Shown here: piece after piece, positions 1 to 64,000 of the stretch
Numbering within the stretch: the first letter of the stretch is position 1
How the letters are laid out: every line of letters starts with the position of its first letter
Assembly: GCF_030814655.1 (NCBI RefSeq)
Contig: NZ_JAUSVK010000001.1
Span: 751,043-815,042 of the forward strand
Reading direction: 5' to 3'
Length of the DNA stretch: 64,000 nucleotides
Origin: Labrys monachus
GTDB taxonomy: Bacteria > Pseudomonadota > Alphaproteobacteria > Rhizobiales > Labraceae
Made by a program: the position numbers and the translations under genes
Notes under the pieces: generated by a model
The model's input: only the letters and a program-made list of their open reading frames with translations
Databases searched by the model: none
What the model was told of the DNA's origin: nothing

Positions 1-1
1 C

Positions 2-337
2 ACGCTCGGGTTCGTGGCATTGGAAATGAAGGCCACCGGCTTCCTCGAGACCGGAACCTCGCTGACCAATCCGGATTTTGCCGCAATGGCGCGGGCTGTC
101 GGCATTCACGCCATTCGGGTCGAGGATCCTGCGGAGTTGGACGCTGCCATTCGAGACGTGCTGGCGCATGACGGGCCGGCTCTCCTCGATGTCGTCACCA
201 ATGCGCAAGAGCTTGCCATGCCTCCGAGCATCGACCTGGAGCAGGTGAAAGGCTTCGGCCTATGGGCGCTCAGGGCCGTTATCAACGGGCGGGGCGACGA
301 GTTGCTCGATCTCGCGCGGACCAATCTTCTGCGCTGA
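2..337 (+). CDS. poxB: Pyruvate:quinone oxidoreductase (PoxB), C-terminal part, cut by window start
   Basis: The reading frame is open from the first bases of the window and covers the last ~111 residues of a thiamine-diphosphate enzyme. It opens with LGFVALEMKATGF, the stretch that follows the cofactor loop in PoxB. It ends with an LEQVKGFGLWALRAVINGRGDE segment and the terminus DLARTNLLR, matching the amphipathic membrane-binding tail of E. coli-type PoxB as I remember it. The family oxidatively decarboxylates pyruvate to acetate and CO2 and passes electrons to ubiquinone at the membrane. The bd-type quinol oxidase genes start 88 bases downstream on the same strand, which fits a short pyruvate-to-oxygen electron route. 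The N-terminal and central domains lie outside the window. Confidence 0.85.
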   Translation, partial: TLGFVALEMKATGFLETGTSLTNPDFAAMARAVGIHAIRVEDPAELDAAIRDVLAHDGPALLDVVTNAQELAMPPSIDLEQVKGFGLWALRAVINGRGDELLDLARTNLLR

Positions 338-424
338 GCCGCCGGGCGGATTTGAGCGGGCGCCGAAGTCAGCGCCACTCGTCCATCATTCCGAATTTTG
401 GCGTCATCTGCTCGGAGCCAGGTC

Positions 425-1846
425 ATGGACATGCCCGCGCTGTTGCTCTCGCGTATCCAGTTTGCATTTACCGTCTCATTCCACATTATTTTCCCGGCCT
501 TCACTGTCGGTCTGGCCGCATGGCTTGCGTTCCTGGAGGCTCTATCCCTTGCGACCGGCCGGCCGGTGTATCGGCGGCTTTTCGATTTCTGGCTCGGCAT
601 CTTCGGCGTCGCCTTTGGCCTGGGTGTCGTCTCGGGCATTGTCATGAGCTTCGAGTTCGGTACGAACTGGAGCGAACTGGCGCGTCGCACCGGTCCGATC
701 CAGGGGCCCTTGCTCGGCTATGAAACCTTCACGGCGTTCGCCTTGGAGGCAGCCTTCTTCGGCGTCCTGATCTTCGGCCGAAAGCGGGTGCCCCGATGGT
801 TCTATCTGGTGGCCTGCATCCTGGTCGCCGCCGGGACGAGCCTGTCGGCCTTCTGGATCATGGTCAACAACAGCTGGATGCAGTGGCCCGTCGGCTTCAC
901 GCTAAGGCAGGACGGCGTTTTCGTACCGACGGATTGGTTCGCCATCATCTTCGATCCGGTCGTCTGGGTGCGCTTCCCGCATATGTTCCTGGCGGCCTAT
1001 GTCACCACGGCCTTCTGCGTGGCGGCGACAGGGGCATGGCATCTGTTGCGTGACAGCTTCAAGTCTGATGCTCGAACGATGCTCCATATGGGCCTGGGAC
1101 TTGCCGCTGTGCTGATTCCGCTTCAGCTGCTCTTTGGGCATCTGGTCGGCGATTACACCCACGACAAGCAGCCGGCAAAGTTTGCCGCCATCGAGGCCCG
1201 TTGGCATGACGAGCAGCCGGCGTCCGAAGTGCTGATGGCCTGGCCCGATCCGGGGCATGAACGCAATCTCTATGAGATCAGCATTCCCTATCTGGGCAGC
1301 CTCATCGCTTCCATGCGCTTCGATAGCAAGGAGGTGGGACTGGCGACCTTTCCTCCTTCCGACCGGCCACCGGTGCTGATCCCGTTCTTTGCCTTTCGCA
1401 TCATGGTCGGCTGCGGCCTCCTCATGCTCGCTTTGGCATGGTTCGGCACCTATCTTGTCGTGACCGGCCGCCTCGAGCGCATGCGCTGGTTCCTGTGGGC
1501 GACCTTCTGCTCGTTCCCTCTGGGCTTCATCGCCACCTTGACCGGTTGGTTTACGGCGGAGGTCGGGCGCCAGCCCTGGACCGTCTATGGGCAGCTTCGC
1601 ACAGCCGATGCGGCAACGCCGTTCCTGACCTCGCCGCAAGTGGCGACAAGCCTTGTGATTTTCGCCGCTGTCTACGCGCTGATTTTTCTGTTTGGCGCGA
1701 TCTACATCTATCAGCTGCTGCGGCGCGGGCCGGTCGTTCTGCCGGCCTTCGAAAGCGCGGCGACCAATCCCAAACGACCGCTTTCAATGTCGGGCGGCAG
1801 CCCCGGTGTGCCCGCACCGACTCCGGCTTCGGAGATCAGCGAATGA
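425..1846 (+). CDS. cydA: Cytochrome bd-type quinol oxidase subunit I, probably cyanide-insensitive (CioA) type
   Basis: This 473-residue, multi-helix inner-membrane protein oxidises quinol and reduces O2 with its haems b and d. Family signatures are visible: FTVSFHIIFPAFTVG with the early haem-ligand histidine, GVVSGIVMSFEFGTNW, GYETFTAFALEAAFFG and GWFTAEVGRQPWTVYG. The region between the GWFTAEVG block and the earlier helices is short, as in CIO-type enzymes, so a short Q-loop is likely. The start at 425 is preceded by GGAG at 414-417; the frame stays open to 398 but without a ribosome site. The stop overlaps the cydB start (ATGA). It probably receives electrons from the PoxB and GlcDEF enzymes encoded next to it. 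No CydX-type small subunit was seen. Confidence 0.95.
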   Translation: MDMPALLLSRIQFAFTVSFHIIFPAFTVGLAAWLAFLEALSLATGRPVYRRLFDFWLGIFGVAFGLGVVSGIVMSFEFGTNWSELARRTGPIQGPLLGYETFTAFALEAAFFGVLIFGRKRVPRWFYLVACILVAAGTSLSAFWIMVNNSWMQWPVGFTLRQDGVFVPTDWFAIIFDPVVWVRFPHMFLAAYVTTAFCVAATGAWHLLRDSFKSDARTMLHMGLGLAAVLIPLQLLFGHLVGDYTHDKQPAKFAAIEARWHDEQPASEVLMAWPDPGHERNLYEISIPYLGSLIASMRFDSKEVGLATFPPSDRPPVLIPFFAFRIMVGCGLLMLALAWFGTYLVVTGRLERMRWFLWATFCSFPLGFIATLTGWFTAEVGRQPWTVYGQLRTADAATPFLTSPQVATSLVIFAAVYALIFLFGAIYIYQLLRRGPVVLPAFESAATNPKRPLSMSGGSPGVPAPTPASEISE

Positions 1847-2829
1847 TCACCTTCTGGACCGTCGTGCTCGGCCTCGCCATTCTGCTTTATGTGATCCTCG
1901 ACGGCTTCGATCTCGGCGTCGGCATGCTGTTCGCCTTCGCACCGGATGAGACGGCGCGGCGCCATATGCTGGCTGCGATCTCGCCGGTTTGGGATGGCAA
2001 CGAGACCTGGCTCATCTTCGCCGCCTCAATCCTGTTCGGTGCATTCCCGCTGGTCTATGCCACGCTGCTGTCAGCCCTCTATCTGCCGTTGATGATCATG
2101 CTGGCCGCCCTGATCTTTCGGGGCGTCGCCTTCGAATTCCGTTACAAGAGCCGCGGCCTGCGCCCTCTCTGGGATGTTGGGTTTGCCGGCGGCTCGCTCG
2201 TTGCCGGCTTTATCCAGGGTTGCGCTGTTGGTGCGCTCGTCGAGGGCTTGGCGATCCAAGATGGCAAATATATCGGCGGACCATTCGGATGGCTGTCGCC
2301 GTTCGCGCTTCTATGCGGTGTGGGCCTGTGTCTTGGCTACTGCCTGCTGGGTGCCGGCTGGCTGACCTATCGAACGGCCAGGGACAGCCAGGAACTCGCA
2401 TTTCGTCTGCTGCCCCGCTTGCTGCTGGCCGTTCTGGCCTTCCTTGTCGTGGCTTTCGTCGCTGCGCTGGGGCTCGACTTGCGTGTGATGCACCGCTGGC
2501 TGGAAGCGCCCCTGCTGACGGTGTTTCCACTTATTGGCCTGGCCGCATGCGTCGTCCTCTTCACGGCAGTCCGCAGGCGCCAGGAGTTGGTGCCATTTTT
2601 CTGCGGAGTGGCGATCTTCGCCGCCGCCTTTGCCACTCTTGCCGTGTCGTTTTACCCCTACATGGTCCCTTTTTCGATCACCGTTGCTGACGCCGCGTCG
2701 CCGCCCGCGAGCTTGTCATTCATGTTCTGGGGAGCCGGACTGTTCGTCCTCCCCCTGACGCTGATCTACACGCTCGTCGTCTATTTCGTCTTCAAGGGGA
2801 AAGTCGATCCGGACGCCGAATACCACTGA
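1843..2829 (+). CDS. cydB: Cytochrome bd-type quinol oxidase subunit II
   Basis: This 328-residue integral membrane protein is the partner of subunit I. The N-terminus reads MITFWTVVLGLAILLYVILD and continues GFDLGVG, followed by VWDGNETWLIF, both typical of CydB/CioB. About eight hydrophobic helices can be counted. It starts within the cydA stop codon (ATGA overlap), so the two are translationally coupled. The short length matches CIO-type subunit II. An inverted repeat follows the stop and may end the transcript. Confidence 0.95.
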   Translation: MITFWTVVLGLAILLYVILDGFDLGVGMLFAFAPDETARRHMLAAISPVWDGNETWLIFAASILFGAFPLVYATLLSALYLPLMIMLAALIFRGVAFEFRYKSRGLRPLWDVGFAGGSLVAGFIQGCAVGALVEGLAIQDGKYIGGPFGWLSPFALLCGVGLCLGYCLLGAGWLTYRTARDSQELAFRLLPRLLLAVLAFLVVAFVAALGLDLRVMHRWLEAPLLTVFPLIGLAACVVLFTAVRRRQELVPFFCGVAIFAAAFATLAVSFYPYMVPFSITVADAASPPASLSFMFWGAGLFVLPLTLIYTLVVYFVFKGKVDPDAEYH

Positions 2830-2851
2830 CCAATGCATTTGACGCTCATCT

Positions 2852-2890
2852 CGCCTGATTGGATCAGGCGCGCCTGCACGGTGCCGTGCA
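2852..2890 (+). terminator. Tandem hairpins after cydB, possible terminator
   Basis: Two stems follow each other: CGCCTGAT (2852-2859) pairs with ATCAGGCG (2863-2870), and TGCACGG (2875-2881) pairs with CCGTGCA (2884-2890). No T-tract follows, and glcD starts 30 bases later, so this could be an attenuator or processing site instead of a full stop. Confidence 0.35.
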
Positions 2891-2920
2891 TGGCATTCCA
2901 CTGAACGGAGCAAGACGACC

Positions 2921-4414
2921 ATGAAGATGGCTGCCGGCGATCAGGCAATCATAGGACGTCGCGATGCGCTCGCGGCGGGGTTTCGGGACATCGTCGGGCG
3001 AGAATGGGTGCTCGACAAGGAGGCAGAACTCCGCCCTTACGAATGCGACGGTCTCACCGCGTACAATGCCTTGCCTCTCCTGGTCGTCTTGCCGGAAACA
3101 ACGCAGGAGGTGAGCCTTGTTCTGCAATTCTGCCAGCGGGAAGGCATCAAGATCGTACCGCGCGGTTCCGGTACGTCCTTGTCGGGCGGCGCCCTGCCGC
3201 TGGAAGACGGGATCGTGCTCGGCACCGCGCGGATGAATCGCATTCTGCATGTCGATGCACGCAATCGAACCGCCCGGGTTCAGCCGGGCGTGCAAAACGT
3301 CCGGGTAACGGAGGCCGTGAAGCACCTCGGGCTCTGCTACATGCCGGACCCCTCCAGCCAGGCGATTGCCACCATTGGCGGCAATGTGTCGGAAAATTCC
3401 GGCGGTGTTCATTGCCTGAAATACGGGGTGACGTCGAACCACATCACCGGCATGGAAGCGGTGCTGCTGAATGGCGACATCATCCATCTGGGCGGCGACT
3501 TCCTGGGAGGCGCTGATCGGGAGTTCGACCTGACGGGAGCCGTCATCGGCTCGGAGGGGTTGCTGGCGATCATCACCGAGGTAACCGTGCGGCTGGTGCC
3601 GCAGCCGGCCACCGCGCGCGTGCTGTCGCTCGGCTTTCGCAGCGTGGAGGACGCGAGCCTGTGCGTGGGCGCCATCATCGCGCATGGCGTCATCCCGGCG
3701 GGCCTGGAATTCATGGACCGCAGGATCGTCGATGCAGTCTCTTCCATGCTGGGCGAGAAGCATTCCCCCGAGGTCGAAGCCCTTCTGCTCTGCGAACTCG
3801 ACGGCACAAGAACGGAAGTCGACAAGCTGGTGGAGGAGGTTGAGGCGATTGCCAGGGAAATCGGCGTCGCAGAACTGCGTATCAGCAAGACCGAAGAGGA
3901 GAGGGCCCAGATCTGGCTCGGCCGCAAATCTGCCTTCGGTGCCATAGGGAAAATTTCAAAGGATTACTATTGCACGGACGGGACCATCCCACGGGGAAAG
4001 CTGCCGGAAATCCTGAAGCGGATGGAAGGTCTATCGAAGAAGCACGGCCTTGATTACGCCAATTGCTTTCACGCGGGAGATGGAAACCTTCATCCGATCA
4101 TCATGTTCGACGCAGCCAAACCCGGCGATCTGGAGCGAGCCGAGGCATTCGGGGAAGACATCCTGAAGGCCTGTGTCGACCTCGGCGGGGTGTTGAGCGG
4201 CGAACACGGCGTCGGCGTCGAGAAGCGGGATCTTATGGGATACCAGTTCTCGAACATCGACCTGGCTCAACAGCAGCGCTTCAAATGCGCGTTCGATCCC
4301 GATGAATTGCTGAATCCCGGCAAGGTTTTCCCCACCCCGTGCCGCTGCGCGGAATTCGGTCGCATGCATGTCCACAACGGCAAGCTGCGCTTTCCCGATG
4401 TTCCACGGTTCTAG
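2921..4414 (+). CDS. glcD: Glycolate oxidase FAD-binding subunit GlcD
   Basis: This 497-residue flavoprotein of the FAD-linked oxidase (PCMH-fold) family oxidises glycolate, or possibly D-lactate, to the 2-oxo acid as part of GlcDEF. Visible signatures are PRGSGTSLSGGALPLEDG in the FAD site, NVSENSGGVHCLKYG, and near the C-terminus HAGDGNLHP and GVLSGEHGVGVEK. Length is normal for GlcD. The start has GGAG at 2907-2910. It begins an operon with glcE (10-base gap) and glcF. Electrons probably enter the quinone pool through GlcF, in line with the quinol oxidase genes just upstream. Confidence 0.95.
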   Translation: MKMAAGDQAIIGRRDALAAGFRDIVGREWVLDKEAELRPYECDGLTAYNALPLLVVLPETTQEVSLVLQFCQREGIKIVPRGSGTSLSGGALPLEDGIVLGTARMNRILHVDARNRTARVQPGVQNVRVTEAVKHLGLCYMPDPSSQAIATIGGNVSENSGGVHCLKYGVTSNHITGMEAVLLNGDIIHLGGDFLGGADREFDLTGAVIGSEGLLAIITEVTVRLVPQPATARVLSLGFRSVEDASLCVGAIIAHGVIPAGLEFMDRRIVDAVSSMLGEKHSPEVEALLLCELDGTRTEVDKLVEEVEAIAREIGVAELRISKTEEERAQIWLGRKSAFGAIGKISKDYYCTDGTIPRGKLPEILKRMEGLSKKHGLDYANCFHAGDGNLHPIIMFDAAKPGDLERAEAFGEDILKACVDLGGVLSGEHGVGVEKRDLMGYQFSNIDLAQQQRFKCAFDPDELLNPGKVFPTPCRCAEFGRMHVHNGKLRFPDVPRF

Positions 4415-4424
4415 GATTGGGCTG

Positions 4425-5645
4425 ATGACCACTATTGCAGACAACCCTCGAACATTGCAGCGCTTCTGCCCGCAGGGTGTCGAGGACGTGACGCAGGCCA
4501 TCGCGGAGGCTCACGCGGCCGGCCGCAAGCTGGAGATCGTCGGGGGAGGAACCAAGCGCTCTTTGGGGGACCCCGTCACGGCGGATGCGCTGCTCGACAT
4601 GTCGGGCGTAGCGGGCATCGATTTCTACGAGCCGGAGGAACTCGTCATCAAGGTGCGGGCAGGGACGCCCATCGCTGAAATCCGCCAGGCCTTGGCTGAA
4701 AAGAAGCAACATTTGGCCTTCGAACCCCCCGATTATGCAGCCTTCTTTGGGAATCCCCATGCCATCGATACGATTGGAGGCATTGTTGCCTGCAATCTCG
4801 CCGGGCCGCGCCGTATCCAGGCGGGAGCCCCGCGGGACGCCGTACTTGGTGTCGAGGCGGTGAACGGGAGAGGCGAGTTCTTCAAGGGGGGAGGACGAAC
4901 CGTCAAGAACGTCACCGGCTATGATATGCCCAAATTGTTGACCGGGTCCTTCGGCATTCTGGCCGTCCTCACATCCGTCACGCTCAAGGTGCTTCCAATC
5001 CAGCCGCAGGAAATCACCCTGCTGGCGAGCGGACTTGCTGACGGCAAGGCGATCGATCTGCTCACCCAGGTGCTGGGCATGCCGTTCGATGTCGCGGCGG
5101 CGGCCCATCAGGGAGGGGTCCGGGCCGGCCCGTCATTGACGGCCCTGCGGCTCGAGGGCTTTCAGGGCGATGTGGCCGCCCGCAGGGCCGAGCTCGAGAG
5201 CCTGATTCACCGGGTGTCGGACGTCCGTGCGATCGCGGATGAAGAAAGCCGCACCTTCTGGCGCTCCTTGCGTGACCTCTCGGCCTTTGCCCCGGACCCG
5301 GGCACGTGCGTCTGGCGGGTGATGTTGCCCGCGACCCAGGCGGCGCGCGTGGCCCATGCCGTCGGCGGGGAAGCCATCTACGACTGGGGTGGTGCGGAGG
5401 TCTTTATCCGAACCGCCGTCGACAAGATCGAAGCGCAGGCGCGCATGCTCCGGGCCATGGCGGACGAAGCCGGCGGAAATGCCTGTCTGTTCCGGGCGTC
5501 GCCGGAGGTGCGCAAGCGTGTGAGCGCATTCCAGCCGAAGCCGGAGGCCCTCCACGATCTCGGCATGCGCATCCGGCGGATGTTCGACCCGAAAGGCATA
5601 CTCAATCCAGGCAAGCTGGGCGTGGCCAGCAACGGAGCGCTATGA
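4425..5645 (+). CDS. glcE: Glycolate oxidase subunit GlcE
   Basis: This 406-residue second FAD-binding subunit of glycolate oxidase has the same N-terminal PCMH fold as GlcD (EIVGGGTKRSLGDPV, then GGRTVKNVTGYDMPKL) and a shorter C-terminal domain ending in RMFDPKGILNPGKLG. The start at 4425 was chosen because it lies 10 bases after the glcD stop behind an AGGATTGGG sequence; the upstream in-frame extension overlaps glcD and has no ribosome site. It is followed by glcF after a single base. Confidence 0.93.
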   Translation: MTTIADNPRTLQRFCPQGVEDVTQAIAEAHAAGRKLEIVGGGTKRSLGDPVTADALLDMSGVAGIDFYEPEELVIKVRAGTPIAEIRQALAEKKQHLAFEPPDYAAFFGNPHAIDTIGGIVACNLAGPRRIQAGAPRDAVLGVEAVNGRGEFFKGGGRTVKNVTGYDMPKLLTGSFGILAVLTSVTLKVLPIQPQEITLLASGLADGKAIDLLTQVLGMPFDVAAAAHQGGVRAGPSLTALRLEGFQGDVAARRAELESLIHRVSDVRAIADEESRTFWRSLRDLSAFAPDPGTCVWRVMLPATQAARVAHAVGGEAIYDWGGAEVFIRTAVDKIEAQARMLRAMADEAGGNACLFRASPEVRKRVSAFQPKPEALHDLGMRIRRMFDPKGILNPGKLGVASNGAL

Positions 5646-5646
5646 C

Positions 5647-6987
5647 ATGAAGACGCTTATTTCCGAGGCGGCGCTGGCAAACCCCGATATTGCGCTCTCC
5701 AACGATATCATCAGGGACTGCGTGCATTGCGGCATCTGCCTGTCGCATTGCCCCACCTATCAGGTGCGGCACGACGAGAACGACAGCCCACGCGGCCGCA
5801 TCATGCTGATGCGGAATATGTACGAGCACGAAGGTGCACCGGACGCCAGGACCGTCGAGCATTTGGATCGATGCCTGACATGCCTGGCTTGCGAGGCGAT
5901 CTGCCCGTCAGGGGTGGAATATTCCAAGCTCATTGCTCACGGTCGAGAACACGTCGAGGCGACGTACCGTCGACCTGTCCTGCAGAGGCTGACACGGCGC
6001 GCGCTGACGATCCTCATTCCACACCCCGAGCTATTCCGCTTGGGCTTGCTGGCGGGGAAGCTGGCCCAGCCGTTCAAGTGGCTGTTCCGGGGTACCTTGC
6101 GCGCCATGCTCGACATGACGCCCAAGGGACGGTTGCCGCGCAGCAGCCCGGTGGATCGCCCGCAGGTCTTTCCTGCGCAGGGAATGCGTCGCGCCCGCGT
6201 CAGCATCCTGACGGGCTGCGTGCAGACCGTGCTGGACCCCAAGATCAATGAGGCGACGATCCGCCTGCTTCAGCGGCACGGTGTGGAAGTGGTCGTCGCC
6301 AAGGGAGCGGGATGCTGTGGGGCGCCTGCAGAACACAAGGGCCTGACGCAGCATGCCTTGCCATTCGCGAAGGCCAATATCGATGCGTGGCTGAGCGAGG
6401 CCGACGCTCCCGGCGGCTTGGACGCCATCATCGTCAACACCTCCGGCTGCGGCACATCCCTCAAGGCCTATGGTCACGCGCTTCGGCTCGATGCCGAATG
6501 GAAGGACAAAGCGGCGCGTGTCAGCGCATTGGCAAAAGATATCACCGAATTCATGGCCGGATTGGGTCTGCGCAAGCCGGAGAACCATCGCAATCTGCGG
6601 GTCGTCTATCACTCCGCCTGCTCGATGCAGCACGGACAACGGATCGTGCATCAGCCGCTCGATCTGCTGCGCGCGGCTGGCTTCGAGGTGCTCGATGTCC
6701 CCGACGGTTTCATGTGCTGCGGCTCGGCGGGCGACTACAATTTGCTGCAGCCGGCGATCTCCGGCGAGTTGAAGGCGCGCAAGGTGGCGAATATTCGTTC
6801 CGTTGGTGCGGACGTGGCGGCGAGCGGTAACGTCGCCTGCATGACGCAACTCGCAAGTTCGATCGGCATTCCGTTCGTCCATACCGTCGAGTTGCTCGAT
6901 TGGGCGACCGGCGGCCCTGAGCCGGAAGAGCTGCGCAGCATCAAAGTGCGTCCCGCCTCGAGGATGTCACGGCGAGCCGACGCATAG
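5647..6987 (+). CDS. glcF: Glycolate oxidase iron-sulfur subunit GlcF
   Basis: This 446-residue protein has two 4Fe-4S ferredoxin motifs near the N-terminus (CVHCGICLSHCPTY and CLTCLACEAICPSG) followed by two CCG-type cysteine domains (AGCCGAPAEHKG and MCCGSAGDYN). This is the standard GlcF layout. It relays electrons from the flavin subunits to quinone. It is the third gene of glcDEF, starting 1 base after glcE ends. No adjacent glcC-type regulator or isocitrate lyase/malate synthase gene is visible. Confidence 0.95.
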   Translation: MKTLISEAALANPDIALSNDIIRDCVHCGICLSHCPTYQVRHDENDSPRGRIMLMRNMYEHEGAPDARTVEHLDRCLTCLACEAICPSGVEYSKLIAHGREHVEATYRRPVLQRLTRRALTILIPHPELFRLGLLAGKLAQPFKWLFRGTLRAMLDMTPKGRLPRSSPVDRPQVFPAQGMRRARVSILTGCVQTVLDPKINEATIRLLQRHGVEVVVAKGAGCCGAPAEHKGLTQHALPFAKANIDAWLSEADAPGGLDAIIVNTSGCGTSLKAYGHALRLDAEWKDKAARVSALAKDITEFMAGLGLRKPENHRNLRVVYHSACSMQHGQRIVHQPLDLLRAAGFEVLDVPDGFMCCGSAGDYNLLQPAISGELKARKVANIRSVGADVAASGNVACMTQLASSIGIPFVHTVELLDWATGGPEPEELRSIKVRPASRMSRRADA

Positions 6988-7040
6988 AGCATTTTCCAGA
7001 CAGGTCGATCGGCTCTTCGATCAAGAAAATGGGTCAAAAC
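6984..7040. repeat. Intergenic palindromic repeat-like sequence
   Basis: CATTTTC (6990-6996) is mirrored by GAAAATG (7025-7031) inside a context (TAGAGCATTTTCC ... GAAAATGGGTC) that resembles a dispersed intergenic repeat common in rhizobial genomes. That resemblance is from memory and was not searched. The rest of 6988-7197 shows no gene. Confidence 0.4.
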
Positions 7041-7197
7041 AACAATCCGCAGCAGAACGGCAAGCCGCTTTTCTTGCAGCAGCCAGCCAGATCCCGCCTG
7101 GAGCCCCGAACTGCAGAGGCCGACAGCTTCGTCGGTTGGCGCGACCCGGCGGCCATCTGCCTTTGCCGGCCGTCTGAGGTAATACGGAATTCATGCG

Positions 7198-7644
7198 ATG
7201 GATGTCGCGTATGTCTCGGCATTGTCGGCGCTTGCCGGATCTGTGATCGGAGGGCTGACGGCGGGGATCACAACGTGGCTCAACCAGCGTGCCCAAGCAA
7301 AGGCGGGACAGAGCGCCCGCGAAATGTCGCGGCGCGAAGACCTCTACAAGGATTTCATAGTCGCCGCATCGAAGTCATATGGCGATGCCCTGGTGAGCAA
7401 CGACCCGCAACTTCAGGATCTCGTCAGCCTCTACGCCATGATCAGTCGTATGCGTGTGCTGTCGTCGCCCCGGACGGTGGCATGTGCCGACAAGATCATG
7501 CTCATCACGATCGACACCTATTTCGCTCCGAACAAGACAATCAAGGAACTGAGCGAAGTCATGAAAAGCGGAACCGGCATCGATCCCATGAGAGAGTTCG
7601 GCGAAGCCGCCCGCGACGAGCTGCGGGGGCTTACCTTCTTTTGA
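7198..7644 (+). CDS. Small membrane-anchored protein of unknown function
   Basis: This 148-residue protein has one N-terminal hydrophobic segment (about residues 5-27, SALSALAGSVIGGLTAGITTW), then a charged helical region (NQRAQAKAGQSAREMSRRED) and a soluble helical domain. The small-residue glycines in the helix (GSVIGGLTAG) suggest helix packing or oligomerisation. No catalytic motif is recognised. Similar short conserved hypothetical proteins occur in alphaproteobacteria, but I cannot name a family. It stands alone between glcF and the exporter genes. A T-to-G type alternative start was not needed, because the ATG at 7198 begins the hydrophobic anchor. Confidence 0.7.
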   Translation: MDVAYVSALSALAGSVIGGLTAGITTWLNQRAQAKAGQSAREMSRREDLYKDFIVAASKSYGDALVSNDPQLQDLVSLYAMISRMRVLSSPRTVACADKIMLITIDTYFAPNKTIKELSEVMKSGTGIDPMREFGEAARDELRGLTFF

Positions 7645-7890
7645 CGGGGGCCTGAACGGTCACCTGCTTCGGCGACCCGGCCGCCAAGGCCGCTCCGGAC
7701 ACCGCGCACTTCGATCGCGGCATCCCCCGTAATTCCGCCGCTCCTCCCCCTTCGAGGGGATTTGGGGAACCGGTGCCGCCGTCGCACAGTGGTGCCGATG
7801 CCACGCCGGTTCGCCGCATACGGATCGGGGAGGCGTGATCTTTTGGCGCGGTCCGATCCCAGACACTCCGCCGGCAATGGGTTTGAATTC

Positions 7891-8670
7891 ATGGATGCTG
7901 ACGAAGAACCGGCCAATACGAGGCAGGCCACCCGCGATCCTGCGGTCGCTTCCGGCGAGATTGTTGGTTCCATCACGCATGATGGACCACCCGCGGCGCA
8001 GACCTCGCCAAAGGCGGCGCGCGGGCCTGCCCTTATCGTGACGATCGTCGTGAGTGCGATCGCCGGGCTGTCTATGTGGTATTTGGTGCAGCCGCAGCCG
8101 CTTATCATCCAGGGGGAAGCCGATGCCACGCGGATCGACATCGCGGCCCGCGTGGATGGCAAGGTTGGCAGGCGTCCGGTTGAGCGCGGCGAAAACGTCT
8201 CTGCCGGCCAATTGCTGTTCCAGATCGACAATCCAGAACTCTTTACGCAGCTTCGCGAGGCAGAGGCGGGGCTCGCCGTGGCGTCTGCCCAGCTTGCAAA
8301 TATCGAGGCGGGCACACGCCAAGAGGTCCTTGCGCAACGCAAGGCCGCCTTGCAGAGCGCTGTCGCCAATCTGACGCTTGCGCAGCAAACCTACGACCGT
8401 ACCAAGGAACTGACGGGAAGCGGAAATGCCTCGATCCAACGCCTGGACGAGGTGACGAATTCGCTGGAGGTCGCTCGGCATAGCATGGAGCAGGCGAAGT
8501 TCGCCGACCAGGAAGCGGTCAACGGCTACACGCCGCAGGAGCACGGGATCGCACGTGCCGCAGTCGCCAAAGCGCAGGCGTCGATCGATACGATCAAGGC
8601 GGAAGTCGACGAGTTGACCGTCAGAGAGAGTTGGCTCGGTTTGTTTGGACAGCTTAGCCCTGCCGGATAA
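7891..8670 (+). pseudogene. HlyD-family membrane-fusion protein, 5' part, interrupted by an IS3-family element
   Basis: The first 245 residues of a periplasmic adaptor are intact: a cytoplasmic tail, one transmembrane helix (about residues 48-68), a barrel-sandwich half (DIAARVDGKVGRRPVERGEN) and a long coiled-coil hairpin. At 8626 the frame enters the insertion element and stops at 8670 after 14 foreign residues. Joining 8626 directly to 9915 restores a continuous 368-residue frame reading LTVRAPVDAQVYQIGSELG, the expected adaptor sequence. The start at 7891 was chosen because it precedes the acidic N-terminal tail; upstream in-frame sequence does not look like protein. The truncated product would lack the second lipoyl half and the beta-barrel, so it is probably non-functional. 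Confidence 0.85.
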
Positions 8671-8687
8671 GTGGATTTCAGCCCGTA

Positions 8688-9518
8688 TTATGCCGCGGCC
8701 GGGATTGGGGTTGGCTGGCTGAAGTAGGCCTGATCGGGTGTCTTCCGGTCAAGGCTCGAATGGGGTCTGCGGGTATTGTAGAAAATCAAATATCGGCCGA
8801 TCGAGGCGCGGGCCTGGGACACCGTGTCGTAGGCGTGGAGATAGACTTCCTCGTATTTCACCGACCTCCAAATTCTCTCGACGAAGACATTGTCGCGCCA
8901 GGCGCCCCTGCCATCCATGCTGATCTTGATGTCGTTCTTGATCAGCAAGCCGGTGAAGGCCTCGCTGGTGAACTGGCTGCCTTGATCGGTATTGAAGATT
9001 TCCGGCTTGCCATAACGCACCAGAGCCTCCTCGACCGCCTCGATACAGAAGTCCGCCTCCATGCTGATCGAGAGCCGCCAGGACAGCACGCGGCGGCTGA
9101 ACCAATCCACCACGGCTGCCAGATAGACAAAGCCACGCCGCATCGGGATGTAGGTGATGTCCATCGCCCAGACCTGATTGGGCTTGGTCACCGGCAGTTC
9201 GCGCAGGAGATAGGGATAGATCTTGTGTCCCGGCGCTGGTTTCGAGGTGTTCGGTCGCCGGTAGATTGCCTCTATCCCCATGCGCTTCATCAGCGTGGCG
9301 ACGTGCAACCGTCCGGCTTGGTGCCCATCGGCAGCCAAAAGACCTTGCAGCATGCGAGAACCGGCGAAGGGATGCTCAAGGTGCAGCTCGTCGATCTGCC
9401 GCATCAGGGTAAGGTCGGCGGGCGGCACAGGACGGGGCAGATAGTAGACGCTGCTTCGCGCCAGTCCCAAAGCCTTGGCTTGGCGAGTGATCGGAAGTTC
9501 GTGCGTGCGGTCGATCAT
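8688..9518 (-). CDS. IS3-family transposase, catalytic subunit (OrfB)
   Basis: This 276-residue integrase-fold transposase has an N-terminal HTH_21-type region (RMLQGLLAADGHQAGRLHVATLMKR) and the DDE core: first Asp in AMDITYIPMRRGFVY, second in NTDQGSQFTSEAF and Glu in DNVFVERIWRSVKYEE. The C-terminus RRPHSSLDRKTPDQAYF is typical. The catalytic residues are intact, so the element may still be active. Its ATG overlaps the OrfA stop (ATGA) beside a GAAAATG run; production may be by coupling or by a -1 frameshift giving an OrfAB fusion, as known for IS3 elements. Confidence 0.95.
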   Translation of the reverse strand: MIDRTHELPITRQAKALGLARSSVYYLPRPVPPADLTLMRQIDELHLEHPFAGSRMLQGLLAADGHQAGRLHVATLMKRMGIEAIYRRPNTSKPAPGHKIYPYLLRELPVTKPNQVWAMDITYIPMRRGFVYLAAVVDWFSRRVLSWRLSISMEADFCIEAVEEALVRYGKPEIFNTDQGSQFTSEAFTGLLIKNDIKISMDGRGAWRDNVFVERIWRSVKYEEVYLHAYDTVSQARASIGRYLIFYNTRRPHSSLDRKTPDQAYFSQPTPIPAAA

Positions 9519-9847
9519 TTTCTTGCGCTCAGAAGGCCGGCCTTGGTGAGCGCTCCTTCTAAAAAATCATTCTCAAGCGTCAACTCCCCGATCTTGGCAT
9601 GGAGGGTTTTGACATCAACCCCGGACGAAGCTGGCACGGCCGTGCCACCCGCACCGAATACCCCGGTTGCCCCTTCAAGAAGCTGTGTCTTCCACTGACT
9701 GATCTGGTTGGTGTGGACATCAAACTGCTGAGCTAACTCATTCAGCGTCTTCTCGCCCTTGATCGCCGCCAAGGCTACTTTCGCCTTGAAAGCCGGGCCA
9801 TGGTTCCGGCGTGCTCGTCTCGTCATCGTCGCTCCTGTTCTTGGCAT
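9515..9847 (-). CDS. IS3-family transposase, DNA-binding subunit (OrfA)
   Basis: This 110-residue HTH_Tnp_1-type protein contains the helix-turn-helix region RNHGPAFKAKVALAAIKGEK ... NELAQQFDVHTNQISQWK and a C-terminal leucine-zipper-like helix (KIGELTLENDFLEGAL). It binds the IS ends and supplies the N-terminal part of the frameshifted OrfAB transposase. It is the upstream gene of the element. Confidence 0.93.
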   Translation of the reverse strand: MPRTGATMTRRARRNHGPAFKAKVALAAIKGEKTLNELAQQFDVHTNQISQWKTQLLEGATGVFGAGGTAVPASSGVDVKTLHAKIGELTLENDFLEGALTKAGLLSARK

Positions 9848-9911
9848 CCTATGCCAGGTTCAGGGCCAAATTCCACTTATCGGTCCTGTCCGTTTTTCCC
9901 GAGCCAGCTCT

Positions 9912-10285
9912 GAGCGCCGGTGGATGCGCAGGTCTACCAGATCGGATCCGAGCTCGGCGAATATGTCTCGCCCGGCGTTCCCCTTCTTTCCCTCGTCGAT
10001 CTCAAGGATGTCTGGCTGCGCTTCGACCTTCGAGAAGATCTTGCGAAGGGATTGAAAGTCGGGGATCGTTTTCAAATGCATGTCCCGGCGCTCGGTGACC
10101 GCGTGATTACGGCGGCGATCAGGGTGATCGCCACGAGAGGCGAATATGCGGGATGGCGTGCTACGCGCGCGACCGGTGATTTTGACCTGCGCACATTCGA
10201 AATCCGTGCGTATCCCGTCGAGCCGGAGCCCGACCTCCGGCCGGGAATGAGCATCTATGCCGAATGGCCGGGTGACCCGCGATGA
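9912..10285 (+). pseudogene. HlyD-family membrane-fusion protein, 3' part after the IS insertion
   Basis: These ~123 codons complete the split adaptor: the second barrel-sandwich half (APVDAQVYQIGSELGEYVSPG), the beta-barrel domain (DVWLRFDLREDLAKGLKVGD) and the terminus RPGMSIYAEWPGDPR. The first three bases are the duplicated GAG. An ATG-free but GTG-initiated fragment could in theory be made from 9920, but it would lack the membrane anchor. Its stop overlaps the permease start (ATGA), so the original operon order was adaptor, permease, adaptor. Polar effects of the IS on the downstream genes are possible. Confidence 0.85.
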
Positions 10286-12618
10286 AGAGGCCCGCGCAGC
10301 CTGGCATGCTCCTCGTCATCCTTCGGGAACTGCGCTGGATGAGGCGCGATCGCCTCGCGCTCGTCCTGGCGATCGGCATTCCTGTCGTCGCCTTTGCAAT
10401 TCTGGCCGCAATCTTCAGCAACGCCGTTATCCGCGATCTTCGTGTCACCGTTGTCGACAGTGATCATTCCCCCACATCGCTCATCTATGTGCAGGCAGTC
10501 GCGTCGGCGCCGAGCGTCACCGTCGCCGAGCGCTCCGGCGACATGACGAGCGCCATGCATGCCATACGGTCAGGCGATGCGATCGCCGCCGTCTACATTC
10601 CTCCGAATTTTGAGCGCGACCTGGTCGCACGTAAACGCCCCCAGATCGTCGTGCTCTACAACCAGCAATATTTCACGCCGGGCAGCAATGCCGCGACTGC
10701 AATTTCCAACGCTCTCACGGCGGCCACGGCCACGCTGACGGTAGCGGACCGGTCCTATGCGCCGGGCTCGCTGGTGGTGGAAGAATATGTGCTGACCAAT
10801 CCAGCGTTGAACTATGGTCAGTTTTTGCTTCGGTCCATTCTGCCGACCGTATTGCACGTGATCGTCGCAATTGCCGCCGGCTATGCGGTGGGCTCGGAGT
10901 TCTCGAGGCGTAGCCGGCGAGCATGGCTCAGGGTCGCTGGTGGAAGTCCGCTGACGGCGCTCGTCGGCAAGCTGGCTCCGCTCTTTGCCATCTTCGTGAT
11001 CATGACGGTGGTTGAGGCTGGTATCATCCACGGCTTCTATGGAGCGCCCTTCAGGGGAGACTCCCTTCTGATGGGGGCTGCGGCGTGCCTTCTGGTCATC
11101 GCCTATCTCTCGCTCGGCAGTCTCCTGCAGCTTCTGACCCGCAATCTCGCACTCGGCATGAGCGTCACCGCCATTTTCTGCAATCCCGCCTTCGGCTTCG
11201 CCGGGGTCGGTTTTCCCGTGTTGGCGATGGGCGGCTTCGCGCGATTTTGGGGAACATTGCTGCCCTTGCGCTGGTATATTCAAATTCTCTTTGATCAGGC
11301 AGTCCGCGGCCTGCCGACATCGGTTTCGGCACAACCCTTCCTGGCTCTTGGAGGGCTTGCCGTCGGCTTGTTCGGACTTGCCTGGTGGCGTCTGCGCATT
11401 CTTGCCCGGACGGCGGCACCCCATGCCGCAACGCGCCCCCGGATCGGGCCCTCTGTTCAGGGACGCGGCATGGGAGCCGCAATGGTTGCCGAACTGCAGC
11501 GCATCCTCAACGATCGCGGCGTCTTCGGCCTCATCGTTTTGGCGCCTGTCATCTACGGTGTTCTCTATCCGCAGCCCTATCTCGCGCAGGTGCTGCGCAG
11601 CATACCGATCGTGGTGGTCGATCAGGACCACACGGAATTGAGCCGCGATCTCGTCGAAGCGTTGAACGCCGACGAAGCCGTCGCGGTCGCAGCGCGGGCC
11701 AACACTTTAGCGGAGGCGCAGGCGGCACTTGATCGACGTCAGGTCTTTGCCATCCTGGCGATACCGGAAGGCACCGAGCGGGAGATCCTGAAGGGCAACA
11801 AGGCCAGACTGGCGGCCTATGTGGATTCCGCCTATTTCCTGCTCTACGATCGCACGTTGCAGGGCATAGTTGAAGCGAGCGGCACGGTGACGGCGGCCGT
11901 CGCCGCCCACGGGGCGCGTTCCGATGGCAGCCTTGCACATGCGGCCTTGATCAGAAGCTCCCCGGTCGAATTGTTGTCTCAACCATTGTTCAATCCCACG
12001 GGTGGCTATGCGAGCTATGTCGTCCCTGCCGCTTTCCTGCTGATCCTGCAGCAGACATTGCTCTTGGGAGGAGCCACGATGGGCGGCGTGGCATTCGAGC
12101 AAGGTGGAACCGAAGGCTGGCGCCGACGCGCGAATGCCCGCGCCATTATCGGTCAGGCGCTTGCGCACCTTTGCCTGGCTGTGCCGGGCTTCGCATTGTA
12201 TCTGATCATTCTGCCGCGCTTCTACGGGTTTTCGACGTTGGGAGGGCTTGTCGACCTCGTCTTGATGGCCGTGCCCTTTGTGCTCTCCGTGAGCTTTTTG
12301 GCTCAGTTCGTCAGCCTATGGTTTCGGCGGCGCGAGACCGCCGTGCTCCTGTTCATCGCCGTCAGCCTGCCTTTGTTCTTCATGGTGGGCGTTTCATGGC
12401 CGGTGGAGGCTATTCCCGCGGCCCTTCGTGCGGCCAGCCGTATCTTTCCAAGCACATCGGCAATCGACGGGCTGGTCCGCATCAATCAGATGGGCGCCAC
12501 CCTGCGAGACGTCTCGCGCGATTGGGCCGCCCTGTGGATCCTAAGCGCGGTCTATTGTCTCCTGGCGGTGGCGGCAGCCCGCATGCTCAGTCGAGGGATC
12601 ACTGGCAATGAACGCTAA
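10282..12618 (+). CDS. Double ABC-2-type permease, two permease units fused in one chain
   Basis: This 778-residue membrane protein contains two consecutive ABC-2 (YhhJ/YbhR-like) units. Each has an N-terminal helix, a large extracytoplasmic domain and a cluster of about five helices. The domain starts repeat: IRDLRVTVVDSDHSPTSLIY near residue 52 and IPIVVVDQDHTELSRDLVEA near residue 440. No Walker motif occurs in the chain, and no ATPase gene lies in the cassette. It sits between two HlyD-type adaptors with overlaps at both ends (4 and 11 bases), so it is probably an exporter that spans the envelope with those adaptors. The substrate is unknown. The natural dimer of ABC-2 subunits is here built into one polypeptide. 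Confidence 0.88.
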   Translation: MKRPAQPGMLLVILRELRWMRRDRLALVLAIGIPVVAFAILAAIFSNAVIRDLRVTVVDSDHSPTSLIYVQAVASAPSVTVAERSGDMTSAMHAIRSGDAIAAVYIPPNFERDLVARKRPQIVVLYNQQYFTPGSNAATAISNALTAATATLTVADRSYAPGSLVVEEYVLTNPALNYGQFLLRSILPTVLHVIVAIAAGYAVGSEFSRRSRRAWLRVAGGSPLTALVGKLAPLFAIFVIMTVVEAGIIHGFYGAPFRGDSLLMGAAACLLVIAYLSLGSLLQLLTRNLALGMSVTAIFCNPAFGFAGVGFPVLAMGGFARFWGTLLPLRWYIQILFDQAVRGLPTSVSAQPFLALGGLAVGLFGLAWWRLRILARTAAPHAATRPRIGPSVQGRGMGAAMVAELQRILNDRGVFGLIVLAPVIYGVLYPQPYLAQVLRSIPIVVVDQDHTELSRDLVEALNADEAVAVAARANTLAEAQAALDRRQVFAILAIPEGTEREILKGNKARLAAYVDSAYFLLYDRTLQGIVEASGTVTAAVAAHGARSDGSLAHAALIRSSPVELLSQPLFNPTGGYASYVVPAAFLLILQQTLLLGGATMGGVAFEQGGTEGWRRRANARAIIGQALAHLCLAVPGFALYLIILPRFYGFSTLGGLVDLVLMAVPFVLSVSFLAQFVSLWFRRRETAVLLFIAVSLPLFFMVGVSWPVEAIPAALRAASRIFPSTSAIDGLVRINQMGATLRDVSRDWAALWILSAVYCLLAVAAARMLSRGITGNER

Positions 12619-13621
12619 TCCGGCAGGCCGACGCCTGAAGGTGCTGTCCCTCCTGGTCCTTGTCGGAGCGGCGGCGATCGTGGTGTATCGATTTCAGGCG
12701 GAGCCCAAATCGTCACCACCGATCCTGGGGGTTGCGCATCAAACCGAAATTCGTGTGTCGTCCGAGACGAGCGCGCGCCTCGTGTCCTTCAACGTGACCG
12801 CAGGACAAGAGGTGCATAAGGGAGATGTCCTGGCTGTGCTGAGCAATCCGGAACTCGAGGCGGCCCTTCAAGAGGCCAAGGCGGCCGCGGCTTCGGCGAG
12901 AGCCGACCGAGCCAATGTCGACGCGGGAGATCGCAAGGAAGAGGTCGATATCGGAGCGCAGAACGTCGTCATCGCGGAGTCCAACCTGACGCTTGCCCAG
13001 CAACAGCAGAAGCGGGCATCGGCGCTGGCGTCGAGAGATTTCGCGAGCGAGCAGCAACTGGACGACAGCAACGCGTCCCTCGCCAAGGCCGAGGCCAATC
13101 TCTCCCTGGTTCAAGCGGTATATGCACAGAGCAAGGCGGGGCCTACCCGCGAAGAGCGTACCATAGCTCAAGCCAAGGTCGCGCTCGCCGATACGGCAAT
13201 CGCTGATCTCGAGGCCAAGCTTGCCAAGACGACGCTCGTCGCACCCGCCGACGGCGTTGCCGGGATACTGATTGCCGAGCCGGGTGAAGTAATCTCGCCC
13301 GGACAGCCGGTGATGACGCTCGAGATCGGGCATGAGCGCTGGTTCACCTTCACGATCAGGGAGGACAGGCTCGCTGGCATCACAATCGGAACTCCTCTTG
13401 AATTGCTGACGGCACGCGGAGAGACGCTTCAAACGCGCGTTACGGAATTGCGCCCTCTCGGAGAGTTCGCCGTGTGGCGCGCGGCGCGTGCCGTCGGCGA
13501 CCACGACGTCAATAGCTTTTTGGTGCGAGCGGATCCGACGAGGGGGACCCCCACGGTGGAAGCGGGAATGACCGTATGGATCGACAGGAAGAAAACAGTC
13601 GCGGACGGTCATAAACTATAG
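12608..13621 (+). CDS. HlyD-family membrane-fusion (periplasmic adaptor) protein
   Basis: This intact 337-residue adaptor has an N-terminal membrane anchor (residues 9-27, LKVLSLLVLVGAAAIVVYRF), two lipoyl-like halves (ETSARLVSFNVTAGQEVHKGD and VAPADGVAGILIAEPGEVISPGQ) around an alanine- and glutamate-rich coiled-coil hairpin (about residues 85-195), and a C-terminal barrel. It starts inside the permease gene (11-base overlap), so it is co-translated. It is a paralogue of the IS-interrupted adaptor in the same operon and may now be the only functional one. No outer-membrane TolC-type gene is adjacent. Confidence 0.9.
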   Translation: MNANPAGRRLKVLSLLVLVGAAAIVVYRFQAEPKSSPPILGVAHQTEIRVSSETSARLVSFNVTAGQEVHKGDVLAVLSNPELEAALQEAKAAAASARADRANVDAGDRKEEVDIGAQNVVIAESNLTLAQQQQKRASALASRDFASEQQLDDSNASLAKAEANLSLVQAVYAQSKAGPTREERTIAQAKVALADTAIADLEAKLAKTTLVAPADGVAGILIAEPGEVISPGQPVMTLEIGHERWFTFTIREDRLAGITIGTPLELLTARGETLQTRVTELRPLGEFAVWRAARAVGDHDVNSFLVRADPTRGTPTVEAGMTVWIDRKKTVADGHKL

Positions 13622-13758
13622 GCCCCCGCCCGGTGTCCGCGGCAATCGCGATGCCGGGACGAGGTGGCTGCCGCTGGCGAAGCCCGGTCCAGCGCCAGGG
13701 GCCCTGGCGAGGCGGAGCCGGCTGCTTCAGTGCAGGCGGCCTGGAATGCGCTCGTCAG

Positions 13759-13795
13759 CCCCCCAACTGAACGCTCGGCACCCCCCGTTGGGGGG
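13759..13795 (+). terminator. Hairpin in the 13622-13950 gap, possible terminator of the exporter operon
   Basis: CCCCCCAAC (13759-13767) pairs with GTTGGGGGG (13787-13795) over a 19-base loop. No T-run follows. The rest of the 329-base gap shows no gene; a GGAG at 13940-13943 serves the next gene. Confidence 0.4.
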
Positions 13796-13950
13796 ATATG
13801 TCTGCTGACAGATTCCCTCCAAGTTTGCGGCACGGTTTCGTGGCCCTTTGAAGGTTCCGTTTCCAGGGAAAAATCTGACGGTTTGGGTTCCGGGTGCCGC
13901 AATAGCGGTTCGACGGCTCACAGACTGCGCAGCAATTGTGGAGCTGCCCT

Positions 13951-15669
13951 ATGAGCAAGCGAGTGGCTGATCTGATCGTTGAAACGCTGGAGACGGCGGG
14001 AGTGAGGACATGCTACGGGATCGTCGGTGACACGATGAACCGCATAGCTCAAGCCATCGATACCAGCCAGATCGATTGGGTTCATATGCGGCATGAGGAG
14101 GCCGGGGGGTTCGCGGCGGGGGCCGAAGCGCTGCTCACCGGTCGACTTACCGCGTGTGCCGGCAGTTGCGGGCCAGGCAGTCTTCATTTCATCAATGGAC
14201 TGTACGACGCAAACCGCAATCGTGCACCGGTCGTCCTCATTGCGACGCAGATCGTCAGGCAGGATCTCGGGTTCGACTCGATCCAGGAGGTCGACTACAA
14301 CGACGTCTTCAAGGGATGCAGCGTCTTTTGCGAGATGATCCTGACACCGGAACAGGCACGTCGAAAGACGGTCGCGGCCTGTCAAGCCGCGTTGACGAAG
14401 CGCGGGGTCGCCGTGCTCGTCGTTCCGGTGGACGTCGCCAACTCCCCTGCCCACGATGAAGCGCCGTATTCAATCCATGCACGCCGCCCCGTCATTCGAC
14501 CGAGCGACGAAGATTTGGACGAGATTGCGGCCATCCTGAACGAGGCCAAGTCAATTACGATCTACGGAGGCGCCGGCTGCATTGACGCGCATGACGAGGT
14601 AGTCGCCACGGCGGCTCGGCTGAAGGCGCCGGTCGCGCACACCTCTCGCGGCAAAGACTTCCTCGAATACGACAATCCTTTTAACGTCGGCATGACAGGA
14701 ATTCTGGGCAGTCCGGCCGGCTATCACGCCATTCTCGACTGTGACGTCCTGCTTCTTCTCGGCGCTGATTTCGCATGGAGTCAATTTTATCCCGACAAGG
14801 CCAGGATCATCCAGATCGACGTCGACCCGGCACACCTTGGACGGCGCCACCCGGTCGAGATTGGAGTCGTTGGGGATATCAAACCGACGCTGGCGGCCTT
14901 GCTGCCGCGGCTTGCAGAACACGCAGATGATAGCTTCCTGAGCACCTACGTCGCCCGATTCGAGAAGATCGTCGCATCCGCAAAGGCCGAGACCGCTTCC
15001 AGTCCGGGCTCGGCTATTTCCGGAACCTTGCTGACCAAGGTCATCAATGAGCACGCGGCCGAGGATGCATTGTTCACTGCGGACGATGGAACGCCGACGG
15101 TCTGGATGCTTCGCCATGTCGACACTCGAGGCAAACGTCGAACATTCGCCAGCCTGCTCCACGGCACGATGGCGGGCGGAATGCCTACGGCCCTCGGCCT
15201 GCAGAAATGCCAGCCCGACCGACAGGTGGTTTGCCTGGCAGGCGATGGTGGGTTTGCCATGCTGATGGGTGAACTTCTGACTACGGTTCAGGAAAACCTG
15301 CCGATCAAAATTGTCGTCTACGACAATGGGAAGCTTGGATTTGTCGACATCGAACAAAAGGCTGCCGGCCTGGTCCCCGTATATACGGATCTAAAGAATC
15401 CGGACTTCAGTGAAGTTGCCAAGGCGATCGGGATTTGGGGACGCAGCGTCCACCAAGCGGATGATCTCCAAGGCGCCGTGAGGGCTTGGCTTGCGGAGCC
15501 CGGGCCTGCCTTGTTGCACGTCAAGGTTAAGCCGATGCAGCTGGTGATGCCGCCCTCGCCTCTCGTTGCACCTGAGGCCGTGGTGGGTATGGCCGTCTAC
15601 AGTGCGAAAGCGATGCTGCATGGAAAGGGTCATGACGTCTGGGAAATGATTATTGACAATATCCCCTGA
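13951..15669 (+). CDS. poxB: PoxB-like thiamine-diphosphate enzyme (pyruvate dehydrogenase, quinone type)
   Basis: This 572-residue enzyme has the same length as E. coli PoxB. It has the N-terminal pyrimidine-binding domain with the catalytic glutamate (MRHEEAGGFAAGAE), the GSCGPGSLHFINGLYDA signature, a central FAD-type domain (IQIDVDPAHLGRRHPVEIG) and the diphosphate motif GDGGFAMLMGELLTTVQEN with YDNGKLGF. The C-terminus differs from the PoxB at the window start: it lacks the RGDE/TNWLR-like membrane tail and ends HDVWEMIIDNIP, so it may be soluble or use another acceptor. ATG 13951 is preceded by GGAG. It is monocistronic, with a clear terminator 53 bases after the stop. Confidence 0.88.
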   Translation: MSKRVADLIVETLETAGVRTCYGIVGDTMNRIAQAIDTSQIDWVHMRHEEAGGFAAGAEALLTGRLTACAGSCGPGSLHFINGLYDANRNRAPVVLIATQIVRQDLGFDSIQEVDYNDVFKGCSVFCEMILTPEQARRKTVAACQAALTKRGVAVLVVPVDVANSPAHDEAPYSIHARRPVIRPSDEDLDEIAAILNEAKSITIYGGAGCIDAHDEVVATAARLKAPVAHTSRGKDFLEYDNPFNVGMTGILGSPAGYHAILDCDVLLLLGADFAWSQFYPDKARIIQIDVDPAHLGRRHPVEIGVVGDIKPTLAALLPRLAEHADDSFLSTYVARFEKIVASAKAETASSPGSAISGTLLTKVINEHAAEDALFTADDGTPTVWMLRHVDTRGKRRTFASLLHGTMAGGMPTALGLQKCQPDRQVVCLAGDGGFAMLMGELLTTVQENLPIKIVVYDNGKLGFVDIEQKAAGLVPVYTDLKNPDFSEVAKAIGIWGRSVHQADDLQGAVRAWLAEPGPALLHVKVKPMQLVMPPSPLVAPEAVVGMAVYSAKAMLHGKGHDVWEMIIDNIP

Positions 15670-15721
15670 AGGAGAGGAGCCCGGATGCAGGAACCGTGCT
15701 TGGTTTCGAACGAAAGCTGTT

Positions 15722-15747
15722 GTTCACTCGATCAGTGAACCTTTTTT
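15722..15747 (+). terminator. Rho-independent terminator of the PoxB-like gene
   Basis: The 7-bp stem GTTCACT (15722-15728) pairs with AGTGAAC (15734-15740), loop CGATC, followed by C and six T at 15742-15747. It is the clearest terminator in the window. The remaining gap to 16082 holds no recognisable gene; a GAGGAG ribosome site lies at 16071-16076. Confidence 0.85.
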
Positions 15748-16082
15748 CCACCAACGCAGGGCTGGGTGTCGGATCTGAGGTACATCGATGACCAGCACCT
15801 TCGGTGCACCTCCTATCTTGGACCGACCGCCAATTTCTCGCTTGGTGTGGGACTGAGGGGATCTCGGCCCAAAACCTTTCGACGCCGAACGTTACGAGCT
15901 TCCCCTGGCTTCAGAGATAGAAATGCCGATTGAGGCAGAACGGTCGGGACTTCCTGTTTCCCCCCTCTTCGCCGTCAGCGGTTACATCGCCACCGACAGG
16001 CTCTGATCCTCTGATGTTCCGGGCCGCGCCCCAGCCGGTGGCCGTGCCCAGTGCTGCACATCCGTGGACAGAGGAGACGGCA

Positions 16083-17489
16083 ATGTCCGACATCCGCATC
16101 GAATCCGACAGTCTCGGCACGGTCGAAGTCCCGGCCGACAAATTATGGGGCGCCCAGACGCAGCGTTCCCTGGAGCATTTCAGCATCGGCAAGGACCTCA
16201 TGCCGCGCGAGATGATCACCGCCTATGCCGCGCTCAAGCGCTCGGCCGCCCAGGCGAATTTCTTGGGCGGGCGGCTCGACAAGGAGCGGCATGATCTCAT
16301 CCTCCAGGTCTGCGATGAACTTCTGGCCGGCCGGCACCAGGAGATGTTCCCCTTGCATGTCTGGATGACGGGCAGCGGCACCCAGTTCAACATGAACGTC
16401 AACGAGATGGTCTCGAACCGCTGCTGTCAGCTCGCGGGCACGGCGCTCGGCAGCAAGACGCCGGTTCATCCCAATGACCACGTGAACATGTCGCAGTCCT
16501 CGAACGACAGCTTCCCGGCGGCGATGCATATCGCGGCCGCCATCGGCGTGACCTCCCGTCTTGTCCCCGCTGTCACGGCCTTGCGCGACGCCATCGCGGC
16601 CAAGGCGAGCGCGTGGGACGGTATCGTCAAGATCGGCCGCACCCATATGCAGGATGCAACGCCCCTGACCCTGGGCCAGGAGTGGTCGGGCTATGCCGGC
16701 ATGCTGACGGATGATCTCGAACGCATGACCGATGCGCTGAAGGGCGTCTATCGCCTGGCGCTGGGCGGTACGGCTGTCGGCACAGGCATCAATGCCGCAC
16801 CGGGCTTTGCCGAGGCGGTTGCGGCCGAGATCGCAGGCAATACCGGCCTGCCGTTCGTCACCGCGCCCAACAAATTCACCGTGCAGGGCTCGCATGATGC
16901 GCTGGTGCAGCTCTCGGGCACCCTGCGCACGCTGGCGACCTCGCTCTACAAGATCGGCAACGACATTCGCCTGCTGTTCTGCGGCCCGCGCGCCGGCTTT
17001 GCCGAACTGATCATCCCCGAGAACGAGCCGGGCTCCTCGATCATGCCCGGCAAGGTCAATCCCACCCAGGCCGAGGCCCTCACCATGCTCGCCGTGCAGG
17101 TGATGGCGAACGATGTCGCCGTCGGCTTCGGCGGCGCTGGCGGCTATCTGGAGATGAATGTCTACAAGCCCCTGATCATCGCCAACATCGCCCAGTCCAT
17201 CACGCTGCTCAGCGATGGCTGCACGAATTTCCGCAAGTTCCTGGTGGAGGGCACGGAGCCGAACCGCAAGAAGATCGCCGAATATGTCGAGCGCTCCCTC
17301 ATGCTTGTCACGGCGCTGGCGCCGGTGATCGGCTATGACAGGGCCTCGAAGATTGCCCACCACGCCATGGACCACGATCTCACCCTCAAGGCCGCGGCCC
17401 TCGAACTTGGCTTCGTCAGCGAGGAGGAGTTCGACCGGGTCGTCGATCCCGCCAAGATGGTGAAGCCCTATGTGGCCACGGCCGGCTGA
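16083..17489 (+). CDS. fumC: Fumarate hydratase class II
   Basis: This 468-residue fumarase/aspartase-superfamily enzyme interconverts fumarate and malate without an iron-sulfur cluster. Family signatures present are [47 protein letters not shown] and the superfamily signature [13 protein letters not shown]. Length is normal. The ATG at 16083 has GAGGAG upstream; the frame remains open to 15930 but that part does not resemble fumarase. The next gene, malic enzyme, follows after 51 bases, so the pair can turn fumarate to malate and then to pyruvate. Confidence 0.97.
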
Positions 17490-17540
17490 GTGCCGCCCCG
17501 ATCTTTCAAGCGATTTCGTTGATCATATGGAGCCCATCCG

Positions 17541-19169
17541 ATGTCCGACCAGAGCTCGACTTCAGGCTATGCCCTCCTGCGCAATCCCCGCCTCAACAAG
17601 GGCAGTGCCTTCAGCGAGGAGGAGCGTCGCACCTATGGCCTGGAGGGTCTGTTGCCCCCGGTGCCGACCACGCTTTCGCTGCAGGTCGCCCGCATCCATG
17701 CCGAACTCGGCAATCTCGACAGCGACCTGCAGAAATATCTGCTGCTCTCCGACCTGCAGGCCCGCAACGAGACCCTGTTCTACGCGGTGCTGATGTCGGA
17801 TCCGGCGACCTTCATGCCACTCGTCTATACGCCCACGGTGGGCGAGGCCTGCCAGAAGTTCGACCACATCTTCCGGGCGGCCCGCGGCATCTATCTGCCG
17901 ATCACCGCGCGCGGCCGGCTGAAGGGACTGCTCGGCAACTGGCCGATGAAGGATATCCGCTTCATCGTGGTTACCGATGGAGAGCGCATCCTCGGCCTGG
18001 GCGATCTCGGCGTCGGCGGCATGGGCATCCCGATCGGCAAGCTCTCGCTCTACACCGCTTGCGCCGGCGTACCGCCGGAATATTGCCTGCCGGTGACGCT
18101 GGATGTCGGTACCAACAATGAGAGCCTGCTGGAGGATCCGCTCTATCTCGGCCTGCGCCAGAACCGGGTGCGCGGGGCCGACTACATGGCCTTCATCGAC
18201 GAGTTCGTCCAGGCCGCCCAGGTCCTCTATCCCAAATGCTGCATCCAGTGGGAGGACTTCGCCAATATCAGCGCCGTGCCGATCCTCGAAACCTATCGCG
18301 ACCAGGTCTGCACCTATAATGACGACATCCAGGGCACGGCGGCGGTGGCGCTCGCCGGCATGTATGGCGCCCTGCGCATCTCCGGCCAGAAGCTCACCGA
18401 CCAGCGCTTCCTCTTCCTCGGCGGCGGCTCGGCGGCCACCGGCATCGCCGAGCTGATCAGCCAGGCCATGGCCCTGGAGGGGCTCGACATTGCCGCGGCA
18501 CGGGCGCGCAACGCGCTGTTCGACGTCAACGGCCTGATGGTCAAATCGAGGACCGATCTTGCCGGCTTCCAGAAGCCCTTCGCGGTGAATCACGCGCCGA
18601 TCTCGACCTTCGTCGAAGCCGTCCGCGCCTTGCGCCCGACCGGCATTATCGGCGTCAGCACCGTGCCGAAGCTGTTCAACCAGCAAGTGATCGAGGCCAT
18701 GGCCGAGATCAACGAGCGGCCGATCATCTTTCCCTATTCCAATCCGACATCGCGCTCGGAATGCACGGCGGAAGAGGCCTATCGCTGGTCGCAGGGGCGG
18801 GCGATCTTCGCCAGCGGCAGCCCTTTCGGCCCGGTGGAGATCGCCGGCCAGACCTTCGTCCCCGGCCAGGGCAACAATGTCTATATCTTCCCGGCCATGG
18901 GCATGGCGGTCTTCGCCACCGAGGCGACCCGCGTGACGGAGGAGATGTTCATCGTGGCGGCCAAGGCCGTAGCCGAGCAGGTCACCGACAAGAGCCTCGC
19001 CACAGGCCTGATCTATCCGCCACAGAGCCAGATCTTCGAAGCCTCCCTCCATGTTGCTGTACGCGTGGCGGAATATGTCTTCGAAAAGAAGCTCGCGCGT
19101 GTCGAGCGCCCTGCCGACATTGCCAAGCTGATCGCCTCCCGGGTCTATCATCCCGCCTACGCTGCTTGA
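17541..19169 (+). CDS. maeA: NAD-dependent malic enzyme
   Basis: This 542-residue enzyme oxidatively decarboxylates malate to pyruvate. Signatures are FMPLVYTPTVGEACQKF, the malic-enzyme motif DGERILGLGDLGVGGMGIP, the metal-binding QWEDFANISA and YNDDIQGTAAVALAGM, and a GGGSAATGIAELI nucleotide-binding loop. It resembles the short MaeA/SfcA type, without the phosphotransacetylase-like extension carried by many rhizobial Dme/Tme enzymes. That identifies it as NAD-type by family, though cofactor use is inferred. It is probably co-transcribed with fumC and may feed pyruvate to the PoxB-like enzyme encoded upstream. Confidence 0.94.
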   Translation: MSDQSSTSGYALLRNPRLNKGSAFSEEERRTYGLEGLLPPVPTTLSLQVARIHAELGNLDSDLQKYLLLSDLQARNETLFYAVLMSDPATFMPLVYTPTVGEACQKFDHIFRAARGIYLPITARGRLKGLLGNWPMKDIRFIVVTDGERILGLGDLGVGGMGIPIGKLSLYTACAGVPPEYCLPVTLDVGTNNESLLEDPLYLGLRQNRVRGADYMAFIDEFVQAAQVLYPKCCIQWEDFANISAVPILETYRDQVCTYNDDIQGTAAVALAGMYGALRISGQKLTDQRFLFLGGGSAATGIAELISQAMALEGLDIAAARARNALFDVNGLMVKSRTDLAGFQKPFAVNHAPISTFVEAVRALRPTGIIGVSTVPKLFNQQVIEAMAEINERPIIFPYSNPTSRSECTAEEAYRWSQGRAIFASGSPFGPVEIAGQTFVPGQGNNVYIFPAMGMAVFATEATRVTEEMFIVAAKAVAEQVTDKSLATGLIYPPQSQIFEASLHVAVRVAEYVFEKKLARVERPADIAKLIASRVYHPAYAA

Positions 19170-19173
19170 CGGT

Positions 19174-19380
19174 GTGGGGCAGGGAAGTCGGCAATTGGCC
19201 ACCCTGTTGTTCGAGAATGGCCAGACGACGGCGCGCACGATCGAGGCGGCCGAGCGCACCGGGAAGGCGCTCGGTCAGGTTGTGACGGTGCTTTCGTGCT
19301 GGAGGCTCCAATCGCCGCTGGAAGAAAATCGGTGACAGGTCGCCGACCGCACGGGGGTGAACGGCGGCCGGCTGAGAGGT
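19174..19380 (+). pseudogene. Remnant of a threonine/serine exporter (ThrE-like) N-terminal domain
   Basis: Starting just after maeA, one frame reads LATLLFENGQTTARTIEAAE and continues RTGKALGQVVTVL, close to my recollection of the cytoplasmic start of ThrE-family exporters (small-residue-rich helix with NGxxTxRT). An in-frame TGA at 19333-19335 interrupts it, after which the same frame continues QVADRTGVNGGRL, which resembles the next ThrE block. No membrane part follows, because the convergent SMP-30 gene ends at 19461. This looks like a 3'-deleted, stop-containing relic. The remaining bases to 19460 show nothing further. Confidence 0.5.
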
Positions 19381-19460
19381 AAGATCTCCCTTTCTGGGCT
19401 GCGAACGCTGCTGCCCCCAAGCCTCAAGTTTCAAGTCGGCTCGGTTGGGTCATCGCATGT

Positions 19461-20360
19461 CTACGGGTTGGGGACCTCGTAGACTTTCCCATGCCATGGC
19501 GCTTTGTCGATTTGGTCGAGCGCCATGACGTAAATCACCTTCTCCTCCGGCCCGAAGGCAAGATTTGGCATCGAGACCGAGGGCACTGCTATCGTGCGCA
19601 ACAGCTTGGCGTCCCCGTCCACCACGATGATCTTGCCGGGCGCATCGAGCGAGCGCGGGCTCTGGCCGATATAGAGCTCACCCTTCGCATCGATCTTCAC
19701 GCCGTCGGGCCAGATATGCGGCGCATTCGGGAAGAGGTCGTCGAGGCGCAGGAAAACACGGCGGTTCGACAGGGTACCGTCCGGCTTGATATCGAACTCG
19801 ATCAGGCGGTTGTCCTCCGTCTCGATCAGGTAGAGCAGCTTGCCGTCGTTGGACACGGCAAGTCCGTTGGCGTTGTGCAAATTGGCCGCGACCTTGATTA
19901 CCTTGCCATCCTTGGTGAGATAATAGGCCGAAGCATCGATCGCCGGTCCTTCATGGCCGGAGCCGGTGAAATAGATGCCGCCTTTCCTGTCGGGCGCGAA
20001 ATCATTCGGCCCGATGAAGGGGTTGCCGTCGCTGTCCTTGTCGTAGGGCGGCAGCGTCTTGCCGTCGGCCGAGATGTGACCGATCGTGTTGGAATCATAG
20101 CATGTCACCAGGAACTCGCCAGACGCGGTCGGCACCACCGCCGAAGGGCCACAGCCATCCTGGCGCCAGAACACCTCGTTTTTGTTGCCGTCCCAGGTCA
20201 TGACGGTATTTCGGCCATACTCGACATAGAAGAGCTTGCCGTCGTGCCAGATCGGTCCTTCGGGAAAGTAGGCGTCGGGATTGACCACCTTGACGTCGGC
20301 GGCGAAAGCCGGCGCGGTCAATGCCGCCGCCAGGGCATACGCAAGAATGACTGACTTCAT
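19461..20360 (-). CDS. Periplasmic SMP-30/gluconolactonase/LRE-type beta-propeller protein
   Basis: This 299-residue protein has a clear signal peptide (MKSVILAYALAAALTAPAFA, cleavage before ADVKVV) and a six-bladed propeller of the SMP-30 type. Visible blocks are DAYFPEGPIWHDGKLFYVEY with the metal-site glutamate, NDFAPDRKGGIYFTGSGHEG, ANGLAVSNDGKLLYLIETED and PDGVKIDAKGELYIGQS. Family members hydrolyse sugar lactones using a bound divalent metal; a periplasmic location suggests action on an exported or incoming lactone. It is a single gene, convergent with maeA. Confidence 0.85.
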   Translation of the reverse strand: MKSVILAYALAAALTAPAFAADVKVVNPDAYFPEGPIWHDGKLFYVEYGRNTVMTWDGNKNEVFWRQDGCGPSAVVPTASGEFLVTCYDSNTIGHISADGKTLPPYDKDSDGNPFIGPNDFAPDRKGGIYFTGSGHEGPAIDASAYYLTKDGKVIKVAANLHNANGLAVSNDGKLLYLIETEDNRLIEFDIKPDGTLSNRRVFLRLDDLFPNAPHIWPDGVKIDAKGELYIGQSPRSLDAPGKIIVVDGDAKLLRTIAVPSVSMPNLAFGPEEKVIYVMALDQIDKAPWHGKVYEVPNP

Positions 20361-20960
20361 GAAAGTCCCTCTTCAAATCAGGCCTGCCCAAAGAGCGCAG
20401 CCAAGGCTTCGCTCCCCGTCCAGGAAATGGATGGCTTGATGGATGGTGAATGCCTGCTATTTTCAGGTCGTCTGATTGGGATTTCGCCGGTCACGCGCCC
20501 GGACCGGGAAACTGGTCAACCCGGTGAGTGAAGACGGTTTTGCGTCGGCCGGAAACGATCGCATGCGACACATTGCGGTAATAATGCGACAGACCTTCTA
20601 CTTGGCGCGAAACCGGCGTCGACTGTGTGGTGGTCTGCTTCGCAATCCTGGCGATGATCGCCGAACAGCAGAAGCAGATGACCGGTATGCAACTTTACGA
20701 TAACGTCCCTTGTCGCTTGATGATTTGAAAGCCAGTCTGCGGGAAATGCAATTGAGTCGGTGCCCACGATGTTTCCGGCACATCTACAAAGTATTCTGTT
20801 TCATTATCCTTCAAGAAAACTCCGTGCTGATCGCCCCGATAGACAAGCGCCTCAATGAATTTTCACATGGATGGATAACGTCCCCGACGACATCAATCCC
20901 TACGGTTCGATCATGGCGAGCGACTGGGAAAGGCACGCGCGCTTTGCGGGAGGAATACAA
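20361..20960. other. 600-base divergent intergenic region without a recognised gene
   Basis: This region separates the minus-strand SMP-30 gene from a plus-strand secreted-protein gene, so it should hold two promoters. Short open frames exist but none looks like protein. The GGAGG at about 20949-20953 is the ribosome site of the next gene. Confidence 0.6.
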
Positions 20961-21446
20961 GTGAGGAAATGCCTGATCGTGGTTGCCTTGGTCAGCGCCA
21001 CCTTGCCGGCGATGGCGCAGGCCCGGCCGCAGTTGGCCCAGATGTGTTCCTCGCGTTGGCCCGACGATTATGAGATGCAATCCGTGTGTCTCAGGCAGCA
21101 ACTCGATACCTTGGAGAAGCTGGGCAAGCAGGACGCCGATGCGCCTGCGCCAACCCCAAGGAAAAGCCGTCGCGTCGACTGGACTTTATGCAGGGTGGAG
21201 GGCCTCGAGGAGATCCTCTTCGCCACCAAGACCAACTGGAGCCCGGCGGAGGACGGCACGCAGCTGCTGATGGGCGAGGAGACCTCCAAGGTCTCCATCG
21301 GTTCGGAGGGCTGGAGCACGGACGATTATGTCTTCAGCTTCGCACAATCGACGAAAAAGCGGCGCATCGAGGTGAGCGTCGACAGCCAGGCCGCGCCGAA
21401 GCAGCACTGGGAGGGCTTCTGCATCCTGTTGAGACCTCAGCCATGA
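20961..21446 (+). CDS. Small secreted protein of unknown function
   Basis: This gene encodes a 161-residue protein with an N-terminal signal peptide (start GTG, then RKCLIVVALVSATLPAMAQA). The mature part begins ARPQLAQMCSSRWPDDYEMQ and holds three further cysteines (at VCLRQQ, TLCRVEG and GFCILLRP). This pattern suggests disulfides in the periplasm. The GTG at 20961 was chosen because GGAGG lies 7 bases upstream and the signal peptide then starts properly; in-frame ATGs at 20871 and 20914 would bury it. The early CSSRWPDDYEMQSVCLRQQ motif resembles small alphaproteobacterial secreted proteins, but I cannot name a family. Confidence 0.72.
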   Translation: MRKCLIVVALVSATLPAMAQARPQLAQMCSSRWPDDYEMQSVCLRQQLDTLEKLGKQDADAPAPTPRKSRRVDWTLCRVEGLEEILFATKTNWSPAEDGTQLLMGEETSKVSIGSEGWSTDDYVFSFAQSTKKRRIEVSVDSQAAPKQHWEGFCILLRPQP

Positions 21447-21505
21447 CCGCCGGGGAACAGCATGCCGCGATCTGATCGACGGACTCTACCCGATCTGGAG
21501 GAAGT

Positions 21506-22624
21506 TCAGGGTCTCAGGTCATCTCCCAGGCGTCGTCCATATTCGGCGATCGCGAGGCCGACGGGCAGGCGTTGCCGTTCGAATTGTCCGAGCGCGTCGG
21601 ATATCCTCGACGCGGTTGCCAGACTATCCCGTAATGCCATGGCGTCGCCGGCGGCTTTCGAAACACCCATCGCGGTGTGAGGTCGGACGACGAAGGCTGC
21701 ATCGCCAAGCAGGGCGACCGACTGCCCAACCATGGTGGCGGACTCATAGTCGAAGATTCCCTGGATCGAGGGTTCCGCCTCCGCTTCGACAACGGCCAGA
21801 AACTGCGGCGGCAATGCGGTCGCCGCCTCCGCCCGGAACGCGTCACGCCGATCCGTCGAAAGACCGCCGCGCGGCAGCGAGAAGCGATGGACCGCTCCGT
21901 CTCTGTCCGTGAAGAGGCGCGGCAACTCTCCAGCGTGCGCCTGCCGATACCAAACCCAATTGTAGCGGCGCGAGCCGATGTCGGCTTCGCCGCCTGCGCC
22001 TGGCACCAGATAGCCCAACGCCTGCGAGCCGTAGGACGTGAAGAAAGCAAACCGATTGAGAAGGATCGATGCCTCGGCGGGGATCGAGGTCTCCGCGATC
22101 AGCCCACGCCAGGCGACATAGCCTGCGAACCGATTGTCATGGTCTTCCGGATCGAGTGCCTTGCGGACCACCGATCCAATTCCGTCCGCTGCGACAACGA
22201 GATCCACAGTCTCCGTCGAGCCGTCTCCGAACGAAATCTGCGCCCCGTGTGCACCATCGACGACATCGATCACCGGCCGGCCAAGGACGTAGTTTGCCGG
22301 ATCAAATTTGGCAGCCACGGTGTCGTAGAGATAGTCCCACGAGATTTGTGACTGCGGTGACTGTATGCGACTCTCTATGGCTCCCGTCGGGTCGAGGAAG
22401 ATGCGCTCATGCGCAACGACGCCGACGCGGGCGACATGGTCGGCGCCAATCCGCCGAAGCAGGCGAAATAGATCGGGTTGGCCGACCAGGCCGGCCCCAC
22501 GGCCAGAGAGGCCGCCGGCAGAACGCTCGTAGATTCTCACGTCATGACCATCGCGTTGCAACAGGACGCCCGCGAACAGTCCACCGACGGACCCACCGAC
22601 GATTCGGATCCTGAGCGGTTTCAT
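21506..22624 (-). CDS. FAD-dependent monooxygenase
   Basis: This 372-residue flavoprotein is of the aromatic-hydroxylase (PHBH-fold) family. The N-terminal dinucleotide motif is RIRIVGGSVGGLFAGVLLQR, the DG motif is DLVVAADGIGSVVRKAL and the second FAD motif is GQSVALLGDAAFVVRPHTAMG. These carry out NAD(P)H-dependent hydroxylation of aromatic or polyketide-like substrates; the substrate here is unknown. The ATG at 22624 overlaps the stop of the MFS gene (22621-22624), so the two are translationally coupled. That pairing suggests detoxification by modification and efflux. Confidence 0.88.
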   Translation of the reverse strand: MKPLRIRIVGGSVGGLFAGVLLQRDGHDVRIYERSAGGLSGRGAGLVGQPDLFRLLRRIGADHVARVGVVAHERIFLDPTGAIESRIQSPQSQISWDYLYDTVAAKFDPANYVLGRPVIDVVDGAHGAQISFGDGSTETVDLVVAADGIGSVVRKALDPEDHDNRFAGYVAWRGLIAETSIPAEASILLNRFAFFTSYGSQALGYLVPGAGGEADIGSRRYNWVWYRQAHAGELPRLFTDRDGAVHRFSLPRGGLSTDRRDAFRAEAATALPPQFLAVVEAEAEPSIQGIFDYESATMVGQSVALLGDAAFVVRPHTAMGVSKAAGDAMALRDSLATASRISDALGQFERQRLPVGLAIAEYGRRLGDDLRP

Positions 22625-23844
22625 GATTTGGCACCCCCCGCTGCCCCTGCCTGGCTCCTGCAGGACCTGCGTCCGAGCCCCTTGACGGCGAGAGCGACCA
22701 ACGCCAGCACGATGCCGACGCCGCAGACGGCCGGCCAGGCGCCGAGGTCCCATGCCGTTGTCGCCACGGCCGACCCGGCAGCGCCGCCGAGAAACATGCC
22801 GGTCATGAAGATCGTATTCAGCCGGCTCCGAGCATCAGGATCGAGGGCATAGATGATGTGCTGGTTGGATACCAGGGCGCTCTGGATGCCGAAATCGAGC
22901 ACGATCACACCGAGCACCAGGGCCATGATCGAGGGGCTCGCGAGAAAAACCGCCCAGGCAATGATGGTCAATGCGATTCCGAGCAGGATGACGAAATGCG
23001 GTCCGCGGTGATCCGCGATCCTGCCGGCCAATGGAGCTGCGAAAATGCCGACCGCTCCGACAATACCGAAAAGGCCTGCGATTTCGGCGCCCAGGTGGAA
23101 CTGCGGTCCGTTCAGGTAGAGCGCAAGGATCGTCCAGAAGCTGGTGAAGGACGCGAAGAGCGCGGACTGAACGAGGGTCGCCGTGCGCAGGGCCGGATGG
23201 TTGAGCCAAAGATGGGCGAGCGAAGCGATCGCGGCGTGGTATCGCATGCGCGATGTCGGACGATGATGCGGCAAGGCTGCAGACATCAGCGCCGCTCCTG
23301 CCAGTGCAAGCGGCACGCCGATCCAGAACATCGCCCGCCAGCCGGCGCTCTCGCCGACAAATCCCGCCAGGGTTCGACTGAACAGGATGCCTGACAGAAC
23401 GCCCGCCATGACCGTGCCGATCGTCGCTCCGCGTTGCTCCGGCCGCGCCAGCGCCGCCGCGAACGGCACGATCTGCTGGGCAACGGTCGAGGCGGCACCG
23501 ACGACCAGACTGGCGCCCACCAGAAGAGCGGCGGTCGGGGCCATCGCCGCCAGAGCCAAGGCTCCGGCAAGCACGATGAACTGGCCGACGATCAGCCGTC
23601 GGCGGTGCACCAGATCGCCGAGCGGCAACAGGAGGAACAGGCCGAGCGCATAGCCGAGCTGTGTCGCGGTCGGGATCAGGGCGGTCACCGACTGCTGGGG
23701 GAACTCGGCTTCGATGATGCCGAGCATCGGCTGGTTATAGTAGATATTGGCGACCGCAATGCCGCCGGCGACAGACATTGCCAGAAGAGCCGGGGTCCCG
23801 AGTTCCGTGGGCTTGTCTGGTGTCCGGGTTTCAACAATCGACAT
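22621..23844 (-). CDS. Major facilitator superfamily transporter
   Basis: This 407-residue protein has about 12 transmembrane helices, a family motif after helix 2 (LPLGDLVHRRRLIVGQ) and the N-terminal block GGIAVANIYYNQPMLGIIE, seen in the YfiP/YnfM-like drug-efflux branch. The ATG at 23844 has AAAGG upstream; the frame is open further but without a ribosome site. It lies upstream of and overlaps the flavin monooxygenase gene. It is probably an exporter of a small organic compound. Confidence 0.9.
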   Translation of the reverse strand: MSIVETRTPDKPTELGTPALLAMSVAGGIAVANIYYNQPMLGIIEAEFPQQSVTALIPTATQLGYALGLFLLLPLGDLVHRRRLIVGQFIVLAGALALAAMAPTAALLVGASLVVGAASTVAQQIVPFAAALARPEQRGATIGTVMAGVLSGILFSRTLAGFVGESAGWRAMFWIGVPLALAGAALMSAALPHHRPTSRMRYHAAIASLAHLWLNHPALRTATLVQSALFASFTSFWTILALYLNGPQFHLGAEIAGLFGIVGAVGIFAAPLAGRIADHRGPHFVILLGIALTIIAWAVFLASPSIMALVLGVIVLDFGIQSALVSNQHIIYALDPDARSRLNTIFMTGMFLGGAAGSAVATTAWDLGAWPAVCGVGIVLALVALAVKGLGRRSCRSQAGAAGGAKS

Positions 23845-23873
23845 GGTCGTGCCTTTCACGCTGTCGTGGCGGT

Positions 23874-24392
23874 TCAGTCGGCGGACTGGGCGGACTCGAA
23901 CAGGAACCACGCGCGGCGTTCGGCGTCGTCGATCCAGACTTCCAGCAGGCTTGTCGTCGCGACGTCATTTTCCGCCGCGCAGAGTTCGTGTGTCTGCCGC
24001 AGGAAGGACACGAGCCGAAGGTTGTCGTCCCGCAGTTCGGCAAGCATGTCGCGCGGCGTCACAAAACCGGCGTCGTTGTCGAGGAGGCGTTGCAGCCGGC
24101 TGATATGCCCGATCGAGCGGATTGTCGTGCCGCCGATCTTGCGGGCCCGTTCGGCGATGGCGTCGGTCGCCGCGAAGATCTGATCGCCTTGCTCATCCAG
24201 CATCAGATGGTAGTCGCGAAAGTGCGGGCCGCTCATGTGCCAGTGAAAGTTCTTCGTCTTCAGATAAAGCGCGAACGTATCGGCCAGCAACGCGGCGAGG
24301 GCGCCTGAAATATCTGCGGTGGCTTCAGGCTTGAGTCCGGTCGGTGTCGCCAGGGGAGACTTGCGGCGATCTTCGATATTCCTGCGGTCCAT
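23874..24392 (-). CDS. dps: Dps-family ferritin-like DNA-protection protein
   Basis: This 172-residue protein stores iron and uses H2O2 at an inter-subunit ferroxidase centre. The Dps signature KNFHWHMSGPHFRDYHLMLD with the His, Asp and Glu ligands is intact, followed by QGDQIFAATDAIAERARKIGG. The N-terminal ~25 residues are charged (DRRNIEDRRKS) and could contact DNA. AAGGAAA precedes the ATG. It lies 29 bases upstream of the MFS gene on the same strand, so the three genes may form a stress operon. Confidence 0.93.
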   Translation of the reverse strand: MDRRNIEDRRKSPLATPTGLKPEATADISGALAALLADTFALYLKTKNFHWHMSGPHFRDYHLMLDEQGDQIFAATDAIAERARKIGGTTIRSIGHISRLQRLLDNDAGFVTPRDMLAELRDDNLRLVSFLRQTHELCAAENDVATTSLLEVWIDDAERRAWFLFESAQSAD

Positions 24393-24783
24393 GACGGATT
24401 TCCTTGTGTGAGAAGGTGTTTGGTCGATTTTGATGCATTCTGGTGGAATTGCCGCAGCGGAGAACGATCCACCCGGAAAGGGGCCGTATCGACCGTGCCG
24501 GTGCGCCTGCCCCTCGTTGGGACACGCAGGATTCAGCTGCGGCGGGGCGTTGTCGGCAGGTTCGTCGTTTCGCCTGTCCTCGGTCGTCTGTTGCGGTGTC
24601 AGGACCTTAGGACGACGGCGCAGGGCGGAAAATTCTATGCTGGTCTAGCCGGACCTATACTTCGGTACAGGTGCGGCGCGGAAGAAAGCGGCGTTTAATC
24701 AAAGACAGCAGGCCGCAACTCTGCGACTGTTTAGCCTGTATCCCGCTGCCGGGCAGCGTCGTGTTCAAGTCGAATTGGAGCGG
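24393..24783. other. Divergent intergenic region between dps and the YdeP-type gene
   Basis: About 390 bases separate two divergently transcribed stress-related genes. No convincing gene was found. It should contain both promoters; no clear operator was recognised. Confidence 0.5.
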
Positions 24784-27072
24784 ATGATGACGCAGAAGCG
24801 GCCCGACGGCATCGAGCGCTATACGGCACCGGCGGGCGGCTGGGGGGCGTTGAAGGCGGTGGCGGAGACCTTGGCGCGCCAGCAGGTCATCGCGCAGGGC
24901 ACGGCGACGCTGCTGAAGGCAAATCAGCCGGAAGGCTTCGACTGCCCCGGCTGTGCATGGCCTGATCCGAAACACACGAGTTCCTTCGAGTTCTGCGAGA
25001 ACGGCGCCAAGGCGATCACCTGGGAATCGACGGCAAAGCGTGCCGCCCCGGATTTTTTCGCCGCCTATACCGTCTCCGAGCTATGGGACTGGTCGGATCA
25101 CAAGCTGGAAGACCAGGGCCGCCTGACGCATCCGATGCTCTACGACTGCGACAGTGACCGCTATCTCCCGATCGGCTGGGACGAGGCATTCGCGATGATC
25201 GGCGCGGCTCTGCGCGCCTTGCCCGATCCCGATAGAGCCGAGTTCTATACCTCGGGCCGCGCCTCCAACGAGGCGGCCTTCCTGTTCCAGACCTTTGTCC
25301 GCGCCTATGGGACCAACAACTTTCCCGATTGTTCCAACATGTGCCACGAGGCGACCAGCGTCGGGCTGCCTCTTTCGATCGGCGTCGGCAAGGGCACGGT
25401 CACGCTGGAGGACTTCGATCACGCCGATGCGATTTTCAGCTTCGGCCATAATCCCGGCACGAACCATCCGCGCATGATGACGACGCTGCACGACGCCGCG
25501 CGGCGCGGCGTGCCGATCATCGTCTTCAACCCGTTGAAGGAACGCGCGCTGGAGACATTCGCGGCGCCGCAGAACCCGGTGGAAATGGCGACCCTGTCAT
25601 CGACGCGGATCGCATCGGCCTACCATCAGGTGCGCTCAGGCGGCGATCTCGCCGCGCTGAAAGGCTTGATGAAGCGTATTTTCGAGCGGGACGCCGCCGA
25701 TATCACCGGGGGCGGCCCCGGCGTCCTCGACCGCGCCTTCATTGCCGAGCACACCATCGGACTGGAGCAGGTGAAGGCCGATATCGATCAAACCGCCTGG
25801 GACGGGATTCTGGCCAAGTCGGGCCTGTCATATGAGGCGATCGACAGCGCGGCGGAGGTCTATCTGAACGCTGGGAGCGTGATCCTCTGCTACGGCATGG
25901 GGCTGACGCAGCATGCAAACGGCACCGCCAACGTCCAGCAGCTCGCCAACTTCCTGATGTTGCGCGGCAATATCGGGCGGCCGGGCGCAGGCATCTGCCC
26001 GCTTCGCGGCCATTCGAATGTCCAGGGCGACCGCACGGTCGGCATCACCGAGATCCCCGGCAAGGCGCTGCTCGACGGGATGGAGAAGGCATTCGGATTC
26101 CGTCCGCCGGCCGACAAGGGCCATAACGCCGTCGAGGCGATCGAAGCGATCGTCGAAGGCCGGTCGAACGCGCTCATTTGCCTCGGCGGCAACCTGGCGG
26201 TCGCCATGTCCGATCCGGAAACCACCTTCGAAGGCATGCGGAAGCTTGATCTGGCCGTCCATATGGCAACGAAGCTCAACCGCTCGCACCTCCTGATCGC
26301 CAGGACCTCGCTCCTCCTGCCCGTGCTCGGCCGCACCGATCGAGACCTTCAGGCGGCGGGCGTGCAATCGGTCACCGTCGAGGATTCCATGTCGATGGTC
26401 CACGCGTCCAAGGGGTTCCTGAAGCCACCGGGCGATCAACTGAAATCCGAGCCGGCGATCATCGCCGGAATGGCCAAGGCGACGCTTGGCTCAAAATACG
26501 GCATCGATTGGGACGGGATGGTCGATGACTACAGCCGCATCCGCGACAAGATCGAGATCGTCTTTCCCGATTTCCATGACTTCAACCTGCGCATCCGCAA
26601 ACCCGGCGGCTTTCGCCTCACTGTCCCGGCATCCGACCGTCGGTGGGCGACGGATTCGGGTAAAGCGCAGTTCCTTGTCGCGCCCGGCCTGGATGAAGAT
26701 CCGCGTCTTCGCGATGCCGATGCCTTGGTTCTGACCACGCTCAGGAGCCACGACCAATACAACACGACGATCTACAGCCTCGACGATCGCTACCGCGGTG
26801 TATTCGGCCGCCGCGACGTGATCTTCATGAACATGCGCGATCTCGCGGCGCGCGGTCTCGTCGACGGCGACCGGATCGATATCGTCGGCATTGGGGACGC
26901 GTCCGACAAGGCGGTGAGCGGCTTCACGGCCGTCGCCTATGACATTCCGGCCGGCTCGATCGCCGGGTACTATCCGGAGATGAACAAGGTGATCGCCCTC
27001 ACCGATTACGATCGCCGGTCAGGCACGCCGGCCTATAAGGGCGTCCCGGTCAAGGTCCGAGCCTGTGCATAG
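24784..27072 (+). CDS. FdhF/YdeP-family molybdopterin oxidoreductase
   Basis: This 762-residue protein has the YdeP-type N-terminal motif FDCPGCAWPDPKHTSSFEFC in place of the usual 4Fe-4S CxxCxxxC module. The catalytic-domain block FPDCSNMCHEATSVGL supplies a candidate molybdenum-ligand cysteine. It also shows molybdopterin-site glycine motifs (FGHNPGTNHPRMM, RGNIGRPGAGICPLRGHSNVQG) and a C-terminal MopB domain (LTTLRSHDQYNTTIY). E. coli YdeP is linked to acid resistance, but the reaction is not firmly known. No FdhD-type or diaphorase subunit is adjacent. Starts at 24784 and 24787 are both possible; GGAG at 24777-24780 favours either. A histidine kinase and regulator follow on the same strand. 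Confidence 0.9.
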   Translation: MMTQKRPDGIERYTAPAGGWGALKAVAETLARQQVIAQGTATLLKANQPEGFDCPGCAWPDPKHTSSFEFCENGAKAITWESTAKRAAPDFFAAYTVSELWDWSDHKLEDQGRLTHPMLYDCDSDRYLPIGWDEAFAMIGAALRALPDPDRAEFYTSGRASNEAAFLFQTFVRAYGTNNFPDCSNMCHEATSVGLPLSIGVGKGTVTLEDFDHADAIFSFGHNPGTNHPRMMTTLHDAARRGVPIIVFNPLKERALETFAAPQNPVEMATLSSTRIASAYHQVRSGGDLAALKGLMKRIFERDAADITGGGPGVLDRAFIAEHTIGLEQVKADIDQTAWDGILAKSGLSYEAIDSAAEVYLNAGSVILCYGMGLTQHANGTANVQQLANFLMLRGNIGRPGAGICPLRGHSNVQGDRTVGITEIPGKALLDGMEKAFGFRPPADKGHNAVEAIEAIVEGRSNALICLGGNLAVAMSDPETTFEGMRKLDLAVHMATKLNRSHLLIARTSLLLPVLGRTDRDLQAAGVQSVTVEDSMSMVHASKGFLKPPGDQLKSEPAIIAGMAKATLGSKYGIDWDGMVDDYSRIRDKIEIVFPDFHDFNLRIRKPGGFRLTVPASDRRWATDSGKAQFLVAPGLDEDPRLRDADALVLTTLRSHDQYNTTIYSLDDRYRGVFGRRDVIFMNMRDLAARGLVDGDRIDIVGIGDASDKAVSGFTAVAYDIPAGSIAGYYPEMNKVIALTDYDRRSGTPAYKGVPVKVRACA

Positions 27073-27174
27073 GCGCCCGGGCCTATCCCGGACAAGCCGC
27101 GCCGGGGGAGCGGCTTTGGCCTGTACGGCAGCAAGATATACGCTCGGCGTTTGCCTGGGGATGTGGGGACAAGG

Positions 27175-28755
27175 ATGTTTCGGTTTAGCAATGCAGCGGA
27201 CGCTCCTCTGCCATCGAGGTACGACGTTGCAGTCGGAATCGCCGCCATCCTGCTGACGCTCGCGATTTTCTACATCGACGCCTTTACGGCGCTCACGAGC
27301 GCCATAGCGGTGCTCTATGTGATCGCACTCTTGCTTGCGTCGGAAATACTGACGCGGAAGGGCATCTTGATCGCGACGACCGGGTGCGCAGCGCTGGCGA
27401 TCGTCTCATTCATGATCGCGCACGGCTTGGCCGTCGACCTCGGCGTTCTCCTGCGTCTGATCGTTTCGCTGGCGGCGATCGTCATCACGTCGGCGCTTCT
27501 CCTGCGCAACGAGGCGTCGCGCGGCAAGCTGATTGCGTCGAATGAGCAGATCAAGGATAGCGAGAGCCGGTTCCGCTGGATCTTCGAGCAGAGCCGTGTC
27601 GCGCTGTGGGAGCGCGATTACTCGGCTGTCCGGGCATTCCTGATGGCCCTGAAAGCACAGGGCGTGACAAGCATCCGGGACCACGTCAAAGCGCATCCCG
27701 ATGTGATCTCAGCTTGCCTCGCCCTCATCCGCACCGTTGCCGCGAACGATGCGGCGCGGGAGCTTCTCGGCGACGTCGGGACCGGAGGGAAGGCCCGCGC
27801 CAGGCGGTTTCATATCCTGCCGAATGATGCCGCCTTTCTGGATCTGATCGAGGCGATCTTCGACGAGAGGCAGCATTTCGAAGGCAAGGGCAATCTGATC
27901 GCCACCGACGGCCAGACCCGGCTTGTGCTGGTGAGCATGCGTCTGCCGGATGATCCCGCGAAGTTCGACAGGGTGATCGTCGGCATGGTCGATATTACCG
28001 AGCGCGAGCTGACGCAGAAAGCATTGCTCGAGGCGCAGGCGGAGCTTACGCGAGCGTCGCGCGCGGCGACGGTCGGGGCCCTCTCCGCTTCGCTGGCGCA
28101 TGAACTGAACCAGCCGTTGGGAGCGCTGGTCGTGAATGCGCAGACCATGCTGCGCTGGATCAATCGCGAGCCGCCGGACCTTGAAGCGATCAAGCGTTCC
28201 GCCGACCGGATGATCCGCGACAGCCAGCGGGCAAGCGATATCATCCACAATACGCGCACCATGTTGTCACAAGGGCTCCGCCTGCCCGACACGGTCGACC
28301 TACCGCAGTTGATCCAGGAGACGCTCGCGTTGATGGAACATGACCTGGCGAAAGAGGCAGTCCAGGTGGAATTCGCCTATGTGACTGCGACAAAAGAAAT
28401 ACAGGCCGTTCGGATCGAGTTGCAGCAGGTTCTCATCAATCTGATCACAAACGCGATTCAGGCCATGAGCACGAGCGAAGATCCGCAGCGCAAGCTGCTG
28501 ATCTCAGCCCGCGAAGACGACGATGGCTTCGTGCGCTTGTCCGTTCGGGACTTCGGTCCCGGCATCCAGGACGAAGTGATGGCTCGGCTGTTTGCGCCGT
28601 TCTTCACCACCAAGTCGAAGGGCCTGGGCATGGGCCTTTCGATCTGTCGCAGCATATTGGAACTGCGCGGCGGCGATCTCGTCGCCCGAAATCACCAGGA
28701 CGGCGGCGCAATCTTCGAAATGATCATGCCAATAGGCGAATGCACCAATGTCTGA
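27175..28755 (+). CDS. Membrane sensor histidine kinase
   Basis: This 526-residue protein has an N-terminal integral-membrane sensor of about four helices (residues 18-105), a PAS-like segment (SRFRWIFEQSRVALWERDYS), then a kinase core. The H-box is SLAHELNQPLGALVVNAQTM, the N-box is VLINLITNAIQAM, and G-boxes are FGPGIQDEVMARLF and GLGMGLSICRSILE. The dimerisation region is of the FixL/DctB type. The start at 27175 follows GGGGACAAGG. The gene overlaps the next regulator by 8 bases, so it is the cognate kinase. The ligand is unknown; location after a redox enzyme gene hints at a redox or envelope signal. Confidence 0.9.
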   Translation: MFRFSNAADAPLPSRYDVAVGIAAILLTLAIFYIDAFTALTSAIAVLYVIALLLASEILTRKGILIATTGCAALAIVSFMIAHGLAVDLGVLLRLIVSLAAIVITSALLLRNEASRGKLIASNEQIKDSESRFRWIFEQSRVALWERDYSAVRAFLMALKAQGVTSIRDHVKAHPDVISACLALIRTVAANDAARELLGDVGTGGKARARRFHILPNDAAFLDLIEAIFDERQHFEGKGNLIATDGQTRLVLVSMRLPDDPAKFDRVIVGMVDITERELTQKALLEAQAELTRASRAATVGALSASLAHELNQPLGALVVNAQTMLRWINREPPDLEAIKRSADRMIRDSQRASDIIHNTRTMLSQGLRLPDTVDLPQLIQETLALMEHDLAKEAVQVEFAYVTATKEIQAVRIELQQVLINLITNAIQAMSTSEDPQRKLLISAREDDDGFVRLSVRDFGPGIQDEVMARLFAPFFTTKSKGLGMGLSICRSILELRGGDLVARNHQDGGAIFEMIMPIGECTNV

Positions 28756-29413
28756 CGGGAAATCGACGCGGCAAGCCACGGTTGCACGGGAAGGGCCGAC
28801 TGTCTACGTCGTCGACGATGACGCCTCCATGCGCGAGGCACTGGTGGATCTGTTCCGGTCCGTCGGGATCGAGGCAATTTCCTTTGGTTCCGCGCAGGCC
28901 TTTGTGGCGGGCGCGGATCTCAAGCGCGCAGGCTGTATCCTGCTCGACATCCGCTTGCCAGGGCTCAGCGGCCTGGATTTTCAGGGCCAGCTTGAGCGGC
29001 TCGGCAGCACTTTGCCGATCATCTTCATGACCGGCTTTGGGGATATCCCGATGTCGGTTCGCGCCATGAAGGCCGGTGCGGTCGACTTCCTCACCAAGCC
29101 TGTACGGGATCAGGACGTCCTGGACGCCGTCACGGCCGCACTCGACAAGGACTCGCGCCGACGTGAGGAAAGCGCAGCATGGAATACCGTCGCCGCCCTC
29201 GTCGAAACCTTGACCCCGCGTGAACGCGAGGTCATGGCGGCGGTCGTCAAGGGACTGATGAACAAGCAGATCGCCTTTGATCTCGGCATCAGCGAGATCA
29301 CGGTCAAACTTCATCGCGGCAACGTCATGCGCAAGATGGAGGTGCGGTCCGTGGCCGATCTCGTCCGCAAGGCCGAATTGGTCGAAGCGGCGAAGCCGCA
29401 CCGTAAATCCTAG
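28748..29413 (+). CDS. FixJ-family response regulator
   Basis: This 221-residue protein consists of a receiver domain (VYVVDDDASMREALVDLF, phosphoacceptor Asp in CILLDIRLPGLSG, Lys in FLTKPV) and a LuxR/FixJ-type HTH (LTPREREVMAAVVKGLMNKQ, then SEITVKLHRGNVMRKM). It overlaps the upstream kinase gene and is probably phosphorylated by it. Targets may include the flanking redox genes; no binding site was identified. Confidence 0.93.
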   Translation: MSDGKSTRQATVAREGPTVYVVDDDASMREALVDLFRSVGIEAISFGSAQAFVAGADLKRAGCILLDIRLPGLSGLDFQGQLERLGSTLPIIFMTGFGDIPMSVRAMKAGAVDFLTKPVRDQDVLDAVTAALDKDSRRREESAAWNTVAALVETLTPREREVMAAVVKGLMNKQIAFDLGISEITVKLHRGNVMRKMEVRSVADLVRKAELVEAAKPHRKS

Positions 29414-29604
29414 GGCAGAATGCGTTCAAGCAGGGGCGGATTATCGACTTAACATGTTGATATAAAAACAATTTTTCGTTTCTTGGCGGTTCGATCCGCA
29501 GGTGGAGCGCCCTGGCCCGACCTAGACTCTCGTATGGTATCTCAGCCGACCTCGGAGGCGCATAAGAGGGCGATGAGTTCCCGGAACAGGGGAGGGCTAT
29601 ACGC

Positions 29605-29994
29605 GTGTCACCGATACCGACTATCGCAATTGTCGACGATGATCAGGCCATGCGCGAGGCGCTCGACGACATGATCAAATCATGCGGTTACACGAGCAGG
29701 CTGTTCGCGACGGCAGAGGAATTCCTGTCCGATGGCATGCGCCAGACGACCGATTGCATGCTCGTCGATGTCAAGATGCCGGGCATGACGGGGATAGAGC
29801 TTCAGGCGGTCCTGAACACCGAGCCCTTCAGACCGCCGATCATCTTCATAACGTCGCATCGTGATGAGCGCACCCGATCCGCTGCGATGGACGGAGGAGC
29901 GCTGGCATTCCTCGGAAAGCCCGTTGAATTCGAGAGCCTGATGGCTTTGCTCGAAAGGGCATTGCATCCCGACAATTCGTCTCTGCGGATTTGA
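29605..29994 (+). CDS. Stand-alone receiver-domain protein
   Basis: This 129-residue single-domain response regulator of the FixJ-receiver subtype has the acidic pocket IAIVDDDQAMREALDDM, Asp in CMLVDVKMPGMTG and Lys in FLGKPVEF, with no output domain. The GTG start at 29605 follows GGGAGGG. It may compete for phosphate from the kinase encoded upstream or act as a phosphate sink. The 190-base gap before it is locally AT-rich (about 29450-29480), suggesting its own promoter. A weak hairpin, GATCAA/TTGATC at 30000-30015, follows it. Confidence 0.88.
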   Translation: MSPIPTIAIVDDDQAMREALDDMIKSCGYTSRLFATAEEFLSDGMRQTTDCMLVDVKMPGMTGIELQAVLNTEPFRPPIIFITSHRDERTRSAAMDGGALAFLGKPVEFESLMALLERALHPDNSSLRI

Positions 29995-30062
29995 GGTCTG
30001 ATCAATCGCTTGATCTCTGAAATCCCCCCATCGACAATCTCATGGCCAAATGGAGAGCGACA

Positions 30063-30365
30063 ATGACAGAATGCCGCCACGAAGTGACGATCAGGACCGT
30101 GACGCCCGGCACTTTGGGCTGTGAGGAATGTCTCGCGATCGGGCAGGAATGGGTCCATCTGCGTCTGTGTCGCACCTGCGGACATGTCGGCTGTTGCGAT
30201 CAATCGATCGGCAAACACGCGACGGCGCATTTCCACAAGACGCGCCACCCGATCATCGAAGGGTATGACCCGCCGGAGGGATGGGGATGGTGCTACGTCG
30301 ACGAGATCTTCGTCGATCTGCCGGACCAGACGCCGCAGCGCGGCCCCATCCCGCGGTTTTTCTGA
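30063..30365 (+). CDS. UBP-type zinc-finger protein
   Basis: This 100-residue protein is built almost entirely of a ZnF-UBP domain. Candidate zinc ligands are C4/H6, C20/C23, C36/C39, C44, H52, H56 and H62, in the order CxH, CEEC, CRTC, C, H, H. In eukaryotes this domain binds the free C-terminal GlyGly of ubiquitin; bacteria have no canonical ubiquitin, so the ligand here is unknown. The ATG at 30063 was preferred because GGAGAG precedes it; an in-frame ATG exists at 30042. The next gene, an FAD-linked fusion oxidoreductase, starts 15 bases later. The pairing of these two genes suggests a joint function. Confidence 0.88.
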   Translation: MTECRHEVTIRTVTPGTLGCEECLAIGQEWVHLRLCRTCGHVGCCDQSIGKHATAHFHKTRHPIIEGYDPPEGWGWCYVDEIFVDLPDQTPQRGPIPRFF

Positions 30366-30380
30366 AGAGGGATCCAGGCC

Positions 30381-32066
30381 ATGGCAATTCCGGGTGCGCG
30401 CGACGACCAGATGTTTCCGACCCTTGATCCCCATCAGATCGAGACGGCCAGGCGCTTCGCCAGCAATCCGCCGCGTCGTTTCGAGGCCGGGGAGGTCGTC
30501 TTCGCCATCGGCGACCGGACAGCACCCGCCTGGCTCGTCCTCGAGGGCTCGCTCGACGTCTTCCGCCACAACGGGCTGGCGGGCGAGGTTGCCGTGACCA
30601 CGCATCATGTCGGGCAATTATCCGGCGAAGTCAGCCAATTGTCCGGCCGCCCTTCTCTGGCCGGCGCCCGCGCCGGGGCAGACGGCTGCACAGCCTTCGC
30701 ATTTGATAGTGCCCACCTTCGCGCCCTCATCGTCGGATCGGCCGACGTCGGCGAGATCATCATGCGGGCCTTCATCCTGCGCCGGGTCAACCTGATCAGC
30801 GAAGGGGGCGCGGGCTCCGTGCTCATCGGCATCCCGGGCACCCCGCCCCTCAATCGCTTGCAGGGCTTCCTGACCCGCAGCGGCTATCCGCACATATTTC
30901 TCGATGCGACGTCGGATGCCGAAGGGCGCGCCCTGATCGAGCGCCTGGGTATCCTGCCCTCGGACCTGCCGCTGATGGTCTGTCCGGCGGGAACCGTACT
31001 GAAACATCCCACAGACCGCGAGGCGGCGTGCTGCCTCGGCATGACGCCGAAACTGGACCCGAACGAGATCTACGATGCCGCCATCATTGGCGCCGGTCCG
31101 GCCGGGCTGGCCGCTGCCGTCTATGCCGCATCCGAAGGGCTGCGTGTCATCGTGCTGGATGAGCGCTCCGTCGGCGGGCAGGCCGGCGCATCGATGCGGA
31201 TTGAAAACTATCTGGGGTTTCCGACAGGGATTTCCGGACAGGCGTTGGCGAGCCGCGCCTTCAATCAGGCCCTGAAGTTTGGCGCGGAGATCGCATTGCC
31301 GCTCGAAGTATCCAGTCTCGCGCCGTTGGAATCCGGCACGCCGACCCTTACGCTATCGGGCGGAGAGCGTATCAAGGCGCGTACGGTCGTCGTCGCTTCC
31401 GGTGCCCGGTATCGTCGACCGGATATCCCCGGCATTGCGGCGTTCGAGGGCGCCGGCGTTTCCTACTGGGCTTCGCCGATCGAGGCAAAGCTCTGCGCGG
31501 GCGAAGAGATCGCACTTGTCGGCGGCGGCAACTCCGCCGGACAGGCTGTGGCATTTCTTGCACCGCATGTCCGGCGCCTGCATCTGATCGTGCGGCGCCG
31601 ACTGGAAGAGACGATGTCGCAATATCTCATCGAGCGGATCGCGGCGCTTCCGAATGTCGAGCTGCATGTCGGCAGCGAGATCATATCGCTGGAGGGTGAC
31701 GCGCAGGGCGGACTGTCATCCACCATCATTCGGAATCGGTCCACCGGCCTGGAAACGACAAAGGCGCTTCGCCACGTGTTCCTCTTCATCGGCGCAGATC
31801 CCAATACGGATTGGATCCGGCCATACGTGACCACCGACGACAAGGGGTTCATCGTCACTGGCGGGCCATTTCAAGGGGGCGATATCGCCGCCGGACGGCC
31901 GGCATTGCCGCTCGAGACCAGCGTTCCCAATGTCTTTGCGATCGGCGATGTCCGCTCCGGCTCAACCAAGCGCGTCGCAGCGGCGGTGGGCGAAGGAGCG
32001 GCCGTCGTCGCGCAGATCCATCTGGCATTGCGCGAAATGTCGGACCGGGCTGCAGCAGCCGTATGA
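30381..32066 (+). CDS. Cyclic-nucleotide-domain / thioredoxin-reductase-like fusion flavoprotein without redox CxxC
   Basis: This 561-residue protein has three parts. Residues ~15-135 form a cyclic-nucleotide-binding-like beta-roll (RRFEAGEVVFAIGDRTAPAW). Residues ~145-220 form a thioredoxin/glutaredoxin-like fold without a CxxC (VLIGIPGTPPLNRLQGFLTR). Residues ~230-555 form a thioredoxin-reductase core with FAD motif AAIIGAGPAGLAAAVYAASE, NAD(P)H motif IALVGGGNSAGQAVAFL and the FAD terminus VFAIGDVRSGSTKRVAAAVGEG. Where thioredoxin reductase has its CATC redox disulfide, this protein reads SYWASPIEAKLC (361-372), so it cannot reduce thioredoxin in the usual way. It probably transfers electrons elsewhere, perhaps under nucleotide control. 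It follows the zinc-finger gene by 15 bases. Confidence 0.88.
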   Translation: MAIPGARDDQMFPTLDPHQIETARRFASNPPRRFEAGEVVFAIGDRTAPAWLVLEGSLDVFRHNGLAGEVAVTTHHVGQLSGEVSQLSGRPSLAGARAGADGCTAFAFDSAHLRALIVGSADVGEIIMRAFILRRVNLISEGGAGSVLIGIPGTPPLNRLQGFLTRSGYPHIFLDATSDAEGRALIERLGILPSDLPLMVCPAGTVLKHPTDREAACCLGMTPKLDPNEIYDAAIIGAGPAGLAAAVYAASEGLRVIVLDERSVGGQAGASMRIENYLGFPTGISGQALASRAFNQALKFGAEIALPLEVSSLAPLESGTPTLTLSGGERIKARTVVVASGARYRRPDIPGIAAFEGAGVSYWASPIEAKLCAGEEIALVGGGNSAGQAVAFLAPHVRRLHLIVRRRLEETMSQYLIERIAALPNVELHVGSEIISLEGDAQGGLSSTIIRNRSTGLETTKALRHVFLFIGADPNTDWIRPYVTTDDKGFIVTGGPFQGGDIAAGRPALPLETSVPNVFAIGDVRSGSTKRVAAAVGEGAAVVAQIHLALREMSDRAAAAV

Positions 32067-32196
32067 CGTCGCCCGCTGAAAGCGTGTCCGATCGCAGCGC
32101 GGTCGACCTGGAAATTGGCGAAGGCGCCTGAGCGGCATAACCGACCGAGAGGGCCAGCCGAAGTTCCATATGGCTATGGAGGCCTCCCGGCCGGGG

Positions 32197-33078
32197 TCAT
32201 TTCCGGAGCGGAAGCGGGACGTGGCCTGTCCATGCCTCGAACAGCGCCGTGAAGACATGCGCCATGCCGCGTGAAAGATGGCCTCCGGTCGGCGCGATGC
32301 ATCGCACGGCGATCCCGCAGCCATTGGGAAGTTCGCTCATGCCGATACGGCACTCCAGGGCGTCGAGCTGCTTCGTCAAGGCGGCGGTATCGATGTCGGA
32401 TCGCCGGGGGCCGAGCGCCACCAGATTGCCCATCGCCCGATAGGGGCCGAGCGGCGAAGAGGGGCCGGCGAATTGAATGCCGCTCACGGCACCCCGATCC
32501 CACACCAGAATGCGCCCGCTTTCGTCGCGAATGCAGAGTTCGGTGCGCAATTTGCCGAAGGGGCGGCCGCCTCCGCCGGGGGCGTGCGTGGCGAAGCCGT
32601 CGGCCAGGATGGCGCGCGCCCCGGGGGACAGCGTCACCGCCGTCTCGGCACGAAGATGGGCATCGGGAAAGAGAATGAAGGGGTCGTTGGTGAGGGCGAG
32701 CAGGGCATCGGCGTGGAGTCTCACCGCCGTCGAAAGGCGCGCTTCGTCGCCCGTCGTGGCATGGACGACGGTCGCGGCCTGGCTGGTGACATGGGCCTGT
32801 GCACCGCTGCCGACCTCGATGTCGAGCCCCAGCCTGTCGCCCCTGTACAGCCCGCCCGAGCTCGATTGCAGGTAGAGCGTGGCGAGGTCCGGCAGATTGC
32901 GGTCGAGCGAGAAAGGCCGGGTGATGTGAAAGGGATAGGGAACATGCTGGCGCGCCAGCACGGTGCGTCCACCGCCGCGGACGAAGCTGAGACGGGCCGT
33001 CGCATCGCGGGCGCCCGGCATGCCCTGAGCGACCGGCTCGGCATGCCGCAGATCGGCCCTCTGGGGCGGGGCGTTCAT
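32197..33078 (-). CDS. ureD: Urease accessory protein UreD
   Basis: This 293-residue UreD/UreH protein carries nickel-insertion complexes (UreD-UreF-UreG) onto apo-urease. Family blocks are [40 protein letters not shown] and [15 protein letters not shown]-like [13 protein letters not shown]. It is the last gene of the minus-strand urease set and overlaps ureG by 4 bases. In most bacteria ureD stands first; here it is last. About 130 bases without a gene separate it from the convergent flavoprotein gene. Confidence 0.93.
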
Positions 33079-33725
33079 CGGAACAGCACCGCCTTCATGA
33101 TCTGATCGGCGACGTCGGTCACGCCGGCGCCCCGGCGCGCGTCGGTCAGGATGACGGAGCGTTGCGCGCGGACCGTCCGGGCCTCCTCCAGCATCCGCGG
33201 CAGGTCGACACCGACATGGGGCGCGAGATCCTGCTTGTTGATCACCAGGAGGTCGCAGCGCAGCGTTCCCGGTCCCTTCTTACGAGGAATGTCGTCGCCG
33301 CCGGCCACGTCGATGACGAAGATCCACCAATCCACCAGGTCGAGAGAGAAGGTGGAGGCAAGATTGTCCCCGCCGGACTCGAACAGGATCAGCTCCACGC
33401 CGGGAAAGCGGGCCTCCAGTTCGTCTCCTGCCGCGATGTTCAGCGTGGGATCTTCGCGGATGACGGTGTGCGGGCACGCGCCGGCCTCGACGGCCGACAC
33501 ACGCTGCGGATCGATGAGCCCGGAACGCCTGAGACGTTCGGCGTCCTCCTTGGTGACGAGATCGTTGGTCACCACGGCGAGGTCGACCCCGCGTGCGTGA
33601 AGGACGGGAATGAGGGCCTCGATCAGCGCCGTCTTGCCGGAGCCGACCGGTCCGCCGATGCCCACGCGCGCGGCCGCCGAACGGCCGGGCCCCTCGCCGG
33701 CGAGATCATGTTCGAGCCTGTTCAT
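33075..33725 (-). CDS. ureG: Urease accessory GTPase UreG
   Basis: This 216-residue SIMIBI GTPase drives nickel delivery to urease. The P-loop is [17 protein letters not shown], with [15 protein letters not shown], the nickel-binding Cys-Pro-His in [17 protein letters not shown], the Walker-B-like [15 protein letters not shown] and the base motif [12 protein letters not shown]. All key residues are present. It overlaps ureC and ureD by 4 bases on either side. Confidence 0.97.
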
Positions 33726-35434
33726 CGCAACATGTACCGCTGCGCGAGGGGAAGCGTGTCATAGGGCTCGCAGGTGGCCAGGGTTCCATCGACGAACACC
33801 TCGAAGGTCTGCGGATCGACGCGGATATCGGGGCAGGCCGCGTTCAGCACCATGTCCCGCTTGGTCAGCGAGCGCGTGCCGCTGGCCGGCAGCAACGCCT
33901 TGGAAAGGCCCAATGCCCGCCCAAGCCCCTCCTCGATCGCCAGGGGATGGACGAAGCACGCCGACAGGGCCGGCGCGGCGCGCCCGAAGGCGCCCCATTG
34001 CGGGCGCAGCAGCACGGGCTCGCAGGTCATGAGCGAGGCGGCGGAATCGCCCATGGCGCCCCAGGCGATGAAACCGCCCTTGACGACCAGTTCCGGCTTG
34101 ATGCCGAAGAAGCCGGGGCGCCAGACGACGATATCCGCCATCTTGCCGTCCTCGAGCGAGCCGATATGCCCTGATATGCCGAAGGTGCGCGCGGCGTTGA
34201 TGGTGTATTTGGCGATATAGCGCTTGATGCGGGCGTTGTCGCCCATGCCCGGCACGTCCTCCGGCAGGGCACCGCGCTGGTCCTTCATCTTCGAGGCGAG
34301 TTGCCAGGTCCGGCAGATCACCTCGTGGATCCGCCCCATGCCCTGGCTGTCGGAGCCGAGCATCGAAATGGCGCCCAGATCGTGCAGCACGTCCTCGGCC
34401 GCGATCGTCTGCGGACGGATCCGGCTCTCGGCGAAGGCGACGTCCTCGGGGATCGCCGGGTTGAGGTGGTGGCACACCATCGTCATGTCGAGATGTTCGT
34501 CGAAGGTGTTGACCGTGTAGGGGTTCGTCGGATTGGTCGACGACGGCAGGCAGTTGCCGATGCCGGCCACGCGGATGATGTCCGGCGCGTGCCCTCCGCC
34601 GGCGCCCTCGGTGTGGTACATGTGAATGGTGCGCCCGCCGATGGCCGCCAGCGTGTCTTCCAGAAACCCGCTTTCGTTCAGCGTGTCGGTGTGGATCTGC
34701 ACCTGGAAGTCGAGTTCGTCGGCGACGCGCAGGCACATGTCGATCGGCGCCGGCATGGAGCCCCAGTCCTCGTGCAGCTTCAGCCCCAGGCAGCCCGTCC
34801 GCATCTGCTCGACGAGCGAAGCCGGCTTGTGGCTGTTGCCCCGGCCGAGGAAGCCGAAATTGATCGGCCAGTGCTCGGCCGCCTGCAGCATCTTGCCGGT
34901 GTTGAACGGCCCGCCGGAATCGATGCCGACGGTGATCGGGCCGAGCGAGCCGCCGATCATCGTGGTGATGCCGCTGGCGATGGCGTGCTCGCACAGGCCG
35001 GCGCTATCGAAATGCACATGCACGTCGATGGCGCCGGCGGTGGCGATCAGTCCCTCGCAATCGCGCACCGTGGTCGCCTGGGAGACGATGAGGCGTGGAT
35101 CGACGCCGTCCATGATCGCCGGATTGCCGGCCTTTCCCAGGCCGACGATCCTGCCGTCCTTGATGCCGAGATCGCCCTTCACGATACCGAGCATCGCGTC
35201 GATCACCACGACATTGCAGAGCAGCATGTCCAGCGCGCCCTCGGCGGCGGTAACGCCGGCGGCCATGCCGGCGCCGTCGCGCAGCGTCTTGCCGCCGCCG
35301 TGAAGGCATTCGTCGCCATAGACCGTGTGGTCCTTCTCGACCACGGCGACCAGCGAGGTGTCCGCCAGCCGAATTCCGTCGCCGACCGTCGGCCCATACA
35401 TGTGGGCATAGTCCCTGCGTCGCATCGTGACCAT
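33722..35434 (-). CDS. ureC: Urease alpha subunit
   Basis: This 570-residue catalytic subunit hydrolyses urea to ammonia and carbamate at a dinickel centre. Nickel ligands and catalytic residues are all visible: HVHF in [13 protein letters not shown], the carbamylated lysine in [10 protein letters not shown], His in QIHTDTLNE and [13 protein letters not shown], the flap Cys-His in [20 protein letters not shown], and Asp in GSDSQGMGR. The protein should be active once metallated. It lies 2 bases after ureAB and overlaps ureG. Confidence 0.98.
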
Positions 35435-35436
35435 GG

Positions 35437-36120
35437 TCAGGCTCCCTTGAATCCGCCCTCGCGGGCCCGGCGCAACGCCTCGCCTGCATCGGCGGCGTCA
35501 TCGCAGAGATTGTTGAAACCGCTGATCCTGCGCTCGCCGCCGAAGGCGACCAGCACCAGCTTCTTGCTCTGCCCGGGCTCGAAACGCACCGCCGTGCCGG
35601 CGGGGATATCGAGGCGTCTGCCAAAGGCTTTCGAGCGGTCGAATTCGAGCGCCCTGTTCACTTCGAAGAAGTGGAAGTGCGAGCCGATCTGTATCGCCCG
35701 ATCGCCGGTATTGACCGCCGTGACCTCGATGCGGTCACGCCCGGCGTTGAGTTCGATGTCGCCTTCGAGCGGCAGCAGCGCGCCCGGCTCGAGCCCGTCT
35801 TCGGCGGCCCCCTCGCGCGGGCGGATCGGTTCGTGAATGGTGACCAGCTTCGTGCCGTCGCGGAACACGCATTCCACCTGCAGGATCGGGATCAGCGAGG
35901 CGACCCCGGCCATGACGTCGTCGGTGCTCAGGATGGTCGAACCGAAGCCCATCATGTCCGACACGCTGCGGCCATCCCGCGCGCCCTCGAGTATTTCATC
36001 GGTGATCAGGGCGACGGCCTCCGGATGGTTGAGCTTCAGCCCCCGAGCCCAGCGTTTGCGCGCCAGCTCCGCCGCCGTGAAGATCGTCAGACGTTCGAGT
36101 TCCGTCGGGGTCAAGAGCAT
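35437..36120 (-). CDS. ureAB: Fused urease gamma-beta subunit
   Basis: This 227-residue chain joins the gamma subunit (residues 1-~100, [20 protein letters not shown] through [16 protein letters not shown]) to the beta subunit (from ~105, [20 protein letters not shown], then [16 protein letters not shown]). Most proteobacteria encode these separately; a fusion is known from Helicobacter UreA and some other bacteria. It directly precedes ureC. Confidence 0.95.
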
Positions 36121-36147
36121 GTGTTTCTACCTGAGGATGGAGCCTGG

Positions 36148-36831
36148 TCAGTTCGAGAACAGCCGGATCTCCGACGTCGCATGCCGCATGGTGGCGATGT
36201 CGAGCATCGGTGTGAGGCCCTCGAAATCGTCGCATGAGAGCGAACCGGCCGGACCGGCGCCCTCGATCAGACCTGCGATGAGCGGGAGCGTCTCGCCAAG
36301 GCAGCGCTGGGCCTCCACCGCGCCGACGAGGCTGAGGCGGACCGCAGCGCTGGTCATGCCGGCGACCACGCCATAGGCCGAGGCGGCGAGGGCGGATCGC
36401 TCATCGATGCCGCAGGCCCGCCATATGGCACCCTGGACGATCGGAAGATGGCCGGGCGTGTGCCGCTGCTCGATCAGCCTTTTCAGCTCCGGGGCGGTCT
36501 TGGTGCCGATCCGTGCATGGGCCGTCAGGAACGCCAGCCCGTTGCGGCGCGATCCCGATCGCTGCAGGGCGGAAATCGTCGCAGCGTCAAAGCGATGATC
36601 GATTTCCGCGAGGCGGGTCATGTCGTCGCCTGCGGCGAAAGCCAGCGATACGGCGATGCGATCCATGCCCCTCCAGCGATGCGTGAGCGTCATCGCCAGG
36701 ACGTCGATCAGCCCCTCGCCATCCAGGCGCTGGCCGAGCTCGGCCAGTCCTTCGATCCCGTTGGAGAAGGCAAATCCACCGTTGGGGAAAGCCGTATCCG
36801 CCTGCCAGATCGTTGTGACGAGGTTCAACAT
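36148..36831 (-). CDS. ureF: Urease accessory protein UreF
   Basis: This 227-residue all-helical UreF bridges UreD and UreG during urease activation. Family blocks are WQADTAFPNGGFAFSNGIEG (normally DSAFPVGGFSHSGGLE), LAFLTAHARIGTKTAPE and ASAYGVVAGMTSAAVRL. The ATG at 36831 lies within the ureE 3' end (7-base overlap). Upstream in-frame sequence is a shadow of ureE. Confidence 0.92.
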   Translation of the reverse strand: MLNLVTTIWQADTAFPNGGFAFSNGIEGLAELGQRLDGEGLIDVLAMTLTHRWRGMDRIAVSLAFAAGDDMTRLAEIDHRFDAATISALQRSGSRRNGLAFLTAHARIGTKTAPELKRLIEQRHTPGHLPIVQGAIWRACGIDERSALAASAYGVVAGMTSAAVRLSLVGAVEAQRCLGETLPLIAGLIEGAGPAGSLSCDDFEGLTPMLDIATMRHATSEIRLFSN

Positions 36832-37292
36832 GGCGCCTCGCCGGCCTTGGGCGGGCTTGCCTCGACACGGGTATCGAGGCCCAGGGACGCAAGCCGGGCG
36901 AGATAGGCCTCCTCCGGACCTTCGAGCGCGACGGCAATGGCCTCGGCCTCGAACCGCACGCGCCAATGCAGGTTGCCGACGTGATAGCCAAGTTCGAGCG
37001 CCGAGGCGACATCGCGCGGTTTGAGCCGGAGCCAGCGCTCGGCGTCGACCTTCACCACGATCGCCCGCTGCTCTTCGAACAGCAGGACGGCGCCATCCGC
37101 CAGCGGCTCGTCCCGCGGCAGCGCTATCGCCAGGTCTGAACCGGCGCTCGTTACCGCCCGAAACCGCCGCCGCGCCAGTTCGGCCGCCGGCAGCAGGAGC
37201 CACTCGACCCGGCCATGATGTTCCATGTGGTGCAGCCGTTCGGCGAAGCCGTCATCCAGTCGATGTCCAAGCACGCGATTGACGAGCAACAT
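36825..37292 (-). CDS. ureE: Urease accessory nickel chaperone UreE
   Basis: This 155-residue UreE has an N-terminal peptide-binding domain (RVEWLLLPAAELARRRFRAV) and the metal-binding domain with the diagnostic ELGYHVGNLHWRVRFEAEAI. The His-rich C-terminal tail of some UreE proteins is absent; the chain ends KAGEAPC. The start MLLVNRVLGHRL at 37292 was chosen on family alignment. It begins the urease group and follows a 107-base gap after an unknown gene. Confidence 0.88.
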   Translation of the reverse strand: MLLVNRVLGHRLDDGFAERLHHMEHHGRVEWLLLPAAELARRRFRAVTSAGSDLAIALPRDEPLADGAVLLFEEQRAIVVKVDAERWLRLKPRDVASALELGYHVGNLHWRVRFEAEAIAVALEGPEEAYLARLASLGLDTRVEASPPKAGEAPC

Positions 37293-37399
37293 GAGGAGGT
37301 TCCCACGAACGAAGGTTGGTCTGTCAGGTAGCGCCCCGGGACGACCCGATCGTCGAGGCGGCCGGAAGCGCGAAGGATGCGATCGCAATCCCGGGCGAT

Positions 37400-37726
37400 C
37401 TAGGCCGCCCGCGGATTGGGAAGCCGAGGCGCGGTCTCCTGCGCTGAGCTGCGTTTGAAGAGGAAAATGCAGCGCCCGGTTCCGTCATCGTCGGCGGCGG
37501 GGACATGGAGCTGTTCCGTCAGGTAGCGGAACACGATGCGCGCGGCCGCCGCCGACAGGGTGGGCTTCCACAGCCAGATGTCGGTGTCGGCATCGACCGC
37601 ATGACGCGCGAACAAGGCCTGCGCCGGGTCCTCGGCGCATCCCACGCACCATTCGGCGGGCCTGCCTCCGAATTCCTTGATATAACTCAGGAATTCAAAT
37701 TTCACCTGCTGCGGGCTGAACACCAT
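37400..37726 (-). CDS. Small protein of unknown function in the amidase/urease array
   Basis: This 108-residue soluble protein starts with VKFEFLSYIKEFGGRPAEWC, followed by VGCAEDPAQALFARHAVDAD. The W-x-V-G-x-A-x-D-P ... LF-x-x-H pattern recalls a family of short proteins with a GIY-YIG-like beginning (WYVGIA-DP--RLF--H), as far as I remember, but here key positions look changed (CVG in place of YVG). It lies 5 bases after the Sel1-repeat gene and shares its orientation with all neighbours, so it belongs to the operon. Function is unknown. Confidence 0.65.
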   Translation of the reverse strand: MVFSPQQVKFEFLSYIKEFGGRPAEWCVGCAEDPAQALFARHAVDADTDIWLWKPTLSAAAARIVFRYLTEQLHVPAADDDGTGRCIFLFKRSSAQETAPRLPNPRAA

Positions 37727-37731
37727 CGGCC

Positions 37732-38430
37732 TTACCTTGGAAGGGGGTTGAGACGGGCGTGGCGGGAGGTTTCCGCGGTTCGGTTGCGCCAGCGCCCCAC
37801 CGCGGCGCTCCCGGCCCGCTTCTCATCCGCCGACATCTGCGCCACGAGCGCTTCGAGCGCCGTCAGCGCGGTTCCCACCCCGTGCTGGGCGGCCAGGGAA
37901 AACCAGGTGAACGCTTCCACGCGGTCCTTATCGACACCCAGACCGTTCGCGTACATGAAGCCAAGGCGGGCTTGGGAAGGATAATGTCCGGTTTCGGCGG
38001 CCGAGCGGTACCAGCGCGCTGCCGCGGCGTGGTCCGGCGGCATGCCCTCGCCCTTCGAGAGAAGGGTGGCCAGATTGTATTGGGCGAAAACGTCGCCCTG
38101 CTCCGCCGCCTTCTGGAGCCAGCTTATGCCGGCGGGAATGTCGCGGAGCGTGCCGTGCCCCATTGCGAGCATGGCGCCCGCATTGGTCTGCGCGAGCGTG
38201 ATGCCGGCCTCCGCGCTGTCGAGATAGAGCGCGAAGGCCCGGGCAAGCGAGGATTCCACGCCTTCGCCATTGGCGTACATCGCGGCCAGCCACGTCTTCG
38301 CATCCGCGTTGCCCTCATCGGCCAGCGACGAGAAACGGGCGAAGGCGTGGTCATAGTCCCCTCGTCCGTAAGCAGATATGGCAGCGCCGAGCGCCGTCGC
38401 CTCCTCGGCCGGGATGTCCAGCGACAGCAT
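37732..38430 (-). CDS. Sel1-repeat (TPR-like) protein
   Basis: This 232-residue protein has about four Sel1-like repeats of ~36 residues: GNADAKTWLAAMYANGEGVE, GITLAQTNAGAMLAMGHGTL, GDVFAQYNLATLLSKGEGMP and GHYPSQARLGFMYANGLGVD. No signal peptide is seen, so it probably acts in the cytoplasm as a scaffold or adaptor. It sits 3 bases after the Rieske-like gene. Its presence between enzyme genes suggests it helps assemble or regulate one of them. Confidence 0.88.
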   Translation of the reverse strand: MLSLDIPAEEATALGAAISAYGRGDYDHAFARFSSLADEGNADAKTWLAAMYANGEGVESSLARAFALYLDSAEAGITLAQTNAGAMLAMGHGTLRDIPAGISWLQKAAEQGDVFAQYNLATLLSKGEGMPPDHAAAARWYRSAAETGHYPSQARLGFMYANGLGVDKDRVEAFTWFSLAAQHGVGTALTALEALVAQMSADEKRAGSAAVGRWRNRTAETSRHARLNPLPR

Positions 38431-38433
38431 GGG

Positions 38434-39525
38434 TCAGCCTCTCGGGTTCTGGTAGAGCGGTTGCGGAAAATCTTCGCGCGGCATGCGAGCGATCCGCGCC
38501 GCGATGGTCCTCTGCATCCATGCGCCCGCCGCCTCGCTCTGAAAGGGGAGCGCGGCCCCGACCGTCTGCGGGCGATACGGGGTTCCCCAGCGGGCCAGAT
38601 CGTCGTGCTCCGCCTCGGCGCGCTCGGCGCGAACCCGGATCTCGTCGCGCCAGAAGAGGCGGTCGGCTCGCGGATCGGCGCCGAAGGTCGACAGCCGGCA
38701 CAGCGTCTGCCCCAGCCCCGTGGGTTGCAGCGTCATGACGGCGGTGCTGTCGTCCGTCGCGATCAGGACCAGATTGGGAAACAGCCAGGCCGCGCGCGCC
38801 GGCGTGCCGTCGGACAGGGTGGCGGCGGCGAACATCCACACAGGGTTTCCGGCGATCGTCGCTTCGCCGGCGACCAGGGCCTGCCCCATGAGCTTCCAGT
38901 TTGCGCCATGTTCGAGCCAGACGTCGTCCGAGCGGCGCGATTTGTGATTGCCGAAAAACCCGCCAAGGCCGCCGAGCGTCGTCAACTCGGCCTCCGGCCA
39001 TGCGGGAGCGACGTCGAGATTGACGAAGATCAGCGGCCCCCAGCTCCGCACATGCGCGGTCAGCAGCCGTTCGGGGCGCAGGCCCAGATATTGGTGCATC
39101 TCGGGGGTGCCGTCGCCGAGGTCGCTGGCCGGAATGGCACCCCGGTCGCGGCTGAAGCCGCAAGAGGTGAAGGAGCACTTGGTCTTCGTTCCGGTCTGGC
39201 ATTGCAGCGGGACCGTGCGGCAGCCGCCATGCTGCGCCTTGTTGAATCGCGCCACGATCCCCCCGGCCATGCGCTGCACATGCACGCCATGGGTGCCGAC
39301 CGTGAAGGGAAGGAGGTCGCCGTCGGCCGGAATGGCCTCGTGGGCGCCGACGCAGATCCAGTCGCGCGTCCAGACAGCCTCATCCTCGAGCTGGCTGAAC
39401 CGCAGCGAGCGGAAAGCGGCGGCCGGCAGCACCCGCGGGTGCCGGCCCAATGCGTCTGCATAGAAGGCGGCATCCACGAGGTCGCGGCCCTCGTCCCAGT
39501 AACCGAGATCGCGTCTATAGGTCAT
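38434..39525 (-). CDS. Rieske-oxygenase-like protein lacking both canonical metal sites, with a four-Cys cluster
   Basis: This 363-residue protein follows the plan of aromatic-ring-hydroxylating oxygenase alpha subunits. It has an N-terminal LEDEAVWTRDWICVGAHEAI-type start, an IPADGDLLPFTVG strand pair, HVRSWGPLIFVNLDVAPAWP, and LEHGANWKLMGQAL where oxygenases have NWKxxxENF. The Rieske CxH...CxxH ligands are altered: residues 95-101 read NKAQHGG where CRHRG is usual, and CSFTSC (117-122) replaces CPYHGW. Four cysteines (102, 109, 117, 122) plus His99 cluster there. The mononuclear-iron His residues after NWK are also missing. The start at 39525 was chosen on homology. It lies 71 bases after the formamidase large subunit. 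Enzyme role is unknown; it may bind another metal or serve as a structural partner. Confidence 0.8.
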   Translation of the reverse strand: MTYRRDLGYWDEGRDLVDAAFYADALGRHPRVLPAAAFRSLRFSQLEDEAVWTRDWICVGAHEAIPADGDLLPFTVGTHGVHVQRMAGGIVARFNKAQHGGCRTVPLQCQTGTKTKCSFTSCGFSRDRGAIPASDLGDGTPEMHQYLGLRPERLLTAHVRSWGPLIFVNLDVAPAWPEAELTTLGGLGGFFGNHKSRRSDDVWLEHGANWKLMGQALVAGEATIAGNPVWMFAAATLSDGTPARAAWLFPNLVLIATDDSTAVMTLQPTGLGQTLCRLSTFGADPRADRLFWRDEIRVRAERAEAEHDDLARWGTPYRPQTVGAALPFQSEAAGAWMQRTIAARIARMPREDFPQPLYQNPRG

Positions 39526-39596
39526 GTCCGGCGTCCTGCGAGAAGGGCCGGCACGCGCGCAAAGCCGCGCGGGTGCCGCAAGTCCATTCGAGGGGC

Positions 39597-41993
39597 TCAG
39601 GCGGTCGCGGCAAGCGCCGGCGACTCGTAGTCGGCGCGGCCTCGATGCTTGATCGCCTCCGCCGGTGCCGGCGGCAGCGGACCATCCGCCGAGAAGCGGT
39701 CGAGCACGTTCTTCACCAGGGTGGAGACGTTGTTGCGGCCCTCGTTCCACGGCAGGGAGCCGCAGAAGGCGATCGAGGAGAAAGCGAAGCATCCACCGCC
39801 GTTCGGCGTCTCGTGGAAGGCGACGTCGCCGCGCACGCGCGGGTGGACCGTTCCGTCGAGGCCCTGCTGGTTGAAGCCGAAATCCTCCATGACGAGGAGA
39901 TAGGCTTCGGTGTGCCGGCCCGCCGAGGTCGCAACCGCGAGCGTGTGGGGCGGAGAGCCGAGCGTGACGTCGACGATGTCGAGCTCAAGGCCGGCGCAGC
40001 CGCCGCCGACGAGGCCGAAATTGCCGATCGGCTCTTCGTAGGAGATGCCCTCGAAGGCCCAGGACACGCGCGGATCGAGACTGTCCGGCGTCCGGCTGTA
40101 ATAGGTCGAGATATCGAAGCCTTCATTGGTCATGCCGACACCGGCGACCGAGTAGAGCGAGCGGCCGCGGAACCGCCACATGCCGCCGAGCTCTCCGGTG
40201 CCCTGGTGGTAATACTCGCCAGGCTCGGCTCGCCAGGTACGGATGCCGGATTCGCAGCGCCGCATCTCGGTGACCACGCCCCGGCCGACAGTGTCGTAGG
40301 CCGGATGATAGGAGTGCACCCAGTACCAAGCGTCGGCGCCCATATACATCAGGCGTCCGCCGCGTTGCGTGTAATTGTGCAGCGCATCGAGCTGGGCGCC
40401 CGAATTGTGCTCGGGATGTGAGCCGGTGATGATGACGTTGTAGTTTTCGAGCCGGGCGAGGCCGTCATAGGTGACGTCTTCGTCGGTGATCACGTCATAT
40501 TCGTAGCCCATCGTCTCCAGCCAGTAGATGAGATGGAGATCGGCGGGGTATTGCCACGGTGCCTGGGCGAGGAAGTGGTCGTATTTCGGCCGGATCGACA
40601 GGATCGGACGCAGGCGCGACGACAGGCAGATGCCCGAGCCATCGGTGTGGGTATCGTAGATCGAGCCGCCATATTCGCGGTGCTCGGCCAGGAACATGTT
40701 CTGGTGCTGCATGATCGGCACGCGGTAGACGAACAGTTCGGCGCCGCCGGCATTGCACGCCACATGCTCGTTGGCATAGGCCATGTAGCTGATCGTCGGG
40801 ATCATGACGGCGATCTTGGACTGTTCCTTGCCGATCTTCGGCACGATCCAGAAGGGGATGTAATCCTCGTCGCCGTCCGCGGTCGTCAGCTTCAGCGCAT
40901 AGGAGCGGCTCTTGATCTGCTCCGGCACCATCCATTCGACGTCCGCCTCCCAGCGGGCGTCGTCGACGTCGTCATCATGGAAATGGATCGCGCCATATTC
41001 TTTCTTGGCGTATTTCCAGTCGAAGTTCTCGCCCGCCCAGTTGTAGCCGGTGAGGGCGCGCGTCGGACAGTTTACCAGCGTCGCATCGAGGCGGTACGGG
41101 CCGTTGTCCTTGGCGACGATGGTGCTGATGCCGTCCCAGAAGTCCCAGGCGGCGACGATGAGCGCGGACAATTCACCCGTCGGGCCCGAATTGCGGCGTT
41201 CGGTGAGGCCGGGCTGCGCACCGCCCTTCATCTGTTCGATCTCGAAGCGGCTCAGCGCCTTCTTGACGATACGCGGGCTGTCGATCTTGCCGTTATACTT
41301 GCCGGTAAACCACACGCCGGCAGGAAGCGAGGACTTGCCGAGCGGATCCTCGCCGATCGTCTCGACATAGGCCGCAAGCGCGACCGGCGCTTCGGTGTGC
41401 ACGATCTGCGTCTTGATCGTGGTCCTGACCGGCTCGATCACCGGATCGAGGGCATAGACGATCTGCGGCTCGTGATAGAGCACGACCTCGCCGGTTTGCG
41501 CATCGAAGCTGGCCGCGACGAAATGCCAGGCATGATCGCGGATCGGCACGCCGGTCGTGATCCTGTGCTCGTTGATGCGAAGCTCGACGAAGCCTTCCTC
41601 GTTGATGAAGAGGCCGTAGCCCTTTCCGTCCATCCATTTGGTCAGGAGGCCCTGGGCGCCGTGCTTCCAGTAACGCGGATGGGTCTTCGGCGTGGTCGGC
41701 CAGATATGGCATTGGAGCGTGAAGCTCTCGACGTGGAATTGCGGCCTGTCCTCGACATATCCGTAGGATCCGCCGTGGATGATCTGCTTCCGTCCCTGGT
41801 AGGTTCCGTTGGCGTCCGCCGCGACCGGCTTTTCGATGAAGCCTGGTCCGCGGGGATTGGTGTCGCCGTGGATCATATGAACGACTTCGGCCTTGAATTG
41901 GGCCGGGCCGTCGCAATTGACATAAAACTTGATCTTTTCGCCCGGATGGACGCCAAACTTGTCAGCGTACCCGGTCAGCCGCATGGCGCACAT
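39597..41993 (-). CDS. dmfA2: N,N-dimethylformamidase-like large subunit
   Basis: This 798-residue protein matches the DMFase large subunit in length and plan: an N-terminal beta-sandwich (GVHPGEKIKFYVNCDGPAQF), a concanavalin-like lectin domain (~residues 90-300), and a C-terminal glutamine-amidotransferase-like fold (YNVIITGSHPEHNSGAQLDA). The characterised enzyme hydrolyses DMF to dimethylamine and formate with a mononuclear iron held by Tyr-Tyr-Glu. Candidates here are Tyr403/Tyr406, Tyr441/Tyr446 and Glu528; the assignment is by spacing from memory. The real substrate could be another N-substituted amide or urea. GGAG precedes the ATG by 9 bases. The small subunit gene lies 139 bases upstream. 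Confidence 0.88.
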   Translation of the reverse strand: MCAMRLTGYADKFGVHPGEKIKFYVNCDGPAQFKAEVVHMIHGDTNPRGPGFIEKPVAADANGTYQGRKQIIHGGSYGYVEDRPQFHVESFTLQCHIWPTTPKTHPRYWKHGAQGLLTKWMDGKGYGLFINEEGFVELRINEHRITTGVPIRDHAWHFVAASFDAQTGEVVLYHEPQIVYALDPVIEPVRTTIKTQIVHTEAPVALAAYVETIGEDPLGKSSLPAGVWFTGKYNGKIDSPRIVKKALSRFEIEQMKGGAQPGLTERRNSGPTGELSALIVAAWDFWDGISTIVAKDNGPYRLDATLVNCPTRALTGYNWAGENFDWKYAKKEYGAIHFHDDDVDDARWEADVEWMVPEQIKSRSYALKLTTADGDEDYIPFWIVPKIGKEQSKIAVMIPTISYMAYANEHVACNAGGAELFVYRVPIMQHQNMFLAEHREYGGSIYDTHTDGSGICLSSRLRPILSIRPKYDHFLAQAPWQYPADLHLIYWLETMGYEYDVITDEDVTYDGLARLENYNVIITGSHPEHNSGAQLDALHNYTQRGGRLMYMGADAWYWVHSYHPAYDTVGRGVVTEMRRCESGIRTWRAEPGEYYHQGTGELGGMWRFRGRSLYSVAGVGMTNEGFDISTYYSRTPDSLDPRVSWAFEGISYEEPIGNFGLVGGGCAGLELDIVDVTLGSPPHTLAVATSAGRHTEAYLLVMEDFGFNQQGLDGTVHPRVRGDVAFHETPNGGGCFAFSSIAFCGSLPWNEGRNNVSTLVKNVLDRFSADGPLPPAPAEAIKHRGRADYESPALAATA

Positions 41994-42132
41994 GTGTCGA
42001 TTCTCCGGTAGGGAAGGTGACGTCAGACAAGCCGCTCCCGTTCGCGGCCCGATCGGGCCGCGGCGGAGAACCCATGCTGATGCGAAGCGAGGATGTTCGA
42101 GATGCGCCGGCGCAGAGCGCCGGACGATCAGG

Positions 42133-42573
42133 TCAGGTGACGGGCCAGTTGTCGTCCCGGTGCTTCCAGCCTTCCTGGAAGTGCTCGGGCATGCCCGCGG
42201 TCTCGGGCAGTTCGTCGAGGCGCCTCAGGAAGATGGCGTGCTGGATTTCCTGCTCGCAGGTATAGACCTTGTCGTCGACGAATTCCGGCGGCACGCCGCG
42301 AATGCCCGACAGGCGCCCGATGCGCCATTCGGCATCGACCTTGGTGCAGATGACGACGAGCTTGCCCTTGGGTGATTCCCCCCGCATGCGGAGCAGCACG
42401 CGCCGCAGGTCCGGATTCTCGTGAACGCCGCCGGTGACGACCGTGGTGTCGCCGGCGTCCTGGCATTTGAGCACGGAGAAGCCGGCGACGCCCTTCATGG
42501 AGTCGACGCATTCCCGGTGCTCCCTGATCATGGCCTCCCGCTCGGGTGTGCCTTTCTTCGGAATCGGTATCAT
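42133..42573 (-). CDS. dmfA1: N,N-dimethylformamidase-like small subunit
   Basis: This 146-residue protein corresponds in size and position to the DMFase small subunit, which packs against the large chain. Visible blocks are ECVDSMKGVAGFSVLKCQDA, RGESPKGKLVVICTKVDAEW and VYTCEQEIQHAIFLRRLDEL, with a tail ending HRDDNWPVT. The ATG at 42573 has GAGGAAG upstream; an in-frame GTG at 42621 would add 16 residues but has no ribosome site. It is the first gene of the catabolic part of the array, behind a motif-rich upstream region. Confidence 0.8.
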   Translation of the reverse strand: MIPIPKKGTPEREAMIREHRECVDSMKGVAGFSVLKCQDAGDTTVVTGGVHENPDLRRVLLRMRGESPKGKLVVICTKVDAEWRIGRLSGIRGVPPEFVDDKVYTCEQEIQHAIFLRRLDELPETAGMPEHFQEGWKHRDDNWPVT

Positions 42574-42690
42574 CCCAACTTCCTCTGGTGTGATCGAAGA
42601 ATTGTCGCCACGCGTCGTCACGATGATCGGCGCCGTGTCCTGAATTCAGCCAGGCAAGCTGCCCGGGGCCTCAGTGTAGAACTTGATCGA

Positions 42691-42751
42691 TACTAGACGG
42701 TTTGTCAATTAAATTAGTCGTTCGATCTAGACTATATTCTCTTTGTCTAGA
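42691..42751 (-). promoter_or_regulatory. Cluster of three GTCTAGA-like sites upstream of the amidase genes
   Basis: Three CTAG-centred sites lie here: CTAGACG at 42693-42699, TCTAGAC at 42726-42732 and GTCTAGA at 42745-42751. The last two are 20 bases centre to centre, two helical turns. A -35-like TTGACA (minus strand, 42703-42708) sits next to the first. The third overlaps the urtE stop codon. The same motif occurs upstream of the importer operon, so a shared regulator is likely. Confidence 0.55.
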
Positions 42752-43451
42752 TGGTCATATGACGCTCGACCAATTCGTCCGTCATCTCGGCCATGCCGCC
42801 TCGGGCGACGACACGGCCATTGTCGACCATGAGGAAGGCATCGCCGAGCTTGCGCGCCACCTTGATGTGCTGTTCGGTCACGACCATGCTGATGCCCAGC
42901 TCGCGGTTGAGCATTTTCAGGATCTCGCCGATCTCATGGACGATGTTCGGCTGGATGCCTTCGGTCGGCTCGTCGAGCAGCAGGATCTGCGGATCGACGG
43001 CGAGCGCACGGGCAATGGCGAGCTGCTGCTTCTGCCCGCCGGACAGAAGTCCGGCGCGGCGATCGAGGTTCTCCTTCAGATAGGGAAAGATGCGCAGGCA
43101 GATCTCCGGGATCTCGCCGGACTTGTCGGCGCGGGCGAAGGTCCCGAGGAGAATATTCTCGCGGACGGTGAAGTTGGACAGGATGCCCCGGCCCTGCGGC
43201 ACATAGCCGAGTCCGTGATGGGCGCGCACATGCGTCGGTTGCCCGCTGATCTCGACGTCGTTGATGCGGATGGCGCCGGTCGAGCGGTCGGTCAGCCCCA
43301 TGATGGTGCGCATCAAGGTCGTCTTGCCCACCCCGTTGCGGCCGAGCACGCACAGGCACTGGCCCTTCTCCATCTCGAAGGAGAAGTCTTTCAGGATGCG
43401 GGTCGCGCCATAATAGGAAGTGACGTTGTCGAAACTCAGCAACGGGTTCAT
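42747..43451 (-). CDS. urtE: ABC importer ATPase, UrtE-like
   Basis: This 234-residue LivF/UrtE-type ATPase has Walker A GRNGVGKTTLM, signature LSGGQKQQLAIARAL, Walker B ILLLDEPTEGIQPNIV and the H-loop TEQHI. The sequence EPTEGIQPNIVHEIGEIL is typical of UrtE. Its start overlaps the urtD stop by 4 bases (ATGA). It is the last importer gene and ends at the amidase promoter region. It energises uptake of urea or a short amide with UrtD. Confidence 0.92.
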   Translation of the reverse strand: MNPLLSFDNVTSYYGATRILKDFSFEMEKGQCLCVLGRNGVGKTTLMRTIMGLTDRSTGAIRINDVEISGQPTHVRAHHGLGYVPQGRGILSNFTVRENILLGTFARADKSGEIPEICLRIFPYLKENLDRRAGLLSGGQKQQLAIARALAVDPQILLLDEPTEGIQPNIVHEIGEILKMLNRELGISMVVTEQHIKVARKLGDAFLMVDNGRVVARGGMAEMTDELVERHMTI

Positions 43452-44194
43452 GCCGCCTCCTGCTCGCCGAGATACACGTCCCGCACGCGCCGGTCGGCTT
43501 CGATCTGCTGGATCGAACCCTGGGCGAGCAGCGACCCCATATGCATCACCACCACGACGTCCGCGATCTCGCGGACGAAGCCCATATCGTGCTCGACCAC
43601 CAGCAGCGTGGCGGATTTGCGCAGATCCTTGAAGATCCGGGCGGTCTTCTCGATCTCGCTTTCGGTCATGCCGGCGATCGGCTCGTCCATCAGCAGCAGC
43701 CGAGGCTCCTGCATGAGAACCATGCCGATCTCCAGCCATTGCGTCTCACCGTGGGAGAGAATGCCGGCGCGGTCCTTCAGCCGGCCTGTCAGGCCGGCGA
43801 GGGTGGCGACTTCATCGAGCTTGGCCTGAAGTCCGGCCTTGCGGAACTTGAACAGGTTGAGGAACGGATTGGTCTGACGGCTGTAGGCGACCTCGAGGTT
43901 CTGTTTCACCGTCATGGCGCGCAGCACGGCCGGGACCTGAAACTTGCGGCCTATGCCGGCCCGGGCGATCAGATGCTCGGGCTTGGCGGTGATGTCGTCA
44001 TTGGCGAATGTGATCCTGCCGGATGTCGGCTTGATGCGTCCCGTGATGAGATCCATCGTCGTGGTCTTGCCGGCGCCGTTCGGGCCGACCAGGCAGCACA
44101 CGGTGCCCTCGACGACTTCCATGCTGAAGTCGCTGATGACCTTGGTGGCGTCGAAGCTCTTCGACAGATTGCTGATTTCGAGAAGACCGGGCAT
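43448..44194 (-). CDS. urtD: ABC importer ATPase, UrtD-like
   Basis: This 248-residue LivG/UrtD-type ATPase has Walker A GPNGAGKTTTMDLITG, the signature region LSHGETQWLEIGMVL (the SHGxxQWLEI form is diagnostic of UrtD/FmdF-like proteins), Walker B RLLLMDEPIAGMTESE and H-loop VEHDMGFV. It pairs with UrtE on the cytoplasmic face. It is 7 bases after the UrtC-like gene. Confidence 0.92.
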   Translation of the reverse strand: MPGLLEISNLSKSFDATKVISDFSMEVVEGTVCCLVGPNGAGKTTTMDLITGRIKPTSGRITFANDDITAKPEHLIARAGIGRKFQVPAVLRAMTVKQNLEVAYSRQTNPFLNLFKFRKAGLQAKLDEVATLAGLTGRLKDRAGILSHGETQWLEIGMVLMQEPRLLLMDEPIAGMTESEIEKTARIFKDLRKSATLLVVEHDMGFVREIADVVVVMHMGSLLAQGSIQQIEADRRVRDVYLGEQEAA

Positions 44195-44201
44195 GGGGCG
44201 C

Positions 44202-45302
44202 TCACTCGGCTGGCATATGCCTGCCGCCGTCGGGCGCAGGCGAGGAGGTCGGGTTTCGCCGCTCGAAAAGGCCGAGCCCCGTCTCGACGAGGCTGGCGAG
44301 GCCGTTCGGCAGGAATCGCACCACGACGATGAAGAAGCCGCCCAGGATCAACAGCCAGGTCGCGAGGAAGGTGTCCCCGAGATAGCTCTGCGCGCCTTGA
44401 ATGATGAAGGCGCCGAGGATCGAGCCGAGGAGCGAGTGGCGCCCGCCGATCGCCGCCCAGATCACCATCGAAAGGCTGAAGCCGACGTCCAGCTGGGCGG
44501 GCGAGACATATTGCACGAGCATGACCCAGCAGCAGCCCGCGATCGCCGCGATCAGGCCGGAGATGGTGTAGATCACCGTCTCGTAGCCGGCGACGCTGTA
44601 GCCGAGGAAGCGCACGCGCTCGCTGTCCTCGCGGATCGCCTGCGCGACGAGGCCGAAGGAGCTCTGGGTGATGAGCTTTGCCACCAAAGTGGCGCCCATC
44701 AGAAAGCCGAACACGACCCAGTAGGCGGTGGGGCTGTAGGGATCGATCTCCACGCCCGCGAACTGGAAGGCGGAGGGCGGCGTCAGGCCGTTGACGCCGC
44801 CGGTATAGGCCTGCCGGTCGAGGATGATGGTGTAGAAGGCCGACAGCATGGCGAGCGTCATGATGGCGAAGAACGGCCCGGACACGCGAGCGCGGAACAT
44901 GATGCCGCCGAACACGGCGCAGAACAGGGTCGGCACGGCGACCGCGAGGATGAGCCCGAACGCCGTGCTCTGGAATGGTTGCCACAGCATGGGCAGGTGA
45001 TCGAGGCTGTTGTTCAGCATGAAGGGCGGAATCGGATTGGATTCCGTCTGGCTCTGCATCTGCATGGTCATCGCCATGCCATAGGCACCGAGACCGAAGG
45101 CGATGCCCTGGCCGAGATTCAGGATGCCTCCGAAGCCCCAGCACAGGCTGATCGAGAGCGCCAGCATGCCGTAGACGCCATAGGTCGAGAGCTGGTTCAG
45201 CAGGAAGCTGTCGCTCACCGTCACCGGGATGATCGCCAGCGCCGCGAAGAAGGCGACATACACGACCCATTGCGCGATCTTGTTGTGGTAGAGGTTGCGC
45301 AT
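44202..45302 (-). CDS. urtC: ABC importer permease, UrtC-like
   Basis: This 366-residue LivM-type permease has about ten transmembrane helices. It shows the conserved INLGQGIAFGLGAYG block near residue 75 and an EAA-like loop AIREDSERVRFLGYSV before the last helices. The C-terminus is a soluble tail rich in Pro and Gly. Together with UrtB it forms the channel for urea or short-chain amides. Confidence 0.92.
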   Translation of the reverse strand: MRNLYHNKIAQWVVYVAFFAALAIIPVTVSDSFLLNQLSTYGVYGMLALSISLCWGFGGILNLGQGIAFGLGAYGMAMTMQMQSQTESNPIPPFMLNNSLDHLPMLWQPFQSTAFGLILAVAVPTLFCAVFGGIMFRARVSGPFFAIMTLAMLSAFYTIILDRQAYTGGVNGLTPPSAFQFAGVEIDPYSPTAYWVVFGFLMGATLVAKLITQSSFGLVAQAIREDSERVRFLGYSVAGYETVIYTISGLIAAIAGCCWVMLVQYVSPAQLDVGFSLSMVIWAAIGGRHSLLGSILGAFIIQGAQSYLGDTFLATWLLILGGFFIVVVRFLPNGLASLVETGLGLFERRNPTSSPAPDGGRHMPAE

Positions 45303-45347
45303 GGTTTCAGACCTGTCCTGACACGGCGTTGCTGACGGCGGCGGCGG

Positions 45348-46214
45348 TCATCGCCGGGCTCCTGCCTGTGCGAACAGGCCTTGCGGACGGAACCGCAGGA
45401 AGACCACGATCAGCACGAAGATGATGAAGCGGGCCAAGGTGTCGTTGGTGAAGAAGGCGAACACCGACTGGAGTTCGCCGGTCGCACCGCTCGCCACCAC
45501 GCTTCCCGCCAGCGAGCCGCCGCCGACGACCACCATGAGGAACGCCTGCACGACATAGCTCGCCCCCATCGTGGGCAAGACGATCGCCAGGACGCCGAAG
45601 AGCGCGCCGGCGACACCGGCCAGTCCTGCGCCGAGCGCGAAGGTCATCATATAGATGCGGCCGGAATTGATGCCGAAGGACGCCGCCATCTCCTTGTTCT
45701 GCATCACGGCGCGCACCTGCACGCCAAATCGCGTCTTGTAGAACAGGAGCCAGAGGGCCAGTACGAGCAGCGTCGTCACCAGCAGGACGACGACGCGGAA
45801 TACCGAAATGGAGACGGAGCCCAGCATCACGTTGCTCTGGAAGATTTCCGGCACGGCCAGATATTTCGGATCGCTGCCGAAGAGCAGGCGAACACCCTGC
45901 ATCAGCACCAGCGAGACGCCGTAGGTCGCCAGCAGCGTGTCGAGCGGGCGATTGTAGAGATAGCGGATCAGGCAGCGCTCCAGCACCAGTCCGACGATGA
46001 CGAAGGAGGCCGGCAGGCACAGCAGATACGGCAATCCGAGGTAGAACTGCAGCATGTAGGAGCTGTAGGCGCCGAGCATGATCAGCTCGCCATGCGCCAT
46101 GTTGATGACGCCGGCCGTGCCGTAGATGATCGTCAAGCCAAGCGCGGCGATCAACCAGATGCTGGCGATGCTCACCCCGAGGATGAGCGCATTCAGAAGC
46201 GAACCCAGATCCAT
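45348..46214 (-). CDS. urtB: ABC importer permease, UrtB-like
   Basis: This 288-residue LivH-type permease has about eight helices. IYGTAGVINMAHGELIMLGA is the family signature and FGVQVRAVMQNKEMAASFGI is the ATPase-contact loop. The start MDLGSLLNAL at 46214 was chosen from family alignment; upstream residues are Ser/Arg-rich and unlikely. It lies 45 bases before the UrtC-like gene and 111 bases after the binding-protein gene, a gap with no visible gene. Confidence 0.92.
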   Translation of the reverse strand: MDLGSLLNALILGVSIASIWLIAALGLTIIYGTAGVINMAHGELIMLGAYSSYMLQFYLGLPYLLCLPASFVIVGLVLERCLIRYLYNRPLDTLLATYGVSLVLMQGVRLLFGSDPKYLAVPEIFQSNVMLGSVSISVFRVVVLLVTTLLVLALWLLFYKTRFGVQVRAVMQNKEMAASFGINSGRIYMMTFALGAGLAGVAGALFGVLAIVLPTMGASYVVQAFLMVVVGGGSLAGSVVASGATGELQSVFAFFTNDTLARFIIFVLIVVFLRFRPQGLFAQAGARR

Positions 46215-46325
46215 TGATCGTATCCGTCGAGCCGTTGAGAGCCATCCGTGCGACAGGGGCGCGCATCCATGCACGGAATGCGAAAGGGGTCCCGCGGTGC
46301 GTGACGCCGCAAGACCCCGTTCATG

Positions 46326-47633
46326 TCAGATGACGTTCTTGCGAATCTTGCCGTCGGGCGCCTTCAGGCCGTCCTTGGTGCAGACGCCCGCGTCCGGATA
46401 GATGGAATAGGGATTGGGGGCGACGTGCTTTTCGGCTGCCTTGACGATCTTGAAGGTGCCGTCGGCCTGGCACTGGCCGATCTTCGGCTTCAGCCAGGTG
46501 TTGAAGTTGTCTTCGTCGATCCAGACCAGCCCTTCCGGCGAGATGTCGTCCTCGACACGCACGCCGCCCGAATGGTCGCGGATGATGCGGGGGGTGACGT
46601 TCTCGAAGCCCACCGCGGCGGCGGCCTTCTCGAAGCCGGCCTTGAACACATAGGCGGAGGTGTAGGTCTCCTCCATATTGTAGTGGGTCGTGCCGTTCTT
46701 GCCGTATTTGCTCTTCAGGAAGCTTTCGACGAATTTGTGGTTGGTCGGGGTGTCGAGCGACTGGAAATACGGCGCGGACAGGAAGTGGCCGGCGCCGAAT
46801 TCCGCGCCCATGGCCCGTGTCTCGATCTCGCCTGTCGTCAGCGAGGCGATCGGCATCTTGTCGACCTTGAAGCCTTCCTGCTTGAACTGCTTGTGGAAGG
46901 CGATGTCGGACGCGCCGACGACCGTCGAGAAGATGAAGTCAGGATTCGCGTCGCGGATCTTGTTCAGGACAGGCCCGAATTCCGAACTGCCGAGCGGAAT
47001 ATACTCCTCGCCGAGCAGCTCGCCGCCGGCCTTCTCCAGCCATACCTTGGCATTCTTGTTCGATTCCTTCGGCCAGACGTAGTTCGAGCCGACGAAGAAT
47101 ACGCGCTTGCCGAACTGCTGCACCATGAAGGGGATGAGGTCCTGCGAATGCTGGTTCGCGAGCGGCCCGGTACAAATCGTGTTCTGCGTGCATTCCGCGC
47201 CCTCATAGCAGGTCGGATAGTAAAGCAGATGGTCGCGCTGCATCACCGTCGGCAGGATCGCCTTGCGGCTGGCCGAGGTGTAGCAGCCGAAGATCGCGAT
47301 GACCTTGTCGCGCAGGATGAGTTCCTTGGCCTTTTCCGAATAGACGGAGAAGTCGGACTTGGCGTCGACGATCACAGGCTCGATCGGTACGCCTGCCACG
47401 CCGCCCGCCTTGTTGATCTCGTCGATGGCGTATTGCATGACGAGCGTGGAGTCCTCCTCGGGAACGGCGAGCGAGCCGGTCAGCGAGAACAGAAGGCCGA
47501 CTTTGATCGGCTCGCCCTTTTTCAGGGTCGCCCCCCAGGCCTCACCGGACTTGGGCAGCCAAAGATGAGGCATAGCAAGCGTGACGGAAGCGGCGACTGT
47601 CGTCTTCAGAATATTACGGCGTGTGATCTTCAT
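46326..47633 (-). CDS. urtA: Urea/short-amide ABC binding protein, UrtA/FmdD-like
   Basis: This 435-residue periplasmic binding protein begins MKITRRNILKTTVAASVTLA, a Tat-like twin-arginine signal, ending near SGEAWGA. The mature domain matches the UrtA/FmdD branch: IKVGLLFSLTGSLAVPEEDS, VIAIFGCYTSASRKAILPTV, LLYYPTCYEGAECTQNT and VFFVGSNYVWPKES. This branch binds urea and short-chain amides; AmiC-type sensors are relatives. It heads the importer operon and is preceded by GTCTAGA-like sites. Confidence 0.93.
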   Translation of the reverse strand: MKITRRNILKTTVAASVTLAMPHLWLPKSGEAWGATLKKGEPIKVGLLFSLTGSLAVPEEDSTLVMQYAIDEINKAGGVAGVPIEPVIVDAKSDFSVYSEKAKELILRDKVIAIFGCYTSASRKAILPTVMQRDHLLYYPTCYEGAECTQNTICTGPLANQHSQDLIPFMVQQFGKRVFFVGSNYVWPKESNKNAKVWLEKAGGELLGEEYIPLGSSEFGPVLNKIRDANPDFIFSTVVGASDIAFHKQFKQEGFKVDKMPIASLTTGEIETRAMGAEFGAGHFLSAPYFQSLDTPTNHKFVESFLKSKYGKNGTTHYNMEETYTSAYVFKAGFEKAAAAVGFENVTPRIIRDHSGGVRVEDDISPEGLVWIDEDNFNTWLKPKIGQCQADGTFKIVKAAEKHVAPNPYSIYPDAGVCTKDGLKAPDGKIRKNVI

Positions 47634-47681
47634 TTCTGCGACCCCTCGGACATCACGTGTTGAATGGGTGTGTCATCTACT

Positions 47682-47723
47682 CGTCTGGACGTTTTGTCTT
47701 GAACTAGCCTTATCGTCTAGATG
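47682..47723 (-). promoter_or_regulatory. GTCTAGA-like sites upstream of the importer operon
   Basis: CGTCTGGACG (47682-47691) and CGTCTAGATG (47714-47723) lie 48-90 bases before the urtA-like start, 32 bases apart centre to centre. A third CTAG occurs at 47704-47707. The sequence agrees with the sites in front of the amidase genes. Confidence 0.5.
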
Positions 47724-47983
47724 ATATGGCTGGATCTGAGAGGGCGTCAACGCTTTTCATCGGAGTTATCAAAATTTCTTGCGGTGAACGAGAATTTGCC
47801 TGCATTCGCGTCATAACCGCGCTCCAAAGCTGAGCAAATGCCTTGATAATAATCGATTTTTGCCGTGCGCAAGCAGCTCCGGCCGCCATTGGCCGACCGG
47901 CCTCCCGGCGCCTTTCGCGAGGGAATGTCCGCGTCCCAGGGCTGTGGGGAGGCCGAGAGGCGTCCTTGCCGAATGAGATTAAA

Positions 47984-47992
47984 GACTAGACG
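47984..47992 (+). promoter_or_regulatory. GTCTAGA-like site upstream of the response-regulator gene
   Basis: GACTAGACG at 47984-47992 matches the motif found upstream of the importer and amidase genes, 190 bases before the regulator start. It may allow autoregulation. The rest of the 47634-48185 intergenic region has no gene; it must hold divergent promoters. Confidence 0.4.
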
Positions 47993-48185
47993 TTTATGGA
48001 GATCGCGCCGAATCGGCGGGGGCACTCGGTGGTCTTCGCTAGCGCAATTTCATCGGGCCCCTTTAAATAGGGTCGTAATCGTGACAGAAGGTACATATCT
48101 ATGAATGTAGGTGCGCTGGCTCGGCTGACGCTGGATTCGCGTCAGGCGCGTCGATCACCATCAGAAGCAGCGATCGTGTGACCAT

Positions 48186-48902
48186 ATGAAAATCCTCATC
48201 GCCGATGACCATTGGGTGGTCCGTCAATCGCTGAAGCAGGTCATGCGGCGCCTGCGTCAGAAGCTCGAGACCTATGAAGCGGCAACCTTCGACGAGGCGG
48301 CGGCGCTGCTCGTCGAGCATCCGGATATCGATCTGATGCTCATCGATCTGGTCATGCCCGGTTTCGACGCCTTCGACGGTCTGCACAAGCTTCGAACCAA
48401 GTTTCCGGAAGTGCCGGTCGTGGTGGTCTCGGTTCATGAGGATGTCGACCACGTGCTGCGCTCCGTGGAGCAGGGCGTGATCGGCTATGTGCCGAAGTCG
48501 GCGGGAGGGCCCGAGATCGAACGCGCGCTGGAACGGGTGCTCGCCGGTGAAGTGAGCTTCCCGCGGCGGATCATCGAACGGTCGGCGGGAGCCAGCACTC
48601 CGAAGGCGGCTCCCGAGCCTGTTCCCGCCGCGAGCACGAGCACGCCTGCTGCAGCGGCGGCAAAGAGCGCCGCGGCTGATGAACTCCGCGACGAACTCGA
48701 CCTGTTGACGCCTCGCGAGCGCGACGTGCTCAGCCTGCTTGGCCGCGGTTACTCCGTCAAGCGTATCGCGGAGGAGTTCGAGCTCAGCAGCCAGACGGTG
48801 CGCGTGCATCTGGGCAATGCCATGCGCAAGCTCAACATCCGGGACCGGGCCGCCGCGATGCATTATGCCATCGGCCGTTTCAGCGCGGGGGAGTCCGCCT
48901 GA
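48186..48902 (+). CDS. NarL/LuxR-family response regulator
   Basis: This 238-residue regulator has a receiver domain (MKILIADDHWVVRQSLKQVM, Asp in LMLIDLVMPGFDAFDG, Lys in GYVPKSAGG), an unusually long Ala/Pro/Ser linker (~residues 138-165, PKAAPEPVPAASTSTPAA) and a LuxR-type HTH (LTPRERDVLSLLGRGYSVKR ... SSQTVRVHLGNAMRKL). It is divergent from the importer operon, 552 bases apart, and begins a regulator-kinase-binding protein operon. It is the best candidate to bind the GTCTAGA-like sites. Confidence 0.92.
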   Translation: MKILIADDHWVVRQSLKQVMRRLRQKLETYEAATFDEAAALLVEHPDIDLMLIDLVMPGFDAFDGLHKLRTKFPEVPVVVVSVHEDVDHVLRSVEQGVIGYVPKSAGGPEIERALERVLAGEVSFPRRIIERSAGASTPKAAPEPVPAASTSTPAAAAAKSAAADELRDELDLLTPRERDVLSLLGRGYSVKRIAEEFELSSQTVRVHLGNAMRKLNIRDRAAAMHYAIGRFSAGESA

Positions 48903-48903
48903 G

Positions 48904-50484
48904 GTGACGGATGTGCCCGGCTCCGCCAAGGGGGAGCGCCTCGACGAGATTTTTGCCGGACTGGACGTTGCCCCGCTCGGCATCCTGATCTGGTCCTCGG
49001 ATCGGCGGTTGCTCTATGCAAATGACCGCTTCCGGCGTAGCTGCGATCTTCCGGTCGAGATCGGCATGCGCTTCGAGGCGTTCATCGCCACGATGGCGCA
49101 TTCGGGCGAATGCGTCCTGCCAACCGAGGCGGATATGTGGGAGCGCGGGCAGAGCGCGGCATTCGGTTCGGAAAGCAGCGAGGACTATCTTTTCGCCACG
49201 GGCGTCGTGCTGAACGTCACCCAGGCGCCGACGGCCTCCGGCGGCATGACGATGTCCTTTGCGGACGTCACCGCCGTCAAGAGCAACGAGCGGGCGCTGC
49301 AATTCGCCAAGGAGACCGCGGAGGCGACGGACGAAGCCAAATCGCGGTTCCTTCGGGCGGCAAACCACGATCTGCGCCAGCCGCTCGCGTCTTTGAAGAT
49401 CCTCATCTACAATTGCATTCGCGAGGAGGATCCCGAGCATCGCTCCGATATGCTGCATGCCATGGGGATTGCCACATCCATCATGGAGGACCTGCTCGGT
49501 GCGCTTCTCCAGATCGGGCAGCTCGATGCCGGGCGCGTTCAGCCTCGGATAACCTCGTTCCAATTGTCGCAATTGTTCGAGCGGCTCGATGTCCAGTTTC
49601 GTCATCAGGCAAGAGAGAAGGGGCTTCGCCTCGTTTTCGTCCCGCCCCGCGCCACGATCTCGACCGACCGTGCCCTCCTCGAACGTATCCTGAGCAATTT
49701 CGTCGCCAATGCCGTCCGCTTTACCGGCATCGGCGGTATCGTCGTGGGCTGCCGGCGCGAAGCGAACGGCCTGCGGATCGAGGTGGCGGATACGGGACGC
49801 GGCATCCGCCCGGAAGATCGCGAGCGCGTATTCGACGAGTTCTTCCGAGCCGAGGAGCAGCGCGCGCAGAAAAGCGGCCTGGGCCTCGGTCTCAACATCG
49901 TCAAGCGCCTGGCCGACCTCCTCGAATTGCCGGTCCGCCTGCGCTCGGAAGTTGGACGGGGGTCGATCTTCTCCGTCACGGTGCCTCTGGGAAACATCTG
50001 GCACAGCGAAGCGAACGAAGTGGAGATCAGCGAGACCGTCGCGGGCGAGTTCGTCGGCACGCCGGTCATTCTGGTCGAGGACGACGATATTCTGCGGCAG
50101 ACCATGACGCAGTTGCTGCAGCGCTGGGGCATCGACGTGCATGCGGCGGCAGACGAGGCCGAGGCGATGCGGCTGATCGAGAGCGGTGTCTCGCCGCGTC
50201 TGATCGTGGCCGACTACAATCTCAAGACCCGTATGGGCATCGACGTGGTCGATCGGTTGAGGAAGGCGATCGGTGCCGAGATCCCCGCGATGATCGTCAC
50301 CGCCGACGCCGAGCCCCGCGTCATCGAAAGCATTCGCAACGCCGGCTTGCCCGTCCTGGTCAAGCCGGTCAGCCCGCCGCGATTGCGTGTGCTGATGCAC
50401 AATTTGCTGTTCGAGCCTTCCCTCGTGAATGTCGCCGGACCAACAGCCGCCGAGAACAGGAGAGCGTTCCGTGACCAAGAGTAG
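48904..50484 (+). CDS. Hybrid sensor histidine kinase
   Basis: This 526-residue soluble kinase has no transmembrane helix. It has a PAS-like domain (residues ~15-125, APLGILIWSSDRRLLYANDR), a HisKA domain with the H-box RAANHDLRQPLASLKILIYN, an ATPase domain (ILSNFVANAVRFT; DTGRGIRPEDRERVFDEFFR; GLGLGLNIVKRLADLL) and a C-terminal receiver (VILVEDDDILRQTMTQLLQR, Asp in LIVADYNLKTRMG, Lys in PVLVKPVSP). GTG 48904 was chosen because it follows the regulator stop directly; GGGGGAG lies upstream. Its 3' end overlaps the next gene by 14 bases. It is probably the cytoplasmic signal processor for the binding protein that follows. Confidence 0.9.
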   Translation: MTDVPGSAKGERLDEIFAGLDVAPLGILIWSSDRRLLYANDRFRRSCDLPVEIGMRFEAFIATMAHSGECVLPTEADMWERGQSAAFGSESSEDYLFATGVVLNVTQAPTASGGMTMSFADVTAVKSNERALQFAKETAEATDEAKSRFLRAANHDLRQPLASLKILIYNCIREEDPEHRSDMLHAMGIATSIMEDLLGALLQIGQLDAGRVQPRITSFQLSQLFERLDVQFRHQAREKGLRLVFVPPRATISTDRALLERILSNFVANAVRFTGIGGIVVGCRREANGLRIEVADTGRGIRPEDRERVFDEFFRAEEQRAQKSGLGLGLNIVKRLADLLELPVRLRSEVGRGSIFSVTVPLGNIWHSEANEVEISETVAGEFVGTPVILVEDDDILRQTMTQLLQRWGIDVHAAADEAEAMRLIESGVSPRLIVADYNLKTRMGIDVVDRLRKAIGAEIPAMIVTADAEPRVIESIRNAGLPVLVKPVSPPRLRVLMHNLLFEPSLVNVAGPTAAENRRAFRDQE

Positions 50485-51748
50485 CGAACCCGTGCCCATC
50501 GGCAGCATGGTGCCGCTCACCGGGCCTTCAGCCGCGGATGGCGCGGAGTTCCGCAAGGGCATGATCCTCGCCGCCGAGGAACTCAACGCCCGCGGAGGCC
50601 TGCTCGGCCGGCCGGTTCAGCCGATTTTCGTCGATACCTGTCGCCAGACGGCGGAAGAGGTCGTCGGCGCCGCACGATGGCTGATCGAGAAGCACAAGGT
50701 CCATGCGATTGTCAACGGTTACAATATCGGTCCTCAGAACTCCGAGTATGAACCGATTGCCGATGCCGGGATCATCTATGTCCACGCCAATACCCTGCTT
50801 CAGCACCATGATACGGTCATGAGCGATCCCGATCGCTACTTCGGCTGCTTCATGGCGGATCCGGCCGATTACTGGTACGGGCCCGGCTTCATAAAGTTCA
50901 TCTCGTGGCTGCGCGACTCCGGCCAGTGGACGCCGCAGTCCAACCGGATCGCCATCATCTCCGGCTCGAAGCCCTATAGTATCGTCATCGCCAACGCGAT
51001 GGCGAATGCGGCGGCCGATTTCGGCTGGCAGGTGGCCTTCGGGCCGAAGATCGTGCAGACGCCGACACATCACTGGCGCGAAGTGCTCGATGAAGTCCGC
51101 TCCACCAATCCCGCGGTGCTCGCCAACACGCATTTCTACGCGGTCGACCTCGCGCATTTCCAGCGGCAATTCATGGCGAACCCCATGGATTGCATCGTCT
51201 ACCTGCAATATGGCGCGATGCACCGCACCTTCAACGATATCGCCCAGGAGGCGAGCGTCGGCGTCATCGTCTCCTCGGTCATCGGTCTTCTGCGCGACGA
51301 GATGGGCAAGCGCTTCGAGGCGCGCTACAACGCCCGCTTCGGCGAGGGGTCGACCGCGACGATCGGCTGCCAGTCCTACAGCAACATGCATCATTACGCC
51401 GTGGCGGCGGCGATGGCGGGGGGCTCGGGCCCGCCGGGCGATTTCGAGCAGAACCGCAAGGTCGCCTTCGCCCTGAAGGGCATGATCTACCGCAGCGTGC
51501 ACGGCACCATTCGCTACCATCCCGACTGGCAGGCCGTCGTTCCCTATCCTGTGGTGACGCATGATCCTTCGCTCGGGATGCCGCACATCTTCTACCAGAT
51601 CCAGGATTTCCGTAAGTCGCTCTCCATGATCGCACCGGAGCCCTACAATACCGAGCGTTTCATCTATCCACCCTGGATGAGCGGCCGGGCGGCGGCGGCG
51701 AAGCCGATGACCACCGCCCACAATCCGCGCGGTCTCATCGGTCTTTGA
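50471..51748 (+). CDS. Cytoplasmic amide/urea-binding sensor protein, AmiC/UrtA-like
   Basis: This 425-residue type I periplasmic-binding-fold protein has no signal peptide (GTG start, then TKSSEPVPIGSMVPLTGPSA), so it should stay in the cytoplasm. Domain blocks are EFRKGMILAAEELNARGGLL, VHAIVNGYNIGPQNSEYEPI and SNRIAIISGSKPYSIVIANA; LVDTC/ARLVE-type family signs are replaced by VDTCRQTAEEVVG. Pseudomonas AmiC is the nearest known precedent for a cytoplasmic amide sensor derived from this fold, there acting on AmiR. Here it overlaps the hybrid kinase gene, suggesting it presents the ligand to the kinase. AGGAGAG lies just before the GTG; a frame extension to 50429 is inside the kinase gene. 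Confidence 0.82.
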   Translation: MTKSSEPVPIGSMVPLTGPSAADGAEFRKGMILAAEELNARGGLLGRPVQPIFVDTCRQTAEEVVGAARWLIEKHKVHAIVNGYNIGPQNSEYEPIADAGIIYVHANTLLQHHDTVMSDPDRYFGCFMADPADYWYGPGFIKFISWLRDSGQWTPQSNRIAIISGSKPYSIVIANAMANAAADFGWQVAFGPKIVQTPTHHWREVLDEVRSTNPAVLANTHFYAVDLAHFQRQFMANPMDCIVYLQYGAMHRTFNDIAQEASVGVIVSSVIGLLRDEMGKRFEARYNARFGEGSTATIGCQSYSNMHHYAVAAAMAGGSGPPGDFEQNRKVAFALKGMIYRSVHGTIRYHPDWQAVVPYPVVTHDPSLGMPHIFYQIQDFRKSLSMIAPEPYNTERFIYPPWMSGRAAAAKPMTTAHNPRGLIGL

Positions 51749-51827
51749 GGCCCGACGGCCGCAGGCGAAGGACGGCTACCTTCAAGGCGGAGCTGCCGCG
51801 CGCCAATGGTCCGTTCCGCGTGTTCCT

Positions 51828-52250
51828 TCAGTTCATCTGCCTGTCGTCATCCAGGGACTTGATGGCCGCTTGTGTTCGGCTCCTGACGCCCAGCTTGGAG
51901 AAAATGCTCTTCGAGCGGGTTTTCACGGTATTCAGATCGATTTTGAGCTTTTCCTCGACGCGAACTTCGATCATCTCGCCGCTGACGCGCAGCCTGCCGG
52001 TATGAAGGGAGGGCCGGACACGGCTGGCCAAGACGATCGTCAGCTGGGGGATGCGCTCTGAAAGGATGGCGATTGATGGTCTCGCCGCCGTCACCGCCTT
52101 CGGCCAGGTGATAATCGTCGATGAAGAGGACGATCGGCCTCGCGGAGGCGCGCTCCTTCAGGCTGGCGACGAGCCCCGCAAGGGCGTCCGGTCGATCCGG
52201 CGGGGGGGGATCGATACGCCATCCATGCCGCCGGAACCGATCTATGGCGC
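51828..52250 (-). pseudogene. Decayed MalT/LuxR-type (STAND ATPase) regulator
   Basis: Two minus-strand frames hold pieces of one protein. From ~52250 to ~52090 one frame reads ALAGLVASLKERASARPIVL, then FIDDYHLAEGG, the Walker-B region of MalT-type regulators. From ~52085 another frame reads ERIPQLTIVLASRVRPSL and GRLRVSGEMIEVR, the next block. It then runs directly into KIDLNTVKTRSKSIFSKLGV, then RSRTQAA, a LuxR-type HTH end. Hence a frameshift and a large internal deletion have occurred. The 5' portion is missing; the remnant overlaps the tail of the LacI-type gene. Nothing else is seen in 51749-52241. Confidence 0.6.
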
Positions 52251-53339
52251 GGTGGAACGGCTCGGGGCCTTGCGGATGGCACCCCGCGACTTGACGGGCT
52301 TGGGCGGCGTCCTGGCGCGGTCGCTCGCTCTCACGATGAGGCGGGCTCCGACCAGAATCTTGACGGCGGGCTGGGCTTCGGAGGCATTGATGATGTCGTC
52401 CAGCATCGCCACGGCCAGATAGCCGATCATCCGCTTCGACACGTCGATCGTCGTCAGGGGAGGATCGAGCGTCGCACTCATCGGCAGGTTGTCGAAGCCG
52501 ATGATCGCGACGTCCTCGGGGATGCGGACGGCGTGTTCCCGCAGCGCCTTAATGAATCCATAGGCCATGATATCATTCGTGCAGAAATAGCACTCGGCGA
52601 GATCGGGCTGGCCTTGAAGCCATGTCATCGCATCGGCGTAGGCCCCTTCCAGGGTCGACTCGACCGAGACGACGTCGGCGTCCCGCACGGCCAGATGGAG
52701 GCGATCCATGTTCTTGAAGAAAGCCTCCCGGCGCAGGCGGAAATTGGTGGTGTCGACATGGCTGGCGACGAAGCCGATGCGGCGAAATTTCCGACTCTTG
52801 AAGTGGGACAGGACCTGGAATACCGCATCCTCGTTGTTCATGTTGACGAAGGTCGCGTCGACCACGTCGTAGAAGGTGTCGATGAACACGGCCGGTATCC
52901 CGGCGCCTTGAAGGGTTCCGACATCCGCCTCCGAGAGCTCCGTTCCAAGCGCGATGAGGCCCCGTGCGGACGTTCCCGCCAACGAAGCGACGATGGCGTC
53001 GATCGATTGCTCCTCGTGGCTCACCACCTCCAATGCATAGCCGCGTCGTCCCGCCTCGACCGACATGCCGTCGATATAGTCCGAGATGAAATGGCTATGG
53101 TCGCGATTGACCGTACGGCCATGCTTCGAGATCTTCAGGAAACGGAGGGAGGCGCTCGACTCGGGCCTATCCTTCCGGGTCCGCGGGCGGTATTTGAGGC
53201 GGCCCATCGTCTCCAGAACGCGGGCACGCGTCGTGCCGGAAATTTCGCCCTTGCCGTTCAGCACGAGGGATACGGTGGCGGGGGACACGCCGGCAGCGTC
53301 GGCGATGTCGCGCAGGGTCGGCTTTTTTCTATCTGTCAT
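52242..53339 (-). CDS. LacI-family transcriptional regulator
   Basis: This 365-residue regulator has an N-terminal HTH (PTLRDIADAAGVSPATVSLV, then LNGKGEIS) with hinge region, and a sugar-binding-fold effector domain (IPAVFIDTFYDVVDATFVNM, CYFCTNDIMAYGFIKALREH, VAIIGFDNLPMSATLDPPLT). The C-terminal ~25 residues (basic, Pro-rich) appear to run into the sequence of the adjacent decayed regulator, so the natural tail may be altered. It is divergent from dhaK and probably represses the dhaK-ABC transport operon. Confidence 0.92.
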   Translation of the reverse strand: MTDRKKPTLRDIADAAGVSPATVSLVLNGKGEISGTTRARVLETMGRLKYRPRTRKDRPESSASLRFLKISKHGRTVNRDHSHFISDYIDGMSVEAGRRGYALEVVSHEEQSIDAIVASLAGTSARGLIALGTELSEADVGTLQGAGIPAVFIDTFYDVVDATFVNMNNEDAVFQVLSHFKSRKFRRIGFVASHVDTTNFRLRREAFFKNMDRLHLAVRDADVVSVESTLEGAYADAMTWLQGQPDLAECYFCTNDIMAYGFIKALREHAVRIPEDVAIIGFDNLPMSATLDPPLTTIDVSKRMIGYLAVAMLDDIINASEAQPAVKILVGARLIVRASDRARTPPKPVKSRGAIRKAPSRSTAP

Positions 53340-53464
53340 CAGGGAGTTGGCTTCGCATGGCGGTGTCGGGCAGTTCAGCTGCGTCGCCCGATACAGAACG
53401 TTTTGCGGGTGAAACGCAACCGCGTTCTCCCCGCTTGCGCAAGGCGTGGGAGCGTGTTAATGGA

Positions 53465-53493
53465 TTTACTAAAGAAACACGAGTTTTACTAAA
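53465..53493. promoter_or_regulatory. Repeated palindromic site between the LacI-type gene and dhaK
   Basis: TTTACTAAA occurs at 53465-53473 and again at 53485-53493, 20 bases apart, within an AT-rich stretch. Each copy is a TTTA/TAAA palindrome around one base, as LacI-family operators often are. It lies about 100 bases before the dhaK start, in the promoter region. Confidence 0.5.
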
Positions 53494-53591
53494 AATAAAA
53501 AACAGCGAGTGAAGGCCTGGGCAGATCGACAGGACGGCTTCTTGTCCGTCATGCCGGGCTCCACGCGCAGAGGAAACGTTGGGAAGCGCCG

Positions 53592-54593
53592 ATGAAGAAG
53601 TTCTTGAACGAAGCGGTCGACTTTGTTGATGAGATGCTGGACGGCATCTATCTCGCGCATCCGCAACTGACCTTCGTGAACGACGACAAACGCTGCATGG
53701 TGGTCGCCCGCCGCAGGAGCGGCAAGGTGGGCATCGCGACGGGCGGCGGTTCCGGCCATCTTCCTTTGTTCCTCGGCTATGTGGGTGAGGGAATGCTCGA
53801 TGGCGCAGCGGTGGGAGGCGTGTTCCAGTCGCCCAGCGCCGAGCAGATGAACGAGGTCACCAAGGCGATCGACCAGGGGGCGGGCGTCCTCTACGTCTAC
53901 GGCAATTACAGCGGCGATCTCATCAACTTCGACATGGCGGCCGAATTGTCCGATCTGGACGGCATCGCCGTCAGGCAGGTTGTCGGCAATGACGACGTCG
54001 CCTCCTCGGTGGTCGGCGAAGAGCACAAGCGGCGCGGCGTGGCCGGCATCGTCTTTGTCTTCAAGGCCGCGGGCGCCGCGGCGGCGGAGGGGCTGCCGCT
54101 CGACGAGGTGACCCGCATTGCCGACAAGGCGCGGGCCAGGACCAGAACCATGGGCGTGGCACTCAGCTCCTGCGTCGTTCCCGAGATCGGCCACGCCACC
54201 TTCAGCATCGGCGAGGACGAGATGGAAATCGGCATGGGCATTCATGGCGAACCCGGCATCAGCCGTCAGCCTCTGGCAAAGGCCGACAAGGTCGTCGACG
54301 AGATGATGGGCCGCATTTTCGCCGAGCAGCCGCTCGGTCAGGGCGACGAGGTCGCCGTGCTGGTCAACGGTCTCGGCGGGACCGCCAAGGAGGAGCTCTA
54401 CATCCTGTTCCGGCGCGTGTCGCAGTTGCTGACGGAGCGCGGCGCCAGGGTCAAGCATGTCTGGATCGGCGAATACGCAACATCCATGGAGATGGCAGGG
54501 GCGTCCATCTCGATCCTGCATCTCGATGAGGAACTCGACCGCCTGATCGGGGCCCCGGCCGACACGCCCTTCTTCAGCCACCGCAATGCTTGA
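53592..54593 (+). CDS. dhaK: Dihydroxyacetone-kinase subunit DhaK
   Basis: This 333-residue DhaK domain has GKVGIATGGGSGHLPLFLGY, the FQSPSAEQMNEV segment and the substrate-binding histidine in EIGMGIHGEPGISRQPLAKA, which forms a covalent hemiaminal with the ketone. It probably phosphorylates dihydroxyacetone or a related short ketose. It is the first gene of the dhaK-dhaL-ABC operon. Whether the phosphate donor is ATP or a PTS DhaM is not shown; no dhaM gene lies here, and the DhaL is of the ATP-compatible type. Confidence 0.93.
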   Translation: MKKFLNEAVDFVDEMLDGIYLAHPQLTFVNDDKRCMVVARRRSGKVGIATGGGSGHLPLFLGYVGEGMLDGAAVGGVFQSPSAEQMNEVTKAIDQGAGVLYVYGNYSGDLINFDMAAELSDLDGIAVRQVVGNDDVASSVVGEEHKRRGVAGIVFVFKAAGAAAAEGLPLDEVTRIADKARARTRTMGVALSSCVVPEIGHATFSIGEDEMEIGMGIHGEPGISRQPLAKADKVVDEMMGRIFAEQPLGQGDEVAVLVNGLGGTAKEELYILFRRVSQLLTERGARVKHVWIGEYATSMEMAGASISILHLDEELDRLIGAPADTPFFSHRNA

Positions 54594-54603
54594 GCATAGC
54601 AGC

Positions 54604-55317
54604 ATGGACGCGATGTCGTCATCCGATCTCGGCGCGCTGTTCGGAGCGTGGCGCACGACATTCGCCGAGCAGCGGGATTACTTGATCTCGCTCGACGGCA
54701 AGGTCGGCGACAGCGACCTCGGCATCACCATGGCGAAGGCGTTCGCCGCCGCTGCCGACGCTGTCGCCGCGGTGACGGCGATCGCGCCGATCAGCAAGAT
54801 TCTCATCACGGCCGGGGCCGCCATGGCCAAGGCGGCGCCTTCCACGATGGGCACGCTTACGGCGACCGGCTTCATGCGGGGCGGCAAGGCGCTGGAGGGT
54901 GCCGGCGCCCTGGGTGTGAGGGAGGCGGCCCTGTTCTGGCGGGCCTATGGCAACGGGATCGCGGAACGGGGCAAGGCGAAGGTGGGAGACAAGACCATCC
55001 TGGATGTAATCGACCCCATTGCCAGGACGCTCGAAGGCACGGCCGAGGCCGGCGGCAGGCTGGCAAACGCGCTCGCGGCCGCCGCGGTCGCGGCGGAGGA
55101 GGCGCTCGAGAGCACCAAATCCATGCTTGCACAGCACGGCAAGGCCGCCGCCTTTCAGGAGAAGTCCGTCGGACACCAGGACGCGGGCGCCACCGTCGGT
55201 GTCCTGATGATCCAGACCATGCGCGACTTTGCCATCTCGCGATCCGACGCCGTCAGATCGCAAGCGGACGATCAAGCAGCGTTCGGGTCCGAGACCTCGG
55301 GAGGTTCTCTCTCGTAA
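54604..55317 (+). CDS. dhaL: Dihydroxyacetone-kinase subunit DhaL
   Basis: This 237-residue DhaL domain binds the nucleotide. The Mg-phosphate aspartates are in ISLDGKVGDSDLGITMAKAF, a variant of the usual LDxxIGDGDxGxN. Other features are PSTMGTLTATGFMRGGKALE and the C-terminal GHQDAGATVGVLM block. Starts at 54586 and 54604 are both possible; 54604 gives the usual N-terminus. It lies 10 bases after dhaK. Confidence 0.9.
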   Translation: MDAMSSSDLGALFGAWRTTFAEQRDYLISLDGKVGDSDLGITMAKAFAAAADAVAAVTAIAPISKILITAGAAMAKAAPSTMGTLTATGFMRGGKALEGAGALGVREAALFWRAYGNGIAERGKAKVGDKTILDVIDPIARTLEGTAEAGGRLANALAAAAVAAEEALESTKSMLAQHGKAAAFQEKSVGHQDAGATVGVLMIQTMRDFAISRSDAVRSQADDQAAFGSETSGGSLS

Positions 55318-55383
55318 GTCGCGTCCATACGTCAATGAACGATGGTAATATCCACAACAAGCAATCGATCAGGGAGAGCCAAG

Positions 55384-56520
55384 GTGAGAGAATTTCTCTT
55401 GAAATCATCAACATGTCTGAAGGCGATCGCCGGCGCGGCGATCGTCACGGGCGCGCTCTGCACGGCGCAGTTCGCCGACGTCTCGACAGCGGCGGCGGCG
55501 GACGACGCCGTTCTCCAGGCGGCACGCAGCATGACGCCGCCCGACTATGCCGGTCCGACGACTCCCGCCAAGGCGCCCAAGGATATCAAGATCGCCGTTG
55601 TGACCTGCCTGTCCGTGCTCCACGGCTGCGTGTCCCCGGCCGACGGCATTCAGCACGCCGGCGAGAAGCTCGGCTGGACGGTCAAGGTCTATGACGGCGG
55701 TGGAACGCCCAACAAGCAGAACGCCGCGATCCTGGATGCGATCTCGTCCGGCGCCAACGTGATCGCGACCATCGCCATCGACCCCAATCTGATCCAATTG
55801 GCGCTGAGCGAAGCCAAGAAGGCCGGCATTCCCGTGATCGCCGGCTCGAACGGCATCGACACCCCCAACCCGGTCAAATCACCGGCGAATGGCGGCCTGG
55901 GTTTCGCCTTCGACGTGTCGCCGGACTACGGCACCCTCGGTGTCCACGCTGCCCAATGGATGATCGCGGACTCGAACGACAAGGCGAACATCGCCCTGTT
56001 CTCCGACAAGGAATTCCCCTCGATCATGGCGCAGGAGGTGGGCATCCTCCAGGGCCTCGCCGATTGCAAGACCTGCACGGTCTCCAAGCCGATCTACTTC
56101 ACCGCCACGCAGATTGCGAGCCAGCTCGGCCAGATGACCGTGGACTATGTGCGAAGCCACCCGGATGTCGATTACATCTATGGCGCTTTCGATCCGCCGG
56201 TCGCCGCGCAGGTTGCCGCCTTGATGCAGGCCGGCATGACCAACAAGGTGAAGATCGTCGGTGCGCTCGGCAATCAGCAGAATCTGAACTTCATCCGGGC
56301 CGGCCGCCTGCAGGTCGCCGACATGGCCTATGACAACGAATATATGGGATGGGCGATGGTGGACCAGACCATCCGGCTGTTGAACAAGCAGCCCCTGATC
56401 GAGCCGCATGGCGAGAACCTGCCCTTCGTCATTCTCGACAAGACGAACCTTCCGCCGGCGGGTGCAGACTGGCAGGCCAAGACGGGTTACCAAGAGAAGT
56501 TTCTCGCACTCTGGAAGTAG
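55384..56520 (+). CDS. Sugar ABC importer, periplasmic binding protein
   Basis: This 378-residue RbsB-like binding protein has a signal peptide (FLLKSSTCLKAIAGAAIVTG) with a cut near ADVSTAAAA. The mature part has the ligand-binding block IKIAVVTCLSVLHGCVSPAD, DAISSGANVIATIAIDPNLI and VDYIYGAFDPPVAAQVAALM. Five cysteines occur, several in CLSVLHGC and CKTC pairs that may form disulfides. GTG 55384 follows GGGAGAG. The importer is probably for a polyol or short sugar, given the adjacent DhaKL. Confidence 0.88.
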   Translation: MREFLLKSSTCLKAIAGAAIVTGALCTAQFADVSTAAAADDAVLQAARSMTPPDYAGPTTPAKAPKDIKIAVVTCLSVLHGCVSPADGIQHAGEKLGWTVKVYDGGGTPNKQNAAILDAISSGANVIATIAIDPNLIQLALSEAKKAGIPVIAGSNGIDTPNPVKSPANGGLGFAFDVSPDYGTLGVHAAQWMIADSNDKANIALFSDKEFPSIMAQEVGILQGLADCKTCTVSKPIYFTATQIASQLGQMTVDYVRSHPDVDYIYGAFDPPVAAQVAALMQAGMTNKVKIVGALGNQQNLNFIRAGRLQVADMAYDNEYMGWAMVDQTIRLLNKQPLIEPHGENLPFVILDKTNLPPAGADWQAKTGYQEKFLALWK

Positions 56521-56526
56521 CCTGCC

Positions 56527-58059
56527 ATGGCCGTGACTGCGATAGGCGTCCGAAAGGTTTTCGCGGGCTTCAAAGCTCTCGACGATGTTGCCATCGACCT
56601 CCGCAACGGTGAGATTCATGCGTTGCTGGGGGCGAATGGCAGCGGAAAGTCGACCCTGGCGAAGGTGCTGACCGGCGTCTATCAGCCCGAGCAGGGCGAG
56701 ATCGTCGTGGGAGCCGCCCGCGTTGGCCGCATCACCTCGCCAAGCCATGCGAATGAACTTGGAATAGCGGTGGTGCATCAGGAGGCGCCTCTCATCGACA
56801 GCATGACGGTCTCGGAAGGCATGGCGCTCTTCCGGGGCTATCCCACAGCGGGCGGACGGGTGCAGTGGAACCGGCTGCGGGAGGAAACGAGCGCAATGCT
56901 CCGGGCTTTCGACGTCGACGTCGATCCCGATCGGCTCGCCGGGACGCTGAGTCCGGCCGAACGCGCGCTCGTCGCCATGGTCATCGCGCTCGACCAGGTG
57001 AAGTCCGGTCTCCAACTGCTGATCCTCGACGAGGTGACCGCCTCGCTGCCCGAAAGGCAGGCCGCGACTTTTCTCGATCGGGTGGCGGCGGTCGCACGGG
57101 CCGGCACGGCCGTGCTGATGGTGACCCACCGCCTGGCGGAGCTGCAAGGGCGTGCCGACACGGTGACGGTGTTGCGCAACGGCAAGGTGGTGCACAGCGC
57201 CCCCGCCGATGCCGTCGATCACAAGACGCTCGTTGCCACGATGGTCGGCGCGCACCAGGGGCCGGTCCCGACCGAGGAGGCTCCGCGGCGCGATATCGTC
57301 TCGCGGCTCTGGGCGACGGTGTCGCGGTCGGGGCCCCGCAGCGAGGGGCAGGCTCCCGTGCTCCAGGCGCGGAACCTCGCCGGGCGCTTCATGCGGGACG
57401 TCTCCTTCGATATTCGCCGCGGCGAGATCGTCGGCGTCGCGGGGTTGATCGAGGGCGGGATCAACGAACTGCCGCAGGTGCTCGGCGGTACCGTCCCGCG
57501 AAGGGGCGGCACGCTCAGGGTGGGCGAGCGTGAATTGCCGCGTCGGATGACGCCCCGCGCGGCACTTCGAGCCGGCCTCGCCTTGTTGCCCGTGGATCGG
57601 CTTCGCTCCGGCGGCATCGGCACGCTGGACCTGACGGAGAACGTGCTTCTTCCCGAGCTCGGCAGCTTCTGGCATGCCCGGTCCCGGGAGCGGCGGGTGA
57701 TGGAAGAGATCATTGCCTGCTTCGACGTGAGGCCGCCGGATCCCCGGGCGCTGTTCGGCCGGCTCAGTGGGGGCAACCAGCAGAAGATCCTGCTCGGAAA
57801 ATGGCTGCTGATGCGCCCCTCCGTGCTGATTCTCGAGGACCCGACTTCCGGCGTGGATCCGAACGCCCGGTCGAAGATGTTCGAGGCGATCGCCGACGCC
57901 GCGCGCCAAGGCGTCTCGATCCTGTTCTTCTCGACCGAGCCCGAACAGCTCGCCGCCATGTGCACCCGCGTCCTCGTGCTGCGCGACGGCGTCGTGGCGA
58001 GGGAACTGACGGGCGACGATCTTGACCAAGCAATCATCAGCCAGTGGTCCTATTCATGA
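56527..58059 (+). CDS. Sugar ABC importer, double ATPase (RbsA-like)
   Basis: This 510-residue protein has two ATPase halves. The first half has Walker A GANGSGKSTLAKVLTG, a weak signature LSPAERALVAMVIAL and Walker B LQLLILDEVTASLPERQ. The second half has a degenerate Walker A (GVAGLIEGGINEL) but a good signature LSGGNQQKILLGKWL and Walker B SVLILEDPTSGVDPNA, as is usual for RbsA/XylG proteins. It starts 7 bases after the binding protein stop and overlaps the permease start by 4 bases. Confidence 0.93.
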   Translation: MAVTAIGVRKVFAGFKALDDVAIDLRNGEIHALLGANGSGKSTLAKVLTGVYQPEQGEIVVGAARVGRITSPSHANELGIAVVHQEAPLIDSMTVSEGMALFRGYPTAGGRVQWNRLREETSAMLRAFDVDVDPDRLAGTLSPAERALVAMVIALDQVKSGLQLLILDEVTASLPERQAATFLDRVAAVARAGTAVLMVTHRLAELQGRADTVTVLRNGKVVHSAPADAVDHKTLVATMVGAHQGPVPTEEAPRRDIVSRLWATVSRSGPRSEGQAPVLQARNLAGRFMRDVSFDIRRGEIVGVAGLIEGGINELPQVLGGTVPRRGGTLRVGERELPRRMTPRAALRAGLALLPVDRLRSGGIGTLDLTENVLLPELGSFWHARSRERRVMEEIIACFDVRPPDPRALFGRLSGGNQQKILLGKWLLMRPSVLILEDPTSGVDPNARSKMFEAIADAARQGVSILFFSTEPEQLAAMCTRVLVLRDGVVARELTGDDLDQAIISQWSYS

Positions 58060-59078
58060 ACGCCAGGGAATCCGCGCGCGACGGCATCGCGTCCGACCGC
58101 AAATCCGCCGCCGCCGCCGGTCCGTCGTCGGTGACGCGCAAGGCCGCGACGATCGTCTTCAAGCGCTATGCGACCGTGCTCCTTCTGGTGGTGTTCGTCG
58201 TCGTATTCGCGGCGACCAGCCCTCAGTTCCTGACCACGGCCAACTGGCAGAATCTGCTCGTCGTCCAGGCGGTGGTCAGCTGCACGGCCTTTGCCGCCAT
58301 CCTGCCGCTGGTCGTCGGCGAGTTCGACCTCTCGCTCGGCAACATGATCGGCTTCCTCACGATGCTCGGCGCCTTCTTGAGCGGGCAGGGCTATGAGGCC
58401 CCCGTCGTCATCCCCGTGATGCTGCTGGGCGGTGTCCTGGTGGGCCTGCTGAACGGCTTTCTCACGGTCTATTTCCAGATCAGCTCCTTCATCGTGACGC
58501 TCGGCGTCGGCATCGTGCTCAGCGGCTTCACCATGGGGTTGAGCGGCGGCCAGGTTCTGTTCGACGGGATCCCGCAGGTGATCCTGTCGGTCGGCCAGGA
58601 GCATGTGCTGGGGCTGGGCATCACCGTGTGGCTGACGGGCATCATTGCCGCCCTCCTGCTCTACATGCTGGAGCAGACCCCCTTCGGGCGCAAGCTCTAT
58701 GCCGTGGGGGGCTCGGAGCGCGTCGCCTTCCTGGCCGGCATCCGCACCGGGCTGCTGAAGATCGCTGCTTTCGCGATAGCCGGCCTGCTGACGGGCGTCG
58801 GGGCCATCTTCGCCCTCGGGCAGAACGGCGCGGCGAATGCGGGCTTCGGCCCGGAGCTCCTGCTGCCCGCCTATGCGGCCGTATTTTTGGGCGTGACCAC
58901 CTACCGGCCCGGCTATTACAACATTCCCGGTACCCTGATTGCGATCCTGCTGATGGCCGTCGGTTTCAATGGCCTCAATTTGCTTGGAGCGCCGTTCTGG
59001 GTACAACCCATCTTCAACGGAACCGTCCTCGTGGTGGCGGTCATCTGTGCGCGGGCCGAGTCGAGCCGCACCAAATAG
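58056..59078 (+). CDS. Sugar ABC importer permease (RbsC-like)
   Basis: This 340-residue protein has about nine helices, the block VVGEFDLSLGNMIGFLTMLG near residue 85, and the ATPase-contact loop YAVGGSERVAFLAGIRTG. The N-terminal ~35 residues are charged and cytoplasmic. ATG 58056 overlaps the ATPase stop (ATGA). Only one permease gene is present, so it probably works as a homodimer. Confidence 0.92.
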   Translation: MNARESARDGIASDRKSAAAAGPSSVTRKAATIVFKRYATVLLLVVFVVVFAATSPQFLTTANWQNLLVVQAVVSCTAFAAILPLVVGEFDLSLGNMIGFLTMLGAFLSGQGYEAPVVIPVMLLGGVLVGLLNGFLTVYFQISSFIVTLGVGIVLSGFTMGLSGGQVLFDGIPQVILSVGQEHVLGLGITVWLTGIIAALLLYMLEQTPFGRKLYAVGGSERVAFLAGIRTGLLKIAAFAIAGLLTGVGAIFALGQNGAANAGFGPELLLPAYAAVFLGVTTYRPGYYNIPGTLIAILLMAVGFNGLNLLGAPFWVQPIFNGTVLVVAVICARAESSRTK

Positions 59079-59093
59079 GCAGTGGAGGAAATC

Positions 59094-59945
59094 ATGATGC
59101 AGACGGCGACGATGGACGGCAGGACATGGGAAATCTTCGTGCTCGAATATGCCCGCAGCAAGGACCAGCCGGTCGCGACCCTGATTCAGGGCGCCTATGA
59201 TGCGGGCGCCATCGACCTTCCCTTCGCCTTCGTCCTGGCGCGCAGCGGCAGCCGCAATATCCTGGTCGATTGCGGGTTCATGAAGGAGGGCCACGGCGTC
59301 GAGGTCGCGGAGAAATTCGGGATCCCGGATTGGATCTCGCCGGTCCGCATGGTCGAGGCGATGGGCGTGAAGGCTGAAGACATCACCGATGTCGTGCTGT
59401 CCCACGCGCATTTCGACCATATGGGGTCGATCGAGAAATTTCCCAACGCGATGCTGCATCTCCAGAAGCGGGAGTTGCTGAGCTGGGTGGAACTGATGGC
59501 GCTGCCTCCCCGCTTCGGCTTCCTCACGCTCGTCCTCGATCCCGATGACATCTACAGCGCGCTCGATGCTGCCAGGGAACACCGGCTGTCGTTGATCGAG
59601 GGTGACGCGGACGATGTCGTGCCCGGCGTTCACGTCCGCTCCGGAGAGGGGCACACGTTCGGCCAGCAATTCGTGATCCTGGAGACCGCGCGAGGCCGGA
59701 TCGTCGTGGCGGGCGATTGCGTCTACGGAGCGCAGAATCTGACCGGGCATAATCACGATGGGGTCTACATCCCGCTCGGCTCGGGCATCGGGAGTGCCTG
59801 GGATCAGTTGAAATCCCTCGACCGCATCAACAAGGAGATCGGCGGAGATCTCAACCGGTTGGTCATCCTGCACGATTTCGACCGCTGGACCCGCTACCAG
59901 CAGGTCGACGAAATAGAGGGATTTCGTATCTTCAAAGTCGCGTGA
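59094..59945 (+). CDS. Metallo-beta-lactamase-fold hydrolase, acyl-homoserine-lactonase-like
   Basis: This 283-residue hydrolase has the HxHxDH motif in LSHAHFDHMGSIEKFPNAML, then GEGHTFGQQ, VVAGDCVYGAQNL and ILHDFDR, giving the full set of two-metal ligands. The AiiA-like branch hydrolyses lactones, including acyl-homoserine lactones. In this operon a sugar-lactone or similar substrate is as likely as quorum quenching. GGAGGAA precedes the ATG at 59094. It is the last gene of the DhaKL-ABC operon, 15 bases after the permease. Confidence 0.87.
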   Translation: MMQTATMDGRTWEIFVLEYARSKDQPVATLIQGAYDAGAIDLPFAFVLARSGSRNILVDCGFMKEGHGVEVAEKFGIPDWISPVRMVEAMGVKAEDITDVVLSHAHFDHMGSIEKFPNAMLHLQKRELLSWVELMALPPRFGFLTLVLDPDDIYSALDAAREHRLSLIEGDADDVVPGVHVRSGEGHTFGQQFVILETARGRIVVAGDCVYGAQNLTGHNHDGVYIPLGSGIGSAWDQLKSLDRINKEIGGDLNRLVILHDFDRWTRYQQVDEIEGFRIFKVA

Positions 59946-59956
59946 GGGATGCGTCC

Positions 59957-60129
59957 TGAACCGTCCCGGGTTTGCCGGAAGCCGATTTGCTCGAATGACG
60001 CAGCTATCGGCATCGTTCCGCGGCAGCCAGAAATGCTGCCTCGGCTTCGGCCGGGGCAATATGGCCGGTCGGCTCGAGGCGGCGATTGTGAACCAATCGC
60101 CCCATCGGAGAGTGGCGCGCCCGACGGCG
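59957..60129 (-). mobile_element. Fragment of an IS3-type element end with transposase C-terminus
   Basis: The sequence TGAACCGTCCCGGGTTTGCC begins at 59957, close to the terminal repeat I know from IS51/IS407-type IS3 elements. Just inside, on the minus strand, codons from about 60114 to a TAG at 60004-60006 read RRLEPTGHIAPAEAEAAFLA, the C-terminal pattern of IS3-family transposases (NRRLLEPIG-IPPAEAEA). No other end was found, so it is a remnant. It begins 12 bases after the lactonase stop. Confidence 0.55.
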
Positions 60130-60140
60130 GGCGTGGATTC

Positions 60141-60396
60141 CATATGCGCTAACATAACAGAAATACCCGCCTTCTCCCGGTTCGGGACACCGCATTTCCT
60201 TTGGAAATGCTTGGGGTCCCGGCAGGGGGATGAGGGTCTAAACGTCAACGCAGATAGCTCAATAGTCGCGCTGGAATTGCACAAGTCCAGACCCTCATCC
60301 GGCGCTTCGCGCCACCCCCAGCATTTCCGCAGGAAATGCGAAGTCCCGCATGGGAGAAGGAAAATCGCGCTATTGTCGGCAAAGTTAGCGCATATG
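60141..60396 (+). repeat. 256-bp inverted-terminal element, copy A
   Basis: The unit starts CATATGCGCTAAC and ends GTTAGCGCATATG, a perfect 13-bp terminal inverted repeat. Inside are two GCATTTCC/GGAAATGC hairpins (60192-60210 and 60321-60339) and a nested pair GATGAGGGTCT (60229-60239) and AGACCCTCATC (60289-60299). It could fold into one large structure. It encodes nothing recognisable. It is flanked by GGCGTGGATTC at 60130-60140 and 60397-60407, a possible 11-bp target duplication. Confidence 0.8.
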
Positions 60397-61482
60397 GGCG
60401 TGGATTCGCGGTTCCAGGCGATCGATCCCCTCGGCCTCGTAGAGGTTGTCGAGCTTTGCCATCAAGCAAATCACTCGACCGACGTGAACAAAACAAGTAC
60501 ATATCTTGACATCCGCCCTTTGCCATGGCCTACTTTGTTCCGGAACGAAGCGCGGCGGGGCCAAGGTTCGCGATACCGTCCCGTCCCTTCCACCCACTCC
60601 GGCCGATCCCGGTTCGCCTGCGGCGCGCCAGCCGCATCGAGGCGCTTGTCCGTTTCGTCCTGGCTTGGAAACCAGGACGGGGCCGGCGCCGAGAGGGATC
60701 GCTGCAGACCGCCCCATTGCTCTCACGGGCAATGCCGGGACCGCCGACATCCGGTAGCGCCGGGTGTGCGATCACCCGGCCGTCAGGTCTGCACACGGGG
60801 CTTGATGAGGAACGTGCCGGGATCGGGCCGCCTTCGGGCCTGCCCTCGATCCCGCGCGAGACAGGAGAGGCGCCGGCCGCTCGCAAATCGTCCGAAAGGA
60901 TGAATAGCGGGCCTTCCAGGCCGGATCGCCTTGTCGGACGCCGGCGGCCGGCAAACCCGGCCCGCAGCGTCCGCGGCCGCAGCAGTACGGGGACCCGGCT
61001 GCCCGGCCGGCGGGGTGCGGCGAAGATATAAGCCGTCCGCCAAGGCCCCTGTCCCGCCGTTCCGTGGGTGAGGCTTGGCGCGTCCTGATCGGCTTCCCTG
61101 GCGCGGAAGCGGTGAAGGGCGCGTGGCCTGTCCGGCGTGGCTGGTGATGGAGGGAACCGTGCCCTCCGGAGCCGGCGATGCCTCCCGTCCGGCAATCCGG
61201 TCCAGGCCGAAGGCTTGATCCGGATCGATGGGAAACAGCCGAGCCTCGGCGCGTTGCCTGTTGGCGCGCCCGGCCCGGCGGGAAAGGGGCGACGGCGGCC
61301 TTGCACAACATGCCAGGCCACGATTCCTCACGACCACCGATACACTGCACCACGGCTGACACCAGACCAGCCGTCGCCGCCCCGATCTTCCCTTGCACAA
61401 TCCGGCCCGATCAGGGCGCGGCGACGAAGACGCATGCCCGAGCCGGTCCGATGTTCTTCCCCGGGACCGCGGGCGTCTCGCC
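60397..61482. other. Gene-less 1.1-kb segment between the two 256-bp repeats
   Basis: Frames are open by chance because of the high GC content, but none has protein-like composition or a recognised motif. Nothing functional was identified here. Confidence 0.55.
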
Positions 61483-61738
61483 CATATGCGCTAACTTTGC
61501 CGACAATAGCGCGATTTTCCTTCTCCCATGCGGGACTTCGCATTTCCTGCGGAAATGCTGGGGGTGGCGCGAAGCGCCGGATGAGGGTCTGGACTTGTGC
61601 AATTCCAGCGCGACTATTGAGCTATCTGCGTTGACGTTTAGACCCTCATCCCCCTGCCGGGACCCCAAGCATTTCCAAAGGAAATGCGGTGTCCCGAACC
61701 GGGAGAAGGCGGGTATTTCTGTTATGTTAGCGCATATG
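61483..61738 (-). repeat. 256-bp inverted-terminal element, copy B
   Basis: Read on the minus strand, this segment appears identical, base for base by eye, to the unit at 60141-60396, with the same length. It is flanked by a further 20-bp inverted repeat: 61463-61482 is mirrored by 61739-61758, starting with GGGACCGCGG on the left arm. The full palindrome-ended unit is therefore 61463-61758. Confidence 0.8.
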
Positions 61739-61777
61739 GGCGAGACGCCCGCGGTCCCAGGAGAGACGCCAACCCCC

Positions 61778-61863
61778 AAGGGCCGCGTCTCAACCTGCGG
61801 GCGCGGCGTTTCCAGGGCGGAGGGGACGTCCGCGCACCCGGGAGACGCGAAGGGCCGCGTCTC
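61778..61863. repeat. Short direct repeats in the GC-rich flank
   Basis: AAGGGCCGCGTCTC occurs at 61778-61791 and 61850-61863. The region around it is rich in GAGACGC words and looks like degenerate intergenic repeat sequence. Confidence 0.45.
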
Positions 61864-61890
61864 GTCCCGGCGGCCGTGCGACGACCTCGG

Positions 61891-63450
61891 CTATTCGGTG
61901 AAGCCGAAATTCTCCATGTGGAGGCTGAGGGTCGGCGTGATGATCGAGCCGGTGACGTTCTTGTTCATCAGATAGTTCAGCGTCTCGTAATGGGTGAAGA
62001 CCAGCGGGGCGTCGCTGCTGGCGATGGTGCGGATCTGCTTGTAGAGGTCCTTGCGCCCGGCTTCGTCCGCGCTCGCGGCTGCCTTGACGATCAAGGCGTC
62101 CACGGCGGGCACCGAATAGCCGGTCGTGTTGATCGGGGCCCCGGATTTGAGCACCAGCGAATAGAAATTGTCGGGGTCGATGGTGCGCTCCTGATAGGCG
62201 CTCGTAACCTGGTAGTTGCCCGCCACGAAGGCGTCGTACCAGACCGACACGTCGACCGATTTGATCGTCATGTCGACGCCGATCTGCTTGAGCTCGTCGC
62301 GGATGACCTGTCCGGTCTTCAGCAGTTCGGGATATTGGGGCAGGCCGAGATATTCGAAGCTCAGCCCGTTGGGGAAGCCGGCCTCGGCCAGCAGCTGCTT
62401 GGCCTTGGCGATGTCGGGCGTGGCACCGAAGATGCCGGACGGATCGTACCAGCCCGAGCCGGTCGGCACTTCCTCCAGGCCGGGTTCGCCGGTGCCGAGA
62501 TAGGCGACGTCGCGGATGTCGGACCGGTTGATCGTCAGCGCGATCGCCTGGCGCACCTTCGGATTGTCGAAGGGCGGCTTCCTGGTGTTCAGCGCCAGAT
62601 AGTCGGGAATGCCGGCCACCGCACTGGTGACATAGGTGAAGCGGGGATCGGTCTTCAGCGTCGGAACCTGCTGCAGCGGGACGGCATCCGCCCAGTCGAT
62701 CTCACCGGCGGACAGGGCATCGATGCGGCTCTGGTCGACGGGGAGGAAGCGGAAGGTGACGGAGTCCAGATGCGGCAGGCCCGCCTTGAAGTAGGTCGGG
62801 TTCTTCTTGACCTTGATATGGTCGCCCTGCACCCATTCCACGAATTGGAAGGGGCCGGTGCCGACGGGGTTGCGCGCGGGGTCGCCGCTCTCGATCGCCT
62901 TCTTGTTCACGATCTCGCCATTGGTGGCGAGGTTGGTGAGGAAGGGGCCGAAGGGGGATTTCAGGTGGAAGACGGCGACGGCCGGATCGGTGGCGTCGAC
63001 CGAATCGATCTGCGCGTAGAGCCCGGCATAGGCGCTGGCGGTCTTGGGGTTGAGGATGCGCTCGAAGGTGTATTTCACGTCGGCGGAGGTGAACTTCTCG
63101 CCATTGTGGAAGGTGGCGTTGGTCACCAGGTTGAACGTCCAGGTCGTGGCGTCGGTCTGGGTCCATTTGGTGGCGAGGTCGGGGACGAACTTGCCGGACG
63201 CGTCCATGTCGATCAGCTTGCTGAAGATGCCTTCATACACCTGCGCGCCGGTGTAGATGGACGAGGTCGCGGGATCGAGGACGTCCGGCTCGCCGGTGAG
63301 GGCGGCGCGCAGGTCGCCGCCCTCCTTGATGCTGGCGGCCATGGCGGCGGTGCCGGCGGCGGCAAGGAGCAGGCCGATCGACATCGCGGCGGCAAGGGTG
63401 ATCCGCCTGGCGGCGGAACGGCGCTGGGGGCTGGGCTGGATGGGATGCAT
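61891..63450 (-). CDS. Peptide/dipeptide-type ABC importer binding protein
   Basis: This 519-residue SBP_bac_5 (DppA/OppA-type) protein has an N-terminal signal (basic RRSAARR, then ITLAAAMSIGLLLAAAGTAA) and a cut near AMAASIKEGG. Family blocks are DLRAALTGEPDVLDPATSSI, YEGIFSKLIDMDASGKFVPD, ATKWTQTDATTWTFNLVTNA and FNLDNPKVRQAIALTINR-like PPFDNPKVRQAIALTINRSD. It binds peptides or similar small solutes for uptake. The start at 63450 was chosen because it precedes the signal peptide. The permease and ATPase genes are not in the window. Confidence 0.92.
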   Translation of the reverse strand: MHPIQPSPQRRSAARRITLAAAMSIGLLLAAAGTAAMAASIKEGGDLRAALTGEPDVLDPATSSIYTGAQVYEGIFSKLIDMDASGKFVPDLATKWTQTDATTWTFNLVTNATFHNGEKFTSADVKYTFERILNPKTASAYAGLYAQIDSVDATDPAVAVFHLKSPFGPFLTNLATNGEIVNKKAIESGDPARNPVGTGPFQFVEWVQGDHIKVKKNPTYFKAGLPHLDSVTFRFLPVDQSRIDALSAGEIDWADAVPLQQVPTLKTDPRFTYVTSAVAGIPDYLALNTRKPPFDNPKVRQAIALTINRSDIRDVAYLGTGEPGLEEVPTGSGWYDPSGIFGATPDIAKAKQLLAEAGFPNGLSFEYLGLPQYPELLKTGQVIRDELKQIGVDMTIKSVDVSVWYDAFVAGNYQVTSAYQERTIDPDNFYSLVLKSGAPINTTGYSVPAVDALIVKAAASADEAGRKDLYKQIRTIASSDAPLVFTHYETLNYLMNKNVTGSIITPTLSLHMENFGFTE

Positions 63451-63478
63451 AGAACTCTTTTCCTTGGACAAGGTGGAT

Positions 63479-64000
63479 CTAGCGGGAGGCGGTGCGGACA
63501 AAATCGAGGAAGGCGGCGTTGAAGGGCTCGGGGCTTTCCCACAGGCAGGCGTGCCCGCCGGCGACGGTGGCCCAGCGCGAGCCGGGAATCGCGGCATGCA
63601 GGTCGCGCGACAGCCGCACGGGAATGAGGATGTCCTCCTCGCCCGCGAGCACCAGCGTCGGGACGGAGACCTGCGCGAGCCGGCCGAACGTGTCGTGGTC
63701 CTGGATGACGGCGAGCTGCGCGAGATAGGCCTCGAGCGACATGTCGAGAGCCGCCATCGCCTGGTTGAACTCGGCCGCCTCCTGCGGGCGCTCGTTGAAG
63801 AAGGGGCCGGTGAACGCCCACAGCGCGACATCCCGCATGACGAAGGGCACGCCGAGCCCCCTGGCGAGATCGGCCCACATGGCGAACATCTGCTGGCAGA
63901 AGGCATCGGCCTTGCCATAGGTGCAGGCGAGCGTCAGCGATTTCAGGTCGTCGCCATAGGCGATCGCGTATTCCTGCGCGATCATGCCGCCCATGGAGAC
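63479..64000 (-). CDS. Alpha/beta-hydrolase, 3' part, cut by window end
   Basis: The frame continues past the right end. The visible 173 residues begin VSMGGMIAQEYAIAYGDDLK, where the Ser of SMGG is the nucleophile. They contain PTLVLAGEEDILIPVRLSRD with the acid Asp and GGHACLWESPEPFNAAFLDF with the catalytic His. It resembles the 3-oxoadipate enol-lactonase/haloperoxidase-like branch. The substrate is unknown. It precedes the peptide-type binding protein gene by 28 bases on the same strand, so they may be co-transcribed. Confidence 0.85.
   Translation of the reverse strand, partial: VSMGGMIAQEYAIAYGDDLKSLTLACTYGKADAFCQQMFAMWADLARGLGVPFVMRDVALWAFTGPFFNERPQEAAEFNQAMAALDMSLEAYLAQLAVIQDHDTFGRLAQVSVPTLVLAGEEDILIPVRLSRDLHAAIPGSRWATVAGGHACLWESPEPFNAAFLDFVRTASR

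Follow-up and report, generated by a model that had tools for sequence, protein, structure and literature searches.

Urease is the standard example of an enzyme almost restricted to a single substrate, and the fold of N,N-dimethylformamidase (DMFase) has been described recently. Our literature searches found no paper mentioning both dimethylformamidase and urease, and none of the titles and abstract openings covered concerned the variant urease clade or the five-gene unit discussed below; most subscription papers lay outside this coverage, and prior reports are possible. Modified forms of both enzymes are encoded, together with an importer of the UrtABCDE type, in the window analyzed here, a 64-kb stretch of DNA from Labrys monachus. 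The earlier note had listed sixteen consecutive minus-strand genes, from an UrtA-like protein to UreD, and the gene calls bear this out: all sixteen, between positions 32197 and 47633, are confirmed in the predicted order, UrtA, UrtB, UrtC, UrtD, UrtE, DmfA1, DmfA2, a Rieske-like protein (Rsk), a Sel1-repeat protein (Sel1) and a small protein (Sm), followed by UreE, UreF, a fused UreAB, UreC, UreG and UreD. The same note described most of them as overlapping or a few bases apart. With the starts of UrtB, UrtE and UreE set by hand, this holds for 8 of the 15 junctions (-7 to +7 bases), while the other 7 measure 27 to about 175 bases, with the largest gaps at UrtA-UrtB, UrtE-DmfA1, DmfA1-DmfA2 and Sm-UreE. 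Neither promoter-like nor terminator-like matches are enriched within the array (2 against a shuffle mean of 2.4, and 4 against 8.6, respectively), and the search for a sigma-54 promoter across the 64-kb window gave 19 matches against a mean of 26 in shuffles, which is not beyond chance.

We interpret the array, with a probability of about 0.45, as an inducible island that serves to take up small N-methylated amides or ureas and hydrolyze them. It encodes an Urt-type importer, an amidase of the DMFase superfamily with three fixed partners, and a variant urease with its accessory proteins, and is linked genome-wide, and sometimes locally, to genes of the N-methylglutamate pathway. The substrate entering through the importer would be a small amide or urea; by cleaving an N-methyl amide, DmfA1A2 would release methylamine for use by the N-methylglutamate pathway. 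The variant urease, with its pocket reshaped at the site of the urea nitrogen, may hydrolyze another compound of this class, with N-methylurea as the likeliest single candidate. The amidase and the urease more probably act in parallel, on related substrates delivered by one importer, than in series. If true, this would add a route to methylamine and nitrogen for methylotrophs and others.

The importer genes occupy the upstream end of the array (these and all coordinates given below are on the minus strand, except for the regulators). UrtB (45348-46214; TIGR03409, 298.8 bits, cut-off 250.3) and UrtC (44202-45302; TIGR03408, 320.9 bits, cut-off 296.2) are permeases, and UrtD (43448-44194; TIGR03411, 305.5 bits, cut-off 304.1) and UrtE (42747-43451; TIGR03410, 289.7 bits, cut-off 285.8) are ATPases. 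All four thus pass the curated cut-offs of the urea importer UrtABCDE, whereas the UrtA-like periplasmic amide/urea-binding protein (46326-47633; PF13433), whose best NCBIfam model is TIGR03407, scores 340.6 bits, below the urea cut-off of 492.75; its PDB relatives include both UrtA and AmiC. The island importer is comparable to the Urt-like set of Bradyrhizobium that adjoins amidase genes, which is assigned to another amide in an excerpt of the SIMBAL paper (PMC3098086).

DMFase from Paracoccus (DmfA1A2, PDB structure: 6LVB) is the closest described relative of the amidase. Both have two subunits, a 2-Tyr-1-Glu iron site and a catalytic His, and the large subunits align end to end. The island's small subunit, DmfA1 (42133-42573), has no Pfam or NCBIfam match and is recognized by its conserved position; its length is 146-149 amino acids in all 77 copies read from named loci. 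The large subunit, DmfA2 (39597-41993), matches PF20254 with 285.6 bits and 6LVB with E-value 3e-150, and retains the iron ligands Tyr404, Tyr444 and Glu526 and the catalytic His524, as do 86 of 86 members of its clade (residues are counted from position 41987). This clade, which has members in Alpha-, Beta- and Gammaproteobacteria, stands apart: identity is 75-100% within the host's order, and at most 46% to the next relatives. It differs from the Paracoccus enzyme in overall identity (about 37-40%), in the replacements of Asn547 by Asp and of Tyr522 by His, and in being trailed always by Rsk and Sm, and nearly always by Sel1. The residue corresponding to active-site Asn547 is Asp552 (codon 40332-40334) in the island and Asp in 86/86 clade members; among 20 paralogs it is Asn in 17 and Asp in 3. 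In the part of the DMFase literature available to us, a figure legend names Asn547 beside the essential His519, not clearly as an essential residue itself.

The intact set of iron ligands in a member of the DMFase superfamily, and the share of named hosts that come from genera with known methylotrophs (35 of 80), would suit ordinary degradation of N,N-dimethylformamide with a hitch-hiking urease. The Asp substitution argues against it, as does the clade member on plasmid pAMI5 of Paracoccus aminophilus. This protein, 69% identical, is the sole DmfA2 match on the plasmid and is accompanied by the Rieske-like and small proteins, and excerpts of a published study give an indirect negative result for its contribution to growth on DMF (PMC4543880). 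We regard DMF as an unlikely substrate of the amidase, and the hitch-hiking scenario as a whole as very improbable. The clade is rather a candidate for a natural, not solvent-driven, function of the DMFase fold.

Rsk (38434-39525) is predicted to share the chain fold of Rieske oxygenases such as GbcA and CntA, to which it also has distant sequence similarity. The predicted structure matches Rieske monooxygenases acting on quaternary amines, CntA (Foldseek E-value 9e-16, TM-score 0.60) and stachydrine demethylase. These matches would fit a functional oxygenase that removes methyl groups from the substrate prior to hydrolysis; the ligands of both metal centers, however, are not conserved. Ala97 and Thr120 occupy the positions of the first Cys and the second His of the Rieske set in all 21 copies found via DmfA2. 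Past residue 171, these copies share no invariant His, Asp, Glu or Cys, so that the 2-His-1-carboxylate site is not conserved either, and neither a reductase nor a ferredoxin is found among the sixteen genes. An oxygenase role is therefore hardly credible. Unlike the oxygenases, Rsk has a new set that is invariant across the same 21 copies, His99, Cys102, Cys109, Cys117 and Cys122 (residues 99-122, positions 39160-39231), which, judging by sequence conservation, probably binds a metal; model confidence for residues 91-130 is 64-85 in blocks of ten.

Sel1 (37732-38430; PF08238, 108 bits) and Sm (37400-37726) follow. Sm is an alpha/beta protein of about 100 amino acids with a mean AlphaFold pLDDT of 87.6; it has no match in Pfam or NCBIfam, and its predicted fold has none in PDB at E-value 0.001 or better. 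We considered Sm as a CxxC metallochaperone and rejected this, as the cysteines are not conserved in the alignment; likewise, a family encoded after Sm in some loci, initially taken for a porin, belongs to Pfam family Gcw_chp, of unknown function. Within the proposed island, Rsk, along with Sel1 and Sm, would help DmfA1A2 to mature or assemble. If this is true, an oxygenase scaffold has been reused for another role.

The five genes from DmfA1 to Sm form a stable unit. All five are present in 21/21 genomes found via DmfA2 (the host and 20 others of its order), and an independent search via Rsk gave 80 loci, of which 76 have the complete unit; the other four each lack one gene, at a point where the contig breaks off. 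Its integrity in 20 other genomes and in 76/80 loci indicates that the gene order is beyond chance. The earlier note had tied the amidase to urease, and had proposed a gene-order search as the check. Unit and urease do recur together: of the 21 unit genomes, 19 have a member of the variant UreC clade, mostly physically close to the amidase, as against 10 of the 376 genomes without the unit (Fisher p 3e-23, kinship ignored). In 15 of the 19 genomes the two lie on one contig, 4.2-22.5 kb apart, in several arrangements. Nine of the 19 co-occurrences fall within one family, and kinship among hosts therefore inflates these statistics. Outside the host's order, both further unit genomes (2/2) have variant UreC, on other contigs. 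At E-value 1e-100, UreC is without any match genome-wide in the unit genomes G124 and G232, and 32 of the 80 named loci, with flanks of more than 9 kb, have no urease gene of at least 60% identity within 10 kb. This 10-kb criterion understated the link; whole-genome positions revealed more of it.

The urease part of the island comprises UreE (36825-37292; PF02814, 45.2 bits, cut-off 26.9), UreF (36148-36831; PF01730), a UreA-UreB fusion (35437-36120; PF00547 and PF00699 in one protein), UreC (33722-35434; PF00449 and PF01979), UreG (33075-33725; PF02492) and UreD (32197-33078; PF01774). Like the canonical ureases of Klebsiella and jack bean, the variant has all nickel ligands, the catalytic residues (both kept in 48/48 variant UreC) and the full set of accessory genes. 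It differs in the fusion of UreA and UreB in the island, in usually standing beside a second urease, and in the substrate pocket, where the loop 164-171 is shortened and rewritten and Ala363 is replaced by Gly. UreC belongs to a clade of 52 members (SH-aLRT 95), separate from 33 canonical UreC sequences. Its substrate loop of 15 residues (34910-34954) is 3 residues shorter than the canonical GTxATTCTPG, with Ala167 replaced, and Gly365 (34340-34342; SDSQGMGR) takes the place of canonical Ala363 in 48/48 clade members. The shortened, rewritten loop is present in 48/48 members of the variant clade and in 0/29 canonical controls, and conversely the combination of the GTxATT loop and the SDSQAMGR motif is present in 0/48 and 29/29, respectively. 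The altered region is where the nitrogen of urea is held, according to the portion of PMC7433671 at hand. Since the substrate pocket is rewritten, plain urea need not be the substrate of this enzyme. Moreover, at least one further UreC match is present in 18 of the 19 genomes having both the amidase unit and the variant urease, which indicates that the variant is a second urease. A urease clade with an intact catalytic core and a rewritten loop makes the existence of ureases for other substrates directly testable; the present clade is retained alongside an ordinary urease and linked to genes for amides and methylamine. A bolder version of our proposal, which we consider doubtful, is that the natural substrate of the whole clade is an N-substituted urea, e.g., N-methylurea, and not urea, and that the clade works as a single catabolic module together with an iron amidase needing a former Rieske oxygenase, with its new Cys4/His site, as a metal-loading or assembly partner.

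The strong co-occurrence and frequent adjacency of amidase and urease might also reflect a serial pathway, in which DmfA1A2 frees urea from an acyl-, formyl- or N-substituted urea and urease finishes the degradation. Two betaproteobacterial loci that we tested have a binding protein between Sm and UreE scoring 531 and 518 bits, above the urea cut-off of 492.75, in line with such a scheme. It is nonetheless improbable: the variant urease lacks the amidase unit in 10 of 29 genomes, the amidase lacks the variant urease in 2 of 21, and the enzyme that should act on urea is altered at the urea-nitrogen site (PMC7433671, as excerpted). The formylurea or N-acyl urea substrate, from which urea would be released, put forward in the earlier note finds no specific support; the evidence points to methylamine as a product, and the pocket of the urease is itself rewritten.

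Hydrolysis of N-methylated compounds is the reading suggested by the genomic context. A marker of the N-methylglutamate (methylamine) pathway is present in 21/21 unit genomes and in 15 of 59 controls, hand-picked in roughly even steps along the order's genome list (p 6e-10). It lies less than 20 kb from DmfA2 in 5 of the 21, and in genome G284 the pathway genes run directly into those of urease, importer and amidase; in the host genome it is megabases away from the island. Of the 10 genomes that have the variant urease and lack the amidase unit, 8 carry the marker as well; it therefore does not single out the amidase.

These unit-less genomes bear on a further alternative, general salvage of nitrogen from short amides and urea. 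Here a single importer would take up formamide, acetamide and urea, and each enzyme would act on a substrate of its own, without specificity for N-methyl compounds or an intermediate in common. The locus would then resemble the Methylophilus fmd cluster, or an ami operon to which urease has been joined; an fmdCABDEF cluster is described in the available part of a review. The earlier note had offered such a locus as its second choice, and it gains from the same urease clade standing beside AmiC-AmiR-AmiE and an Urt-like importer in unit-less genomes: among 9 variant-urease regions fetched from the 10 genomes, AmiE is found in 5, AmiR in 6 and the importer in 7. Across 20 variant-urease regions, AmiE is found in 13 and AmiR in 14 (Ami labels were checked on example proteins). 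The island shares with fmd and ami operons an importer or AmiS-type channel (an AmiS/UreI channel follows the five-gene unit in Paracoccus pAMI5), an amidase and, in relatives, AmiC-AmiR amide sensing. It differs from them in having a kinase-regulator pair in the window and, as amidase, a DMFase-type enzyme with three partners; neither AmiE nor FmdA is found among its sixteen genes. General salvage is possible, though not favored, as it leaves unexplained the methylamine marker in all 21 unit genomes, the rewritten urease pocket and the retention of a second urease.

Three divergent plus-strand genes are, by their position, candidate regulators of the array. They encode a LuxR-type response regulator (48186-48902; PF00072 and PF00196), a hybrid histidine kinase (48868-50484; HATPase_c, HisKA, PAS_7 and receiver domains) and a periplasmic-binding-type protein (50429-51748; PF13458), a candidate sensor. 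The last was considered as an AmiC homolog, which was rejected, its PDB relative being 3H5L (E-value 2.6e-116). A homolog of the LuxR-type regulator adjoins the unit in many relatives, and in some of them the periplasmic-binding-type protein, with kinase and regulator, is likewise encoded next to it.

This is a genuine, widely conserved locus, and the most economical account of it is a small-amide and urea island biased to N-methyl compounds, in which an amidase and a variant urease share importer and control. Gene calls and domain searches of the window place sixteen genes on the minus strand at 32197-47633, in the same order as had been read from the sequence alone: UrtA, UrtB, UrtC, UrtD and UrtE; the DMFase-like amidase subunits DmfA1 and DmfA2; Rsk (Rieske-like), Sel1 and the small protein Sm; and UreE, UreF, fused UreAB, UreC, UreG and UreD. 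The claim that most of these genes overlap or lie a few bases apart holds at about half of the fifteen junctions: eight measure at most 7 bases, and seven measure 27 to about 175. Promoter and terminator scans of the array gave matches at chance level. Divergent from the array, at 48186-51748, are a hybrid histidine kinase, a LuxR-type regulator and a periplasmic-binding-type protein (domain and structure-database matches), whose homologues adjoin the amidase unit in many relatives. An FAD-dependent oxidoreductase with a cyclic-nucleotide-binding domain (30381-32066, domain search) is convergent with UreD. GC content is 0.665-0.690 in the 32-40 kb part and 0.594-0.640 in the 40-48 kb part (32001-48000), so that the two halves, urease to Rsk and importer to amidase, are unlike in composition.

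With DmfA2 as query, 83 of 397 genomes in the order gave a match, with a clear gap in identity: 21 genomes, window included, have copies at 75-100%, and the next best match is at 46%. DmfA1, DmfA2, Rsk, Sel1 and Sm occur together in all 20 other genomes with a copy of this clade (Sel1 and Sm swapped in two). We also scanned named genomes by Rsk alignment and analysed the best 80 of 103 relatives; the scan patterns include parts of the Rsk motif, and motif conservation was therefore counted on the 21 copies found via DmfA2. DmfA2 (74-94% identity) lies less than 600 bases from Rsk in each of these best 80 loci, and all five genes are present in 76, with Sel1 and Sm swapped in 16 of them; in the other four (L091, L126, L136 and L139) one core gene is absent and the contig ends at that place. 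The five-gene part of the order for which the earlier note proposed a search does recur elsewhere. Among 19 loci of DmfA2 paralogs (46% identity or less; L055-L073), matches to Rsk and Sel1 occur only in L071, which overlaps a true unit copy of the same genome. Plasmid pAMI5 of Paracoccus aminophilus carries DmfA1, DmfA2, Rsk and Sm, followed by an AmiS/UreI channel; a similarity search for Sel1 there gave no match. Genome G000 has a second, paralogous DMFase-like large subunit (6476019-6478292, locus L068, 40% identity) that adjoins matches to the kinase, regulator, binding protein, ATPases and DmfA1; Rsk, Sel1 and Sm were not found at this locus by similarity.

Over its whole length DmfA2 can be aligned with the DMFase of Paracoccus (6LVB, E 3e-150); N-acetyl-(R)-beta-phenylalanine acylase is a further match. 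Passages of the DMFase structure report (PMC7686228) give Tyr399, Tyr440 and Glu521 as iron ligands and His519 as catalytic, and a figure legend names Asn547 beside this essential histidine; the substrates stated there are DMF, N-methylformamide, N-ethylformamide and formamide, not urea or acetamide. Compared with that enzyme, the window clade keeps the iron ligands and the histidine (86 of 86 members, by alignment), but has Asp for Asn547 (86 of 86; 17 Asn and 3 Asp in 20 paralogs) and His for Tyr522 (Tyr in 20/20 paralogs).

The AlphaFold model of Rsk has a Rieske-oxygenase fold (mean pLDDT 90), nearest to that of carnitine monooxygenase CntA (TM 0.60). Ligand positions were assigned by alignment to a ring-hydroxylating oxygenase; all 21 copies have Ala97 for the first Cys of the Rieske set and Thr120 for the second His, so that Rsk appears to share the fold of CntA and the Rieske oxygenases without their metal ligands. 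His99 and Cys117 of the set remain, and Cys102, Cys109 and Cys122 are also invariant; there is no invariant His, Asp, Glu or Cys beyond residue 171 in the 21 copies, or beyond residue 127 in a set of 60. Rsk of pAMI5 has Val at 97 and Leu at 120, with His99 and the four Cys present. The natural guess would be a putative metal site built from a new set of ligands. As far as our literature searches reach, two things are new: a fixed amidase unit whose Rieske-fold partner is disarmed, and a clade of ureases in which the substrate loop is rewritten.

This urease clade emerged from a UreC search of the same 397 genomes, 277 of which reach E 1e-100 or better. Copies at 75-100% identity were found in 29 genomes, and all others among the matches listed are at 60% or less. 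In a tree of 87 UreC sequences (a quick method with SH-aLRT support, for which the program flagged long branches), 52 clade members are set apart by a branch of support 95, the 33 canonical sequences by one of support 100, and two intermediates lie between. Compared with canonical urease, all 48 distinct clade sequences keep the nickel ligands and catalytic residues, but their substrate loop is rewritten, ending in (S/C)GG and three residues shorter than the canonical GTxATTCTPG, and SDSQAMGR is replaced by SDSQGMGR; four further members from outside the order show the same features. ATT in the loop and SDSQAMGR are found in 29/29 canonical controls, which, as the best-scoring Pfam matches of a phylum-wide draw, lean canonical. 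According to a review (PMC7433671), urea nitrogen is held through the backbone carbonyls of two alanines (Ala170 and Ala366 in Sporosarcina, Ala167 and Ala363 in Klebsiella numbering); the change in the clade thus hits the substrate site. More than one UreC match occurs in 18 of the 19 genomes with both unit and clade, and at least nine of these 18 have a separate canonical UreC among the matches listed.

Two loci (L210 and L211; L244, L243) have UreC relatives at 64-66% identity, with still other substrate loops and SDSMGMGR. UreAB adjoins them, and a similarity search of the 20 kb retrieved showed no urease accessory genes; these relatives are a further candidate branch of non-standard ureases. 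In L186 (5883-9001), a CbbQ/NorQ-type AAA protein and a VWA protein (Pfam) lie beside a variant urease cluster, and gene pairs judged similar by size and place occur in L187, L188, L192, L193, L195, L197 and L203. Such pairs are metalloenzyme activators elsewhere.

The amidase unit and the urease clade go together, as the earlier note held for the two enzymes. Among the 397 genomes, 19 have both, two the unit alone, ten the clade alone and 366 neither (Fisher p 3e-23, a value that treats related genomes as independent, the 19 being spread over nine families, with nine genomes in a single family). Of the 19, 15 carry both on a single contig, at distances of 4.2-22.5 kb, and four carry them on different contigs. 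A class-wide draw of 289 genomes contains the unit in three, window included, all with the UreC clade, which is on a separate contig in the other two; four further genomes, all lacking the unit, contain the clade or a close relative. Among the 80 named loci (best of 103; flanks up to 10 kb), UreC or UreG of at least 60% identity is found in 26, arranged downstream and collinear in 19, upstream of UrtA in four and antiparallel in three, with AmiE or a UrtA between unit and urease in some; it is absent from 32 with flanks over 9 kb, and the other 22 have truncated flanks, one of them (L151) showing UreD at its edge. Nine regions, from the ten genomes with the clade alone, contain AmiE (5/9), AmiR (6/9) and a Urt-like importer (7/9); labels were checked on examples (AmiE by NCBIfam equivalog, AmiR by AmiR_N plus ANTAR, AmiC by best PDB match).

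UrtB, UrtC, UrtD and UrtE score above the curated urea cut-offs, and UrtA below (340.6 bits against 492.75 for TIGR03407), as do three importer-linked binding proteins of unit-free clusters (407-416 bits) and two AmiC-type proteins (314 and 317 bits). Binding proteins encoded between Sm and UreE in Noviherbaspirillum (531 bits) and Methyloversatilis (518 bits) exceed it. A 2010 study argued that Bradyrhizobium Urt-like genes beside AmiE carry an amide other than urea (PMC3098086). Amide salvage was rightly named in the earlier note as an alternative; its first idea, an acyl-urea that the amidase would convert to urea, describes a possible route and found no specific support.

The bias of the island to N-methyl compounds is suggested by methylamine-pathway genes in the unit genomes. 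Three loci of Bauldia and Rhodopseudomonas (L149, L153, L154) have sarcosine-oxidase-type and GlxB-type genes in the flanks of the unit, with PurU also in L154, which we take to be the make-up of the N-methylglutamate pathway. In genome G284, GlxB-type, GXGXG, glutamate-synthase-type, glutamine-synthetase-type and PurU-type genes stand directly before UreE; next on that strand come urease, importer and amidase unit. With a glutamate-synthase-type gene (73% identity or more) as marker of this methylamine pathway, it is found in 21/21 unit genomes and 15/59 controls (p 6e-10; one further control with only a 53% match left out), less than 20 kb from DmfA2 in five of the 21 (G124, G115, G284, G358, G363). 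The marker is also present in 8/10 genomes with the urease clade but without the unit; the methylamine signal is thus the island's as much as the amidase's. Going by their genera, 35 of these 80 unit hosts (best 80 of 103) are known methylotrophs.

A Gcw_chp protein (PF09694, a family of unknown function) follows Sm in 10/81 named loci (for example, L079:12348-13163). An allantoate-amidohydrolase-type gene near the unit in 4/81 (L084:12099-13409, L090, L106, L107) hints at a ureide connection.
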